Origin: Lachnospiraceae bacterium
GTDB taxonomy: Bacteria > Bacillota > Clostridia > Lachnospirales > Lachnospiraceae
Reading direction: 5' to 3'
Assembly (NCBI GenBank): GCA_910575255.1
Contig: CAJTEM010000032.1
Location: 1-58,544, forward strand
Length of the DNA stretch: 58,544 nucleotides
Below are positions 1 through 58,544 of this stretch, piece by piece; the first letter of the stretch is position 1; every line of letters begins with the position of its first letter. A model generated the notes under the pieces. It searched no databases and was not told where the DNA came from. It saw only the letters and a list, made by a program, of their open reading frames with translations. The position numbers were made by a program, and so were the translations under genes.

Positions 1-48
1 ACTCAAAATACCAAGAAAAATACAACAGTTTTATACATTTCAGAAATA

Positions 49-89
49 CCCTGAACACCGCTATTCATGCGGTTTTCAGGGCATTTTTT
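49..89 (+). terminator. Rho-independent terminator, plus orientation
   Basis: A 13-bp stem (49-61 pairing with 69-81, one mismatch) with a 7-base loop is followed by a run of six T at 84-89. The T run lies on the plus strand, so it would end transcription entering from the left of the window. The rest of positions 1-208 shows no gene. Confidence 0.7.
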
Positions 90-208
90 ACACAATCCCT
101 TGCAAAATTCAGGTTACTATTAATCAATGCTATTTGCAACCAATTTTTTCTATAATATTGCGTTTGCTGCATTTTGCTGCATTGTGTTTACTGTGCCATA
201 AAACCCTC

Positions 209-2461
209 TCAGTCCCGGCAACCATACAGCCACCGTTTTCCAAACATGATATCATACTGAATAAACCGGTATAAATCCAGGTCAGGATTCCCATCCACAT
301 TGATAAATTCTTTATGGACAACCGGATACTGCTCTCTAAGCGCATACAGATAGTCAAAATAGCTGCTGTGAGTGATTCCGGAATCATGAAGAATTTGTAC
401 AGCAATCTGGTTGGGGGTAATGTATTCCGGATCAACATGGATTTCTTTGTAATTGGAATACATGGCAAACCCCGTCATATATTTTTGATAAGTGTCATTG
501 GTGTAGCTTAAAAGCCCCAGTGCATCAATCGGAGGAAGATGATCACCGAATACATACAACAAGGTGGGCCGATCTGTTTGATTCATGTAGTCAATAATCT
601 TTTTTACCATTTTATCTGTATTCAGGTAGGATTGTGCCTGCTGCTCCAACTCTTTGCGATCCTTTTCCGGAATTCCAGATGCCTGCAGCTTTACTTCTGT
701 CTCTGGGTATTTCTCCAATGTCACATAATGTTCTTCCATTGTCATCGCAAAAATAAATTGCGGAGTGTCCTCTGCGCTTAATTCCTGAATAATCCGATCT
801 CCAAACGCATCATCTTTTAACCAGCCATTTTCTGTTGTATTTTCTTTGGTAAGCTCAAAATCAGCAAGAGCCAAATAGTCCTGAAAGCCTAAAGCCGGAT
901 AAACAATCGTCCGGTTATAAAAAGCAGGAAGATCCGGGTGCATTGCCTTTGTTATATATCCATTGTTGTTGAATTCCTGTACAATAGAGGGAAATTCCAT
1001 TTCCGGATTATTGAAATACGTTGTATAAGGTGTAAGTGCGTTTGGTAAAAAGGCTAAGGATAATCCGGTCAATGCTTCGAACTCGATTGCAGAGGTATAG
1101 CCTCCAAAACGTGGGGAGAGGAGTTTGGCTGGGGAATACTTTCTCATTGTTTGGCCTATGTCCTCGCTAAGGGAAAGCCCGTCCACATTATTCAAATCGA
1201 AATAGGATTCTGCCAGGATCAGGATAACGTCCGGTTTTTCCTGAGATAGCGGCATGATATCCAGATTTTTAAATTCTTTTTTTAGCTGAAGGGCATACTC
1301 CGGTGTGTAATTATCGGGTTTTTTAATGATGGCATTCTTTAAATTTTGTAAATTCAAAAATTGATTCATTATCAGGCCATTGTATTGGACATTTACTTTT
1401 TCGTTTTCCCAGGTTCTGGCATAGATATCCAGCGGTCGGAAGTCACCATGAAAAAGCATATACAGCATGGCAGTCAAGGCTGCTATGGAAATAGCAGCAA
1501 TCGGAGGAGACGGAGCCGGCCGGAGCAGACGAGATATTATCTTCCGATACTTAATCAGCAAAAGGATAAGGGTTATAAACAGGAGAATCATCAATATCAG
1601 CATTTTCGCTGTCAAAAACTCCCGGCCAATCAGAAACATTTCCTTTATTTGAAGTAAATCAAACCATGAGAAAAAAGTATCATGGTATCTTAACTTCAAA
1701 AAATTGCTGAAAAACAGGAAAGCGATGGTGAGGGCGGATAAAAGAAGGCCTAAGCCACGGCCAAACAATCCCCAAAGGCAGGTCAACATAAATAATAAAA
1801 AGTAGAGGTTCAGAATGTGAACCGGATTTGAAAAGAATTTTATAATAAGGTCTGAAAGCGGTAGCTGACTGTGGAATCCCATCCTTGAAAAAACACGGAT
1901 AAAAGTAATCAATATTAAAAAGCCTGTTAAGAAGAAAACTTCTGGAAATTTACCATAATATGGGAAATGGGTTTTCCTTGCGTCTGATTGATTTCTATTC
2001 CTGCAAAATAATGCAAGAACTTCTAAATTTAAGAACCAAAACAATAATATATGGAAAGAAATAAATAAGCGTTTTTGCGCAATATTATAATTTTTTAATT
2101 CTTGTATCTGAAAAGTATTTATTCCAATCAAAAAAATCAAGAGGCATATGGTTATAAAAATACTAACCATTTTATATTTGCCCTGTTCCGGCAAACATGT
2201 GGTTGAGGACATTCCCATTATAGCGAAGGGCAGAATGAACAGTAAAACCAGAAAAAAGTAGTTTAAATAGGAAAATCCAATAAAAATGACAGAAAATATC
2301 AGCATAAATAAAGGCATTGCTCTCTTACACTTCCATTTTTTTCGCCAGATGTAACCAAGTGGTTTATCTGATATACAGGAGGGCGGGAAGGCGTGGATTT
2401 TACTTGCCATCAAGTAGGTTAAGTATGGGAGCATACCAAATAAAACAGTATTTATGAGCAT
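209..2461 (-). CDS. LtaS-like membrane phosphoglycerol transferase (sulfatase fold)
   Basis: This 750-residue protein has roughly ten hydrophobic segments in residues 1-340 and an extracellular alkaline-phosphatase/sulfatase domain from about 408. Residues matching the LtaS active site are visible: Glu418 in LAESYFDL, the candidate nucleophile Thr456 in GGYTSAIEF, and Asp640-His641 in FGDHLPP. LtaS-family enzymes move glycerol phosphate from phosphatidylglycerol onto surface polymers, and GacH-type members decorate rhamnose polysaccharides. The context of rhamnan genes favours glycan decoration over lipoteichoic acid synthesis, but that is inference. The start has AAAGGAAAG about 9 bases upstream and lies 4 bases after the preceding stop. 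It is the last gene of the minus-strand operon. Confidence 0.88.
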   Translation of the reverse strand: MLINTVLFGMLPYLTYLMASKIHAFPPSCISDKPLGYIWRKKWKCKRAMPLFMLIFSVIFIGFSYLNYFFLVLLFILPFAIMGMSSTTCLPEQGKYKMVSIFITICLLIFLIGINTFQIQELKNYNIAQKRLFISFHILLFWFLNLEVLALFCRNRNQSDARKTHFPYYGKFPEVFFLTGFLILITFIRVFSRMGFHSQLPLSDLIIKFFSNPVHILNLYFLLFMLTCLWGLFGRGLGLLLSALTIAFLFFSNFLKLRYHDTFFSWFDLLQIKEMFLIGREFLTAKMLILMILLFITLILLLIKYRKIISRLLRPAPSPPIAAISIAALTAMLYMLFHGDFRPLDIYARTWENEKVNVQYNGLIMNQFLNLQNLKNAIIKKPDNYTPEYALQLKKEFKNLDIMPLSQEKPDVILILAESYFDLNNVDGLSLSEDIGQTMRKYSPAKLLSPRFGGYTSAIEFEALTGLSLAFLPNALTPYTTYFNNPEMEFPSIVQEFNNNGYITKAMHPDLPAFYNRTIVYPALGFQDYLALADFELTKENTTENGWLKDDAFGDRIIQELSAEDTPQFIFAMTMEEHYVTLEKYPETEVKLQASGIPEKDRKELEQQAQSYLNTDKMVKKIIDYMNQTDRPTLLYVFGDHLPPIDALGLLSYTNDTYQKYMTGFAMYSNYKEIHVDPEYITPNQIAVQILHDSGITHSSYFDYLYALREQYPVVHKEFINVDGNPDLDLYRFIQYDIMFGKRWLYGCRD

Positions 2462-2465
2462 TTGT

Positions 2466-3404
2466 TTATCTTTCCTTTTGTTCTAAATCTTTTTGTATCT
2501 GAATTAGAAACAATTCATATAGCTGCCGATGTTTCTTTATTATGATATCCAATATTACGCCACATGTCCAAAGGAGAATCCCAAAGATTGCCACAAACCC
2601 GGAAACAATGACTGTAGGGAACCTCGGCACTTTTCCGGTTTGAATATATTCTAATAAAACTGGGAGAAAAAACATCAATGCCACCCCCCCCAGTAAGGCA
2701 GCGATTATACTGAAAAATGCAAACGGTTTATATTCCCGAAATAATGCTGCAATAGTCTTTAAAACCCTGATTCCATCAGAAACTGTGTCAAGTTTGGATT
2801 CACTTCCAATAGGACGATCTCTGTATCCTACCGGAATTTCTTCTATAAGAAAATTTTTATCCAGTGCGTGAATTGTCATTTCTGTTTCGATTTCAAAACC
2901 TTTTGAAAGAACGGGGAATGATTTTGCAAACAAGGGGCTAAATGCCCGGTATCCCGTCATCATATCACTGACATTACTGTGGAACAGGAAATTAATTAAA
3001 AACCTGACCAACCGATTTCCTGTATTATGGAACCTTCTTTTATTTTCTATAAAATATGTAGAGGAGAGCCTGTCTCCAATTACCATATCCACACCTTTAT
3101 CCAAAACCAGTTCAACTAATTTCACAGCTTCTTCTGCCGGATAGGTGTCATCTCCGTCCACCATAAGATAACAATCCGCCTTAATATCCCGAAACATGCT
3201 GCGGATCACATTTCCCTTTCCCTGACGGTATTCATGGCGCACGATTGCACCCGCTTCTTTTGCAATTTCAGCAGTATTATCTGTTGAATTATTGTCATAG
3301 ACGTAAATATTCGCTTCAGGTAAAACGTCTTTAAAATCTTTAATTACCTTTCCTATTGTTTTGCTCTCATTATAGCAAGGCACTAATATTGCTATTTTAT
3401 CCAT
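2466..3404 (-). CDS. Polyprenyl-phosphate sugar synthase-like GT2 with C-terminal TM segments
   Basis: A 312-residue GT2 enzyme of the DPM1/GtrB type. It has an N-terminal Rossmann-like domain (VPCYNES at 8-14, DGDDTY at 83-88) and two C-terminal membrane helices at about 230-295. Such enzymes transfer a sugar from a nucleotide donor to undecaprenyl phosphate on the cytoplasmic face, for later use outside by GT-C enzymes. The nearby GtrA and GT-C genes fit that role. I chose the internal ATG at 3404 because it has AGAAG upstream and overlaps the previous gene by only 8 bases. An upstream ATG at 3425 is possible. A G8 run encodes Gly239-Gly240 in the first helix and is in frame here. Confidence 0.88.
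   Translation of the reverse strand: MDKIAILVPCYNESKTIGKVIKDFKDVLPEANIYVYDNNSTDNTAEIAKEAGAIVRHEYRQGKGNVIRSMFRDIKADCYLMVDGDDTYPAEEAVKLVELVLDKGVDMVIGDRLSSTYFIENKRRFHNTGNRLVRFLINFLFHSNVSDMMTGYRAFSPLFAKSFPVLSKGFEIETEMTIHALDKNFLIEEIPVGYRDRPIGSESKLDTVSDGIRVLKTIAALFREYKPFAFFSIIAALLGGVALMFFLPVLLEYIQTGKVPRFPTVIVSGFVAIFGILLWTCGVILDIIIKKHRQLYELFLIQIQKDLEQKER
2684..2691 (-). repeat. Poly-G run of 8 (coding strand), in frame
   Basis: Eight C on the plus strand read as G8 within CTG GGG GGG GTG of the GT2 gene. Gain or loss of one G would truncate the membrane anchor. Confidence 0.9.
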
Positions 3405-5019
3405 TTTCTTCTTTTGGCCTTTCATAGTTTTTATCAGACAATATCATAGTCAGTAAAATTGGAATACATACAATATACGGAAACGCATATCGAATTAAGA
3501 CGCATGGGCCAGCCAAAAGCGTCAATATGAAAAATCCAATTAATGTGAATGTTACAATGCCCCTTCGCCCCATATCTAAAACATAGGTAAAAAGAAGCAA
3601 AATCATCCAGAAATATGTCGCGGGAGAACACAATAATCTTAGTATAAATAATTCTTGATATTTATTTGTTGTGTATAGATATTCATAAAGCTTTTCTAAT
3701 GCTGAAAAACGGGAAACATGTATTACGCCAAATCCATCTTTTGTATCTGTCAGTAAATACCCTTGCCTTGATTCCGCTGTTGTCCCATAAATGGCCGCGT
3801 GTGTTTTATCTCCAATGTAAAAATATCCCAAATTATGCTGTAGAAAAGCCTGAAAATAATCCAAAGGATATTTTTGAAATAGTCTTATGTAACAGGAGAA
3901 GAGCTTTCTTAGATTCTGATTACCTGTAGCACTTCCCTTTACCGGATCGGACAAATGCGGATTATAATTCTCAACAGTCGGTATGATTTCTAATATCTCT
4001 GACAGTTCCTCATTTGACAGTTCTTCTTTTTTTGCATGATAAACGTAAGAGATCTGCTGATATGGCAAACTTAGCGCTTCATTTCCGGAACCTTTTCCTG
4101 CAGATAACGTAAAGGAGAGTCCTTCGGAAATGATAAGAGCCAAAATGATCCCCGTCAATGTACTCCATAAATATTTGAAATTTTTCCTTTTAATCACTAA
4201 TATCCCTGTCCCGATTCCAAAAGACATTACAACCGCGAATATTCCATTGTTTCGGAATAAAATTACCCCTATAACTGAAATGATGTATAAACCAATATTT
4301 CCGACAGTATTATAATGAGGCGGATACTTTTCCCAATAAAAAAGGCAAACGCAAAGTATTCCCATAAATCCCGTAAAAAAAACATCTTTAGTCATAGAAA
4401 TAGATAAAACGGAAAAATAGGGCAGCAGGGAGGATAAGGCAAGCAGAACTCTACGTATTTTTACATTTACCCCTATTGTGTAGAGAAATAAATGGATGTA
4501 AGAAACCATCATTGTAAAAAGAAACATCTGCATAGCCGATGCACAAGCAATCCCTACTGTGTAATTGTTGCATTTTTCACCAACAATATAATAGAAAAAT
4601 TGCAAATAAAGAGTATGTATCAAAGGATGGTGACGGTAATAGCCTCCTGTTGACTGGGAAATTTGCCATGCCACATCATAAGCAAACAAACCAGGATAAT
4701 ATGCCAAAAGCACAGGTATATAAGCAAGGTTCATACAGACAACACAAATCAAAAAATATATATATTTTTGTTTTAGTGTTATCTCTGATTCAAATGATGA
4801 GGATAATGGATAACTTATCAAATATTTACGTAATCTAAGATATATTTCTCCAACTATCGGGCTAAAAAAAATTGTGTTCAAAATAACAAAGAGAACATTA
4901 TCAAAACTAGCAGTTAAATGGCTTTCCAGATATTTCCCTAAAAGATTAATAAAACAGAATGGGATTCCAAAGGCTAAAGCAATCGTGGTATCTCTTTTAT
5001 TTTTAAAAAGTTCAAACAT
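3397..5019 (-). CDS. DUF6020-like polytopic membrane protein, probable GT-C glycosyltransferase
   Basis: A 540-residue protein with about 11 hydrophobic segments. The first large extracellular loop holds YYPGLFAYDVAWQ (Asp114) followed by HHPLIHT (130-136). This layout resembles DUF6020 proteins and, more broadly, GT-C enzymes that use polyprenyl-phosphate sugars with an acidic residue in the first loop. The substrate is unknown. The start at 5019 lies 4 bases after the preceding stop. A longer reading from 5091 would overlap the upstream gene by 68 bases and is less likely. The protein is probably a side-chain transferase acting with the GT2 enzyme immediately downstream. Confidence 0.8.
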   Translation of the reverse strand: MFELFKNKRDTTIALAFGIPFCFINLLGKYLESHLTASFDNVLFVILNTIFFSPIVGEIYLRLRKYLISYPLSSSFESEITLKQKYIYFLICVVCMNLAYIPVLLAYYPGLFAYDVAWQISQSTGGYYRHHPLIHTLYLQFFYYIVGEKCNNYTVGIACASAMQMFLFTMMVSYIHLFLYTIGVNVKIRRVLLALSSLLPYFSVLSISMTKDVFFTGFMGILCVCLFYWEKYPPHYNTVGNIGLYIISVIGVILFRNNGIFAVVMSFGIGTGILVIKRKNFKYLWSTLTGIILALIISEGLSFTLSAGKGSGNEALSLPYQQISYVYHAKKEELSNEELSEILEIIPTVENYNPHLSDPVKGSATGNQNLRKLFSCYIRLFQKYPLDYFQAFLQHNLGYFYIGDKTHAAIYGTTAESRQGYLLTDTKDGFGVIHVSRFSALEKLYEYLYTTNKYQELFILRLLCSPATYFWMILLLFTYVLDMGRRGIVTFTLIGFFILTLLAGPCVLIRYAFPYIVCIPILLTMILSDKNYERPKEENG

Positions 5020-5023
5020 TATT

Positions 5024-7192
5024 TTATTTATTCTTTCTCCAGATAATAGAACCATCACTGATCTGATGATAGTTTCCCAAAATATAATCATTAAGCTTCA
5101 TAAAATAGGAAGTCCTTCCCCAAACTGCTTGATCTGGATTCCAGACAACAATATTGGGTGACGTTCTTTGCAAATCCTCGATATTCCAGTCTTCATACCA
5201 ATCCATATACCAAGGCAGGCAATAAACTGCTCTGTTTATTGGATAAATTCCCTTTGTCAGAAGATAAATGGAATCATTACACCCTGCATCAATAAAAATA
5301 TCTTCCCCCGGATCGGTTAGTGATAGAATCAGGGAATCGTTATAATTTACAGTCTCCTGCTCTATTGTGAAATTTGCTGTGACAGCTGAAACGTATGGTT
5401 CTGCTATCAGGCATAAGCCTGCAGCAAGCAAAATGCTTTGTATCCCCTTTTTGAAATGAAAGAGTTGATATTCCTTTGCTGGAAATATGATATTCCATGT
5501 AATTAACATTCCCCAAAATGCCAGACTATGGGATCCTTGCGCCCCTCTTGCCGCTCCGGCACATATCATTAACGTCAATATCAAGAAAAATATAATAAGA
5601 TTCTTTTCTTCCAGAACTTTTTTCACGGCAAATACGATGTAAACAGTCACGGATAAAATGGCTATAACTGTATAGGATGATATTCCTGTATTTCCGCCAA
5701 TGGACATCAAACCTGAAACATACTGGTTAAGCACAGCGGCGAGGCCAGAAAGAAATGGTTCAAACACACTTCTTCCCATACCTTGGTATTTAACATATAT
5801 TTCCCGATTAAATAAATACATTTGTCTGTAGCATTCATATAAAGAATGGTTTAATCCAAAATATATAACTCCGGCAATTAGCGGAATACTCCCTATACAG
5901 ATTAGTGGAATATATCTGGGCAATATTCTATTTACAGGCAAGGATTGTCTGCGCCATATCCCCCATTCTATGCACAAAAATCCGATTACAATAAAAAACA
6001 GGCAATAAACACTCAGAAATGAAGAACCAAATGCCATCCATACACCGGAAGATATTATGAGACATCTTTTTACACCTACTAATTTCTTCCCATCTTTGCA
6101 ATAATAAATAAACTCTAAAAGGAGCAGGATCATCGCCATCTCCTGAATTACATCTGATAAAATCATGATTGAAAATGATCCAAACATTGATTTTGTACAG
6201 AGAATTATCGCAACTGGTAAGACAGCCATAGTTCTTTTGCCAAAACTTTGATGATAACGAGCATACATAAGCGCCCAAACAATGCCCAAAAGAATATAGA
6301 ACATCACTCGCATCTGTTCTACGCTATTCGCTCCAAACAAGGCGAAGATACTGCAAAGATAATATGCCACAGGAGGATGCTGTACTACATAGTCCCGGTA
6401 CAATACGCCGCCTTGTGCAATTATCATTCCGCCCCTGATATTATCAGTTTCATCGATAAAAACCCCAGTTGTTTTCGTTGAAGCGAAAGGAATGCATATT
6501 AAAAACACTATAACACCAACCAAAACAGAGCAGATTATCGTGTCCTGGTACCACCAAATCCCCTTATCCTGTAAAAAAGATCCTCGCAGCAAGATAAAAG
6601 CTGTAATTACTAATATAATAAAATAGACGCAAAACCAAAAGGGTTCCTGATTACTCCCATTTATGCACATACATAAAATTCCAGAATCTCTGTTTCCATT
6701 TATATAAAGCTGCGCACTGTCAGAAAAAGAATTTGTACGGTATCCTTTGTAAAAGGCTATTTTATTCCCTTCATCTACGTTCAATGCGCGAATTGACAAT
6801 CTATAAATAGCGCCGCGCTTTACAATGATGCGTTTTCCGAATTTGATAACATAGTAGTCATTATCTTTTGCGTCGTAGAAGCCAAATATTTTAGATGTGA
6901 TGATAGTTCCGTCTTCATTAGATAAAGTCAGTTCCCAACTTGAATTGCTGTCTCTCTGATAATTTCCTACCTGAAATGCAACCGAGTCTAAAATTTCATA
7001 AGGCATCTGGAATTGTTCTTCTATTACAGTCTCTTTTGTATTCACACAGATTATATCGTCTGATGAATTTGTTAAATACGCAGTTTCCAGATAAGAGAAT
7101 TTAGTTGACAGTACCATATATCCTATAACCAACATTATGATCAAACCCAACACTGTAATGATTCTTTTGCTTTTTGAATATTTGAACATCAT
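5024..7192 (-). CDS. GT-C (ArnT/PMT-like) glycosyltransferase with N-terminal extracytoplasmic domain
   Basis: A 722-residue membrane protein. Residues 12-30 form a helix, 35-175 an extracytoplasmic beta-rich domain, and 187-203 a second helix. A multi-helix GT-C core follows. The core's first loop has FIDETDNIRGG (Asp247, Glu248, Asp250) and then QHPPVAYY, the usual GT39/ArnT-type catalytic arrangement. The 35-175 domain is recognisably the one at the N-terminus of both ABC permeases here: QF, then a Val/Leu-Gly-x-Tyr strand, then W-E-x-T/L-x-L. The enzyme probably uses a lipid-phosphate sugar on the outer face. It lies 15 bases after gtrA and just before the DUF6020-like gene. Confidence 0.85.
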   Translation of the reverse strand: MMFKYSKSKRIITVLGLIIMLVIGYMVLSTKFSYLETAYLTNSSDDIICVNTKETVIEEQFQMPYEILDSVAFQVGNYQRDSNSSWELTLSNEDGTIITSKIFGFYDAKDNDYYVIKFGKRIIVKRGAIYRLSIRALNVDEGNKIAFYKGYRTNSFSDSAQLYINGNRDSGILCMCINGSNQEPFWFCVYFIILVITAFILLRGSFLQDKGIWWYQDTIICSVLVGVIVFLICIPFASTKTTGVFIDETDNIRGGMIIAQGGVLYRDYVVQHPPVAYYLCSIFALFGANSVEQMRVMFYILLGIVWALMYARYHQSFGKRTMAVLPVAIILCTKSMFGSFSIMILSDVIQEMAMILLLLEFIYYCKDGKKLVGVKRCLIISSGVWMAFGSSFLSVYCLFFIVIGFLCIEWGIWRRQSLPVNRILPRYIPLICIGSIPLIAGVIYFGLNHSLYECYRQMYLFNREIYVKYQGMGRSVFEPFLSGLAAVLNQYVSGLMSIGGNTGISSYTVIAILSVTVYIVFAVKKVLEEKNLIIFFLILTLMICAGAARGAQGSHSLAFWGMLITWNIIFPAKEYQLFHFKKGIQSILLAAGLCLIAEPYVSAVTANFTIEQETVNYNDSLILSLTDPGEDIFIDAGCNDSIYLLTKGIYPINRAVYCLPWYMDWYEDWNIEDLQRTSPNIVVWNPDQAVWGRTSYFMKLNDYILGNYHQISDGSIIWRKNK

Positions 7193-7207
7193 ATACTCCT
7201 ATGTAAA

Positions 7208-7621
7208 TTATGATTTTTTAAAAATGATGAGTTTGCTAGCAATAAAATTTAATGCAATAATCAGAATGTTAGTAAAGGCTTTCATAAAAATATCATTGAT
7301 CCCCAGAATATCAACAAATATCCACATACAAAGCCAATCGATAACCCCTGTTGCAAGCCGACACAAAAAGAAAGACATAATCTCCTGGCATCTGCTTGTA
7401 ATATCCTTTGCTTTGCTGTGAAATACCCATTTGCGGTTGGTCAAATAAGCAAACAGAACAGCTGTTATCCATGCAATTATTGTACTTTGTAACGTGCTCA
7501 TTCCCATACGGTGAGCCATGATCCAAAAAACAATAATATTAACAAGTGTGGTACATACTCCGAAAATTATATAAAATACAATATCTTTATAGATTCCCCC
7601 CAATTTATTTACTTTTGCCAT
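7208..7621 (-). CDS. GtrA-family small membrane protein
   Basis: A 137-residue protein with four predicted helices and the typical GtrA pattern, including YLTNRKWVF between helices two and three. GtrA proteins are proposed flippases or partners for polyprenyl-phosphate sugars made by GtrB-type GT2 enzymes. It lies between a GT2 gene and GT-C genes, matching a three-component glycan modification system. The start at 7621 has AAGGA about 11 bases upstream and overlaps the previous gene by 13 bases. A G6 run lies near the start (7596-7601). Confidence 0.88.
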   Translation of the reverse strand: MAKVNKLGGIYKDIVFYIIFGVCTTLVNIIVFWIMAHRMGMSTLQSTIIAWITAVLFAYLTNRKWVFHSKAKDITSRCQEIMSFFLCRLATGVIDWLCMWIFVDILGINDIFMKAFTNILIIALNFIASKLIIFKKS

Positions 7622-8328
7622 CTGTGCATATCCTTCCTGAATTTCCAAAAGTCGCCAAGAGCATTCCATCCTATCTTTATAATTCGGGGAATGTTAATAG
7701 AATTCACACCGCCTTGTCTTGGTTTAAATGAAATTTCTTCGAACTTGATTTTATCTTTGTAATATGTAAAGTAAGTTGTCATCATAATATTGGGAAGATT
7801 ATAATCCTGCGGCATTCGGGACAGGTACTTATTTACACAAATGGATTTCATTAAACGAAAAGGTGCATTTGCATCCGGAACTTTTACACCAAAAAAAAGT
7901 TGTATTAACACACATACAATTTTTTCTACAAAGGCCCTTGATTTACCATCCCCTCTTACAGTCCGGTTTCCTAATATAGCATCATATTCTTTTCTCTGAT
8001 TCCAAAATCCATTAAACTCCTGGGGATCCGTTTGTCCGTCGGAATCTGTCTGAAAAATATAATCGGCGCCTGATTCTATAGCATACTTATATAATGCAAT
8101 AACTTTCGGTCCGTGTTGACGCCCAGTGTCTGATAGAATGACCAATTTGGGGTGGCTTTTTTGTAAATCAAGTAGTATATCATGAGTTTTATCCTGGCTT
8201 CCGCTGTCTGCAACAACAAGGCGAGAATTCTCTGACTTTCCGCTCAATAATGGATACCATGCCCGAATCACCCCCCCTATATTAGATTCTTCATTATATG
8301 CAGGCATTACAATATATACCGACTCCAT
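7609..8328 (-). CDS. GT2 family glycosyltransferase
   Basis: A 239-residue soluble GT2 enzyme with VMPAYNEE near the N-terminus and an Asp-Ser-Asp metal and nucleotide-sugar site at 95-97. There is no membrane helix. Family members build glycans in the cytoplasm or make polyprenyl-phosphate sugars, and adjacency to gtrA allows the latter. The start has AGGAGC about 8 bases upstream. A G7 run encodes Gly18-Gly19 and the following valine, so a one-base slip would abort translation very early. It is in frame as sequenced. Confidence 0.88.
   Translation of the reverse strand: MESVYIVMPAYNEESNIGGVIRAWYPLLSGKSENSRLVVADSGSQDKTHDILLDLQKSHPKLVILSDTGRQHGPKVIALYKYAIESGADYIFQTDSDGQTDPQEFNGFWNQRKEYDAILGNRTVRGDGKSRAFVEKIVCVLIQLFFGVKVPDANAPFRLMKSICVNKYLSRMPQDYNLPNIMMTTYFTYYKDKIKFEEISFKPRQGGVNSINIPRIIKIGWNALGDFWKFRKDMHRWQK
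8271..8277 (-). repeat. Poly-G run of 7 (coding strand), in frame
   Basis: Seven C on the plus strand read as ATA GGG GGG GTG in the GT2 gene at about codon 18. That is an early position suited to on/off switching. Confidence 0.85.
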
Positions 8329-8366
8329 TTTCTATGCTCCTGTTCATATGTAATATTTTTTTGCCA

Positions 8367-9788
8367 CTATTCCACCGTCCGGCGTTTTTCGTTATATCCG
8401 TTTTCGATATAATGCAAATAGTACTGAATATAATCATCTTTGTATTTTTGCCGGACATCCGGATTGTATTTTTCATATGCGAATATATTAAAAGTGGATT
8501 TTGCTATTCTTTTTTCCCTCATACCATATTGGATAAAATGTGTTAATAGCGCATGAGGATCGCGGCCAATCTTATCTTTAATATCAGGATTCATATTGCA
8601 GTAATCTTCAGCATTAAAAACAAGAGACCAGTAATGATAATCTTTTTTATGTAATCTTTTTATCTGATGATATTCATCTCTTTGCTTTTTCTTGTTGTGC
8701 AGGTAAAATGAAGCTTTTATCATTTGCCGGGTGAAAAAAAATTTCTGAGCAATTTCAAATTCGCACACTTGGCTGTTAAAGGATTTTTTCAGGTTGGTAA
8801 GTCTCTCTATTTCACAATTTGCCTGATGTAATTCAGCTTCTAAAAATTTTATTCTCTTTTTATTGATTATTAATTTTTGTTCTAATAAGGTTCTTTTAAT
8901 GTATTCTTGTTCAAACACCTCAATATGCCTTCTTTCGAAGGCAGCAAGAGAATCTTCAGAATCTTTTAAAGATAAGCCTGCTCTTTCCAGCTGTTCGGAT
9001 AATTCGTTTGTTTTCAGTATTAAGTTGTTAATTCTGGTTTTTGAACTTTCCAAATCTGATGACAATATAGTGATCTGTTGGCTATGAGTAATCCAATCAT
9101 TATCAAGAACATGCTTCTGCTCAGTAAGAATTATGTTTTTGTGTCGCAAGGCGAGGTTTTCATTCCAAAGTTCCGAAAGCCTGGTTTCATACTCAGAAAT
9201 CCACTCATAAGGATTTTTGCTTCCTTTTTTGAATACCATAGCCTGAGGAGAAATATAGGAACAATCATAATTAATATCATGATAAAAGTTGTGCCTTAGA
9301 AACTTGATGCACCAAAAAGCTGGCGTATGTACAGAATAATGGGACGCTTCTTCGTAATCAGATGGAGAGGAGGAAAAAACAATGATGTCTGTAGCAGAAC
9401 ATAAATTTCCAATAGCATCATCAAGCTCATCAGGTTTTAGGTGCTCTACAACTTCTATACAAGTTATCAGATCATAGCGTTCATTAAGTGGGGTCAAAAC
9501 AGATTGTACTTTACAATATGGTTTGATGTCATCGCGAACTTGCGAAATAGCATAATCGGAAACATCTATACCATAAGCATCTTTCCCGAGATCTCTTAAT
9601 GCTTCTACGAGATATCCGATTGCACACCCTGCGTCAAGGAATTTATCGGCATTAAAATCCAATGTCAATGTTTTTGCCTTTTTCTGAAATATTTCCTCCC
9701 ATCCATTGTTCCTCTCATAATTATTTCCACCATAATGTGCATAATAATTTTCCTCGTAATGGTAATCCTCCGTAAATATCCCTCTCAT
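8367..9788 (-). CDS. SAM-dependent methyltransferase with long coiled coil and tandem C-terminal repeats
   Basis: A 473-residue protein. Residues 40-165 form a class I methyltransferase domain (LDAGCAIGYL at 51-60, IEVVEHL at 111-117). Residues 200-345 are a long charged coiled coil. Residues 388-473 hold two copies of a roughly 40-residue motif, Y-x(2,3)-NPD ... H(F/Y)I-x-(Y/N)G-x2-E-x-R, often seen in surface-glycan glycosyltransferases. It may cap or modify a chain end and measure its length like coiled-coil terminators of ABC-exported O-antigens, which is inference. Its ATG overlaps the upstream stop as ATGA, implying translational coupling. Confidence 0.85.
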   Translation of the reverse strand: MRGIFTEDYHYEENYYAHYGGNNYERNNGWEEIFQKKAKTLTLDFNADKFLDAGCAIGYLVEALRDLGKDAYGIDVSDYAISQVRDDIKPYCKVQSVLTPLNERYDLITCIEVVEHLKPDELDDAIGNLCSATDIIVFSSSPSDYEEASHYSVHTPAFWCIKFLRHNFYHDINYDCSYISPQAMVFKKGSKNPYEWISEYETRLSELWNENLALRHKNIILTEQKHVLDNDWITHSQQITILSSDLESSKTRINNLILKTNELSEQLERAGLSLKDSEDSLAAFERRHIEVFEQEYIKRTLLEQKLIINKKRIKFLEAELHQANCEIERLTNLKKSFNSQVCEFEIAQKFFFTRQMIKASFYLHNKKKQRDEYHQIKRLHKKDYHYWSLVFNAEDYCNMNPDIKDKIGRDPHALLTHFIQYGMREKRIAKSTFNIFAYEKYNPDVRQKYKDDYIQYYLHYIENGYNEKRRTVE

Positions 9789-10969
9789 TCTTTAAAAGCT
9801 TTATTTAATATCTCGTTAATATGCATAGTCTGGTTATAGTAAGCATATCTTTTAATGCAATAGTCGTGTGCTTTCTTAACGATTTCTGTGTTATATTTCT
9901 TTCTGTTTCTATATAAATTTTCCAGGGTATCATACCATTCCCCAGGAGAACATAAATAACCAGTAATTTTATCTTGGATCGAATTTTTAAAGGTAAAGGA
10001 TGGTGTAGCGCAAGTTATTGTGCCAACGATTGCCGCTTCAAAAAATTTCAATTCTGATTTGCAATTGGAAAAATCATCGTTAACCAATGGGGCAATATTG
10101 ACATCAACCTCTGCGATATATTTTTGAAGCGCAATAAAATTCTGAAGCGGAACACGTTCAATTCTTTTTTGGGATTCCAACTCAAGCAGGAAGTCCGGCA
10201 TTTGCATAAAACCAACAATTCTCAAAATAATATCTTCATACTTTTCAAGCAAAACTTTTAATTCAGGAGCCACTGACATAAAATCGTTAATATGTGATGG
10301 AGTTCCGCTAAAGTAACCAATAACATATTGATCAATGCTAAGTGCGCCCTTTTTTTGCTGATAGTAGTTTTCTGACACTTCGATTTGCGGTGAATTTAGG
10401 AAATTTTGGATAATAAAGCACCGTTTTTCCAGATCTTTTTCCATCTTTTGGGCTAAAAACTGATTGGTAGTTATTATGCCATTGCTTATTTTTGCGAGTT
10501 CTGCAATTCTAGAAATATAAGAAAACCAATAATCATAACTAATATCATCTCTCATATTCACAGAAAGAGTATTCACTATACGGGGCAGATATTTTAAGTC
10601 ATATACCATATCATCAATATCAAAAAAAACCCTTTTTTTTGCCTTCTGGGCCAACTGAACAAAGCTTAAAATATCGAAATTATATTTCCCCCGACCGATA
10701 ATTATTAAATCAAAACAATCAAGATGATGGGGAAGCAGTGTAAGTTCATCATAATAAAACCAGGAACCTCTCCAAGATAAACCTAATTCAATAGCCTGGC
10801 ACATATTAAACACTCGATATCGATAAGTGCTGGTATCAACAGATTGATATATGTACACTACTGTATAAAAGCCCAATCCTTTTGCTTCATATATTCGCTT
10901 TATGCGGGAGGGAAAGCTTTCAAGCCACGGTTCTGCTGTAATATATTCTTTTTCCTTCAGCTTATACAT
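9785..10969 (-). CDS. GT4-like (GT-B fold) glycosyltransferase
   Basis: A 394-residue enzyme with a GT-B layout: an N-terminal half containing FFDIDDMVYDL and a C-terminal half with the nucleotide-sugar loop KSELKFFEAAI, which matches the E-x7-E region of group 1 transferases. No membrane segments are seen. It lies between the WsaF-like gene and the methyltransferase, suggesting it extends or finishes the same chain. The start at 10969 has AAGGAG 6 bases upstream and overlaps the preceding stop by 8 bases. The sugar is unknown. Confidence 0.87.
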   Translation of the reverse strand: MYKLKEKEYITAEPWLESFPSRIKRIYEAKGLGFYTVVYIYQSVDTSTYRYRVFNMCQAIELGLSWRGSWFYYDELTLLPHHLDCFDLIIIGRGKYNFDILSFVQLAQKAKKRVFFDIDDMVYDLKYLPRIVNTLSVNMRDDISYDYWFSYISRIAELAKISNGIITTNQFLAQKMEKDLEKRCFIIQNFLNSPQIEVSENYYQQKKGALSIDQYVIGYFSGTPSHINDFMSVAPELKVLLEKYEDIILRIVGFMQMPDFLLELESQKRIERVPLQNFIALQKYIAEVDVNIAPLVNDDFSNCKSELKFFEAAIVGTITCATPSFTFKNSIQDKITGYLCSPGEWYDTLENLYRNRKKYNTEIVKKAHDYCIKRYAYYNQTMHINEILNKAFKE

Positions 10970-12176
10970 ACCGCTTCTCCTTAATTTGTGTTTCACACAA
11001 TGACAGGACATTTAAAAAGCTGTCGTCCCAGCTTTGACATATTTTATTGTTAATATAATTCTGTTCGCGTTGCTGATGGTTTTCCGATAGGAGTATGGCT
11101 TCCTGCAATCCGTCAAGAAGTTCTTTCTTTTCTAATTTTTTTATTATCATATTTGAGGAATATGATAAGCTCTTTTTATTCTCAAATTCATTCGTCAGAA
11201 CAACCGCGCCTGAACAAAGCATATCCAGAGGGGGGTAACTGGGGTGGGGAGTATACATCAAACTGAATGCCACATCTACTGTCCTGGCAAAATCAGCATA
11301 TTCTTCCCAGGTCATCGCCCCTTTGATTTCAGGGATGTATCCATTCGAAAACTGAAACGCTTCAACATCATATCCAGCCAGGTAAATATCCCATAGATCT
11401 GTATCTATAATTCCCAAAGAAACTGCGTCATTCAGGCAGTCAATTCCCAAATAGAATAGATTACGTGGATTAACAGGGCGCCCATAAAAGAAAAGTTTTC
11501 TTTTCTCTGAATATGTTTTCTGGAAGGATTGGGTATTTGCATAATAAAAATGTTTTGGAAAGGCCGGTTCAAACCAGATTCCGTTTTGGCATAATATCTG
11601 ATATCCATGATCATAGAAATAATCGTATAATAGCTTGGAATTAACGATAAAATCAATCCGATCATCATTCATAATCTGCCAGCATAGATAGCGGTCATCA
11701 CCGTATGGATAAAAAAAGGTTTCCTCTTCTTGAATCATATATATAATACGTTTGCATATCTGCGTATCCAAAATAGCTTTTGCAGACCACCAGGAAGTGG
11801 CGAAAAACACTTCATTTTTGCCAAGAGGAAGCTTGTAGTTAATTTCCGGATTGTTTTGGTGACAATCGGAGTATGCCTCCACTTTATCTGGAGGCGTAAG
11901 CTTTTGTATATTTACAAAACGATAATAATCATGGAGATTGCATTCATGGTTACGGGTTATTAAACGAAGGGGCCAGTTGTTTTTATGGCACAATAAAGTG
12001 GCAAATATTATTGATGTGGCGACACCGCCAAACAGGCTTTTTTTGCTAATATCATCTGTCACAAGATTCAAACGCAGTTCTTCGATGTCTTCGAAATAAA
12101 TAGTATCCAGTGGTCTGGAATTTTGAAACCGGCTTTTTAATATCTCTGGAACTGTTAATAATTTTGTATCGTCCAT
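10962..12176 (-). CDS. WsaF-like rhamnosyltransferase (GT-B)
   Basis: A 404-residue protein resembling WsaF, the rhamnosyltransferase of Geobacillus S-layer glycan synthesis. It shows FGGVATSIIFA near the N-terminus, LFFYGRPVNPRNLF at the start of the donor domain and SLMYTPHPSYPPLDMLCSG near the donor site. It probably adds a rhamnose or related 6-deoxyhexose in the cytoplasm before ABC export. Two RgpF-like proteins and dTDP-sugar enzymes elsewhere in the window support a rhamnan-type polymer. The spacing between AGGAG and the ATG is long (about 13 bases), so the exact start is less certain. Confidence 0.85.
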   Translation of the reverse strand: MDDTKLLTVPEILKSRFQNSRPLDTIYFEDIEELRLNLVTDDISKKSLFGGVATSIIFATLLCHKNNWPLRLITRNHECNLHDYYRFVNIQKLTPPDKVEAYSDCHQNNPEINYKLPLGKNEVFFATSWWSAKAILDTQICKRIIYMIQEEETFFYPYGDDRYLCWQIMNDDRIDFIVNSKLLYDYFYDHGYQILCQNGIWFEPAFPKHFYYANTQSFQKTYSEKRKLFFYGRPVNPRNLFYLGIDCLNDAVSLGIIDTDLWDIYLAGYDVEAFQFSNGYIPEIKGAMTWEEYADFARTVDVAFSLMYTPHPSYPPLDMLCSGAVVLTNEFENKKSLSYSSNMIIKKLEKKELLDGLQEAILLSENHQQREQNYINNKICQSWDDSFLNVLSLCETQIKEKRYV

Positions 12177-12205
12177 AATCAGTTAATGACTCCTTTTTAC
12201 ATAAT

Positions 12206-12931
12206 TTATCCCCAATACTGCTTATAAATAACGCAAATCTCCTGTGCGTCTCCAAACATCTTTACTTTATGGTCTTCCAGCCACAGGACATTACTACACA
12301 TTTCTTCAATCTGCTTAATACTATGCGATACAAACAACACCGTTGTCCCACCGCTCATCAGTTCCTTCATCCGGTTCAGGCTTTTGGTTTGAAAACCGGC
12401 ATCTCCCACAGACAATACTTCATCCACAATTAATATTTCTGGTTTCACCACAGTGGCAATGGAAAAGGCCAGTCGGGCAACCATTCCCGAAGAATAGTTC
12501 CGAATCGGCATTTCAATGAATTCGTTCAATTCGGAAAACTCAAGTATTTCGTTGTACTTACTTTTCAGGAATTCATTGCTGTAACCAAGAATTGCCCCAT
12601 TTAGAAATATATTCTCTCTGCCGCTTAGCTCGGGATCAAAGCCGGATCCCAGTTCGAGCATAGGGGCTATCATTCCGTTTACGGTAACTTTTCCGATAGA
12701 AGGTTTTAATACGCCTGCGATGATCTTTAAGAGAGTACTTTTACCGGCTCCGTTTTTTCCGATGATGCCGACGACTTCACCACGTTTTACCTCGAAATTG
12801 ATATCATCCAGAACCAGGAATTCTTTATACTCCAAACGTCTCTGCAGGAAAGCTACAAAATATTCCTTCAAGCTCATGACTTTATCGTTTGTCATTCGAA
12901 ATTTCATGGATACATGTTCCACTCTGATCAT
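12206..12931 (-). CDS. ABC transporter ATP-binding subunit of glycan exporter A (Wzt/RgpD-like)
   Basis: A 241-residue ATPase with Walker A GKNGAGKST, an atypical signature NYSSGM as in polysaccharide exporters, Walker B ILIVDEV and the H-loop SHS. It lacks the C-terminal carbohydrate-binding extension of O8/O9-type Wzt, so it fits the shorter type. It works with the permease immediately upstream to move lipid-linked polymer across the membrane. GAGGAGG lies 6 bases before the start. It is strongly similar to the second ATPase at 18342-19079. Confidence 0.93.
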   Translation of the reverse strand: MIRVEHVSMKFRMTNDKVMSLKEYFVAFLQRRLEYKEFLVLDDINFEVKRGEVVGIIGKNGAGKSTLLKIIAGVLKPSIGKVTVNGMIAPMLELGSGFDPELSGRENIFLNGAILGYSNEFLKSKYNEILEFSELNEFIEMPIRNYSSGMVARLAFSIATVVKPEILIVDEVLSVGDAGFQTKSLNRMKELMSGGTTVLFVSHSIKQIEEMCSNVLWLEDHKVKMFGDAQEICVIYKQYWG

Positions 12932-12946
12932 GAAATCCTCCTCGTA

Positions 12947-14368
12947 TTATATATAAAGTACAAACTTGTCCTGAGATTTCTTGAAAACAGTTCCCCCTAT
13001 TACCAATGCCAATCCCGCTGATATAAGGCAATAAGCGTATAGCGGGGGCGCAGGTGACACACCATCAATTAGAATAGTTCGTGCAAAGCGCACAAAATAA
13101 TACATTGGGTTAATCTTCAAAATGAATTGAAATTGTTCTGGAATAATGCTTTCCGGGTAAAATAATGGTGTTGCATAAGTCCATATCAGGCTGGCAATTC
13201 CCCACAGATATTGAGTATCTCTGAAAAACACCATGGCAGAAGACAAGGCCAGGGACATTCCGATACAGAATATCAGAAGACATACCAATACGAAGGGAAG
13301 CAACAGCAATGCAGGTGTAAGTGGTGTCCCGGTAAGGATTGTCACTGCCAGCAAGGGGATGATGGATATCAACAGGTTTATTGCACAGGAAATCACCTTT
13401 GTGGACGGGTATATATATTTGGGTACATACACTTTGGTTATCAGGGCAGAATTTATAACAATAGAAATCAATCCCTGCCCGACGGCCTCAGAGAAAAAGT
13501 TAAAAAGGATAATTCCTGTCAACAGATAAACCGGGAAGTTTTTAATGTCTGATCGAAATATGGTGGAAAATACGATATATTGTACCGCCATAGTAAGCAA
13601 AGGGTTTAAAAAGCTCCACAAGTATCCTAATACGGATCGTTTGTATTTTGTTTTAAAATCTCTCGTCACTAATTGTTTAATCAAAAAATGATATTTTTCC
13701 CATACAGACATTAATACAAGGATAAAAGTATTCTTTCCTTTCTGAAAACACCATATTGTCCAAGCTGCGTCTAAAACAATTAATAGAAGGAGCACGATGG
13801 CAATCAGCCAAAAAAATTTTCCAAAAAGGAACATATGCTCTCCGGCATAACGGAAACAAAGCTGGAATTCCTGTAAATCACCATTAATGCTCAGACTCTT
13901 ACCGGAATCCGTTTTTAAAGATGAGTAATATAATGTCGGGGCTTCACCTGCCGGACATTCGGAACCCACCAAAAAAGAATAAGTTTTTCCTTTGGCATTA
14001 TTAACCGGATATTCTAAAGTCCAATCATAATAAGTATTGTTGAGCAAAAGACTGGTATCAATGGCTTTCTTTTCTAGTTCCTCACCAGTTGTTTCATCAG
14101 TCAAGGTAACTTCCCAAAGTCCCCGGTTAGAATGGTCATAGGTTCCGATCAAGAAGGTGATTTTTTCTAATGTATCTGTATGGACAGTGAATTTTTGCTG
14201 TACGGTTATTCCTTCACTGAGTTCTTGCAAGACTCCATCGGGAAGAAATTCCGGGCTAGCTTCTTCCTGACTTTTTATTTGTTCTCCTCCAATCAGATAG
14301 AAAACTATGGCAAGAAACAGGAATATTAGAAGAAGGCGAATATATATATTAAAGATTCTTTTTTTCAT
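12947..14368 (-). CDS. ABC transporter permease of glycan exporter A (Wzm/RgpC-like) with extracytoplasmic domain
   Basis: A 473-residue protein. It starts with a helix at 9-27 and an extracytoplasmic beta-rich domain at 40-175. A second helix at 183-207 follows, then a standard six-helix ABC-2 permease core (from about 235, DFKTKYKRSVLGYLWSFLNP). Ordinary Wzm/RgpC permeases have about 260 residues, so the first 210 are an added module. The same module occurs in the second permease and in the GT-C at 5024-7192. It may touch the glycan outside the membrane, which is inference. GGAGG lies 8 bases before the start. Confidence 0.92.
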   Translation of the reverse strand: MKKRIFNIYIRLLLIFLFLAIVFYLIGGEQIKSQEEASPEFLPDGVLQELSEGITVQQKFTVHTDTLEKITFLIGTYDHSNRGLWEVTLTDETTGEELEKKAIDTSLLLNNTYYDWTLEYPVNNAKGKTYSFLVGSECPAGEAPTLYYSSLKTDSGKSLSINGDLQEFQLCFRYAGEHMFLFGKFFWLIAIVLLLLIVLDAAWTIWCFQKGKNTFILVLMSVWEKYHFLIKQLVTRDFKTKYKRSVLGYLWSFLNPLLTMAVQYIVFSTIFRSDIKNFPVYLLTGIILFNFFSEAVGQGLISIVINSALITKVYVPKYIYPSTKVISCAINLLISIIPLLAVTILTGTPLTPALLLLPFVLVCLLIFCIGMSLALSSAMVFFRDTQYLWGIASLIWTYATPLFYPESIIPEQFQFILKINPMYYFVRFARTILIDGVSPAPPLYAYCLISAGLALVIGGTVFKKSQDKFVLYI

Positions 14369-14382
14369 TACAGATGCCTCCG

Positions 14383-16689
14383 CTAATTCATTCGTTTATA
14401 AGCCCGGAATACAAATCCTTTTAATTGCTTTTTAAATGGGATCTTCATGCGTCCAATCATTTGAACCATTCGGTAGGTTGGAGAATGCGATATTTCCCAT
14501 AATTGCCGTTCTGCTTCTTTTAATTTTCCTGAAATTGTATTATTTTTGAGGTATCCCTGTTCATTCGGAACAAAAAAGTGATCCAAAACCCAATGTCTGT
14601 CAGCATTGTCCAGAATGGGAACCGAGATCTCTCTAAAAATGTTTTGATAAAATCTGTGATAATCCTGGCACATTTCACTGACTGTCCGCACTTGGAGTTG
14701 CTCAGCATTTTTTTTCATTTCCTGATATTCGGTGCCTTTATCCTTGATTCGATTGATCAGTTCTAATATTTGCGTGTAAGATGCTTCATAGGGAACCAGC
14801 CAGCCGCATTTCATATCCCGGATCCGGTGGCTTAAAGCGCCAATGTCTGTACCAATAACAGGGATTCCGCATAAAGCAGCTTCCGATATGGTATAGCAGA
14901 AGGTTTCCGGCCAGATCGGCAAAATACAAATCAGATCGATCTGATATTTCCGGATCAATTCCGGCAGCTCTTCCCGATTATACTTTCCGGTTTTTATAAA
15001 GTTGGAACGCTCTACAACAGACAAATCGTTGTGTCCATATAGTCCAAACAAATGCCACCGAATATCTTTCGGACTATTCTTAACCAATTGACTGGCGCAG
15101 TAGCTTCCCTTGGCATCACTGATTCCTCCGACAAATGCCACATGAAAGGCAGTTTTGGGATGCTTTTCTGATGGCGCATCGGGGGACGTTGTTGAACTTA
15201 ATGGAGCAGAACCATGCTCAAGGATCTGAATCTTTTGAGCCAAAACCGGATAATAAGAAATCACAATATCTTTTGCAGCGCGAGAAGGAACAAAAATCTG
15301 GTCAGCCATTGATAATGCTTTCTGATTCTCCCTTCTCCAAATCTGGATATAGTCAATACCCGGATATATGCTGCAGCGTTTTTTTAAACAATTCCGGCAC
15401 ATTTGATCGTCAGCAATTCCCATACAAAACTTTCCGTCCGCATTCAGCAACTTTATTGTCGGACATATATGATAATAGTCATGAAGGGTGGCCAATAAAG
15501 GAATGTTCCGCTCTTTTGCCTGATAGAACATCTCCAATGAAAGTCCTAATGTATGGTGGATATGAATCAGATCTATCTGGAAAAAATCCAGAATGAGGCC
15601 ATACAATTTTGCGAATTCCTTATTTCGAAATGTTTGAAATTCCGATGAATCGCAAATGGAAAATTGAAATAAGTATTCCTTCTTATTTATATAAATGGTC
15701 AGATTTAAAAGGTTCAGATTTTTGGCAACAATAAAGATATTTGCCTGCCGTTTTAATCCATCGCACAAATCTTTAACATGAAGCTGGGTTCCGCCTACAT
15801 TGTCATGAGCATCCTCTCTAAAATCCGCCTGAAGCAAATATAAAATATTCTTCTTTCCATTTCTGAGAGACTCATGCATTCTGATATTCTCAGAGATTAT
15901 CCAGTTAGGGTTGTCGCGGCAATGCATACGAACAGCTTGCATCTGTGAGGGGTATCGTGCATCTAATACTTTTTCGTGTTCTGATATATATTTCTGTTTT
16001 TCCAGTCCGATAAAGGAACTGGTTCCTGTATGATAAATATAAGTATCATCACACATGACATGACGATAACCGGCCTGTTCGGCACGATAACAAAAGTCGT
16101 TTTCTTCTCCATAACCACGGCCAAATGTCTCCGCATCAAAAAGACCGATGGCATCGATAAGCTTTCGCTTAATGAACATACAAAATCCGTTTGCAACTGG
16201 TATCGATGGATAAAGCTTCAAACTGACAGATTCAACCAACGCAGCATACTCTTCCAATGAGAACTCCTGCGGCAGCTGATTCTCCTGACAAAAATCAGGA
16301 ACCGAGCATAATGTTGCATTATTTGAAAGGGGGGTGACAGTTCCAATGGTCTCATCGCTCTGAGAACATATTAAAATCTTATTTAGCCAATCTCGTGTAA
16401 CAATAGTATCGGAGTTGAGCAAAAGAACATCCCTGTTTGATATAGCAATTCCCTTATTTATATTCCCTGAAAATCCAAGGTTATCTTGATTGTGAAATAC
16501 CAAAATATTTGAATCTGCCAGGGAGTCCAGATACGGAGCAATTCGGTGATCTGGACTGGCATCATTAATCAGAACCAGCCGATGAACATTCAAGTCTGTA
16601 TGAGCTTTAATACTATCTATACATTTAACTAAATCGTCAAAGGCATTATAAACAGGTATGATGATATCAATTCCTTGACTTGGGGTCAT
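14383..16689 (-). CDS. Bifunctional GT2-GT4 glycosyltransferase
   Basis: A 768-residue fusion. Residues 7-270 are a GT2 rhamnosyltransferase-like domain (IIIPVYN, LLNSDT as the DxD region, GYGEENDF). Residues 285-670 are a GT4 domain with VGGTQLHVKDL, a cysteine cluster C-x8-C-x2-C-x4-C near 426-442, and a donor site around PIWPETFCYTISEA. The tail (ISHSPTYRMVQ) is the amphipathic end common in glycan transferases. It probably adds two successive sugars. It is the first gene of the minus operon and has AGGAG 7 bases before its start, directly beside the divergent control region. Confidence 0.9.
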   Translation of the reverse strand: MTPSQGIDIIIPVYNAFDDLVKCIDSIKAHTDLNVHRLVLINDASPDHRIAPYLDSLADSNILVFHNQDNLGFSGNINKGIAISNRDVLLLNSDTIVTRDWLNKILICSQSDETIGTVTPLSNNATLCSVPDFCQENQLPQEFSLEEYAALVESVSLKLYPSIPVANGFCMFIKRKLIDAIGLFDAETFGRGYGEENDFCYRAEQAGYRHVMCDDTYIYHTGTSSFIGLEKQKYISEHEKVLDARYPSQMQAVRMHCRDNPNWIISENIRMHESLRNGKKNILYLLQADFREDAHDNVGGTQLHVKDLCDGLKRQANIFIVAKNLNLLNLTIYINKKEYLFQFSICDSSEFQTFRNKEFAKLYGLILDFFQIDLIHIHHTLGLSLEMFYQAKERNIPLLATLHDYYHICPTIKLLNADGKFCMGIADDQMCRNCLKKRCSIYPGIDYIQIWRRENQKALSMADQIFVPSRAAKDIVISYYPVLAQKIQILEHGSAPLSSTTSPDAPSEKHPKTAFHVAFVGGISDAKGSYCASQLVKNSPKDIRWHLFGLYGHNDLSVVERSNFIKTGKYNREELPELIRKYQIDLICILPIWPETFCYTISEAALCGIPVIGTDIGALSHRIRDMKCGWLVPYEASYTQILELINRIKDKGTEYQEMKKNAEQLQVRTVSEMCQDYHRFYQNIFREISVPILDNADRHWVLDHFFVPNEQGYLKNNTISGKLKEAERQLWEISHSPTYRMVQMIGRMKIPFKKQLKGFVFRAYKRMN

Positions 16690-16736
16690 CGACAGCTCCT
16701 TTAAAATGGAATTTGAGGTATGTATCTTAAAAATGC

Positions 16737-16760
16737 TTCCTATAAGAATTCTTATAGGAA
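16737..16760. promoter_or_regulatory. Perfect 24-bp palindrome, probable operator
   Basis: The half-site TTCCTATAAGAA is followed directly by its exact reverse complement, with no spacer. It lies 48 bases upstream of the minus operon start and 128 bases upstream of the plus operon. No T run follows, so a terminator is unlikely. A dimeric regulator site serving both operons is the best reading. Confidence 0.6.
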
Positions 16761-16780
16761 ACTACATTAAAACTGCGGTA

Positions 16781-16806
16781 CTTCCTATAAGGGAAATTAT
16801 AAGAAG
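16781..16806. promoter_or_regulatory. Imperfect second copy of the operator-like inverted repeat
   Basis: CTTCCTATAA at 16781-16790 faces TTATAAGAAG at 16797-16806, matching 9 of 10 bases. It shares TTCCTATAAG with the perfect palindrome, offset by 45 bp. A TATAAT hexamer on the minus strand overlaps it (16796-16801) and could be a -10 box. Confidence 0.45.
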
Positions 16807-16888
16807 TGGAATTTGCAAATTTTATGTGCTTTTTTCAGGAATGCCGCAGAAAATACCTTTATGCATACCAGATAAACAGAGGTAATTT

Positions 16889-18304
16889 ATGATAGAAAAG
16901 CATGTCAAACAGATTTCCCTATTCTTTTTAATATATGTTGCTATTGCAGTTGCCTTCTATTTCATCGGCGGTGATCAGCTGAAGTACAAATATGTGGTCA
17001 GCCCTCTCGGGAATCCGGATGGCATCTTAGAAGAGTTTACAAAAGAAATCGAGATCCGCCAGCCCTTTGTTCCCACAGAGGAAACCTTAGAAACCATTGA
17101 CATCCTCTTCTGCACCTATGCCAGGGAAAATGCAGGCACGGTTACCGCCAGGATCTTCGATGATTCCGGCGCAGAGCTTGCCGCCCATTCGTTGGATATT
17201 TCCGCATTAGAGGATAATGACCCTTATAAATGGGTGATCTCTCCGGGTATACCCGGGGTGAAGGGGAAAAACCTGACCCTGGCATTGACCTCCGACGGCC
17301 TGCCGGGTTCCTCCCCCGGCATCTATTATTCCGCCCCCGAGAACGACCGGCAGGTCTTTTATGTCAATAGCACTCCGAGAAACGGCCGGATCTGCTTTGA
17401 CTTTGTCGGCAAACAGGTCTTTCTCTTCGGCACTTATTACTGGCAGTTCGCAGCAGGCTTCGGTGCTCTGATCCTCGCTTACTGTCTCTGGGCCTTTTAC
17501 CGGAAAAAGAAGGGAAAGCCTACAGTTTTATCCCATGTATCCGCAGTCTGGGGCAGATATCAGTTTCTGATCCGGCAGCTGGTTTCCCGGGATTTTAAGA
17601 CCAAATATAAGCGTTCAATCCTGGGCTATCTGTGGAGCTTTCTGAACCCCCTGCTGACCATGACCGTGCAGTATATTGTCTTTTCCACGATTTTTAAATC
17701 CACGATTCAGAACTTTCCAGTGTATTTATTGTCCGGGATTATCCTGTTTAACTTTTTTACCGAATCCGTGGGACAGGGGCTGACTGCGATTGTGGGAAAC
17801 GCTTCCCTGATTACCAAGGTCTATGTCCCCAAGTACATTTACCCGATTACCAAGGTGATCTCCAGCTCCATCAACCTGGTGATCTCTGTCATCCCGCTGC
17901 TTTTGGTGACCGTGGTCACGGGAACCCGCATTACCACAGCGATCCTTTGTCTTCCTTATGTGTTCCTCTGCCTGCTGTTGTTTTGCATCGGGATGTCTCT
18001 TTTTTTGTCAACGACCATGGTGTTTTTTCGGGATACGGAATATCTCTGGGGAATCGCCAGCCTGATCTGGACTTATGCGACTCCCTTGTTTTATCCGGAG
18101 AATATCATACCGGCGCAGTTCCGGTTCGTGCAGACCTTGAACCCGCTTTACCATTATATCCGTTTTACCCGGACCATTTTAATCCAAGGTGTGGTCCCGG
18201 AACCCAGGGCGTTTGCGGTCTGCCTTTTCTCGGCACTTTTGACCTGTGCGGCGGGGGCTGTGGTCTTTAAAAAGTTTCAGGATCGGTTTGTACTTTATAT
18301 ATAG
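16889..18304 (+). CDS. ABC transporter permease of glycan exporter B with extracytoplasmic domain
   Basis: A 471-residue paralogue of the permease at 12947-14368 with the same order: helix, extracytoplasmic domain (about 40-175), helix, ABC-2 core (DFKTKYKRSILGYLWSFLNP). The core is nearly identical to that of exporter A, whereas the outer domain differs much more, so the two exporters may handle different chains. It opens the plus-strand operon with AGAGG 6 bases before the ATG. From here to 23535 the base composition is clearly GC-richer than in the flanks. Confidence 0.92.
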   Translation: MIEKHVKQISLFFLIYVAIAVAFYFIGGDQLKYKYVVSPLGNPDGILEEFTKEIEIRQPFVPTEETLETIDILFCTYARENAGTVTARIFDDSGAELAAHSLDISALEDNDPYKWVISPGIPGVKGKNLTLALTSDGLPGSSPGIYYSAPENDRQVFYVNSTPRNGRICFDFVGKQVFLFGTYYWQFAAGFGALILAYCLWAFYRKKKGKPTVLSHVSAVWGRYQFLIRQLVSRDFKTKYKRSILGYLWSFLNPLLTMTVQYIVFSTIFKSTIQNFPVYLLSGIILFNFFTESVGQGLTAIVGNASLITKVYVPKYIYPITKVISSSINLVISVIPLLLVTVVTGTRITTAILCLPYVFLCLLLFCIGMSLFLSTTMVFFRDTEYLWGIASLIWTYATPLFYPENIIPAQFRFVQTLNPLYHYIRFTRTILIQGVVPEPRAFAVCLFSALLTCAAGAVVFKKFQDRFVLYI

Positions 18305-18341
18305 AAGTGCGCCGGCACCTTTCATGCGAGGGGAATGTCCT

Positions 18342-19079
18342 ATGGAAAATGTAATGATCGATATCGACCGCGTTACCATGCGGTTCCGCATGGCGAATGA
18401 CAAAATTGAGAGCCTGAAGGAGACCTTTATCGCCATGCTCTCCGGGCGGCTGAAATATGAGGAATTCACGGTATTTGAGGATATCAGCTTTGATGTGAAA
18501 AAAGGGGAGGTTGTGGGGATTGTCGGGAAAAACGGCGCCGGCAAAAGCACGCTTTTGAAGATCATTTCCGGGGTGTTAAAGCCCACGAAGGGGGTCGTCC
18601 GCACTTACGGAAACATCGTTCCCATGCTGGAGCTCGGCTCCGGCTTTGACCCCGAACTGACAGGACATGAGAATATCTTTTTGAATGGCGCGATTTTAGG
18701 CTACAGCAAGGAATTCCTCGCGGAAAAGTACGAAGAGATCCTGGAATTTTCCGAGTTGAACGAGTTTATCCATATGCCAATCCGGAACTATTCTTCCGGT
18801 ATGATGATGCGCCTGGCCTTTTCCGTTGCCACGGTGGTATGTCCGGAAATCCTGATTGTGGACGAAATCCTGGCGGTTGGGGATGAAGGCTTCCAGACCA
18901 AAAGCAAGACACGGATGCTGGATCTGATGGGCGGGGGCACTACGGTGCTCTTTGTATCACACAGCCTGGAACAGATCGAAGAGATGTGTGACAGGGTGGT
19001 GTGGATTGATGAACATAAGATCCGGATGATCGGGACTTCACAGGAGGTCTGTGAGGAATACCGGAAATTCTGGAGCTGA
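18342..19079 (+). CDS. ABC transporter ATP-binding subunit of glycan exporter B
   Basis: A 245-residue ATPase with Walker A GKNGAGKST, signature NYSSGM, Walker B ILIVDEI and SHS. It lacks a C-terminal carbohydrate-binding domain. It is closely similar to the ATPase of exporter A along its whole length. I chose the ATG at 18342 (MENVMIDIDRV) because GAGGGG lies upstream. A longer frame from 18246 would overlap the permease and adds an implausible N-terminus. It partners the permease immediately upstream. Confidence 0.92.
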   Translation: MENVMIDIDRVTMRFRMANDKIESLKETFIAMLSGRLKYEEFTVFEDISFDVKKGEVVGIVGKNGAGKSTLLKIISGVLKPTKGVVRTYGNIVPMLELGSGFDPELTGHENIFLNGAILGYSKEFLAEKYEEILEFSELNEFIHMPIRNYSSGMMMRLAFSVATVVCPEILIVDEILAVGDEGFQTKSKTRMLDLMGGGTTVLFVSHSLEQIEEMCDRVVWIDEHKIRMIGTSQEVCEEYRKFWS

Positions 19080-19178
19080 AAAATGACCTGCAAAAAATCC
19101 CCTGGTTTTCAGGGATGGGAAGCGGTTTGCAACAAATGCCGGGGATTCCGGATCCGAGAAATCAGAAGAGGAAAAGAT

Positions 19179-21428
19179 ATGAGAGTCAGAATAGTTCCGA
19201 ACCATAAACTCCCCAATTCATGTAAGACTTTTTTGATTCCGGAGGGGAGTCGGCGCCAGGTTGTTTTTCATATTATCTGCCAGATGACAGCCCATCCCCG
19301 GTTGGTCCTCCACTATATGAATCCCTATAAGCTGAAAAGAGCCTTTTACTATCTGACGCATGGAGGAATCCGAAGGTTTCATGCCGTGTTGGAGGACCGG
19401 ATGCTGATGGGTGCTGACCTTTGTCTGGATCTGGAAATCCGCAGGCTGCCTTCTGGCAGTTCTGTTGAAAACTATCCGCGTCTTCATTTTAAAGAAGTAG
19501 AAAAGCCGTTGATCAGTATCATTATTCCTGTGTTCAATCAGTTTCCTTATACCTATACCTGCCTGGCAGCGATTAAGGATAATACAGATTTTGATTCCTA
19601 TGAGATCATAATCGCTGATGACTGTTCCGATGACGATACCACCAGGATTTCCCGAATCGTTTCGGGTATCCGAACGATAAGGACCCAAAAGCAGTCCTAT
19701 TTTCTGGAAAATTGTAATCATGCGGCCGGTTATGCACGCGGGAATTATTTGCTTTTTCTGAATAATGATACCCAGGTGCAAAAAGGCTGGCTATCTCCCT
19801 TGGTAGAACTGATGGAGCGGAATCCCAAGGCAGGATTGGTTGGCTCCTGCCTGATCTATCCGGATGGCCGCCTGCAGGAGGCCGGCGGCATTATCTGGAA
19901 AGATGGCAGCGCCTGGAATTATGGCAATGGCAAGAACCCGGCCATGCCGGAATACCGCTATGTAAAAGAAGCGGATTATATCTCAGGGGCTTCCATTCTG
20001 ATCCGCAGATCGGTGTGGAAGACCTTGGGCGGCTTTGACAAACAATTTGCCCCGGCATACTGTGAGGACTCTGACCTCGCATTTTCGGTCAGGCAGTTGG
20101 GGTATCAGGTGCTGTACCAGCCGGCTTCTTTAGTTGTGCATTTGGAAGGAACCTCCAACGGAAGCGACACCAGCCAGGGTATCAAAGCTTATCAGGAAAA
20201 GAACCAAAAGAAATTCTATGCCAAATGGAGGCGTGTTTTGGAAGAGGAGCAGCTCCCCCATGGCCGGCAGGTATTTCTGGCCAGAGATCGCGGGCAGATG
20301 AAAAAGAAGATCCTGATTATGGATCATCGGGTTCCCTGCTATGACAAGGATGCCGGCGGCAGAACTGTGTTCATGTACGCAAAACTCTTTTTGGAGTTAG
20401 GCTTACAGGTAACTTTTTTTCCAGACGATTTCTATCCTCATCAGCCCTATACCAAAGAGCTGGAGCAACTGGGGATAGAAGTGTTATATGGCAACTATTA
20501 TGTGTCCCACTGGCGGAGCTGGCTGGAGGAGAATGCTGCTTACTTTGACTATGTTTACTTAAACCGTCCGCAAATCAGTATTAAATATATTGAAATTCTT
20601 AGGAAATTCAGCAAGGCAAAGTTGATTTACTATGGCCATGACTTGCACTATCTGCGGGAGGAAAGGGAATACGCGCTTACCGGCAATCAGGAGCTGTTAA
20701 AGTCCTCCCAGCGGTGGAAAAAGATTGAGGGACAGCTATTTCGACAGTCAGATGTGATCTATGCGGTAGGGGAATATGAATACCAGGTTCTTCAAAAGGA
20801 TTTCCCTGATAAGACCATCCGTTGCGTCCCTGCCTATATCTACCCTCCCCTTTCTCCGATTCTTCATCTGGAAGAACAATTGCATGACCGGAAGGATATT
20901 CTCTTTGTGGGCGGATTCGGCCATCCTCCTAACCTGGATGCCGTTCTCTGGTTTGCCAGGGAGATATTCCCCCTGGTTTTAGAGGAAGAACCGGAGATGG
21001 TCTGGCATATCGTGGGCGGGAATCCGCCTGAGGAAGTCCAGGCGCTTGCCAGTGAACGGATTCAGGTTCATGGATATATTCCGGATGAAGAGCTGAATGC
21101 TTTGTACCGCCAGGTAAGGCTGGTTGTCGCGCCTCTTCGCTATGGAGCCGGCGTGAAAGGCAAGGTAGTGGAATGCATTTATCACCAATGCCCTCTGCTG
21201 ACTACCACCGTGGGCGTGGAAGGACTGCCGCAGGAGGGCTATGAGTTTGCTGTTGCCGAAACGGACCAGAGGATGGCAGGACAGCTTGTCAGTCTGTACC
21301 GGGATCCGGTGCGCCTGGCAGAGATGGTCGATGCGAGCAGTAATTATATAAATAAGTATTTTACAAGAAATCATGCGCTTGATGTTGTGGAAATGGATAT
21401 AAACGGTAACAGTTCAGATACACCCTGA
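19179..21428 (+). CDS. Bifunctional GT2-GT4 glycosyltransferase
   Basis: A 749-residue fusion. An N-terminal region of about 105 residues has no clear match. A GT2 domain follows at about 110-330 (ISIIIPVFNQ, FLNNDTQV, YCEDSDLAFSVRQLGY) and a GT4 domain at 385-725 (DKDAGGRTVFMYA, FVGGFGHPPN, the donor loop VAPLRYGAGVKGKVVE). It probably makes two linkages in a cytoplasmic repeat or adaptor. The start at 19179 has AGAGGAAAAG upstream. It lies within the GC-rich block. Confidence 0.88.
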   Translation: MRVRIVPNHKLPNSCKTFLIPEGSRRQVVFHIICQMTAHPRLVLHYMNPYKLKRAFYYLTHGGIRRFHAVLEDRMLMGADLCLDLEIRRLPSGSSVENYPRLHFKEVEKPLISIIIPVFNQFPYTYTCLAAIKDNTDFDSYEIIIADDCSDDDTTRISRIVSGIRTIRTQKQSYFLENCNHAAGYARGNYLLFLNNDTQVQKGWLSPLVELMERNPKAGLVGSCLIYPDGRLQEAGGIIWKDGSAWNYGNGKNPAMPEYRYVKEADYISGASILIRRSVWKTLGGFDKQFAPAYCEDSDLAFSVRQLGYQVLYQPASLVVHLEGTSNGSDTSQGIKAYQEKNQKKFYAKWRRVLEEEQLPHGRQVFLARDRGQMKKKILIMDHRVPCYDKDAGGRTVFMYAKLFLELGLQVTFFPDDFYPHQPYTKELEQLGIEVLYGNYYVSHWRSWLEENAAYFDYVYLNRPQISIKYIEILRKFSKAKLIYYGHDLHYLREEREYALTGNQELLKSSQRWKKIEGQLFRQSDVIYAVGEYEYQVLQKDFPDKTIRCVPAYIYPPLSPILHLEEQLHDRKDILFVGGFGHPPNLDAVLWFAREIFPLVLEEEPEMVWHIVGGNPPEEVQALASERIQVHGYIPDEELNALYRQVRLVVAPLRYGAGVKGKVVECIYHQCPLLTTTVGVEGLPQEGYEFAVAETDQRMAGQLVSLYRDPVRLAEMVDASSNYINKYFTRNHALDVVEMDINGNSSDTP

Positions 21429-21472
21429 ACTGTTCAAATAGAGGCTTCATGAGCAAAAGGAAAAGTGAAGAA

Positions 21473-22612
21473 ATGATGAAAATATTGATTACCGGCGGTG
21501 CCGGCTTTATCGGCTCAGAAATTGTGGAACAGTTATCCCGGATCCCGAACTATGAAATCCGTGTGTTGGATTCCCTCTCTGAGCAGATTCACGGGAACCC
21601 TGCAGAGGATTCCTTCTTATATAAGAAAATACAGGGCAAATGCCACTTTATCAAAGGTGACATCCGCGACTGCTCCCTGGTATCCGAGGCCGTCCGGGAT
21701 GTTGACTGCATCATCCATCTGGCCGCCCAAACCGGAACCGGACAGTCCATGTACCAGATTAATGATTATAACTCCGTAAATATCATGGGAACCTCCCATC
21801 TGTTTCAGGCAATATCCGACTCCGGAAAAAAGGTCTGCAAGATGATACTGGCCTCTTCCCGTTCCGTATACGGAGAAGGCGCCTATGCCTGCCCGGAACA
21901 TGGAACGGTCTATCCCGAAAGCAGAAAAAAGGAAGCCATGCTGCATGGGGATTTCCAGATGTACTGTCCTTATTGCAAAAAGCCGGTAACCGTTATCCCT
22001 ACGAACGAAGATAGTCCGGTAACGCCCTATTCCTTATATGCATTTACCAAATATGCACAGGAAAAAATGGTGGAAACCATGTGCCGGGCGATGGAAATAG
22101 ATTATACCATTTTCCGTCTGCAGAATGTATATGGCGCCGGACAGTCCCTGAGCAATCCTTATACCGGCATCCTGTCCATCTTTTCCGAGCTTCTCCTCTC
22201 CGGGAAAGCACTGAATATCTTTGAGGACGGAAAAGAAAGCAGGGATTTCATCCATGTCAGGGATGTAGCTTCTGCCATCATAAAGGCCGTAGACTGTCCT
22301 TCTTCCAATGGAAGTGTCATCAATCTGGGAAGCGGCAGAAGAACCAGTGTCCTGGAAATCGCCAGGCTGCTGAAGACCTGTTACGGCAGCTGCTCGGAGT
22401 TGAAAATCACCGGGAATTTCCGAATCGGAGACATCGCCCATAATACGGCAGACATTGCCCTTGCCGAAAAGCTTCTGGGATTCGCTCCGCAGACAGCTTT
22501 GGAACAGGGAATGAAGGAATTTACCGACTGGGTAAAAACCCAGGAACACAAGGATTTGAAATATGAAGAATCCCTGGCAGAAATGAAAAAGCGCGAAATG
22601 TTCATCGGGTAA
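21473..22612 (+). CDS. NAD-dependent sugar epimerase, dTDP-L-rhamnose 4-epimerase (WbiB)-like
   Basis: A 379-residue extended SDR. It has the Rossmann motif GGAGFIG, a catalytic YxxxK (YAFTK) and an active-site serine in ASSRSVYGEGAYACPEHG. The insert between these sites contains CPEH and, about 25 residues later, CPYC, which could bind zinc. That insert is the hallmark I associate with WbiB-type dTDP-L-rhamnose 4-epimerases, which yield dTDP-6-deoxy-L-talose. GalE activity is the alternative. Start choice is open: ATG at 21473 or 21476 fits the fold, and an upstream ATG at 21449 also has a ribosome site. Confidence 0.8.
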   Translation: MMKILITGGAGFIGSEIVEQLSRIPNYEIRVLDSLSEQIHGNPAEDSFLYKKIQGKCHFIKGDIRDCSLVSEAVRDVDCIIHLAAQTGTGQSMYQINDYNSVNIMGTSHLFQAISDSGKKVCKMILASSRSVYGEGAYACPEHGTVYPESRKKEAMLHGDFQMYCPYCKKPVTVIPTNEDSPVTPYSLYAFTKYAQEKMVETMCRAMEIDYTIFRLQNVYGAGQSLSNPYTGILSIFSELLLSGKALNIFEDGKESRDFIHVRDVASAIIKAVDCPSSNGSVINLGSGRRTSVLEIARLLKTCYGSCSELKITGNFRIGDIAHNTADIALAEKLLGFAPQTALEQGMKEFTDWVKTQEHKDLKYEESLAEMKKREMFIG

Positions 22613-22683
22613 GAAAATGCCAGAATAACAGCTCTGCCAGGCTGCATTTCAGGATGGATTTTGAGACCAAGAGAGGAATGGAT

Positions 22684-23535
22684 ATGAAAAAGAAAGTTGC
22701 CATCACCGGAGCCAATGGCTATATTGGCCGTTTTGTTACCAAAACACTTCTTGACAACGGATATGATGTCACTGCCAGTGACCTGTGTTTGGATGATCTG
22801 GATCCCCGGGCGTCTGTCTGCCGGGAGCCTATCTTTCATACAGAAAATAATATCTATGAAAAACTCGGGAAACCGGACTGCTGTATCCACCTGGCCTGGA
22901 AGGATGGCTTCGTCCACAATTCCCCCTCCCATATGGAGAATCTGTCCGCCCACTATGAATTCCTGAAAAAGATGGCGGACAGCGGCTGCCAGGATATCAC
23001 GGTTATGGGAAGCATGCATGAGGTTGGCTACTGGGAAGGCAGAATTGACCAGGACACCCCCTGCAATCCCCTGTCCTTGTATGGGATTGCCAAAAATGCC
23101 CTGCGCCAGTCCCTGATCCTTTTGTCAAAAGAGCGGGGAATCCATCTCAAGTGGCTGCGTGCCTATTATATCTTAGGGGATGACTTGCATAACAATTCTA
23201 TATTTACCAAGCTCATCAAAGCAGATCAGGAAGGGGTGAAGGAATTCCCCTTTACTTCCGGGAAGAACCAGTATGATTTTATTCATGTCAGAGAGCTGGG
23301 CCGGCAGATTGCCGCTGCGGCAATTCAGAATGATTTTGAGGGGATTATCAATACCTGCACGGGAAAGCCGGTCTCTCTGGGAGAAAAGGTCGAAAGCTTT
23401 ATAAAAGAACGTTCCCTGAATATCCGGTTAAAATACGGGGCTTTTCCGGACCGAGCCTATGATTCCCCCATAGAATACGGCGACAGCCGGATCATTGAGA
23501 AAATACTGGCAGCGACTGAACTGAGAGAAGGGTAG
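22684..23535 (+). CDS. NAD-dependent sugar dehydratase/reductase (SDR, RmlD/Tll-like)
   Basis: A 283-residue SDR with TGANGYIG at 8-15 and a YxxxK pair (Tyr133, Lys137 in SLYGIAK). The place of the usual serine is taken by VMGSMHEVGY. Length and order fit reductases that finish dTDP-deoxysugars, such as RmlD or dTDP-6-deoxy-L-talose 4-dehydrogenase. With the epimerase just upstream it suggests a pathway to a rhamnose or talose derivative, though RmlA, RmlB and RmlC are not in the window. AGAGG lies 8 bases before the ATG at 22684. It is the last gene of the GC-rich block. Confidence 0.8.
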   Translation: MKKKVAITGANGYIGRFVTKTLLDNGYDVTASDLCLDDLDPRASVCREPIFHTENNIYEKLGKPDCCIHLAWKDGFVHNSPSHMENLSAHYEFLKKMADSGCQDITVMGSMHEVGYWEGRIDQDTPCNPLSLYGIAKNALRQSLILLSKERGIHLKWLRAYYILGDDLHNNSIFTKLIKADQEGVKEFPFTSGKNQYDFIHVRELGRQIAAAAIQNDFEGIINTCTGKPVSLGEKVESFIKERSLNIRLKYGAFPDRAYDSPIEYGDSRIIEKILAATELREG

Positions 23536-23545
23536 GGAGATTCCA

Positions 23546-25411
23546 ATGAGGCGGTATGCGATTTATTTTTTCTATGATAAGGATGGGATTGTGGATCGAT
23601 ATGTCCTCTATTTTTTGGAAAAATTAAAACCGTATATCCAATACCTTGTTTTTATTTCTGGTGTAAAACTAAACCCATCAGAAAAAAGAAAGCTCATAAA
23701 TTCCGTTGATGAGATTTATGAATGTGAGCATGAAACGCAAAATGCCAACGCTTATAAATTAGCTTTGGAAAAAGTAGACAGCAATCTGCTAAGTCAATAT
23801 GATGAAATCCTTTTATTAGATTATACCATTTGGGGACCTGTTATTTCCTTTCAGCAATTGTTTGAGACAACAAAGACGTATAATGTGGATTTTTGGGGAA
23901 TCACTCAATATCACGGCGACGATCATGTTCCGCTGTATATTGATTCCGGCTTTATAGCCATTCGAAAAAATCTGTTTATCAGTGAAAGTTTTAAACTTTA
24001 CTGGAGCGGATTTCCTGAGATCAATACTCCAGATAAAAGCCCCTCCCTCTTTGAATCTACCTTTACATCATGGTTCAAAGCCAGAGGGTATCGCTGTAAA
24101 GTTTTTGTTGACACCGAGGATTTATCTTCCGCAAATTGCGATCCCTCTAGGATTTATGCCTTGGAATTAATAAAGAACAGAAAATGTCCTGTGTTTTGCC
24201 AAAAATTATTTAGTAATGATTATGATGATATTCTTGGAATCTGTTGCGGACAAATCCTTCCAGAACTTTATGAATATTTAGACAAAAATACAGATTATAA
24301 TCTGGACATGCTTTGGGAACATCTGCTTCGTACAGAAAACATGTATGATATTAAACAATGGCTGCAGTTAAACTATATCATGCCAGCAGATGTAAGAAAA
24401 TCTCAATTTGAATCTAACAAAAGTACCGCTCTGTTTATGCATATTTATTCTGTTGATATGATATCTGTCTGTAAACACTATGCTGGTTATATGCCCCAAA
24501 ACGCAGATATCTATATTACTACCGATACAGAAGAAAAACGTCAATTGATAAAAAGCAGTTTTGAGGGATTACTTCCTAACAAAATAAAAATAGTAATAGT
24601 TCAAAATAGAGGCCGTGATGTCAGTGCTCTTTTAATTGGGTTAAAAGATTATATCAGCCAATATGATTATATTTGCTTTATCCATGACAAAAAGTCAGAT
24701 CATAATGCAAGGCGGATCGTGGGAGAATCTTTTGCCTATCATTGTTATGAAAATATTATTCCCAGTCTGGAATTTGTCCAAAACATTATTAATATTTTTG
24801 ATACACATCCAAGATTAGGGCTTCTGGTTCCGCCTCCGCCAATACATGGATCTTACTATAATATAGTCGGCTGCGAATGGCAGGAGGATTATTATCAAAC
24901 TATAGAATTAGCAAAACAGTGGGAAATTACCGTAGATATTGATAAGCGCAAGCCGCCAATTGCTCCATTGGGAACTATGTTTTGGTTTCGCCGGACTGCT
25001 TTGGAATCCATGTTTCACAATAAACTGAAATATGAAGATTTTCCAAAGGAACCCACAGGAGTTAACGATGGCACGATTATGCATGCAATTGAAAGATTGT
25101 ATCCGTTTGTTGCCCAACAGAATGGTTATTACACAGCATGGATACTTAATAATAAATATGCCGGACTCATACTTACTAATTTATACAAAATGGTTTTTGA
25201 TGTAAACCAAATTCTGTTTGAAAATTATGGTCGATTATCAGATAGAAGACAATTGATCGACAAAATCAGCCAAACAAAACAACAGTTAGAAGCCAAATGT
25301 AAATATCAAAAAAGGGCAAAACTGGCAATTCGTTTTTTCCTGGGAGACAAAAATTATGAAAGTCTCTGGGAAATAAAAGAAAGGATAAAAAAGAGGAGAA
25401 GCCATATATGA
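23546..25411 (+). CDS. RgpF-family (rhamnan synthesis protein F) glycosyltransferase
   Basis: A 621-residue protein of the RgpF family. It shows LLDYTIWGP near 90-98, NRGRDVSALL at 354-363, HDKKS at 380-384 and GTMFWFR at 476-482. The C-terminus is lysine and arginine rich and may sit at the membrane. RgpF proteins take part in rhamnose-polysaccharide assembly in streptococci and relatives. Base composition drops sharply here compared with the preceding gene, so this marks a block boundary. GGGAGA lies just before the start, and the gene overlaps the next by ATGA. Confidence 0.88.
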   Translation: MRRYAIYFFYDKDGIVDRYVLYFLEKLKPYIQYLVFISGVKLNPSEKRKLINSVDEIYECEHETQNANAYKLALEKVDSNLLSQYDEILLLDYTIWGPVISFQQLFETTKTYNVDFWGITQYHGDDHVPLYIDSGFIAIRKNLFISESFKLYWSGFPEINTPDKSPSLFESTFTSWFKARGYRCKVFVDTEDLSSANCDPSRIYALELIKNRKCPVFCQKLFSNDYDDILGICCGQILPELYEYLDKNTDYNLDMLWEHLLRTENMYDIKQWLQLNYIMPADVRKSQFESNKSTALFMHIYSVDMISVCKHYAGYMPQNADIYITTDTEEKRQLIKSSFEGLLPNKIKIVIVQNRGRDVSALLIGLKDYISQYDYICFIHDKKSDHNARRIVGESFAYHCYENIIPSLEFVQNIINIFDTHPRLGLLVPPPPIHGSYYNIVGCEWQEDYYQTIELAKQWEITVDIDKRKPPIAPLGTMFWFRRTALESMFHNKLKYEDFPKEPTGVNDGTIMHAIERLYPFVAQQNGYYTAWILNNKYAGLILTNLYKMVFDVNQILFENYGRLSDRRQLIDKISQTKQQLEAKCKYQKRAKLAIRFFLGDKNYESLWEIKERIKKRRSHI

Positions 25412-27504
25412 AGCGGGTAGGAATTTTTTTATTTTATGATAAACAGGGTATTGTTGATGAGTATATTATAGGATTACTAAAGGATTTGAAAAAATACATC
25501 CAATACATGATATTTGTTGTAAATGGAAATATCACAACCGACTCGAAGGAAAAATTAAAAAATCATATTGATGATATTCTTGTCCGGAAAAATATCGGGT
25601 TTGATGTCTGGGGCTACAAAGAAGGTATTGAATATTTAGGGTATGAAAAATTATCTGAATATGATGAAATGATTTTGCTCAATTATACTTTCTTCGGCCC
25701 TATTTTTCCGTTTTCAGAAATGTTCAATGAAATGGATAATCGGAACTGTGATTTTTGGGGATTAGCCGCTTATGATGGAATTTATGGTTATCGAAACGTA
25801 GGGTATTTTATTCAATCCATGTTCATGGCTTTTCGAAAAAAGCTTTTTATGTCAAAGGTCTTTTCTGATTACTGGAAAGATATGCCTATGATTGACTCAA
25901 AAGATTCTTTAGGAAATAGCTCCTTTTTAGTTTTTGAAGCACAGTTTGCTTCATATTTTGAAACTTGCGGTTTTAAAGGGGATGTGTATCTTGATCCATT
26001 TAAATATCCGACAAGAGAAGCTTTCTATCTGAATATTGACAAAGTAATTGAAGACAGGTGTCCTATTTTAAAGAGACGCGTATTCTTAAACGATCCCATA
26101 CATGATGATGTGTGGTGCGTGAATAATCGAAAAGCCTTAGACTTTATAAAGGAAAACTCAGATTATAATTTCAAATTAGTCTGGGATAACATTTTGCGGA
26201 CAACGGAACTGCGGACTGTTGTCACAAATGCTGAATTGTCAGAAATTTTCTCCGGTGAAGAAGCTGTAATTATAAATTATGATTCTATTTCCTGCGTGGC
26301 AGTCTTTCTTCATATAGCGTATGATGCAAATAAGGATGAAATTCAGGAGGCAATAGATTATATAAAAAATATCCCTGTTCCGACAGAACTTTTTGTAACA
26401 ATCGAAAATGAGCAGGAAGAAAAACACATTAAAGAAAGGTTCGAAAGCCTGCTAAATCTCAGAAAGGCTACGGTTCATACCGTTCCGCATATGCAGGACG
26501 GAGATATTGCTGCATTCCTGATTGAATGGAGAAACGTAATCATAAATGATGAGTATCCTCTCCTTTTAAAAATACATGTCAAACATATAAAACCCGGAAT
26601 AAATTATACTAAAAATGACATGTTCAAAGAGTATTTATTTGAAAACCTGTTATACTCTCCTGCCTATATATCAAAAATATTAAATTGTTTTGATCAGGAG
26701 GAATCTCTTGGTATTATTTGCCCTCCTACGCCACATATGGGAAGCGAGATTTTCGGACACACCTGGGGTAATTACCATGACGAAGCATTACAAATTGCAA
26801 ATAGTATTAAATTGGATATACCCTTTGACCGTTATACTCCTCTGGCAGCTTATGGCAGGATGTTCTGGGCAAGGCCAAAATGTTTGAAAGATTTGTTTGA
26901 CCTGGAATTGAAATACAATCAATTCATTTATGAAAAACCAAGTGATGACAATATTCTTGAAAGAATATCCTGTTCCTTTAATAACAAAATCAATGATATT
27001 CAAAATAAACTTGATGAAATAGAACATCTGCTATCAGAAGCAGATCCAGAAAAGCAAAGAGAGACATCTGCTTTACAGAACGAAAAAGCAAAAATTGTAC
27101 AAATATGTTCCGATTCAAAGGAAAAGGTTCTTCTGAATATTAAATCCTTACAAGAAAAGGAGCAAAAAAGGATTCTCGCACAATGCAAAGAAGAGTGGCT
27201 TGGTGTGGATTTTGACATCAATACAGATATTGACCTTTTAGCCGGAGCGATTGAACGAATTGTAACCTATGCCGCTCAGAATCAGAGGTATTATACCAAA
27301 ATTGTATCTTGTTCCAAACAGGCTGTACGAAGCTATCTGCGTTTAGAGAATAAATCAGAACTCATCTTTAGAAAAAAAGAAGATTTTATATCTGAAACGT
27401 TAGATAATCCTGAATACTCTTTAGGAATAAAAAGGGCATTTGGACAACTCATAAAAGCGATTAAATATAAAATCAAGATATCAATTAATAAACAAAATCA
27501 TTAA
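25408..27504 (+). CDS. RgpF-family paralogue with coiled-coil insert and altered motif
   Basis: A 698-residue paralogue of the preceding gene, similar along most of its length. Two differences stand out. The NRGRDVSALL motif is replaced by MQDGDIAAFL (362-371). About 85 extra residues, predicted coiled coil, are inserted at roughly 515-600 between the segments matching LKYEDFP and AIERLYP of the first copy. It could have a changed or structural role in the same glycan complex. Its ATG overlaps the upstream stop by four bases, so the two are probably translated together. Confidence 0.85.
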   Translation: MKRVGIFLFYDKQGIVDEYIIGLLKDLKKYIQYMIFVVNGNITTDSKEKLKNHIDDILVRKNIGFDVWGYKEGIEYLGYEKLSEYDEMILLNYTFFGPIFPFSEMFNEMDNRNCDFWGLAAYDGIYGYRNVGYFIQSMFMAFRKKLFMSKVFSDYWKDMPMIDSKDSLGNSSFLVFEAQFASYFETCGFKGDVYLDPFKYPTREAFYLNIDKVIEDRCPILKRRVFLNDPIHDDVWCVNNRKALDFIKENSDYNFKLVWDNILRTTELRTVVTNAELSEIFSGEEAVIINYDSISCVAVFLHIAYDANKDEIQEAIDYIKNIPVPTELFVTIENEQEEKHIKERFESLLNLRKATVHTVPHMQDGDIAAFLIEWRNVIINDEYPLLLKIHVKHIKPGINYTKNDMFKEYLFENLLYSPAYISKILNCFDQEESLGIICPPTPHMGSEIFGHTWGNYHDEALQIANSIKLDIPFDRYTPLAAYGRMFWARPKCLKDLFDLELKYNQFIYEKPSDDNILERISCSFNNKINDIQNKLDEIEHLLSEADPEKQRETSALQNEKAKIVQICSDSKEKVLLNIKSLQEKEQKRILAQCKEEWLGVDFDINTDIDLLAGAIERIVTYAAQNQRYYTKIVSCSKQAVRSYLRLENKSELIFRKKEDFISETLDNPEYSLGIKRAFGQLIKAIKYKIKISINKQNH

Positions 27505-27515
27505 GGAGACCGATT

Positions 27516-30332
27516 TTGAGTAAGATACGGAAAGCCAGACAGTTTATTCAGGAAAATCAATTGAACTTATTTCGGCCAAAAGATATTGCCTTTTTCACGG
27601 GAAAAGCATTAATGAAGCTGGGAGAACGCTCACAAAAGGAAATCGCTGATAAAGAAAATTTACCTTCAGAAGAAAAAACCGAATCAAAATCATGGGAATA
27701 TGATTATTTAATCCAGCAAACAAAGCTGACTAAAGCTCAGGAAGATAAAATGTGGGAAGCTTCCCAGTCTATGTTAAATAAGACACAATTCTCTGTGTTA
27801 CTTATCATAGAAAATCCCTGCAAGCTATATAAAGCTTTCCGAAGGATAAAACATCAGGCATATGAATATTTTGAAATTATTGTTATCGGTTCTGATGAAG
27901 TTCAAGAACAGATTTCTGATAGTGATTTCTATCAGAAGTGTGAATTTTATTCTTCTTTTGATGAGGCTGTCTCTTTCGCCCAAGGTGATTATCTGCTGAT
28001 TTTATTAGAAGAGGACATCATCTATCCAAATACACTATTCGAATTCGCCTTGAAAATCGGTGCTTATGAAAACAAACCGGAAATCGTATTCAGCGATTAT
28101 GATTTCTATGATGACAGAAAACGGAAAGATCCCTGTTATCTTGTAGGAACCGGAATTGCATTAATGCAAAATGGAAATACAGTTTTAAGAGCTGCTGCTG
28201 TATCAAAAACAGCATTTTCCTCTATAAATATTGATGCTGACTTTTCCACAATTGAAGCACGGATTCATGACAAATACTTAAAAATTGCAGAGAAGTTTGA
28301 TTGTTCACATATTGACGGAATATTATTTTCTTTCAACAGACAACTCAGCGAATATACGGAACATGACAAAATCATTACCAAAACCGTACAAAGAAACAAT
28401 TTTGGTAATAATGGAAAAATGATATATCCCATCCATCATAAAAACATTAAGGCCTCCATTATCGTTCCTGTGATTGACTTCGATACGGATATTGTCATAC
28501 GTGAGATTCGGGATAACACACAAAATAAAAATTACGAAATTATATTTGTAGGAAATGTATCTTCCCATTTGGCTGATTGTAGCAGTATTCCTGCTGATGT
28601 AAGCTTAGGGATCAATAAAATGATAAATCAGGCATTAGAATACGTAAATACAGATATTATTGTGATTTTTAATCCTCACTGCCGTATCTGTCAGGATAAT
28701 TGGCTTGATTTATTTATTGCTGAATTAGCAGATGGGAAAACCAGCGCTGTGGTTCCCCTTTCTCTGAACAAACAGGATATTGTCCGCGAATCAGGGGCGT
28801 TTTTAACTGCCAGCTACGATGGATATATCCCTTACTTTTTGGATGTAAAACGATCGGATGAGCATTTTTGTAATCTTATCAATCAAAGACGTGATGTCAT
28901 TGCGCCTTTGGGGCCATGTGTTGCGCTAAAAAAAGAATCTATTCATGATATTGGCGGTTTTGACAGCGATTTATCTTATAGAACAGGACTCATTTCCATA
29001 GGAATCAGGTTGAATCAATCCGGACAAAAAAGTATTTATAATCCTGCGGTAGAAATGATATTTGATTCTTTAATGGAAGATACTGTTCAAGACAAGAAAA
29101 AACTGACAGAGTGTTTCAAAGATTACTATATTTTTGGCGACCCTTATTTTAACAAATATCTGTCAGATGAATATTCCAACCTAGTCCTTAATATGAGACC
29201 TGTACTTCCGTTTTTTACAGGAACGCCATCTCTGTCCAAACGAAATATAGAGAAAATATTACTTATCAAGCCAGATCATATTGGTGATGCTGTATTAAGC
29301 ATTCCTGCTGTACGCATGGTAAGAGAAAAATATCCCAGTGCCCATATTACTATGTTATGCGGTCCCTGGACAAAAAGTCTGTTTGATATGCAGCCGGAAA
29401 TTAATAAAGTAAAAACCTTTGCATTTTTCAGAGAGCAGTCTCAGCATGGGTCCCGGAATCTGGAAAAGCAGGAACTGGATGAGTTGATTCATGACCTTCG
29501 GGAAGAGTGCTATGATCTTACCATCAATTTACGGAGGCACGAAGAAGCAAAGTATGTTGCTTCCCAGTCTTCGGACATATGCCTGTCCTATTCTTCAACA
29601 GCTGAGCAGGATCGGTTCTCTCATCCCGTACCTGCCTTTAAAGATCTTCATCATGTTGACGTGAAATGGAGTATGGCCGACGAGTTGAAAATGCTTGTCA
29701 ATGCGGCTGATTTAGATACCCGTTTTGACCTGCCTTTAACTGTTGACAGTCAAAGTATGATAAGCGCCAGAAAGAAAATGGAAGAAATCAGTTTCTTTCA
29801 ACAGGATCTTCCTCTGGTGGGAATTCATTTGGGAGCCGGACATGAAACCAGGCAATGGGGATATCATCATTTTGCTGAACTTGCTGATCTGATTATTCAA
29901 TATACAGATGCTAATGTTATGTTTTTGGGCGGAAAAGATGATGAGCAATACAATGAAAAAGTTATCAGCCTTATGAAACAAAACAACAGGACAATCTCTG
30001 TTGCCGGATATTTTAACTTAAAGGAATTTATTTATATTCAGGGACAATTGGACTATTTTATTGGAAATAATAGCGGCCCCATGCATGTGGCAGGTATCAT
30101 GGGAACTCCTGCTTTAGGGGTTTTTGCGGATACCTTCAGCGACCAGGGCTGGGGACCATTAGGCAAAAAGTCAATCACCGTAAAGATGATTACAGACTGT
30201 GCTATATGTGACATGGGAAGGCGGAATCAGTGCCCTCATGAAATGATGTGCCTTGAAAAATTATATCCTAAAGATGCCTTTCTCGCATTTTTAAGACTTA
30301 TGCAGGTATATCCAATGAAAAGAGGTGTTTAA
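27516..30332 (+). CDS. Multidomain glycosyltransferase: GT2-like domains plus GT9 (heptosyltransferase-like)
   Basis: A 938-residue protein. Residues 92-280 and 310-520 resemble GT2 domains, but the usual DxD is not clear (LLEEDIIYP, FNPHCR), so one or both may be degenerate. Residues 580-935 are a GT9 domain like ADP-heptose heptosyltransferases (LLIKPDHIGDAVLSIPAVR, GIHLGAGHETRQWG, FIGNNSGPMHVAG). The adjacent hldE gene supports a heptose donor. The start is TTG with AAGGAG 7 bases upstream. No nearby ATG fits. Confidence 0.87.
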   Translation: MSKIRKARQFIQENQLNLFRPKDIAFFTGKALMKLGERSQKEIADKENLPSEEKTESKSWEYDYLIQQTKLTKAQEDKMWEASQSMLNKTQFSVLLIIENPCKLYKAFRRIKHQAYEYFEIIVIGSDEVQEQISDSDFYQKCEFYSSFDEAVSFAQGDYLLILLEEDIIYPNTLFEFALKIGAYENKPEIVFSDYDFYDDRKRKDPCYLVGTGIALMQNGNTVLRAAAVSKTAFSSINIDADFSTIEARIHDKYLKIAEKFDCSHIDGILFSFNRQLSEYTEHDKIITKTVQRNNFGNNGKMIYPIHHKNIKASIIVPVIDFDTDIVIREIRDNTQNKNYEIIFVGNVSSHLADCSSIPADVSLGINKMINQALEYVNTDIIVIFNPHCRICQDNWLDLFIAELADGKTSAVVPLSLNKQDIVRESGAFLTASYDGYIPYFLDVKRSDEHFCNLINQRRDVIAPLGPCVALKKESIHDIGGFDSDLSYRTGLISIGIRLNQSGQKSIYNPAVEMIFDSLMEDTVQDKKKLTECFKDYYIFGDPYFNKYLSDEYSNLVLNMRPVLPFFTGTPSLSKRNIEKILLIKPDHIGDAVLSIPAVRMVREKYPSAHITMLCGPWTKSLFDMQPEINKVKTFAFFREQSQHGSRNLEKQELDELIHDLREECYDLTINLRRHEEAKYVASQSSDICLSYSSTAEQDRFSHPVPAFKDLHHVDVKWSMADELKMLVNAADLDTRFDLPLTVDSQSMISARKKMEEISFFQQDLPLVGIHLGAGHETRQWGYHHFAELADLIIQYTDANVMFLGGKDDEQYNEKVISLMKQNNRTISVAGYFNLKEFIYIQGQLDYFIGNNSGPMHVAGIMGTPALGVFADTFSDQGWGPLGKKSITVKMITDCAICDMGRRNQCPHEMMCLEKLYPKDAFLAFLRLMQVYPMKRGV

Positions 30333-30339
30333 AACCAAA

Positions 30340-31752
30340 ATGGAATTTAAAAAATGCAATATATTGATTTACGGTGATTTTATGGTGGATAAATATATTT
30401 CCGGAGAAGTAGCAAGAATATCTCCGGAAGCTCCGGTTCCTGTTTTAAAAGTAATTTCTACAGATTTAAAATTAGGCGGTGCCGGAAATGTGGCAAATAA
30501 TATTGCTTCTCTTGGCGGAACACCCTATGTTATGTCTGTCTCCGGAAATGACGAAGATGGCCATTGGTTGAAAAAACAGCTGGAAAGGATCGGATGTAAT
30601 ACCGCATACTTTGAATTATCTGACCAAATAGACACCATTTGTAAGACCAGAGTAGTCTCAAGAGGACAGCAATTTATTCGAATTGATAAAGAACAGCCTA
30701 TTGTTCACTCACCAATAAATTTAACAAAATTGCAGAATAATCTGACACAAATTATAAGACAAATGGACGCGATTATCATATCTGATTATGGTAAGGGTAT
30801 GGCAGACTATGCTTCTGCTTCAGCCATTATCAATATGGCTCGGCAATATGATATACCTATTGTTGTTGACCCGAAAGGGAATGACTATTCAAAATATACG
30901 GGAGCTACCATATGCACTCCTAATATGAAGGAGCTGATGGATGCTGTTGGCCATACAGTTCAGTCAGAAGAGGAGATCTTGTCAGAAGGTCATAATCTGG
31001 TCAAAAGCTTAAATTTAAAATATTTACTGCTCACACGATCAGAAAAAGGATTATCTCTGTTTGAGAAAAACCGAATGGAAAAAAGGGATTTCCCGGCTGT
31101 TCCTAAAGAGGTTATTGATGTTACCGGTGCCGGAGATACTGTTGTCAGTGTAATTGCCATGGGGTTAGGCAGTAAAATTGACATAGAAATGATTTGTAAG
31201 TTAGCTAATAAAGCTGCTTCAATTGCAATATCAAGATTTGGAACAACAGCAATAACTCACAATGAGCTGTTTTCTGATACACAGGAAAAGCCGGAAAGAA
31301 AAATCCTTTCCCAATGTGAAGCCCTTCCTGTTATAAAAAAGTTGAAGGAGAAGGGAAAGAAAATCGTATTTACCAATGGTTGTTTTGACCTTATCCATGC
31401 AGGACATCTGGAAAGTCTGCAGGCAGCCAAAAAATTAGGTGATATTCTCATAGTTGGGCTTAACAGCGATAATTCAATTCAAGCTTTAAAGGGTTCTGAG
31501 CGGCCTGTAATCAAAGAGAACGACAGAGCATCTATGCTTGCAGGCTTGTCCTGCGTTAATTATGTAATTGTTTTTGACGAGCTAACGCCGGAGTGTCTGA
31601 TCCGGGAGCTACATCCTAATATTCTGGTAAAAGGTGTTGACTGGAAAAATAAACCCGTAGCTGGCAGTGAGTTTGTAGATCGAGTGGAGTTTATTAACTT
31701 AAAGGAAGGGCTCTCAACTACAAAAATCATTGAACGAATAAAAGCATTGTAA
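30340..31752 (+). CDS. hldE: Bifunctional heptose 7-phosphate kinase / heptose 1-phosphate adenylyltransferase
   Basis: A 470-residue two-domain enzyme. The N-terminal PfkB-type kinase shows ISPEAPVPV, KLGGAGNVANN and DVTGAGDT. The C-terminal nucleotidyltransferase begins with FTNGCFDLIHAGH, holding the HxGH motif. HldE makes ADP-glycero-manno-heptose from heptose 7-phosphate, together with GmhA, GmhB and HldD, none of which is in the window. It follows the GT9-containing gene with a 7-base gap, so a heptose-bearing surface glycan is likely. I chose the ATG at 30340 over a GTG at 30325 because it directly precedes the conserved domain. Confidence 0.93.
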   Translation: MEFKKCNILIYGDFMVDKYISGEVARISPEAPVPVLKVISTDLKLGGAGNVANNIASLGGTPYVMSVSGNDEDGHWLKKQLERIGCNTAYFELSDQIDTICKTRVVSRGQQFIRIDKEQPIVHSPINLTKLQNNLTQIIRQMDAIIISDYGKGMADYASASAIINMARQYDIPIVVDPKGNDYSKYTGATICTPNMKELMDAVGHTVQSEEEILSEGHNLVKSLNLKYLLLTRSEKGLSLFEKNRMEKRDFPAVPKEVIDVTGAGDTVVSVIAMGLGSKIDIEMICKLANKAASIAISRFGTTAITHNELFSDTQEKPERKILSQCEALPVIKKLKEKGKKIVFTNGCFDLIHAGHLESLQAAKKLGDILIVGLNSDNSIQALKGSERPVIKENDRASMLAGLSCVNYVIVFDELTPECLIRELHPNILVKGVDWKNKPVAGSEFVDRVEFINLKEGLSTTKIIERIKAL

Positions 31753-31794
31753 AAACATTGCCACCTTTTTTACAAATATCCAGAAGGAGTTTTC

Positions 31795-33347
31795 ATGAAA
31801 TTCAATGTGATTTGTGACACACTTTTAATCGCCTTATTTGGATCGGCAATCTGTCTCCCGCTTGTTAAGGCAGATTTTCGCGGGGGGGGTGTTCGCCTGC
31901 AGAAAACCGGTATCTTTCAGAATTTCCGGAAATATTTGATGACAGCCAGGAATTCAGAGGCGATGTTCTAAAAGATGAGTTTGAAGAATGGATTAATGAT
32001 AATGCATTTGGAAGGGAATTTTTCTATACGGTAAATACTAAATTAAATTTAAAGCTGTTTAACCTTCATAACACTGATGAAATCCTTTACGGCAAGGATC
32101 GATGGATTTATCTGATGGTTGACCACAATATAGAACGCATACAAAATGCAGACAGCTTGCAGGGAGAAAAAAGAATTCTGTTAGAAAATAACATCAACAA
32201 GATCTCAAAAATAATACAGGAACGTGTTGGCTGTTACTTCCAGGTAAATGTCTTTCCTTGTAAATCTGATATTTATCCGGAATACCTGCCCTCTGTTTTA
32301 AAAAAGGTATCTCAGGAAAGCTCTTTGGATATGTATACAGATCTTTCCCGTAAAACAGCAGCTGATATAAATGTTCTTTATGATACTATGATCGAGCACA
32401 AACAGGATGGCCCACTGATCTATTATAAAGCAACTGACACAAATCATTGGAATCATCTTGGTGCATACTATGGCTATTTAGAAATAATGAATCAGATCAA
32501 AGAAAAAATTCCATCCATAAAAATTCTTTCATTTGATGACTTTATTGTTTCGGAAAAACAAGTGGATACTACTATAGCCGGAGAATACTTCACTTCTGAA
32601 ACAGACTTTAACTTTGAGCTTAAAGACAAAAGAACAGCACAGGAAGATAAGAATCATTTTAATGAAATAGGCTTTTTTTCTGCAGATACCTGGAACAGCT
32701 ATAACTATTATAAAAATGAAAACCAAAGCCTGCCAAAAGCAATTATTATCGGTGATTCCTACACCTGGATGTTTATGCTTCCCAATCTGGCAGAAAGCTT
32801 TTCCGAGTTATATTTTATTCATGCCGGAGGAGATAAAAATCATTTGAATAATATTCTGAATTTCATTTCTCCGGATATTATTCTTGTCAATGGTTTGACT
32901 GAAACAGTTACCGATTTTTTTATGAATTTTAACACTGATAAAATAGATTTAAAGCTACCGTCAAGAACACTGGATTTCAAAGAGCAGTCCTATGCATTTC
33001 TCGATTACATTAATGATGAAGCGATACAAAATAATAATCCTGACTTATTTGTGAATCCGGATGCCGCCTGTATCACTTTGCATGGCTGGGGAATCGATGT
33101 CCTGCAAAACCAGTTGGCTTCTTCTGTTATTGTAGAGGTAGGTGATCATATATACTATGGCAATTACGGAAATGACAGACAGATTGTTGCTGATTATTTT
33201 TCTAATCAGCAATTACTCAAATCGGGATTTGATGTGGCAATTGATACGAAACAGGCGCTAAAAGCCGGTGGTTTTAAGCTTCATATTATATCAAATGACG
33301 GAACCTACGAATATCCTCCGATTTCGTTTAATGTTTATGCAAAATAA
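31795..33347 (+). CDS. AlgX/AlgJ-like SGNH O-acetylation protein, frame-broken at a G8 run (phase OFF)
   Basis: AGAAGGAG stands 5 bases before the ATG at 31795. The first frame gives a short membrane anchor and ends in a TAA at 31969-31971. The rest of the protein continues in another frame. One extra G in the run at 31882-31889 joins them into 517 residues. The joined sequence (GGGCSPAENRYL) aligns with GGGISNSENRRL of the next gene. The SGNH-type sites are IGDSYTW and DTNHWNHLGAY. Relatives act with MBOAT proteins in acylating exported polysaccharide, and an MBOAT gene lies two genes downstream. About 130 C-terminal residues are extra compared with the paralogue. Confidence 0.85.
31882..31889 (+). 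repeat. Poly-G run of 8, gene out of frame (G9 restores)
   Basis: The run follows CGC at codon 29 of the AlgX-like gene. G8 leads to early termination. G9 gives the frame supported by the paralogue. Confidence 0.9.
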
Positions 33348-33382
33348 GTTATTAGGATACGTCCTGTAAATAAATACAGGAA

Positions 33383-34597
33383 ATGAAAGGAATTAAATCA
33401 GTTATGGACAAAACATGCCCCATTAATACACTATTTGATAAATTGCTTATAGTTGGTTTTTCTGCTATTATATCAATTCCCTTTATATTCGCTGATAAAA
33501 TGGGGGGGGGTATTTCCAATTCGGAAAATCGCCGTCTTGCCATGATGCCCTTTGTTAACGAAAACCATGAGCTTATTCCTGACTTGGAATTTTCAGAATT
33601 ACAGGAAAGAACAGAGCAATGGATTGACGATAATGCCTATGGAAGAGATTATTTTTATGATTTAATGCTGAAGGCAAACTATTATCTTTTTGACGTTGTT
33701 GAAAAAAAGGATCTTTTGCTTGGGGATGATAACTGGACATTTTATTATAATAGTGACATTATTAAGGATTTTCAGCACAATAATATTCCATCGCAGGAAA
33801 CCTTGAATGGATGGGTCAATAGTTTTAAACAAATATCGAATTATTATGAGGAAAAAGATATTAAATTTATGGGTATTTTTCTCCCTGACAAAAAAACGGT
33901 ATATAAAGAGTACTATCCAAAGGGAATCCAGGAGATACAACATCAAAGCCGAAGCGATTTACTGCGAGAGAAATTTCAAGAGGCTAATGTAAACTTTTAC
34001 TTTGCAGAAGATGATCTTATTCATGCAAAGGGAAAACGCCTTTTGTATTCAAAAACTTTTGATTCTGCGCACTGGAATTCTTATGGGGCTTTTGTTGGCT
34101 ATCAAAATTTTATGAGAGAGGTAAAAAAATACTTTCCAAACATAAAGGTTGTTGACGAAAGTGATTTCATCATTAATGAATATCCAATTGATGAAAAATA
34201 TCTGGGAATCCTCCAGTCTGATGAAGTTTTGTATGAATTTGTGCCTAATGCAGCATCAAAAAATATCACTGAGGATATCGAGTTTTTTAATGATTTTCCC
34301 AACCTTTATTATGAAGGGCGTCCGGAAGTGATAAAAAAGAGATTTATTAACCCGGATAAGCAACTGCCAAAAGCTGTTTTTTGTGGCGATAGTATGGCAT
34401 ATGATTATCTGTTTCCTTTTTTAAGAGAGAGTTTTAGTGAACTGACATTTGTTCATACAAATGAATTTGATAAAGCAAAGGATCTTATTGAAAAAGCAGA
34501 TCCAGATATCATTCTATATGAATGTGTTGAGAGGATGTTTGATGCAAGCATTATTCGCGTTGAAGATTTCGCTGAAAATTTAGCGAGTGGAATGTAA
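33383..34597 (+). CDS. AlgX/AlgJ-like SGNH O-acetylation protein, phase ON
   Basis: A 404-residue paralogue of the preceding gene with an N-terminal membrane anchor, DSAHWNSYGAF and CGDSMAYDY as likely catalytic segments. It lacks the last 130 residues of the first copy. A G9 run encodes the Gly-Gly-Gly just after the anchor and keeps the frame open. Together with the MBOAT protein it probably transfers acetyl or another acyl group to glycan outside the membrane. The start may be 33383 or the ATG at 33404, since neither has an ideal ribosome site. Confidence 0.85.
   Translation: MKGIKSVMDKTCPINTLFDKLLIVGFSAIISIPFIFADKMGGGISNSENRRLAMMPFVNENHELIPDLEFSELQERTEQWIDDNAYGRDYFYDLMLKANYYLFDVVEKKDLLLGDDNWTFYYNSDIIKDFQHNNIPSQETLNGWVNSFKQISNYYEEKDIKFMGIFLPDKKTVYKEYYPKGIQEIQHQSRSDLLREKFQEANVNFYFAEDDLIHAKGKRLLYSKTFDSAHWNSYGAFVGYQNFMREVKKYFPNIKVVDESDFIINEYPIDEKYLGILQSDEVLYEFVPNAASKNITEDIEFFNDFPNLYYEGRPEVIKKRFINPDKQLPKAVFCGDSMAYDYLFPFLRESFSELTFVHTNEFDKAKDLIEKADPDIILYECVERMFDASIIRVEDFAENLASGM
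33502..33510 (+). repeat. Poly-G run of 9, in frame
   Basis: It reads ATG GGG GGG GGT and lies at the same place, right after the membrane anchor, as the G8 run in the upstream paralogue. Confidence 0.9.
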
Positions 34598-34627
34598 GAG
34601 ATATTGCGAGAAGAGAGGATATGAAAA

Positions 34628-36040
34628 ATGGTTTTTTCATCATCAATTTTTTTATTTATATTTTTGCCTTTCGTTTTGATTGGTTACTTTTTAATCAGAG
34701 ATAACTTGAAAAATTTATTTCTGATGGCAATGTCGTTAATTTTTTATGCCTGGGGAGAACCGCGTTTTGTCTTAATAATGATTTTGTCCATTCTTTTAAA
34801 CTATTTTCTGACAATTGCAGCCACCTGGTCCAGAGAACATATGGGAAATCATTGGGGTAATCTCATTTTTGCTTTCACCATAATCTGCAACCTGGGGATT
34901 TTATTTTATTTTAAATATTTTGATTTCTTTTTAAGCTCTTTGAATACTTTTATCGGGACAAGCCTTCCGCTCAGGGAAATTGTATTGCCTATCGGTATAT
35001 CATTTTTTACTTTTCAGGGAATGAGCTATGTGATTGACGCTTATACCGGAAAAGTTCCTGTACAAAAAAAACTGTTAAATATTGCATTATATATTTCAAT
35101 GTTTCCCCAATTAATAGCTGGACCAATTGTGAGATATATTGATGTAAATGAGCAGATAGACCAAAGAAAGGTATCTATAACAACTTGTGCACAAGGTATC
35201 CGTCGTTTTTCTGTCGGCTTGGCAAAAAAAGCTATTATTGCTAATCAGATGGCATTTGTGGCAGATTCCATTTTTAACCTCCCGGCAGAGTCACACTTAG
35301 CATCCGTAGCGTGGGTTGGAAGTATCAGTTATGCATTGCAAATCTATTTTGATTTTAGCGGTTATAGCGATATGGCCATTGGTTTGGGGAAATTATTTGG
35401 ATTTGATTTTTTAGAAAACTTCAATTATCCTTATATTTCCCAAAATATTACAGAGTTTTGGCGAAGATGGCACATCTCTCTGTCTTCCTGGTTTAGGGAT
35501 TATCTCTATATACCGCTTGGCGGTAACAGACGAGGCAATGTGTATTTACATCTATGGATTGTATTTTTAGCAACAGGGCTTTGGCATGGCGCATCATGGA
35601 ATTTTATCATATGGGGAATTTGGCATGGATTCTTTATTTTTGTTGAACGTTTGATACGAAATAAAGGAATCCAGCTTCCCTTTCCGACAGGCGTTAAGTG
35701 GATATATACTATGTCTGTTGTACTGATTGGCTGGGTTTTCTTCCGGGCAGAAAATCTGGAATATGCAATAAAATATCTCGGTGTTATGTTTGGAATGGTA
35801 TCGCCTCAAAATGTGGGATTTACCTTGGCATGGTATTTGAACAAAAAGGTGATTTTTATCATTATCGTTGCTGTTTTTGCATCCATTCCGTATAAAAATA
35901 TACCCTGTATATCTAATTGCCATATTTCCCCGAATTTAAAGATAGTGGCAAAGAATATCCTGACTTTCTTTTTGCTGATTTTATCCATTATGTTTGTTAT
36001 GACATCAACTTATAATCCATTTATTTATTTTAGGTTTTAG
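34628..36040 (+). CDS. MBOAT family O-acyltransferase (AlgI/DltB-like)
   Basis: A 470-residue membrane protein with about ten helices. It carries the MBOAT signature WRRWHISLSSW (His282) and the invariant histidine in LWHGASW (His320). These proteins bring an activated acyl group across the membrane for transfer to exported polysaccharide, usually with an AlgX/AlgJ or DltD-like partner. The two AlgX-like genes immediately upstream are the obvious partners. The start has GAGAGG about 10 bases upstream. Confidence 0.93.
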   Translation: MVFSSSIFLFIFLPFVLIGYFLIRDNLKNLFLMAMSLIFYAWGEPRFVLIMILSILLNYFLTIAATWSREHMGNHWGNLIFAFTIICNLGILFYFKYFDFFLSSLNTFIGTSLPLREIVLPIGISFFTFQGMSYVIDAYTGKVPVQKKLLNIALYISMFPQLIAGPIVRYIDVNEQIDQRKVSITTCAQGIRRFSVGLAKKAIIANQMAFVADSIFNLPAESHLASVAWVGSISYALQIYFDFSGYSDMAIGLGKLFGFDFLENFNYPYISQNITEFWRRWHISLSSWFRDYLYIPLGGNRRGNVYLHLWIVFLATGLWHGASWNFIIWGIWHGFFIFVERLIRNKGIQLPFPTGVKWIYTMSVVLIGWVFFRAENLEYAIKYLGVMFGMVSPQNVGFTLAWYLNKKVIFIIIVAVFASIPYKNIPCISNCHISPNLKIVAKNILTFFLLILSIMFVMTSTYNPFIYFRF

Positions 36041-36099
36041 TAAATATATTTTGCAAAATAGATTTGAACAATATCTGTTATTGCATTAAGGAGACACTA

Positions 36100-38136
36100 A
36101 TGAAAGACATAACTCGACTTCATTTTTTCAAGCAAAAGAAAATTGAATTAATTCTGGGTATTTGTGCAGGCGCCCTGCTGTTCTTTTTCATATTTGGATT
36201 AGATATTTTAAAATTCACCAACACGGCATGGCTGATAAATGAAGGAAAAGATTTGTCCCAAAGCTATATTGGATGGCTATTTTATAAAAACAATACCTCT
36301 GGTTTTTCTATTGGTGAATTTAATACATTGACATATCCGCAGTCAATTTCGGTAATTTATACAGACTCAATTCCGGTTTTAGAATTATTTTTTAAGTTAT
36401 TCTCGCCTGTGTTGCCCCAAAACTTTCAATTTCATGGTCTTTGGGGACTGCTATGTTTTTGTTTGCAAGGAGCACTTGCCAGTTTATTAATCAGTAAATA
36501 TACAAGTAAAAAGTATTTATGTGTTATTTTGAGTATTCCTTTCGTATTGGCATTTCCTGTACTTACCAAAATTTACTATCACAATTCTCTGGCTGCCCAG
36601 TGGATACTATTATTAGTTTTTAATATTTGGATTTATAAGATTGAACATTACATTTTTAGCTATAAATATATTTTAGGATTTATGGGAATCGGTGCTTTAT
36701 CTGTTTTGATACACGCTTATTATGTCCCTATTTGCGGACTTGTAGTTTTAGGGTTTGCCATAAATATTTTGATCAAATATAAGGATATTAAAGGGTCAGT
36801 ATCGGTTGTCCTTTCCTATTCCATTGGAAGTTTCATTATTATGTTTATTTTAGGCGCATTCAAACCGGTATATGCACTTAATTATAATGAACAGCTTTAC
36901 GATTTGGGCGCTAACTTAAATACCCTGTTCAACTCATGGGGATGTTCTTACTTTCTCAAAGGATTTCCCTGTGCCAGGGTTGGACAGGGTGAAGGAATTG
37001 CATATCTTGGAGCCGGAATGCTGATTATGTTAATTGTCTCCATTCCCATAATGGTATACCGTGCAGCCCGTTTGTTGAAAAAACCTGATAGTTTTGTGAT
37101 ATCGATGATGATCGTTGCTTTAATATCCATCATACTTGCTTTAGGCCCAACCATATCATTTAATGATAAGGAGCTATTTACTATTCCCTATCCCTCGTTT
37201 TTAATAGAAAAATGGTCCATTTTCAGAGCAACAGGACGATTCATAAACGTTCTATTTCTTATTATTTATATCGCAACAATAAAAACAACTTTAAACCTTA
37301 GTATTGATTTAAATATCCCTAAGCATTATGTAGTAACTGGATTTATTTGTTTATGTACGTTTATTCAAGTCATAGATTTGTCGCCTTATTTATTGCAAAA
37401 ATCCGAGCAGTTCAAATACGATCGGGAACTCAATACTTTTATGAAAAGTTCTGCCTGGGATACGTTAGCTGATAGCCATGACCATATTGTTATTATGCCC
37501 TTTGACGAATTTTATAATGATACAAATAAATACTGCTTGGCATATTGGGCTGCGATGAACAATATGACCTTAAATAACTTTTATCTTTCAAGGCAGCTTC
37601 AGGAAGTAGATGATATTGATGAATATAAATTACGGTTTTCGAATGGAAATACAGATGAGAATACCCTTTACATTGTTTACGATATAAAAGAGTTTTTGCA
37701 ATATCCATTGAATTTTTATTATATTGACGGTTATTTTGTGGGGACAAAACAGAATCTGGATATGGAAATAAACCCGATTTCAAAGAGTGACTACAAAATT
37801 GAAATCCCCTGTAATGAATATCTGACAAAAACTCAGAATCAAGCAGATAAATATGTTATCCCCGAAGGCGGCAATATATATGGTCCGTACATTCGGCTTT
37901 TTCCGGGAACTTACCGAGTAAATATAACCGGAGAAAACCTATCTAAGGTTGCTTATGGAGTGTATAAAAGGAATTGTTCAGAAGAAATACCCAAAAAAGA
38001 TATTACTGTAACTGATACAGAAATCATATACGAATTTACTATTGATGAAATAACAGAAGGCATTGAAATGCTTATCGCCAATCTGCAGCAAGAAGACATC
38101 ATTGTCTATAAAAGAAATTTGATTTTTGAACCATAA
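36100..38136 (+). CDS. DUF6311-like polytopic membrane protein, probable GT-C transferase
   Basis: A 678-residue protein with about 12 helices in residues 15-440 and an extracytoplasmic C-terminal part of about 230 residues. The first loop contains KDLSQSYIGWLF (Asp51) and later VIYTDSIPVLELFFK, a pattern I associate with DUF6311 proteins and with GT-C-type enzymes. It is likely an outer-face sugar transferase using a polyprenyl-phosphate donor made by the GT2 gene just downstream. The start at 36100 has AAGGAG 7 bases upstream. Confidence 0.82.
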   Translation: MKDITRLHFFKQKKIELILGICAGALLFFFIFGLDILKFTNTAWLINEGKDLSQSYIGWLFYKNNTSGFSIGEFNTLTYPQSISVIYTDSIPVLELFFKLFSPVLPQNFQFHGLWGLLCFCLQGALASLLISKYTSKKYLCVILSIPFVLAFPVLTKIYYHNSLAAQWILLLVFNIWIYKIEHYIFSYKYILGFMGIGALSVLIHAYYVPICGLVVLGFAINILIKYKDIKGSVSVVLSYSIGSFIIMFILGAFKPVYALNYNEQLYDLGANLNTLFNSWGCSYFLKGFPCARVGQGEGIAYLGAGMLIMLIVSIPIMVYRAARLLKKPDSFVISMMIVALISIILALGPTISFNDKELFTIPYPSFLIEKWSIFRATGRFINVLFLIIYIATIKTTLNLSIDLNIPKHYVVTGFICLCTFIQVIDLSPYLLQKSEQFKYDRELNTFMKSSAWDTLADSHDHIVIMPFDEFYNDTNKYCLAYWAAMNNMTLNNFYLSRQLQEVDDIDEYKLRFSNGNTDENTLYIVYDIKEFLQYPLNFYYIDGYFVGTKQNLDMEINPISKSDYKIEIPCNEYLTKTQNQADKYVIPEGGNIYGPYIRLFPGTYRVNITGENLSKVAYGVYKRNCSEEIPKKDITVTDTEIIYEFTIDEITEGIEMLIANLQQEDIIVYKRNLIFEP

Positions 38137-38173
38137 CCAGAAAATACTATCTCGTTTTTATGGGGAACGATTG

Positions 38174-39157
38174 ATGAAAACACCAACATTGTATATTATA
38201 ATTCCTTGCTATAATGAAGAACAGGTATTGCCAATTACAAGTGGAATTTTTCTGAAAAAGCTTTTGCAATTGATAAAAGATCAATTAATTACCCCAGAAA
38301 GCAAAATTGTTTTTATCAATGATGGGAGTAAAGATTCCACATGGGAAATAATTAAGGAACTTTGTAAAAAAGAATACTATTTGGGAATCTGTTTAAGCAG
38401 AAATCGCGGACATCAAAATGCTTTATTAGCCGGCCTATTAGAAACCAAAGATTTATGTGATATTACAATTTCTATTGACTGTGATGGTCAAGACGACATC
38501 AATGCAATGGACGACATGATATGTGCCTATTATAAAGGTGCTGATATTGTGTATGGGGTAAGAAATAACAGAGATAGTGATACCTGTTTTAAAAAGTTTA
38601 CCGCAGAAATGTTTTACAAAATAATGACTAAGTTAGGGGTCGAATCCATATACAATCATGCGGATTATCGTTTAGTCAGTTCGAAGATTCTGGAGGAATT
38701 GGCACGATATAAAGAAGTAAATCTTTTTTTGCGTGGTATGTTTCCTTTAATAGGATTTAACAGCACTTGCGTCTACTATAAAAGAGAAACAAGAATTGCC
38801 GGAGAAAGCCATTATCCTTTAAGTAAGATGATATCGTTAGCTGTAAACGGCATTACCAGTTTGTCTATTCAGCCAATCCGGTATATTACCTATATGGGAA
38901 TTCTGGTTTCCTTGCTAAGTGGTTTAGGAATCATCTGGGCTGTCTTATGTGTGACATTGCAAATAGCTATATCAGGTTGGACTTCTATGATATGCATTAT
39001 TTGCTTTTTGGGGGGGGCACAAATGATATCTCTGGGAATTATAGGAGAATATATTGGCAAAATTTATTTAGAGACAAAAGAACGGCCAAGATACTCTATC
39101 AAAGAATATACATATAAAACTGAAAATAACAGCACGAAGATAGATTTTATAAAATGA
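38174..39157 (+). CDS. GtrB/DPM1-like polyprenyl-phosphate sugar synthase (GT2, two C-terminal TMs)
   Basis: A 327-residue GT2 enzyme with IIIPCYNEEQ, the DxD region DCDGQDD and two C-terminal helices separated by a short loop, typical of bactoprenol glucosyltransferases. It probably charges undecaprenyl phosphate for the DUF6311-like gene upstream. ATG 38174 is preceded by GGGGAA, while an upstream TTG frame overlaps the previous gene. A G8 run lies in the second helix (FLGGAQM) and is in frame. Confidence 0.9.
   Translation: MKTPTLYIIIPCYNEEQVLPITSGIFLKKLLQLIKDQLITPESKIVFINDGSKDSTWEIIKELCKKEYYLGICLSRNRGHQNALLAGLLETKDLCDITISIDCDGQDDINAMDDMICAYYKGADIVYGVRNNRDSDTCFKKFTAEMFYKIMTKLGVESIYNHADYRLVSSKILEELARYKEVNLFLRGMFPLIGFNSTCVYYKRETRIAGESHYPLSKMISLAVNGITSLSIQPIRYITYMGILVSLLSGLGIIWAVLCVTLQIAISGWTSMICIICFLGGAQMISLGIIGEYIGKIYLETKERPRYSIKEYTYKTENNSTKIDFIK
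39010..39017 (+). repeat. Poly-G run of 8, in frame
   Basis: It reads TTG GGG GGG GCA in the last membrane helix of the GtrB-like gene. Confidence 0.9.
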
Positions 39158-39249
39158 TAAATGACATTAAGGTTATTAAACTTTAGTAGATTATCAAAGG
39201 AAAAATACAAAAGGGAGGAATGCTAAGATATTGTTTTCTTAGCAAGATT

Positions 39250-40368
39250 ATGGTCTACGATAAAATCATTATAGGCGCCGGCATCTACGGTTTATACTCC
39301 GCATTGAAATCCGGAAAATGGGGGGGGCGCATTCTGGTACTTGAATATGACGACCAACCATTCAAACGGGCTACCTACATCAATCAGGCTCGTGTTCATA
39401 ATGGCTATCACTATCCAAGGTCTTATTCTACTGCGATTAAATCTGCGAGCTATTTTGAAAGATTTAACCAGGATTTCGGATTTTGTGTACATTCTAAATT
39501 TGATCAGATCTATGCAACATCCAGGGATTTCTCCTGGACCAATGCAGATCAATTCCGAAGCTTTTGTAAAGCGGCTCAGATTCAGTGTGATGATGTGGCA
39601 ACAAGTATTTATTTTAAAGAGGGCATGTGTGACGGAGCCTTTTTAACAGAAGAATATACTTATGACGCACAGATCCTAAAAGAACACTTCCTAAAAGAAA
39701 TCAGCTTATTGCCCAATATAACTTTACAATTTGGGGCCAAAATTAAAAAATTAAAAAAACACACCAGCCATTATTCCCTGTGTCTGGAAGATGGCTCTGA
39801 ATATAGCAGTGATTTCGTTTTGAATGCCACCTATGCCTCGGTAAATCAAATATTGAAATTCTTAGGATTTGAACCGTTTAAGATTAAATATGAACTGTGT
39901 GAAATTATTCTATGTGATGTGAATGACAAATTGGAAAATGTTGGAATAACTGTCATGGACGGCCCGTTTTTTTCGATCATGCCTTTCGGGAAAACGGGTC
40001 TGCATTCCCTGACATCAGTAACCTTTACTCCACATGTAACCAGTTATGACAAAATTCCCACATTTTCATGCCAGAGAAAAAGCAGGGGATTCTGTTCCCC
40101 GTATCAATTAGGAAACTGCAATGATTGTCCTGCCCGTCCGGCAAGCGCATGGGATTACATGTCAAATCTGGCAAAAAAATATTTAAAAGATCAATGGAAA
40201 TTTGAATATAAATATTCCTTGTTTTCGATGAAGCCCATTTTAAAGATATCGGAAATTGATGATTCCAGACCAACTGTTATCAAATTCTTTTCCAGAGAAC
40301 CAACGTTTATCAGTGTTTTATCAGGAAAAATTAATACTATATATGATTTAGATGAGGTACTTATATGA
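39250..40368 (+). CDS. FAD-dependent oxidoreductase (DAO-like) with cysteine cluster
   Basis: A 372-residue protein beginning with the dinucleotide-binding motif IIIGAGIYGLYSALK. It has the general layout of D-amino-acid-oxidase-type FAD enzymes. Near residues 276-295 it carries C-x7-C-x7-C-x2-C, which could hold zinc or an iron-sulfur centre and is not usual for the fold. The substrate is unknown, and oxidation of a sugar or lipid-linked sugar is possible from context. ATG 39250 fits the domain start but lacks a ribosome site, whereas the ATG at 39220 has GGGAGG only 1 base away. A G8 run encodes Gly25-Gly26. Confidence 0.78.
   Translation: MVYDKIIIGAGIYGLYSALKSGKWGGRILVLEYDDQPFKRATYINQARVHNGYHYPRSYSTAIKSASYFERFNQDFGFCVHSKFDQIYATSRDFSWTNADQFRSFCKAAQIQCDDVATSIYFKEGMCDGAFLTEEYTYDAQILKEHFLKEISLLPNITLQFGAKIKKLKKHTSHYSLCLEDGSEYSSDFVLNATYASVNQILKFLGFEPFKIKYELCEIILCDVNDKLENVGITVMDGPFFSIMPFGKTGLHSLTSVTFTPHVTSYDKIPTFSCQRKSRGFCSPYQLGNCNDCPARPASAWDYMSNLAKKYLKDQWKFEYKYSLFSMKPILKISEIDDSRPTVIKFFSREPTFISVLSGKINTIYDLDEVLI
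39320..39327 (+). repeat. Poly-G run of 8, in frame
   Basis: It reads TGG GGG GGG CGC at about codon 24 of the FAD oxidoreductase, early enough for full on/off control. Confidence 0.9.
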
Positions 40369-41309
40369 TTACCAATAAAGAAAAGAATTTTATATCAGTA
40401 GTTATTTATGTCCGGAATCTGGAGGGAGAAATATACTCTATTTTGTCTTTGATACATACCACATTAGAAAAGCATTTTGATAAATTTGAAATCATCTGTG
40501 TGAATGATGCCTCAGAAGATAATAGCAGAAAAGAAATAGAAAAATTTTCTCAAGAGGTGATATTCTCCATTTTATCAGTTGTTAATATGTCATCGTTCCA
40601 GGGAAAAGAACTATCTATGAATGCTGGGACTGACCTGGCAATTGGTGACTTCATCTATGAATTCGATTCTATGATTTTTGATTATGATGAAGCTTTGATT
40701 ATGAATGCTTATTATAAGTTTTTAGAGGGCTATGACATTGTTTCTGTAGTGCCCGAAAACACTTCTGGATTTACTTCAAAGCTGTTCTATAAAATATTCA
40801 ATCGGTACAGTTTTGCAGGAAATACCATCCAGCAAGAAAGTTTTCGGATTTTGTCCAGGAGAGCTTTTAATCGTGCAAAATCATTGAACCGGGCTCTGGC
40901 TTACCGGAAAGCCGTCTATGCAAGCTGTGGGTTAAGCGCCGCAGTAATTCCCTATAATAACACTGGAAAGGGGAAAAAAATTGAAAAAGAAGAACGGACG
41001 AACAGGACGGAGACTGCCATGGATTCTTTAATACTGTTCACGAATGTAGTACAAAAGTTTTCTTTGTATATCAGTCTTTTGTTCCTGGGGATAACAGTCA
41101 CAATCGGTCTCTATACATGGGGGGTATATTTTAGTGACCGAAAGCCAGTCGAAGGATGGACACCTCTGATGCTCTTTCTTTCCTTAGGGTTTTTCGGGAT
41201 TTTCTTAATATTAACGGTTACATTACAATATTTATCGGTAGTATTGAGACTTATTTTCAAAAAAAGACAATATTTGATAGAATCCATCGAAAAAATGACA
41301 AATAATTGA
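40365..41309 (+). CDS. GT2 family glycosyltransferase with C-terminal TM helices
   Basis: A 314-residue GT2 protein with CVNDASEDNS in the donor domain and two C-terminal helices (about 222-245 and 258-285), as in polyprenyl-phosphate sugar synthases. The metal-binding region reads EFDSMIFD rather than a clean DxD, so activity is uncertain. Its start overlaps the oxidoreductase stop as ATGA. A short G6 run lies at 41119-41124. Confidence 0.82.
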   Translation: MITNKEKNFISVVIYVRNLEGEIYSILSLIHTTLEKHFDKFEIICVNDASEDNSRKEIEKFSQEVIFSILSVVNMSSFQGKELSMNAGTDLAIGDFIYEFDSMIFDYDEALIMNAYYKFLEGYDIVSVVPENTSGFTSKLFYKIFNRYSFAGNTIQQESFRILSRRAFNRAKSLNRALAYRKAVYASCGLSAAVIPYNNTGKGKKIEKEERTNRTETAMDSLILFTNVVQKFSLYISLLFLGITVTIGLYTWGVYFSDRKPVEGWTPLMLFLSLGFFGIFLILTVTLQYLSVVLRLIFKKRQYLIESIEKMTNN

Positions 41310-41318
41310 GGTGAAAAG

Positions 41319-42041
41319 ATGAATTTAAATATAGTGCTCCCTGTCTTAAATGAGGAAAATGATTTAAAACCAGGTGTAGAAACGACCCTGAATTATTTGA
41401 AAACAATCTCCTGGAAAGATCATTTTGAAATAACAATCGCAGATAATGGTTCTACAGATAAAACAGAAGAAATTGCTAAGGATCTGTGCGATACTTATGA
41501 AAATGTAAATTATTTTAAAGTATCCCAGAGAGGAGTCGGTCTTGCCTTTCGGGAGGCAATCAAAAGGAATCCATGTGACATTGTCGGATATATGGATGTT
41601 GATTTAGCAACAGACATTAAACATTTCAGGCAGGTATATGATTCCTTTATGGATCCATCTGTTAATATTGTAGTGGGTTCCCGTTTATTACACGATTCCA
41701 GAGTATATGGCCGGAGTCTGCTTCGGGAAATCACATCCCGCATGCTTAACCTGATTTTAAAAATTGTTCTGAAAGTCCAATTTACAGATGCAATGTGCGG
41801 ATTTAAATTTTACAGAAAAGAGATTGCGAACAGTTTGGTGAAACAGTGCAGTGACAATACTGGCTGGTTTTATTGTGCTGAAATGATGATACGTGCAGAA
41901 TGGGAGGCACTATCGATAACAGAAATTCCTGTGGAGTGGCATGATGATTCCAATTCTAAGGTTAAAATCGGGAAATTAAGTTCCAGCTATCTGGCAGAAA
42001 TCATCAAATTGTATAAAATAAAAAAGAGGAGAAGAACATGA
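41319..42041 (+). CDS. GT2 family glycosyltransferase (polyprenyl-phosphate type)
   Basis: A 240-residue GT2 enzyme with IVLPVLNEEND, DNGSTDKT and the DxD segment YMDVDLATD. It resembles the catalytic part of dolichyl- or polyprenyl-phosphate sugar synthases but has no C-terminal helices. The preceding GT2 protein with helices may be a partner. The gene overlaps the following oxidoreductase gene by four bases. Confidence 0.85.
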   Translation: MNLNIVLPVLNEENDLKPGVETTLNYLKTISWKDHFEITIADNGSTDKTEEIAKDLCDTYENVNYFKVSQRGVGLAFREAIKRNPCDIVGYMDVDLATDIKHFRQVYDSFMDPSVNIVVGSRLLHDSRVYGRSLLREITSRMLNLILKIVLKVQFTDAMCGFKFYRKEIANSLVKQCSDNTGWFYCAEMMIRAEWEALSITEIPVEWHDDSNSKVKIGKLSSSYLAEIIKLYKIKKRRRT

Positions 42042-42964
42042 AGGTTGGATTAGTCGGCTATGGTTATTGGGGAAAAATAATCAGAACTTACATAGATAAA
42101 GATGATAATTTTGAACTGATAAAAATATACACCTTAGAAACAGAGCAAAAGCAAGATAGCTTCTATGTAAATGATCTTGATGAAATTGCTGAAAATCCAG
42201 ATATTGAAGCTGCATTTATCTGCACACCTGTTTCCACTCATTTTTCTATCTGCAAGAAGCTTCTTTCTAAAAAGAAACATGTATTTTGTGAGAAACCAAC
42301 GGTATCCTTGAATGATGATTTGGAATCGCTTTATCGTATTGCCTCAGAAAACGGAGTGATTTTGTATACGGATTATATTTATACTGTTTCCGATTCCATT
42401 CAGATGATGAAGCAAAAAATAGGTGAACTTGGAGAGATTCGTGCGATAGAAGGCAACATCTGTCAATTTGGGAATTTTTATCAACAGGATTCTGTTTATG
42501 AGGTATTAGGTGTTCATTTATTTTCCATTTTGCCGTATTTATTGCCAGAGCTGTCAGTTGATTTTTGTAGACGTGTGGACTGGGAAGATCTGGAACAATA
42601 TGGAGGGAATGCCAGCCTTACCGCTAATAACCATATCTGTGTGAATTTTTCATTTAGTCTACTGAGTCCTAAAAAGGAACGGAAATTGAGCGTGTATGGG
42701 ACAAAGGGAAGTATGGTTTTTGACATGCTTGATGAAGTGGCAACGTTGCGCCAGTATACCTATTCGAAAAAAGCAGATGGCGGGTATATTATAGAAAAGA
42801 AAAATGACTGGAAATATGATGAGAGAAACAATTTGGAGCATACATTGAAAGTATTTTATGAATCTATAGATAAGGGAAATGATGAAAATCAATATATCTC
42901 AGAAAAGGTCAGTGAAATCCTTCATCTTTTAAAAAATCATGCAGATGGCGAAAACCAGCTATAG
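42038..42964 (+). CDS. Gfo/Idh/MocA family NAD(P)-dependent oxidoreductase
   Basis: A 308-residue protein with the N-terminal motif VGLVGYGYWG and the family motif CEKPT near residue 92. Family members oxidise or reduce sugars and nucleotide sugars, for example in making amino or deoxy sugars. It ends the plus-strand operon. Coupled translation with the upstream GT2 gene is suggested by the ATGA overlap. The substrate cannot be told from sequence. Confidence 0.88.
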   Translation: MKVGLVGYGYWGKIIRTYIDKDDNFELIKIYTLETEQKQDSFYVNDLDEIAENPDIEAAFICTPVSTHFSICKKLLSKKKHVFCEKPTVSLNDDLESLYRIASENGVILYTDYIYTVSDSIQMMKQKIGELGEIRAIEGNICQFGNFYQQDSVYEVLGVHLFSILPYLLPELSVDFCRRVDWEDLEQYGGNASLTANNHICVNFSFSLLSPKKERKLSVYGTKGSMVFDMLDEVATLRQYTYSKKADGGYIIEKKNDWKYDERNNLEHTLKVFYESIDKGNDENQYISEKVSEILHLLKNHADGENQL

Positions 42965-43130
42965 AAGCCATAACTGTTCAGAAAAAACAAAAACTAAAAG
43001 AGGAAATATTGATATTATCAGGAGATCCATTGTTTTTCGAAATACAGTTGTGAAGAATTCTCATTCATGGTAAAACATCAAAAAGTGAATCGTTTAATTC
43101 TACCTGAAAATATACCAAATCGTCTGAACT

Positions 43131-43182
43131 TAAGCCGAAGATCTGCCTGACAATACAAATTCCAGGCAGATCTTTTCGGCTT
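43131..43182. terminator. Hairpin between convergent operons
   Basis: A stem of about 18 bp (TAAGCCGAAGATCTGCCTG facing its complement at 43163-43182, with a two-base bulge) lies between the stops at 42964 and 43194. No strong T run follows on either strand, but the location suits a shared terminator. The rest of 42965-43193 shows no gene. Confidence 0.65.
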
Positions 43183-43193
43183 ATATGTTATGC

Positions 43194-45740
43194 TCATTCA
43201 CCCGACGGAGCCATAAACCATTTCTCATACTTTCGTTTCGCAAAAACATTGTTATATTCAACCATCCAATAATCTGACAGCAGTGACGCGTACGGAGACT
43301 CTGATTCATAAGAATACCACTGTCCATTGCGTCCTAAATATCCATGGATATTCATTGCCGGAATAGATTCGCTGAGCTTTAACAAAAATTTCTGATACGG
43401 AGACATTGCAATACCGGCTTCCCGGAAAGCCAGGGAAGACAGATAATTAGCGCTGGTACAGACAGAAGATCTTTCCGCAATATCATAGTTTGCCCAGATA
43501 AGAAACGGCACTTCAAACCGTTTTTGCAGCTCTGCTAATGTCCACTGATCCATAGTTTTCCCCATAAACGTTTCATAAAATTCATCTGTAATACTGGGCT
43601 GGTGATCGCCAAACAGGATCAGAATGACCGGTTCCTCGACCGCACTGAAATAATCAATCAGAATCGGGAGGGCCGCATCGGATTCCCGGATCAGCGTCAG
43701 ATATTCCTCTATATCCGGAAATTGTCCTTCATATCCCGGAATTCTGATTGCGTTATCGCCATAATATCCCGAGAGGTAATCACCATGATTCTGCATAGTC
43801 ACATTAAAGATAAACTTCGGTCTGTTCCCTTGCTTGTTTTTCTCAAATACTTCAATCACTTTACGATAGGAATCCGCATCCGAGAGATAACGATTGCGAA
43901 TTCGTGGTAAATCAGGATCAAACGCACGGATATCAAGGAATTCGTCAAAGGCCAGCAAAGGATATACGCGATCCCGCCCATATCCGGATTTATCGTATGG
44001 ATGAATGGCCGTTGTCTGGTATCCCTGTTCCTTCAGCAATTCAGGCAAGGCCGGAGAAGCCTGCAGGACAAACTGCTGATAAGGAATCGTTCCCGGTATA
44101 AATCCGATGGTGTTTCCTGTCAGAAACTCATATTCTGTGTTGGCGGTTCCCCCTCCATGGGTAGACACCAGCACTTTGCCCTTGATTACATTCTCCGACA
44201 GCGAATGATAATAGGGCAGACAGGTGCGGCTGTCTATTACCGGCGCAACCACACTTAAATCAGAGAAAGCTTCATTCATAACTGCTATGATATGCGGCTT
44301 TCGGGTCTCAGATTCGGGAATGCCGGCATTTTCATGTGTACCATCATTTTTGTCACCTGAGGTTATATATTTGTCATATATACGAGTTACCTCTTCATAG
44401 GAATATCCGGGAGGAGGCGATACCCGCATCTGGCGGACTCCGGCAACCAGGCTGACTGCGACTCCATAGGTTTGAATATTTTTATTCGGGTTCCAGAGAT
44501 CCAGAGGAGGGCAAAAGATATCGGCACTGATGATCATTCCGGTAAGCAAAACTGTAGGGAGTGTCCAGGAGAGCACTGTCTTAACATTGTCCTTTTTCTT
44601 TATCCCTGCAAGATATACTACTATTGTACTCCAAATTCCTCCGCTAACCAAAGCCAGAAACATCTCCCTGGTAAAATCGTAATGATAGTTAAAGGCAACG
44701 TTTCCGGCTGTTCGAATGGTAAAGAAATCCGCAGGAATAATCGGACTGCCCCGGAAGCAAGTGACATAATAGTTGATGACAGCATAACCGTATGTGATGC
44801 AAAAGGTAAGGATTGTGGCAACCGCTATCCTTCTGGTAAATAAATAGAAAAACAACTCTATTACAAAATATAAAATAATGTTTTCAAATACATATAAACT
44901 CTCTATGGTTCCGGAGGCATCCGTGAGAGCTTCTGTATGATAAAAAACGAATACAGCTGTAATCAAAATCGATATTCCGTTGAAAAGGATTTTAATAGCC
45001 GGATTTGAGCTTCTTTGCAAGAATCCATATATTTGTATCAAACAGATAGCGGCTGCTAATAGCAGAAAAACAAATAATACAGATCTTACTGGTTGCCTGT
45101 AACAAATGCATCCTGAAAGATATAGCAAACACAGAAAAAAAAGGACCTTTGCAAATTTCTGTGAATAAATATCAGAATGCAGAATCGCTGCTGCCTTTGG
45201 CAGTGTCAGAAACGTGACAAAAAAGAACAGGAATATACCTCCCAATAATGGCCAGCAATGAAACAAGGAAACCTGGGTTAAGTCTGCACGATATAAAAAA
45301 GAGGTTGGTTCCGGAGCGTATAGATCGATATCTGTAAAAGCCTTTTCATTCTGCTTTATACGAACAATTCCCGATCCTTCCTGTTTTTGAAATTCAATCT
45401 CTAATGACTGAGCGTCCTTAGCTGTATAAATCAAAGAAACTGGTTTCCTGGGGTTGACTGCAGTAAAGACAATCTCGTCTACAAACTGCCAGTTCCCTTC
45501 TTGCCGGAACGCAGTGAAGGAGACTGGCTTGTCATTAATCTTTACATTTAAAATACGGATATCCGTTCCATAAGATTTCTGGTTCTTTCCGGCAGTACCG
45601 ATGATTTCTATGACAACTTGTGGAGATGCCTCAGAAAAAAATGAAGATAAATAGGTACAAGATAATGCCAAAGATAAAAGCAGAGCAGCAGTTAAACTGA
45701 CTATCAATTTTTTTATTGGCAAGGTCAATTGGTCTTTCAT
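43194..45740 (-). CDS. LtaS-like membrane phosphoglycerol transferase with outer N-terminal domain
   Basis: An 848-residue protein. After a first helix (about 11-28) comes an extracytoplasmic beta-rich domain to about residue 150. Several helices follow to about 410, then the alkaline-phosphatase-like catalytic domain. Active-site candidates are Glu490 (MNEAFSDL), Thr532 (GGGTANTEYEF) and Asp712-His713 (FGDHQP). It is longer than typical LtaS (about 640 residues). It probably adds glycerol phosphate or a similar group to the glycan. The start at 45740 has GAGAGA upstream and follows the previous stop by 19 bases. Confidence 0.87.
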   Translation of the reverse strand: MKDQLTLPIKKLIVSLTAALLLSLALSCTYLSSFFSEASPQVVIEIIGTAGKNQKSYGTDIRILNVKINDKPVSFTAFRQEGNWQFVDEIVFTAVNPRKPVSLIYTAKDAQSLEIEFQKQEGSGIVRIKQNEKAFTDIDLYAPEPTSFLYRADLTQVSLFHCWPLLGGIFLFFFVTFLTLPKAAAILHSDIYSQKFAKVLFFLCLLYLSGCICYRQPVRSVLFVFLLLAAAICLIQIYGFLQRSSNPAIKILFNGISILITAVFVFYHTEALTDASGTIESLYVFENIILYFVIELFFYLFTRRIAVATILTFCITYGYAVINYYVTCFRGSPIIPADFFTIRTAGNVAFNYHYDFTREMFLALVSGGIWSTIVVYLAGIKKKDNVKTVLSWTLPTVLLTGMIISADIFCPPLDLWNPNKNIQTYGVAVSLVAGVRQMRVSPPPGYSYEEVTRIYDKYITSGDKNDGTHENAGIPESETRKPHIIAVMNEAFSDLSVVAPVIDSRTCLPYYHSLSENVIKGKVLVSTHGGGTANTEYEFLTGNTIGFIPGTIPYQQFVLQASPALPELLKEQGYQTTAIHPYDKSGYGRDRVYPLLAFDEFLDIRAFDPDLPRIRNRYLSDADSYRKVIEVFEKNKQGNRPKFIFNVTMQNHGDYLSGYYGDNAIRIPGYEGQFPDIEEYLTLIRESDAALPILIDYFSAVEEPVILILFGDHQPSITDEFYETFMGKTMDQWTLAELQKRFEVPFLIWANYDIAERSSVCTSANYLSSLAFREAGIAMSPYQKFLLKLSESIPAMNIHGYLGRNGQWYSYESESPYASLLSDYWMVEYNNVFAKRKYEKWFMAPSGE

Positions 45741-45759
45741 ATGTTGTCTCTCATATATT

Positions 45760-47335
45760 TTAAGTATCATTATATTTTTTATAAATTGTAGGTGTTACAT
45801 ATTCTATCTCCATATTGCGGAAATGATCTTCGAGTATATCTTTAACATGTTTTTCATGTAACGGATCATTATAGGCATTATCGAGCGCCTCATCAAAATG
45901 GCTTTTCCGATCCTTAAACCCATCAAATCCGGCAATATATATTTTACCGCATTCCGTTGACTGAAGGAGATTGAGTAAGCATAAGACACTGTCAGAAGTT
46001 CTCTTTCCCTCAATATTACTTGCCTTTAAATAATTAACAACATACCCCGCAGAAATCTCCTGATGCAACAAATTCGAAGTTATAATTAATTTTTCTTTCT
46101 TTATATTTTTTCTTTCATAACTATATCTTTTGGTATTAGTAAAAAAGAAATAATCGCTGGAGACAAAATCACAGCTAAAATTCACGGAAATCACGAAGCA
46201 GTTACATTCTCTGATAACATTGAGTATTTTATTCTTCCAATGCAGGATACTTTCTCCCGGTGCCAGTACAAGGATTGCTTTCTCTTTAAATATTTTTCTC
46301 AAAGCTTTTAATGTATTTCCGTCATCGATATTAATATCCTGATAATTATTATATAATGATTGAATATACTCCTGATTAAAGATAACCTTTTCTTCCGGAA
46401 TTATGGATTCCAGTATTGCACGGATATCTTTGGTTTTTAAAGTCCCCTTTTTTATTAAAAATTCAGGATAGGTCCTGTGCAGATTATACATTGCCGAGAG
46501 TGCATAAGGGACGGCATACCCCCATGGACACTCCTGTTTTATCTTGGCTATAAAATCATCGATGGCATCATAAATAAAATTAATATTATAAATCCCTCTT
46601 TTTTCCCTGATCAGGTAATCCATAACTAATTCGATACAAAGATTTCCCGGAATTCTCCCGATTCCATTTAAAGATGCGTCAATGAAAATATCCTTTTTGT
46701 TTTCAAAGTACGAGATGAATTCTTGTGCCAATGAATAAGCAAGGCCCAGATTTTCATGCAAATGGGCCGATATTTTGATTTCAACACGTAAATTATTTTG
46801 TAAAAGAGAACTGATGCGTTTAATATCATTGATCGTCATGGAGCCAAAGGTATCTACGATTGTAAAAACATCCGGACAGGTTTCATTAACTTGGTCGATC
46901 AAATCCAACAATTCTCTATCGTTATAGCCCATAATATTAATTGGGTTACAATGGCAGACGTATCCGGACTTTTTGACCAATTCACATAATTGCAACCCCT
47001 CATTTACATCATATTTGTGAAAGGATACACGGATATGTCTGATAATGTTATCACAAGGTTCCAGCCTGCCCCAATCCCATTTGTCTTCCTGAACCATCAG
47101 GGAATATTCCTGCCCGTCCGTTTTTTCAGGGATAATTCTTTTTGCCTCCGCAACGGTATTATACAAACTTCGGTTATTGTCATATGCCGTATTTTTCAAA
47201 TATCCTAACTCAATTACATCTACCCCCCCCCCACGAAAGATTTTCGATAATTCCATGAAGGACGCGTTTCCCGAAATTCCAATCATTCACGTTTCCTCCA
47301 TCCCGCAATGAACTGTCGATCAATTTTATGCTCAT
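45760..47335 (-). CDS. DRE-TIM aldolase-like protein fused to GT42/DUF115-like domain, frame-broken at a G10 run (phase OFF)
   Basis: GAGGAG lies 8 bases before the ATG at 47335. The first frame reads LIDSSLRDGGNVNDWNFG, the metal-binding entrance motif of HMGL/4-hydroxy-2-oxoacid aldolases, then stops just past a G10 run (after WGGGRCN). The barrel continues in another frame (VDVIELGYL, HLHENLGL, GIGRIPGN). G9 would join them into 524 residues. The last 180 or so residues (VLAPGESI, IYIAGFDGF) resemble MptE/GT42-type transferases. A simple reading from an ATG at 47286 would lose the metal site and is rejected. It probably makes a 2-oxo-3-deoxy sugar acid for the CMP-sugar synthetase upstream, which is inference. 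Confidence 0.82.
47223..47232 (-). repeat. Poly-G run of 10, gene out of frame (G9 restores)
   Basis: Ten C on the plus strand. In the frame from ATG 47335, G10 reads TGG GGG GGG GGT AGA and soon reaches TGA. G9 opens the whole barrel. Confidence 0.92.
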
Positions 47336-47347
47336 GTGTTTTTCTCC

Positions 47348-48022
47348 TCAGAGGCTCAGTTTATCGATTCCTGACATATGAATGGCATTTGCCAAATCGA
47401 AATCGCTGGGATTATCAATATCAATTGCTTCAATAGAGGAACAAATACAGATATAAGGATTGATTCCTGTCCTGCCTCCTGTTTTTCTGAAAACTTCTTT
47501 GGTAAATACATAAGGCGTCGGTAATTCTTCATATATGGGAATTAAATCCTGCGTCCTTGGATAATAATCTAAAGAAAAATTCATGGGTTTTTGATTTTGC
47601 CACATAAAATTTCTGATTTCCCTTGCACAAAAAGCAGAATCATAGTTACCGGATTCCACGGCTTTAATGCAGGCTTCAATATGTTCCTCCTTCATAAATG
47701 GAGATGTGGCATGACACATAACATACAAGTCCGAGGGATAATCATTGATAAAGCTTTTTATCAGATCATTGCTTTTGGTTTGTTGAGTATCCAGATATTC
47801 CGGCCTTTTCAGCCATGTAACTTCACAGGGAATATACTGACATATTTCTTTTTTGCTGCAATAAACAACAATTTCCGTAATAATCCCTTTCTTTTTTAAC
47901 AAAACCAGTGTTTCAAGAATAAATGAAATAAGCGGTTTCCCATCATCCATGGGCTTTAAATTCTTGCCCGGAATCCGTTCATTATTCAGTTTAATCGGGA
48001 CAAATGCTACTGTATTGCTCAT
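47348..48022 (-). CDS. CMP-sugar (acylneuraminate-type) cytidylyltransferase
   Basis: A 224-residue NeuA/CMP-sugar synthetase-like enzyme. It has PIKLNNERIPGKNLKP at the CTP site, CHATSPF in the middle and EAIDIDNPSDFDLA near the end. Such enzymes activate sialic, pseudaminic, legionaminic or ulosonic acids with CTP. It lies 12 bases upstream of the aldolase-like gene, which could supply the acid. AGGTGA lies 6 bases before the start. Confidence 0.87.
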   Translation of the reverse strand: MSNTVAFVPIKLNNERIPGKNLKPMDDGKPLISFILETLVLLKKKGIITEIVVYCSKKEICQYIPCEVTWLKRPEYLDTQQTKSNDLIKSFINDYPSDLYVMCHATSPFMKEEHIEACIKAVESGNYDSAFCAREIRNFMWQNQKPMNFSLDYYPRTQDLIPIYEELPTPYVFTKEVFRKTGGRTGINPYICICSSIEAIDIDNPSDFDLANAIHMSGIDKLSL

Positions 48023-48040
48023 ATTTTCACCTGTCGTCCT

Positions 48041-48886
48041 TTATATTTTTACGATTGCCAGGCTGATATCATCGCCTACAGGCAATTTTGCAAGTTGAAT
48101 TTTTTCCTGTTCTTCGTAATCTTTTACAGCCTTTTTGACATTGGGATAAGCGCCAGAAAAATAATCATGAATCAAAATACTCCCTCCTGTGCACATTTTA
48201 GGATAAAAATACGCCAGGCCTTCATAAGTGGGCTTATATAAGTCCATATCTAAATTCACAAAACAAAATGGGCTGTCCAGATTCAGGGCAATCGCCGTTT
48301 CGGGGAAATAACCCTTACATATAGTGACCTTATGTTTATACGGCATTTTTTCATATACGGTTAGTTCGGACAGATTTTTCATATAATTCGCCACAACTAG
48401 GGACTCTTCCTGTTCATATTTGATATCCTCATCAGAAAAACCATCAAAGGTATCAAACAGGTAACATTGCCTGTCCGGAAAACAGGAATTGATCTCTTTC
48501 GCAAATTCACCGCGAAAAACACCTGCTTCCGCAACCGCACCCGGCAACTGTTCCTGGTATACTATTTGAGAGAAACGTTTTAAAAATAAAATCCTGCTGT
48601 TTACAGACAGCCCCACATAGTCTGACCTGATTTTAGAAGCGGGAATTTTCAAATCCTCTAATTGCTTTTGGATTTCCTCATATCCCATTAAAGTCCCAAG
48701 GACAATATAATCATATTTGCCTTCTTTCAGAACAGGAGGTGAAAAAATCCTTATTCCATTTAATTCTTTTCCCCATTTCGTACTGTCATTATCCACATAA
48801 CCAATTATTTCATACCGATTTTCCAGTAATTCCCTGACTCTTTGCCCGGTTCCGCCTGCCCCAAATATAAATACTTTTCTCATCAT
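48041..48886 (-). CDS. TylF/MycF-like methyltransferase with N-terminal nucleotide-binding domain
   Basis: A 281-residue protein. Residues 3-95 form a Rossmann-like half (VFIFGAGGTGQRV, GYVDND) similar to the N-terminal part of PglD-like proteins. Residues 110-280 match the macrocin O-methyltransferase family (AEAGVFRGEFA, FDTFDGFSD, NLDMDLYKPT, ILIHDYFSG). TylF-type enzymes O-methylate sugars using a metal ion. It may methylate the CMP-activated or transferred sugar. An ATG at 48883 is an equally good start. Confidence 0.85.
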   Translation of the reverse strand: MMRKVFIFGAGGTGQRVRELLENRYEIIGYVDNDSTKWGKELNGIRIFSPPVLKEGKYDYIVLGTLMGYEEIQKQLEDLKIPASKIRSDYVGLSVNSRILFLKRFSQIVYQEQLPGAVAEAGVFRGEFAKEINSCFPDRQCYLFDTFDGFSDEDIKYEQEESLVVANYMKNLSELTVYEKMPYKHKVTICKGYFPETAIALNLDSPFCFVNLDMDLYKPTYEGLAYFYPKMCTGGSILIHDYFSGAYPNVKKAVKDYEEQEKIQLAKLPVGDDISLAIVKI

Positions 48887-48901
48887 TATATTCCTGACTT
48901 T

Positions 48902-49939
48902 CTAAATAATCTTTTTCTCGCCAATAATGTTCTCCAAAAATTCTCGTGGAAATATCTCTAATTCGCCACCCCTTGTTGCATTTATAACCTTTACTGAATG
49001 AATGTCACAATGATACGATACGGTCTTCCACATATCATCCGGATCATAAATACCCGCACTTTTCATATTTCCGTAATCCATCCAGGTGCTGATCGATGCC
49101 ATGATTTGTTTTTCTTCCTCTCCCGATGAATAAAAATGTGCAGGATCTCCGGAGAATAAATCCAGCACCTCCCTACCGTCAGGCAATATCTTCTTTTTAA
49201 AATTATTATCCACACCTAACAGATAAATTTCGCTTACTCCCATATAAACGGCAAATTGAATTGCCTGGTATAGTACGCTGCCGCCCTCATAGACCATTTT
49301 ATCCGGGCAATTGCTGAATTCAGGTATCACATTGTATCTTGGAATATGGTTATACCATATCGCTTTCTGAAACCATTTATCATCGATATGGTCTAATAAT
49401 TTGGCATCCAGGAGCAAACACGTCTGTTCTGTCAATTGTCCCATCCTCTTATTCTGTTCTGAAAAATATAAAGAGTCTGATACAAAATAATACGTGGGAC
49501 GCCATTGCGTATATGGAAAGATTTCGGTGATCTTATTAACGGCAAAGGTCAATTCATACTGCAGATGATCCAGATCCTTTGCCCGAAGAGACGGCCCGTT
49601 CCCAATTACAAAGCACCGTTTTCCTTTATGAATATTTTTCAGCTCCGATAACCGTTCTCCGTTTCCAGGACACTTTTTTTCTATATTGGCCAAAATCAAA
49701 TCGCTTATCTGATTATCATACGAATGCTGCATATGCCATAATTTATGTCTCTGTTCTTCGGCATAACCCGAAAAATCTTTTGCCGAAAGATTATCGCTGC
49801 AAGTAAGCCCACTCAAAAATTCCTGTAACTGCCGGTTTTCTTCTTCAAGTTTCCTGATTTTTTCTTCCTGTACATCAGCCCTGGCAATTAATTCTTTTAT
49901 CTGTGCTGTCAGGTTGTCTGTTTTATTGTTTCCCCACAT
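48902..49939 (-). CDS. DUF115/MptE-like protein, probable GT42-type sugar transferase
   Basis: A 345-residue protein with a short coiled coil (20-42) and a conserved domain from 104. It has FVIGNGPSLRAKDLD (111-125), GGSVLYQAIQFAVYMG (219-234), YLLGVD (239-244) and INATRGGELEIFPR near the end. The IGNGPSL, SVLYQAI and LLGVD segments parallel CstII-type sialyltransferases (IAGNGPSL, YLCGID). It could therefore transfer a CMP-activated acid, which is inference. MptE-type pyrophosphokinase is the alternative label. ATG 49939 has GGAGAG 7 bases upstream. Its paralogue at 55304-56389 has a shifted tail. Confidence 0.83.
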   Translation of the reverse strand: MWGNNKTDNLTAQIKELIARADVQEEKIRKLEEENRQLQEFLSGLTCSDNLSAKDFSGYAEEQRHKLWHMQHSYDNQISDLILANIEKKCPGNGERLSELKNIHKGKRCFVIGNGPSLRAKDLDHLQYELTFAVNKITEIFPYTQWRPTYYFVSDSLYFSEQNKRMGQLTEQTCLLLDAKLLDHIDDKWFQKAIWYNHIPRYNVIPEFSNCPDKMVYEGGSVLYQAIQFAVYMGVSEIYLLGVDNNFKKKILPDGREVLDLFSGDPAHFYSSGEEEKQIMASISTWMDYGNMKSAGIYDPDDMWKTVSYHCDIHSVKVINATRGGELEIFPREFLENIIGEKKII

Positions 49940-49981
49940 ATGAATTCTCTCCATTATCGTTTAAGCAGACAAAAGTATAAG

Positions 49982-51721
49982 CTATTTTCTGTTTAATTTT
50001 GAAAAGAGGCGATAACCTTTCCAACTCTGTATGGTTTCTAACTCTTTTAAAAGATTCTCTTTCTCAACAGCCAACTCATGATAGCTTTCTTTTAGCGTGG
50101 ACAGAGTCTTTTTTAAATCCGATAAATTTGTTTCTGCATTTTTCAGGTTTTCTTTCAGTCTGGATTCCTGCGTCTGTAGATTCCTTACCCACTGCTGGTA
50201 ATCCTTTAACTCTTTGATCCGTTCTTCATAAGCTGTTTCCAAGTGGCATATCTGTTCTTTTAATTCAGATTCCTGCTTTTGCAGGTTATCCACCCATTGC
50301 TGATAAGTTTTTTGCTCTTTTTCCTTTGCATCATTAAGATTGTCTACCCATTCTCTATATTTTAATAAGTCATAATCCTTCAGGTTCTCACTTTTTTGTA
50401 ATTTCCGGCACCAGTCCAAATATAAATGGTAATCCTCATACAATTCCTGTACCGACCGCGCATTCGTGCAATTCCGGCATAGAATATCAACTTCATCCCT
50501 CTGCATTTCTTTCCGGATTCGTTTTGCCTCTGCCGAATCCAAAATTTCTTCATAGCTCTCCTCCAGCAGATTGCCAAGCACATAATCCAGACCATAATCC
50601 ATACAGCAAAGAACCATGGTCCCATCCGGTAAAAGAACATTATGATTCATACCAGTTCCGCAGTTGATGCATACAATCTCACCAGTGGAATGTTTGCTTT
50701 CCACATAGTCGTTCTCTACATTTCCTGCCCGATTAATCAATTCAGTAATCAACTTGGAATCCTTCGGAATCGCTTCCACAATATCCGGGTGGATTCCGGC
50801 ATGGCAGGAATAACCGGTTACCAGAGGAAGCCCCTTTTTCTTGTGTCCTGTCACCTGGTAGAGCAGACTCAGATATTCTTCTGTAATCTGAATATTGGCA
50901 TTGCTCTTATCATCCGGAACATGGAGAACAAATTCATCAAAATCCAGATCTTTTATCCTTTCAAAATCATTGATAAGCTTTTCCCTACCATCACCCTCTG
51001 CTTCCTTTCTGACAACAAGCCTGTAATTCAGTTTGGAATAGGAGCCACCAATCAATTCATTGGAATGTCCTCTCCGGATAATTCCATAGCCCAGATCATC
51101 ATAATTTACAGCTTTTAAGTTGCTGCCACCCAGCATCATGCCAATAGCATCCAACAGAGAAAGAGGGACCACCAGCTTTTCATTAAGCTTTTTCAGAAAA
51201 TCATTGGATAATTTGCAAACACCTGCATATCCCACCCAGGGATACCTGGCTGTCTTAGAATCGCTGATTTCCGTTATGACATCATCATTTATTGTTATCA
51301 ACTTTTCTTTTTCGTCCGGACACAACAAATCCCTGATAACCAGCACATCCTTTTTTTTGTATCGGAGAAGTCTGGTAAAGATAGCCAGATCAATCATTTC
51401 CGATCCATCCACCACCAGTAAATCCTCGTTATTAAAAAAGGAATCATCAAACATTCTCTCATTCAATATTTCTTTACCACTGGTAAAAATTTTTTTGACC
51501 CGAAGCTCTTCTATACTTTCTTGTACCTTCCTGTCCTCCCACATGCCGCCAGAGCCAAAGCAGACGCAGATATCATCCAGTGCGAAGCCGCTCACACTAA
51601 GCAGACTGAATATTCTTCTGATTATTGTCAGGCCGCCATGCACCGGCAGAAAGCAAGTCGGCATGCATCTTCCTTCTGCAAAATGTTCCTTTCCTGTGTT
51701 CGCCAGAATCAAAGCTTTCAT
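49982..51721 (-). CDS. Nucleotidyltransferase-like / SPASM fusion with repeated coiled-coil tail
   Basis: A 579-residue protein with three parts. Residues 1-220 resemble a sugar nucleotidyltransferase but lack the usual GxGTRL loop (MKALILANTGKEHF). Residues 230-425 look like the later part of a radical SAM protein with a SPASM-type cysteine set (C351, C354, C372, C373, C415, C418), yet no CxxxCxxC core motif is present. Residues 440-565 are coiled coil with three copies of Y-(R/Q)-(E/Q)-WV-x-NL. The tail WKGYRLFSKL resembles amphipathic ends of glycan enzymes. Function is unknown. It overlaps the upstream aldolase-like gene by ATGA. Confidence 0.75.
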   Translation of the reverse strand: MKALILANTGKEHFAEGRCMPTCFLPVHGGLTIIRRIFSLLSVSGFALDDICVCFGSGGMWEDRKVQESIEELRVKKIFTSGKEILNERMFDDSFFNNEDLLVVDGSEMIDLAIFTRLLRYKKKDVLVIRDLLCPDEKEKLITINDDVITEISDSKTARYPWVGYAGVCKLSNDFLKKLNEKLVVPLSLLDAIGMMLGGSNLKAVNYDDLGYGIIRRGHSNELIGGSYSKLNYRLVVRKEAEGDGREKLINDFERIKDLDFDEFVLHVPDDKSNANIQITEEYLSLLYQVTGHKKKGLPLVTGYSCHAGIHPDIVEAIPKDSKLITELINRAGNVENDYVESKHSTGEIVCINCGTGMNHNVLLPDGTMVLCCMDYGLDYVLGNLLEESYEEILDSAEAKRIRKEMQRDEVDILCRNCTNARSVQELYEDYHLYLDWCRKLQKSENLKDYDLLKYREWVDNLNDAKEKEQKTYQQWVDNLQKQESELKEQICHLETAYEERIKELKDYQQWVRNLQTQESRLKENLKNAETNLSDLKKTLSTLKESYHELAVEKENLLKELETIQSWKGYRLFSKLNRK

Positions 51722-52608
51722 AATAATCCCTCTTTTTCTGCAAGCTCCCGGATGTAATCCCTGTTATACTTTCCTTTGTGTTCCAGGTCAATCTTACCCA
51801 GAAGAACCCTGATATTTTCCAGGCTGATGCCTCTTTTTTCCAGATACTCAGCATAAGACCGGTGAACACGGCAGATGGCAGACAGAAAAAATTCGGGAGA
51901 ATATCCCCATGAAAAATCCTTTTTCAGTGGTTTAATATCCTTACTGACAGCATCCATAATTTTATGGATATTTATTTTTTTTCCATAATTATCGTTGAGA
52001 TAACTGGCAATCAGCTCACTGCACAAGTTTCCGGGAGCCCTGCCAATTCCCATTAGGGAGCCATCTACAATTACCTTGCGTTCTTCCTCAGTAATAGCTA
52101 AAAAGCGCTGAGCCAACGCAAAGGTAAGGGAAAGATTTTCATGGACATGAAGACCGATTCGTATCGATTTGTCCAGCCTGGCATCATACATCTTTATAAT
52201 CTGTTGAAGTTCAGCTAAATTCAGCATTCCGAAGGTATCTACCAGGGAAACAGCAAAGGGCCTGATTTCATTTGCCCGATCTGCAAATACCTTTAATTCT
52301 TCCAGGGTTGCTCCTGGTGTGTTAATGAGATTTAGCGAGCAAAGATAGCCCTTGTCCATAGCCTGTTTTGCAAATTCAATACCGCCATCTAAAAAATCAT
52401 AATAAAAAGCAAGCCGAATCAGAGAAATTCTTCCATTAGAATCTGTAAGCTTTCTGATATCATATTCATCTGCCCTGGCCATAAGGGCGTAGATTGCTTC
52501 CTGGGAACATTCTGCCTGATCTAAAAGGGCATATGCATTCTCAATGCGGGGATAATATATTTTATCCGGTTCATAACTGCACATTTTTAAAAAACCGAAT
52601 TCGATCAT
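51718..52608 (-). CDS. DRE-TIM aldolase-like protein lacking the N-terminal metal motif
   Basis: A 296-residue paralogue of the aldolase barrel at 45760-47335 (MIEFGFLK, GLHVHENLSL, MGIGRAPGN). It begins where the barrel's second strand should be, so the LRDGG entrance motif is absent. Homology continues 14 codons upstream of the ATG (IIGKLSTAHVD) until a TGA, so part of the 5' end has been lost. No clear ribosome site precedes the ATG. It lies 1 base after the KdsB-like gene. It is probably inactive as an aldolase, or a decayed copy. Confidence 0.75.
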   Translation of the reverse strand: MIEFGFLKMCSYEPDKIYYPRIENAYALLDQAECSQEAIYALMARADEYDIRKLTDSNGRISLIRLAFYYDFLDGGIEFAKQAMDKGYLCSLNLINTPGATLEELKVFADRANEIRPFAVSLVDTFGMLNLAELQQIIKMYDARLDKSIRIGLHVHENLSLTFALAQRFLAITEEERKVIVDGSLMGIGRAPGNLCSELIASYLNDNYGKKINIHKIMDAVSKDIKPLKKDFSWGYSPEFFLSAICRVHRSYAEYLEKRGISLENIRVLLGKIDLEHKGKYNRDYIRELAEKEGLL

Positions 52609-52609
52609 A

Positions 52610-53398
52610 TCAACATGTGCTGTTGATAATTTGCCAATAATAACATCCGTTCAACTCATGGACTGCTCTTATCTCAAAATTCTCTTTGATGATACTGCGC
52701 ACCATTTCTAAATCCTTGGGTGTGTCCACCGATATGTTTCTGCATTCAACCTCCACCATCTTTACATCGATCCCTTTATCAATAAAGCGCATAAGGTCAC
52801 ATTCTTCAATTGCTTCCAGCTCGCTTCTGGGCGTTTCGTGAAAAAAGGCGAGTGCTTTTTTGCTGTATACAGAAATACCTGTGAATTTCATGTAGTCAAA
52901 TTTCAGCCCGCCTTTGGGAAAGGGAATCGGGCTCCTGGTTGTATATAAAAGAGTGCCTCTTGTCCCTGTAACCACCTTGATATTAGCGGAGTCAATGACT
53001 TCTGGCGCAGTCTTTATTCTGGACATGGCATTTGTCACCTCAAATCCATTGGTTCTTGCATCACTGATTACCTTTGATAATGCATCAATATTAACCAGCG
53101 GTTCATCACCGCTGATAAACGCATACAGATCCCCTTCTATCCTGGTTGAAACCTCATAGATTCGGGATGTGGGAGTAGTATGCTCTTTGGATGTCATCAA
53201 TGTCCTGATACCGTACCCGTCACATACCTGGATAACCCTGTCATCATCTGTGGCAACTACAAGTTCATCGATTTCTTTTACTTTTCCTGCCTGTTGATAT
53301 ACCCACCAGATCATGGGCTTTCCCCAGATATCTGCCAAAGGTTTTCCGGGTATTCTCGTTGATGCATAGCGGGCTGGAATGACTCCGATCACCTTCAT
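52610..53398 (-). CDS. KdsB-like CMP-ulosonic acid cytidylyltransferase
   Basis: A 262-residue enzyme with VIPARYASTRIPGKPL at the CTP site, VATDDDRV and GDEPLV, matching 3-deoxy-manno-octulosonate cytidylyltransferases. In a Gram-positive setting the substrate is probably another 2-keto-3-deoxy acid. The last 20 or so residues (after SIIKENFE) are unlike the family and run into the region where the neighbouring aldolase lost its start, suggesting a deletion joint. Its ATG at 53398 follows GGGAGGG. A reading frame from the upstream cytidylyltransferase would end exactly here if that gene's G run lost one base. Confidence 0.87.
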   Translation of the reverse strand: MKVIGVIPARYASTRIPGKPLADIWGKPMIWWVYQQAGKVKEIDELVVATDDDRVIQVCDGYGIRTLMTSKEHTTPTSRIYEVSTRIEGDLYAFISGDEPLVNIDALSKVISDARTNGFEVTNAMSRIKTAPEVIDSANIKVVTGTRGTLLYTTRSPIPFPKGGLKFDYMKFTGISVYSKKALAFFHETPRSELEAIEECDLMRFIDKGIDVKMVEVECRNISVDTPKDLEMVRSIIKENFEIRAVHELNGCYYWQIINSTC

Positions 53399-53476
53399 CA
53401 AGCAGCCCTCCCAACTATTAATGGGAATGGTATACCTGCAGAATCATATCTCCTGAGAGTTATTTGGTAATTTTCG

Positions 53477-54190
53477 TTATACCCCCCCAAGGAGCTGATT
53501 CAATCTTTTTGCTTCTTCAGGAATATTCAATTTTTCCGGCATATTCATCATTACAAGTGCCTGGGCATAATCATAGATATCATCGATATCAATAGCTTCT
53601 TTCTTTGTCACTTCCATCAGATACGGATTTTCTCCAATCCGATCTCCCCACTCTTTATATTTTTCTCTTGGAGTAATCTGTATTCCATTGGTAAACAGAT
53701 AAAGCCTGGGCAAATTCTGTGAATTGGGATGATGCCGTCCTCTGGAAAAGTTCATCGGTCCCTTCTCATTCATCAGGTAATGTTGGAATTTGCATACTGT
53801 CACAAGAGAATCATATCCTTCTTTCATTTTTTGAAGATATTCCCGGATTGCTCTTTCATATAATCTGTCATCAACCAGAGGAGATGTTACGCAAGCCCAG
53901 ATAATGTGATCTCCCTCCAGTACATCCCCCAGATAAGATACAAACTCACTGATGGGAAGTGTCTCATTTGCATAGGAAAGGGGGCGAAGCATTGGAATCG
54001 CTCCTTCGCTTTTGGCAATAGCAAGCATTTCCTGAGATTCGGAAGAAACGACAATCTGGTCAATCTGTCTGACCTTCTTTAATTGTCTGATTTTGTGCGA
54101 CAGGAGATTGGCATCCCCAAAGGGCAACTGATTTTTCCCCGGAAGCCGGGAGCTGTCTCCTTTTACAGGAATAAGTGCGGTAAATGTCAT
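53477..54190 (-). CDS. CMP-sugar (NeuA-type) cytidylyltransferase
   Basis: A 237-residue enzyme similar to the one at 47348-48022. It has LIPVKGDSSRLPGKNQ, CVTSPLVDD, GPMNFSRGRHHPNSQNLP and KEAIDIDDIYDYAQA. It probably activates a sugar acid with CTP. The start at 54190 has AAGGAAAGGA upstream. A G7 run sits at the very end (CTT GGG GGG GTA TAA), so slippage would change only the C-terminal tail: G8 adds a few residues and G6 adds about 27 codons reaching the next gene. Confidence 0.86.
   Translation of the reverse strand: MTFTALIPVKGDSSRLPGKNQLPFGDANLLSHKIRQLKKVRQIDQIVVSSESQEMLAIAKSEGAIPMLRPLSYANETLPISEFVSYLGDVLEGDHIIWACVTSPLVDDRLYERAIREYLQKMKEGYDSLVTVCKFQHYLMNEKGPMNFSRGRHHPNSQNLPRLYLFTNGIQITPREKYKEWGDRIGENPYLMEVTKKEAIDIDDIYDYAQALVMMNMPEKLNIPEEAKRLNQLLGGV
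53482..53488 (-). repeat. Poly-G run of 7 at the stop codon
   Basis: Seven C on the plus strand, immediately before the TAA of the cytidylyltransferase. Length change alters the tail and the distance to the next start. Confidence 0.85.
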
Positions 54191-54228
54191 GATTTTTCCT
54201 TTCCTTAATAATTTTGTTTGGATTCTTA

Positions 54229-55332
54229 TCATATAATTTTATTTAATACAGGAATCCGTTTTAATAAAATGGTTGTAATATAGCCCAGAACAAAAACAAT
54301 ACCACAATATAAAAAAGCCGTAAGCATATAATTCAGTCCCAATTGATGATGAAAAATATTCCAAAGCTGAGTTATCGCTGTAATTTTTTCTTTATAGAAA
54401 ACATGCAACAGGTATATGCCAAATGTACATGCCCCTATTGAACAGATCATTCTTTTTACATAATCAGGGAAGTTATAATTGCTGCAAATATATTCTGATG
54501 TCACAAATATTGTTGCACAATTTATCATGGCAAAGACACTATGGAATGATTGTGAATTACTTTCATCAAGGATTCCTGTTATATTTGACTTAACATAGGT
54601 AAGATAACCAGCTATTATTATAGTTCCTATATTTGTGAGCCACAATAACACGATTCTTTTTCGAGTCCAAAATCTTTTGAGCCTTGCTTTTAGAAAATAA
54701 CCCAAGCAGGGATAGATAAAAATGTCAGTACATAACCATTGGAGCCGAAAATTCCAATTTAAATTGTATTTGCCTTGCCATAAAATAAACTCTGTTACCG
54801 GTAAAAGTGAGGAGAAGCAAATTACAAGGATCAATATATATACAAAATCTCTATTGGTTAATGCTTTTACTATTCTTTGCAACAGAGGCAGCGTCATTAA
54901 CATGGAAATGTATGCATATAAGTACCAGAAAGAATAATTCCAGCTAAAGCTATACAACTGTTTGACGAATTCCCTGAAATCCAACTGAAACGAACCTGAA
55001 TATACCTCAACAAAAAAGTAAAAGAGGGACCAGGTTACCAGGATAATCACCATTTTCAGGATTCTGTATCTCCATAGTCTGTTTAAAGGCTCTGGTTCCC
55101 TGTCTAACATTAACGCACCAGATATTGTAAAAAACAATGGTACCGAAAATTTGCAGAAAACAGACAGAAACAAATAAATCCAAAATTGTAAACTGTGCTT
55201 ATCGTATAATGAGAAAAGAAAGTATCCGTTTGTCTCTGTATGATTGAAAATCACGAAAAAGCAGGCAATTATCCGCATCAGCTCGATATCTATTTGCTTC
55301 CATTTAGTTTCTTTTGTTTTTTGGACATTCAT
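54229..55332 (-). CDS. Acyltransferase 3 family membrane protein (OafA-like)
   Basis: A 367-residue protein with about ten helices. The N-terminal pattern IDIELMRIIACFFVIFNHT carries the conserved Arg and His of membrane acyltransferase 3 enzymes, which O-acetylate sugars of surface glycans. ATG 55332 has AAGGAT about 8 bases upstream. In the frame as sequenced the preceding DUF115 gene runs 29 bases into it. In the restored (G8) frame of that gene a 26-base gap would separate them. Confidence 0.87.
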   Translation of the reverse strand: MNVQKTKETKWKQIDIELMRIIACFFVIFNHTETNGYFLFSLYDKHSLQFWIYLFLSVFCKFSVPLFFTISGALMLDREPEPLNRLWRYRILKMVIILVTWSLFYFFVEVYSGSFQLDFREFVKQLYSFSWNYSFWYLYAYISMLMTLPLLQRIVKALTNRDFVYILILVICFSSLLPVTEFILWQGKYNLNWNFRLQWLCTDIFIYPCLGYFLKARLKRFWTRKRIVLLWLTNIGTIIIAGYLTYVKSNITGILDESNSQSFHSVFAMINCATIFVTSEYICSNYNFPDYVKRMICSIGACTFGIYLLHVFYKEKITAITQLWNIFHHQLGLNYMLTAFLYCGIVFVLGYITTILLKRIPVLNKII

Positions 55333-56389
55333 ATCTGTTATCCTTTTTCTTGTTCCCTTCAATTTGGGATGTTAGTAGCTTTTTCGAAGGATACCCTGGG
55401 GAATATTTCCAGCTGCCCCCCCTCGTTGCATTTAGTACTGATACCTTATGTATGCTGCAATGATATGCTACTGTATTCCACATATCATTTAAATCATAAG
55501 TTCCGTTTTTTATCTTGTTCTCTCCAAAATCCATCCAACTGCTGCAATATAAGTTTAACCTTTGACATTCCTGCTTGTTAGACTTGTAAAAATAATTATC
55601 TTCAAAAAAATCAATTACCTTACGTCCATCCTCTAATATCTTCGTTTTATAATTGTTATCCACCCCTAAAAGAAAAATTTCTGTTATTCCCATAAAAACA
55701 GCAAATTGCACCGCAATGTATAGCACGCTTCCTCCTTCATAGACCATTCTATCTGGGTTACAGCTAAACTCTGGGATAACACTGTATCGGGTGTTATGAT
55801 AATACCAAAAGATTTTTTCCCAATATTTTTCATCTATAGCTTTCATAAATTCTGAATCCATCAGAATGCAGGACTTCTCAATTATTTCAGACGTCCATTC
55901 ATTGATATGATTTAAAAATATTGGATCAGACACCATGTAATAGGATGGGCGCCATTTTGTGTAAGGGAATATTTCCGTAATTTTGTTTACCGCAAAGGTT
56001 AATTCATTTTGCAGCTTGTCCAGATCTTCTGCTCGTAAAGACGGGCCGTTGCCTATGATAAAACATCGTTTCCCCTTATGAATATCTTTTAAGCCTGCCA
56101 ACCGTTGGATATTTCCAGAACATCTTTTTTCCACATTTTCCAGTGTCAGAGAACTTAGCTGATTGTCATATGAATATTGCATATGCCATAATCTATGCTT
56201 CTGTTCTTCTGTATACTTGAGAAAGTCTTCTTTTAATAGTGTTTTTCTCTGGGTCGAACCATTCCAGAGACTCCTTAATTGCTGATTTTCTTCCTCAAGT
56301 TTTTTGATTTTTTCCTGTTGTTCATTAATTACAACAGTTACTTTATTTATCTGTACTGTCAGATCATCTGTTTTATTATTTCTCCACAT
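55304..56389 (-). CDS. DUF115/MptE-like (GT42-type) protein with frame-shifted C-terminus
   Basis: A 361-residue paralogue of the 48902-49939 protein: coiled coil, FIIGNGPSLRAEDLD, GGSVLYIAVQFAVFMG, FLLGVD and LNATRGG. Right after this a G7 run changes frame, giving an unrelated basic tail. With G8 the sequence reads GGQLEIFPRVSFEKATNIPN and stops at 55359-55361, matching GGELEIFPREFLENI of the paralogue, whose coding sequence has GGGGTGGC instead of a pure run. So the present form is a tail-altered phase. The start at 56389 has AGGAG about 9 bases upstream. Confidence 0.83.
   Translation of the reverse strand: MWRNNKTDDLTVQINKVTVVINEQQEKIKKLEEENQQLRSLWNGSTQRKTLLKEDFLKYTEEQKHRLWHMQYSYDNQLSSLTLENVEKRCSGNIQRLAGLKDIHKGKRCFIIGNGPSLRAEDLDKLQNELTFAVNKITEIFPYTKWRPSYYMVSDPIFLNHINEWTSEIIEKSCILMDSEFMKAIDEKYWEKIFWYYHNTRYSVIPEFSCNPDRMVYEGGSVLYIAVQFAVFMGITEIFLLGVDNNYKTKILEDGRKVIDFFEDNYFYKSNKQECQRLNLYCSSWMDFGENKIKNGTYDLNDMWNTVAYHCSIHKVSVLNATRGGSWKYSPGYPSKKLLTSQIEGNKKKDNRYECPKNKRN
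55416..55422 (-). repeat. Poly-G run of 7, tail out of frame (G8 restores)
   Basis: It reads AGG GGG GGC in the DUF115 gene. The paralogue at 48902 shows the ancestral frame without a pure run. Confidence 0.88.
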
Positions 56390-56402
56390 AGCTGTTTTTC
56401 TC

Positions 56403-58014
56403 CTAAGATTTTTTAATACGCTTTTGGTATCGTCTGTCAAGTTCTGTTATTAAATAAATAGTACAGGTAAAAATTCCGATATAATACACTGGATAATAAT
56501 ACATGAATGCTTCGCCAGGCATAGTCATCCAAATTAAAGGTATTTTTGATAAAACAGATAAAAGTACAACTATTCCATAATGATTTTTTTCTTTGCACAG
56601 TTTGAAAAGAGAGAATAATATTCCTGTGAAAGGTATTAATAAAGAAAAGCAAATGATTCTTATGAGCCTTAATATAGAAGAGTTTTCCCAATTAAAAGTC
56701 ATAAAAGTTAATGTTTTAGCAAAAATGTCATAATTGAGAGGCTGAAAACCAGAAATGTCCAGATTCAGCATCGTAGGTGGAGAACTTATTCCCTCATTCG
56801 ACCATAAACTTTCAGAAATTTGTGCTTGTGTATACACAGTATTATTCTGCGTTTTTATAAATGTTTGCCATCGGTTTTTAAAAAAAACATCCAGGTTGTT
56901 TGCCATTAAAGTTGTGTATGCATCCCAAAAGCCTGGGTGTATTTCTGGTTTACCATCAATGAAAAAATCACTGTAATACATCCACATTAATGCAGTTCCT
57001 GAGCTTTCACTGTTTAAAATAATATCAACAGACATGGTTTCGTTAATTTTTTGCAGAAGGTTATTTTCTTTCCACCCCCCCCCCGCATTTTCCGGCTTCA
57101 TTTCTTATCATATCTGTTATTGGGTCTATCACCGCTGTTATGGTATTGTGGTCATAGTTCTGATAAGTTAATCTTCTTTGGAGCATATTGACTCCAAAGA
57201 AACCGAAAGAAGTAAGAATAATGCTTACAGATAAAAAAACAGGTGTAAAAATATTTTTTTTATATAATATTAAATAAAAAGCTGCACCTATCAACATATA
57301 ATAGATACCCTCAGAACGTAGCGTTGACAGCAATACTAAAAGAAAACTGATTTTCACAAAATCAAATTGTCTGGTAGTTTCATTAAAAAGTCTGCGTAGT
57401 GACAAAAAAAGCAAAATCTCGATGCTGGCATATACAGAACACCTTAAAGGATATTCATTAAAGAGTAGTACCTGAAAAGAGCAACTTGGAAGCAAAATAA
57501 GAAAAATCAAATATTTGTGTTTGATTTTTTCATATATTACCGCAGCAACCAACATAATAACTGACACATTTAACAAGATGACAGACAGAATAATTCCTGT
57601 AGGACATGGTATTATCATAAGCATCCAAATATACCATATCGCTACAATCCAGTGCTGTACGCTGCCAATATTAAAGTCCCGAACCGATGGTAACAACCAT
57701 AATTCGTCTCCACCCCACATACCGGGATAAATAAGTACCAGCACGACTAAATTAGCAGAAATAATCATCATAAAAAGAAGTGACAAATGTTTTTTCTTAT
57801 ATTTGTTCCATGATTGACAGTTTATACAAAAATAGTTATAAGAAACATTAACAAACCAAATGACAAATAAAAGAAACGTAAATTTTATAAGCCAATATTT
57901 TAAGGAATGATAATCCGGATGCAGAACGACATTCTCACACCAGAAAGAATATCCTATTAAAATCATAACAAGAAGAAATCTATATAGCTTTTGCCGGGAT
58001 TGTTTTTGAAACAT
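56403..58014 (-). CDS. GT-C-like polytopic membrane protein, frame-broken at a G10 run (phase OFF)
   Basis: The ATG at 58014 shares its A with the upstream TAA and has AAAGGA about 9 bases before it. The first frame has several helices and a loop motif IYPGMWGGDELW (Asp103, Glu104), as in GT-C and DUF6020-like enzymes, and ends at 57061 with GGGVERK. The second frame (from the same run, GGGWKENNLL) continues with outer-loop sequence and four more helices to 56403. G9 would join them into 536 residues. It is probably an outer-face sugar transferase, currently off. Confidence 0.82.
57075..57084 (-). repeat. Poly-G run of 10, gene out of frame (G9 restores)
   Basis: Ten C on the plus strand, exactly at the junction of the two frames of the GT-C-like gene. 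Confidence 0.92.
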
Positions 58015-58353
58015 TATTGATGTCCTTTCTGTTTTTTGTTTAACCATGAAAATACACGGTATCCTTTCCAGTCTTGTATTATCTCTAAGTATTTCAAAAG
58101 TTCTTCCTTTTCAGCGGTCAGTTCTTTCTGGCTCTCTGTTAGCACAGTCAGTTTCTCCCTCAAATCCAATAGCTCCGTTTCTGACTTTTCCAGATTCTCT
58201 TTCAAACGGACTTCTTGTGTCTGTAGATTCTCTACCCACTGCTGGTAATCTTTTAACTCCTTGATTCGTTCTTCATAAGCTATTTCTAAGTGGCATATCT
58301 GTTCTTTTAAATCGCATTCCTGTTTTTGCAGGTTATCCACCCATTGCTGATAA
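58014..58353 (-). pseudogene. Truncated copy of the coiled-coil tail of the SPASM fusion gene
   Basis: About 112 codons nearly match the end of the protein at 49982-51721 (YQQWVDNLQKQE to WKGYRVFSWL). The match stops abruptly near 58353 and a TAG lies in frame upstream, with no start codon beyond a possible GTG at 58340. It is the remnant of a duplication that also carried the DUF115 gene. The GT-C-like gene now lies between the two parts of that duplicate. Confidence 0.75.
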
Positions 58354-58363
58354 ATAGACTCTC

Positions 58364-58409
58364 GGAATCTCTAAGCCTTATTTTATGCGGCTTTTGGGAT
58401 TCCTTTTTT
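58364..58409 (+). terminator. Rho-independent terminator, plus orientation
   Basis: GGAATC...AAGCC pairs with GGCTT...GATTCC around an 11-base loop and is followed by six T on the plus strand. No plus-strand gene precedes it here, so it may insulate the locus edge. Confidence 0.6.
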
Positions 58410-58544
58410 ATAAATTCCCCCAGCTTTTTAAAAAAAGGGGTTGACAAACCGTACAAAATGTGCGGCGCTTCGCGCCCTTGATTAACAAGGTATCTTTCGT
58501 TCCGGCACAGCCGGTACAGACCTTTTGATTGGGGGTGTTTCTAA
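58408..58544 (-). CDS. Partial zinc-ribbon-like ORF running off the window
   Basis: Forty-four open codons enter from the right edge and end at TAA 58408-58410. The sequence carries VCTGC and, 17 residues after its second cysteine, CTVC, a possible zinc ribbon. There is no start in the window. It could be a real short protein or chance, and no function is assigned. It lies beyond the break that ends the glycan duplicate. Confidence 0.35.
   Translation of the reverse strand, partial: RNTPNQKVCTGCAGTKDTLLIKGAKRRTFCTVCQPLFLKSWGNL

Follow-up and report, generated by a model that had tools for sequence, protein, structure and literature searches.

Poly-G runs in a surface-glycan locus of a Lachnospiraceae species: probable multi-gene phase variation by slipped-strand mispairing

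Why should a single surface-glycan locus carry ten runs of 7-10 G, and why are three of its genes out of frame precisely where such runs occur? The locus lies in a stretch of DNA of 58,544 nucleotides (the window), which is the entire contig C32 and represents 1.1% of a genome of 5.14 Mb assembled in 106 contigs. Pfam scans of the reading frames of the window placed a surface-glycan locus at 209..58340, encoding many glycosyltransferases, two ABC exporter pairs, two RgpF-like proteins, a PfkB-cytidylyltransferase fusion, NDP-sugar enzymes, three CTP_transf_3 proteins (cytidylyltransferase enzymes), two HMGL-like aldolases, two MptE-like proteins, and an acylation set composed of two AlgX-like proteins and an MBOAT acyltransferase. 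Rfam and tRNA scans of the whole window gave zero matches. The GC content of the window is 38%, compared to 50% for 18 other loci of the same genome, which were fetched around G runs. The window is a surface-polysaccharide locus of a Lachnospiraceae species.

An earlier note on this DNA had listed the ten runs and placed the G on the coding strand in every case; all positions and lengths were exact on direct count, and the strand was as claimed in 10 of 10 runs. The reading frame is open at the G8 run 2684..2691 (minus strand; GT2 glycosyltransferase gene 2466-3425), the G7 run 8271..8277 (minus strand; codon 19 of the GT2 glycosyltransferase gene 7609-8328), the G9 run 33502..33510 (plus strand; AlgX-like paralogue 33383-34597, directly past a membrane segment), the G8 run 39010..39017 (plus strand; GT2 glycosyltransferase gene 38126-39157) and the G8 run 39320..39327 (plus strand; near the 5' end of the FAD-dependent oxidoreductase gene 39220-40368). 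The G7 run 53482..53488 (minus strand) lies in the last codons of the cytidylyltransferase gene 53477-54232, where a change of length would alter only these codons or the tail; alignments of this gene to two relatives end short of the run. The runs at 8271 and 53482 are weak candidates for switching.

In the assembled sequence, three genes are out of frame. The AlgX-like gene with the G8 run 31882..31889 (plus strand) near its 5' end has its N-terminal piece (start 31795) and its body (to 33347) in different frames, and the same is true of the HMGL-like aldolase gene with the G10 run 47223..47232 (minus strand) near its 5' end (N-terminal piece, start 47335; body, to 45760). The third, a membrane-protein gene, is split at the G10 run 57075..57084 (minus strand) into 57061-58047 and 56403-57101. 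At the G7 run 55416..55422 (minus strand), near the 3' end of the MptE-like gene 55304-56440, the gene's frame is open and its tail is displaced. The assembled state of the ten genes is therefore three out of frame, one with an altered tail and six open, and comparison of frames and homology identified the same three broken genes and the same shifted tail as the earlier note.

The displacement of the reading frame at these 4 of 10 runs is supported by homology on both sides of the run, in different frames. The two pieces of the 31882 gene align separately with the corresponding parts of the paralogue 33383-34597, and this open AlgX-like paralogue has its own G9 run just past the same membrane segment as the split gene. 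In the case of the 47223 aldolase, the N-terminus aligns with a homologue from genome G005 and the body with a paralogue in the window. At 55416, the tail, which matches the 57%-identical paralogue 48902-49954, shifts to another frame past the run. The two pieces of the 57075 gene match (E 4e-24 and 5e-10) those of a gene on another contig, C40, that is also broken by a run, in its case a G8; since the runs lie at codons 321 and 270, they are not at one place. A common run position in the GT2 genes at 2684 and 39010 was also considered and dropped, as the alignment does not cover the run. Other homologues were without the runs: none was present at the 33502 place in eight AlgX-like homologues from other genera (picked from 30 fetched loci), at the 39010 place in three GT2 homologues, or in two oxidoreductase homologues (58-60% identity) of the 39320 gene, the latter two sets being picked among those available. 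The first scan of named genomes with the aldolase as query returned zero relatives.

Is the number of runs more than chance would give? In Markov models of order 1-4 fitted to the window, the mean number of runs of at least 7 was 1.5-4.4, compared to 10 observed, so the expectation of the earlier note, well under one, was too low. The maxima over 200 simulations were 7-12, i.e., the models of order 1 and order 4 can reach 10 such runs. For runs of at least 8, the means were 0.3-1.3 and the maxima 3-5, against 7 observed. Shuffling of synonymous codons, which leaves the proteins unchanged (43 reading frames, 2000 trials), gave a mean of 1.6 and a maximum of 8 coding-strand runs of at least 7; the corresponding count in the window is 11, equivalent to 10 distinct runs because one falls in two overlapping frames. 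Across the whole genome, 31 distinct runs of at least 8 were obtained by hand-collapsing 80 overlapping rows, and the window accounts for 7 of them (0.35 expected, binomial P 5e-8). Runs of exactly 7 number 52, with 3 in the window (expected 0.59, P 0.02). The enrichment above the seven-G slippage cut-off is thus found mainly among the longer runs, being strong for those of at least 8 and weak for those of exactly 7, and an equal density of long G runs in the rest of the genome, which would have spoken against the earlier note, was not observed: the density is lower outside the window. Its claim that the block 16889-23535 is free of runs also held, as no G/C run of at least 6 occurs there although the block has 49% GC.

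Homopolymers of the other type behave differently. The window contains 52 A/T runs of at least 7, of which 50 are inside genes, and 0 of these 50 displace the frame locally; the seven flagged by the script are all in two genes already split at a G run and are locally open. A second locus shows the same pattern as the window: contig C40 carries four runs of 8-12 G in 5.3 kb among glycosyltransferase and acyltransferase genes, and 3 of the 4 split genes, one of them the relative of the 57075 gene. Contig C22 has a G10 run whose frame is open; judged by eye, the surrounding region resembles sugar biosynthesis.

Within the genus, runs of 9 or 10 G are present in 23 of 24 genomes (source genome included), and stretches from six other species show clusters like that of the window. 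Fifteen such stretches from these six relatives (L095-L109), read with G in the coding strand, hold 45 runs of at least 8: open frames account for 19, split frames for 10 and positions close to an end for 12, while 4 fall in no frame. As the stretches were selected for 9- or 10-G runs close together or in large contigs, neither run length nor gene class is free of bias in them. When the window (7 runs), C40 (4) and the genus stretches (45) were combined, 14 of 56 G/C runs of at least 8 split a frame; among A/T runs of that length in this DNA, 1 of 50 did so (Fisher P 0.0006). The rule applied overlooks runs close to the end of a gene, among them those at 31882 and 47223. Both in-frame and out-of-frame states are present, in paralogues of the window and across the window, C40 and the genus stretches, these states coming from different genes and never from the very same gene.

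Regarding function, the earlier note had described the runs as spread through glycan genes. This stands for the window, whose run-bearing genes act on the surface, and for C40, and is weaker across the genus. In the genus stretches, 12 of 30 scanned run-bearing frames (picked out of the 45 runs of at least 8) match glycosyltransferase or sugar-acyltransferase families and 8 match no family. In a genus sample drawn regardless of clustering (the 10 loci with a long frame, out of 29), only 2 of 10 frames are glycan-type and two are histidine kinases; a glycan-only use of the runs throughout the genus was rejected on this basis.

Differences in tract length between related sites were found outside the window. 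Gene copies arranged in tandem in G005 carry 7 G and 10 G at the same position, with the next 77 bases identical and the preceding 200 bases matching at 155/200; the two lengths keep the same frame. Upstream of an orthologous HlyD-like gene, nine species have 10, 9, 10, 9, 9, 7, 5, 6 and 9 G, the site being absent in the other eight of 17 orthologues. The C35 tract upstream of the HlyD-like gene was considered as a plain promoter and this was rejected: by eye, a second TTGAC-17-TAGGAT pair lies just downstream.

Poly-G also occurs within promoter-like sequences, where coding constraint cannot explain it. Among 299 genomes of the family, 184 carry one or more runs of at least 9 G, and TTGAC...TANNAT spacers with poly-G were found at 39 distinct places in 27 genomes, compared to 0 in every row for the reversed pattern. 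The spacers are 13 to 20 bases long, and at 32 of the 39 places the run directly adjoins the -10 box. The first downstream frame looks exported at 17 of 29 loci; for background frames the figure is 7 of 28 (Fisher P 0.016), by a crude test that missed two signal peptides visible by eye. In the source genome, the poly-G promoter C8:136155-136185 lies before an exported protein whose match to choline-binding repeats is weak and under the Pfam cut-off. These spacers are consistent with a second mode of phase variation, and we put at somewhat better than even the chance that the Lachnospiraceae possess a poly-G phasome, which would combine multi-gene glycan switches inside reading frames in the genus with family-wide sigma-A-like promoters whose spacers have 7-11 G next to the -10 box, many of which would precede exported proteins.

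For the locus itself, the earlier note had proposed a multi-gene phase-variation system, and we consider it highly probable that poly-G contingency tracts subject its surface-glycan genes to slipped-strand phase variation. This reading is supported by the position, strand and density of the runs, by breaks at G and not at A/T runs, by the homologues that locate the frame displacement at four runs, by the recurrence of the pattern at a second locus and in clusters of related species, and, outside the window, by the unequal G counts of the G005 copies and of the HlyD-like upstream site and by the poly-G promoter spacers. Slipped-strand mispairing during replication would add or remove a G, the frame would shift, and the gene would be turned off or on; the tracts are placed, in reading frames or promoters, where a change of one base is predicted to alter expression. 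Most runs of at least 8, and the 7-G run at 55416, are probably contingency tracts. Their length would have to change frequently within a strain, open frames would correspond to the ON state, and the glycan would change as a result, so that one clone could give rise to many surface-glycan variants. To our knowledge, Campylobacter is without mutS and mutL, and their absence would belong to a phasome of that type; here, both were found, at full length, in genome G000, and over cut-off in 23 of 24 genus genomes. The idea that a loss of mismatch repair drives the system was therefore discarded.

The same frames could, in principle, arise from sequencing or assembly errors at G homopolymers, with the genes intact and the runs fixed. 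According to the available part of one report (PMC9187656), G runs are hard for sequencers, but errors would leave the gathering of long G runs in the locus, with the G always on the coding strand, unexplained, A/T runs of at least 7 break no frame locally, and another genome of the family, G169, has 27 long G/C runs with no split; we regard this explanation as improbable. Ordinary decay, in which lone frameshifts happened to fall on homopolymers of genes being lost, would account for the three genes out of frame. However, both pieces of each broken gene are otherwise open, intact genes carry runs too (one of them placed as in the split paralogue), and the clusters recur in other species, which makes decay quite improbable. 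Finally, ribosomal or transcriptional slippage at poly-G could yield full-length protein from DNA of stable length, and out-of-frame genes with no other lesions are just what such recoding would look like; yet 6 of 10 runs stand in frames that are already open, in which slippage could only cost product, run lengths differ between related sites, and there is nothing to recode in the promoter spacers. We give recoding very little chance.

Several observations speak against switching. Besides the presence of mutS and mutL and the occurrence of runs outside glycan genes in the genus, there are the six run-bearing genes, out of ten, that stand in open frames. A further one is G169, in which 27 G/C runs of at least 8 in 74 kb produce zero splits; many are 9-G runs, mostly in open frames, and some lie in apparent housekeeping motifs. 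Given 0 of 27 splits, the idea that G169 is a more extreme form of this system was rejected, and long G runs can accordingly have another cause.

If slipped-strand phase variation does operate here, one clone of these gut bacteria would display many surface-glycan types, with a bearing on phage resistance, antibody coating and the comparison of strains. Broken glycan genes in Lachnospiraceae assemblies might then be OFF states rather than pseudogenes, and slippage-based multi-locus switching would extend to a large gut family. In the literature, searched by titles and abstract openings of mainly openly available papers, PMC6437147 deals in its accessible part with Campylobacter tracts and Lachnospiraceae abundance, and PMC13317340, on Clostridium flagellar glycans, in its accessible part names phase variation only for C. 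jejuni. No report of slippage-based switching in Lachnospiraceae was found in this search, in agreement with the earlier note, which knew of no such cluster in the group; the kind of switching itself is already known from other bacteria.

Slipped-strand switching at poly-G is well known in Campylobacter, and Neisseria has phase-variable promoters with poly-G or poly-C between -35 and -10 that alters the spacer length. Compared to the latter, the Lachnospiraceae promoters form a family-wide set recognized by pattern only. Invertible promoters of Clostridioides difficile and glycan loci of Bacteroidales, as presented in the accessible text of a review (PMC11868660) from which the strings 'Lachnospir' and 'Firmicutes' are absent, resemble the present case in that surface or signalling genes are switched in gut anaerobes, but the mechanism there is site-specific inversion, not slippage. 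A further parallel is Bifidobacterium breve, in which, according to the available part of PMC9187656, slippage during replication of a G tract within a gene connects or disconnects two reading-frame pieces of pilus genes, as established by deep sequencing at two loci. This is likewise a gut commensal with an intragenic G tract between two frame pieces, whereas the window has many glycan genes and its evidence comes from sequence alone. The excerpts available for Campylobacter describe a phasome of G tracts of at least 7 (7 G being the cut-off used) in many genes, mostly located inside frames and having the G on the coding strand (poly-C makes up 5%), and with peaks at 9 and 10 repeats (PMC6321876), and surface-glycan genes switched by poly-G tracts (PMC8437040). 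The present case, known here through its DNA sequence, differs in its Lachnospiraceae host, which has mutS and mutL, and in the tract lengths of the window (7-10, four of them being 8). It resembles the Campylobacter phasome in having coding-strand G tracts of at least 7 inside the frames of many genes, including surface-glycan genes.

A pattern search of 299 genomes of the family placed poly-G runs in the spacer between the -35 and -10 promoter elements at 39 places in 27 of the genomes (loci L220-L249), and the reversed spacer pattern was found nowhere in the same 299 genomes. In the genome from which the window derives (GCA_910575255.1), sites of this kind were recognized by sequence pattern at positions 136155-136185 of contig C8 and 6587-6613 of contig C35. 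Genes located behind poly-G spacers often encode proteins that look exported.

Long runs are abundant in another genome of the family, G169, which carries 126 runs of at least 9 in 1.6 Mb. Within 74 kb of this genome (stretches L215-L218), 27 G/C runs of at least 8 were observed, most of them exactly 9 long, and a reading frame was split at none of the 27. Several of these runs sit within apparent conserved housekeeping motifs.

In the source genome, a G9 run at position 30547 of contig C36 (L033) separates open stretches of 94 and 264 codons that lie in different frames; judged by eye, this site is a split gene outside a glycan locus. In G005, a relative from the same genus, a type III restriction/helicase-like protein is encoded by an open frame that has a G10 run at its extreme start (position 2768 of L101).

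An interspersed sequence (approximately GGTACGC...TGGAA) occurs six times in the source genome after a G run of 8-18 (L017, L020, L021, L024, L025 and L028), mostly in intergenic positions. Contig C40, which bears a second cluster of poly-G runs, begins with a G10 run (positions 1-10) whose flank is identical to that at positions 44552-44561 of contig C6, and therefore a repeat probably interrupted the assembly at this end.

Within the window, the block at 16889-23535 has a GC content of 49% in a locus of 38%. It encodes its own ABC exporter pair, a glycosyltransferase and two epimerases, and looks like DNA from another source.
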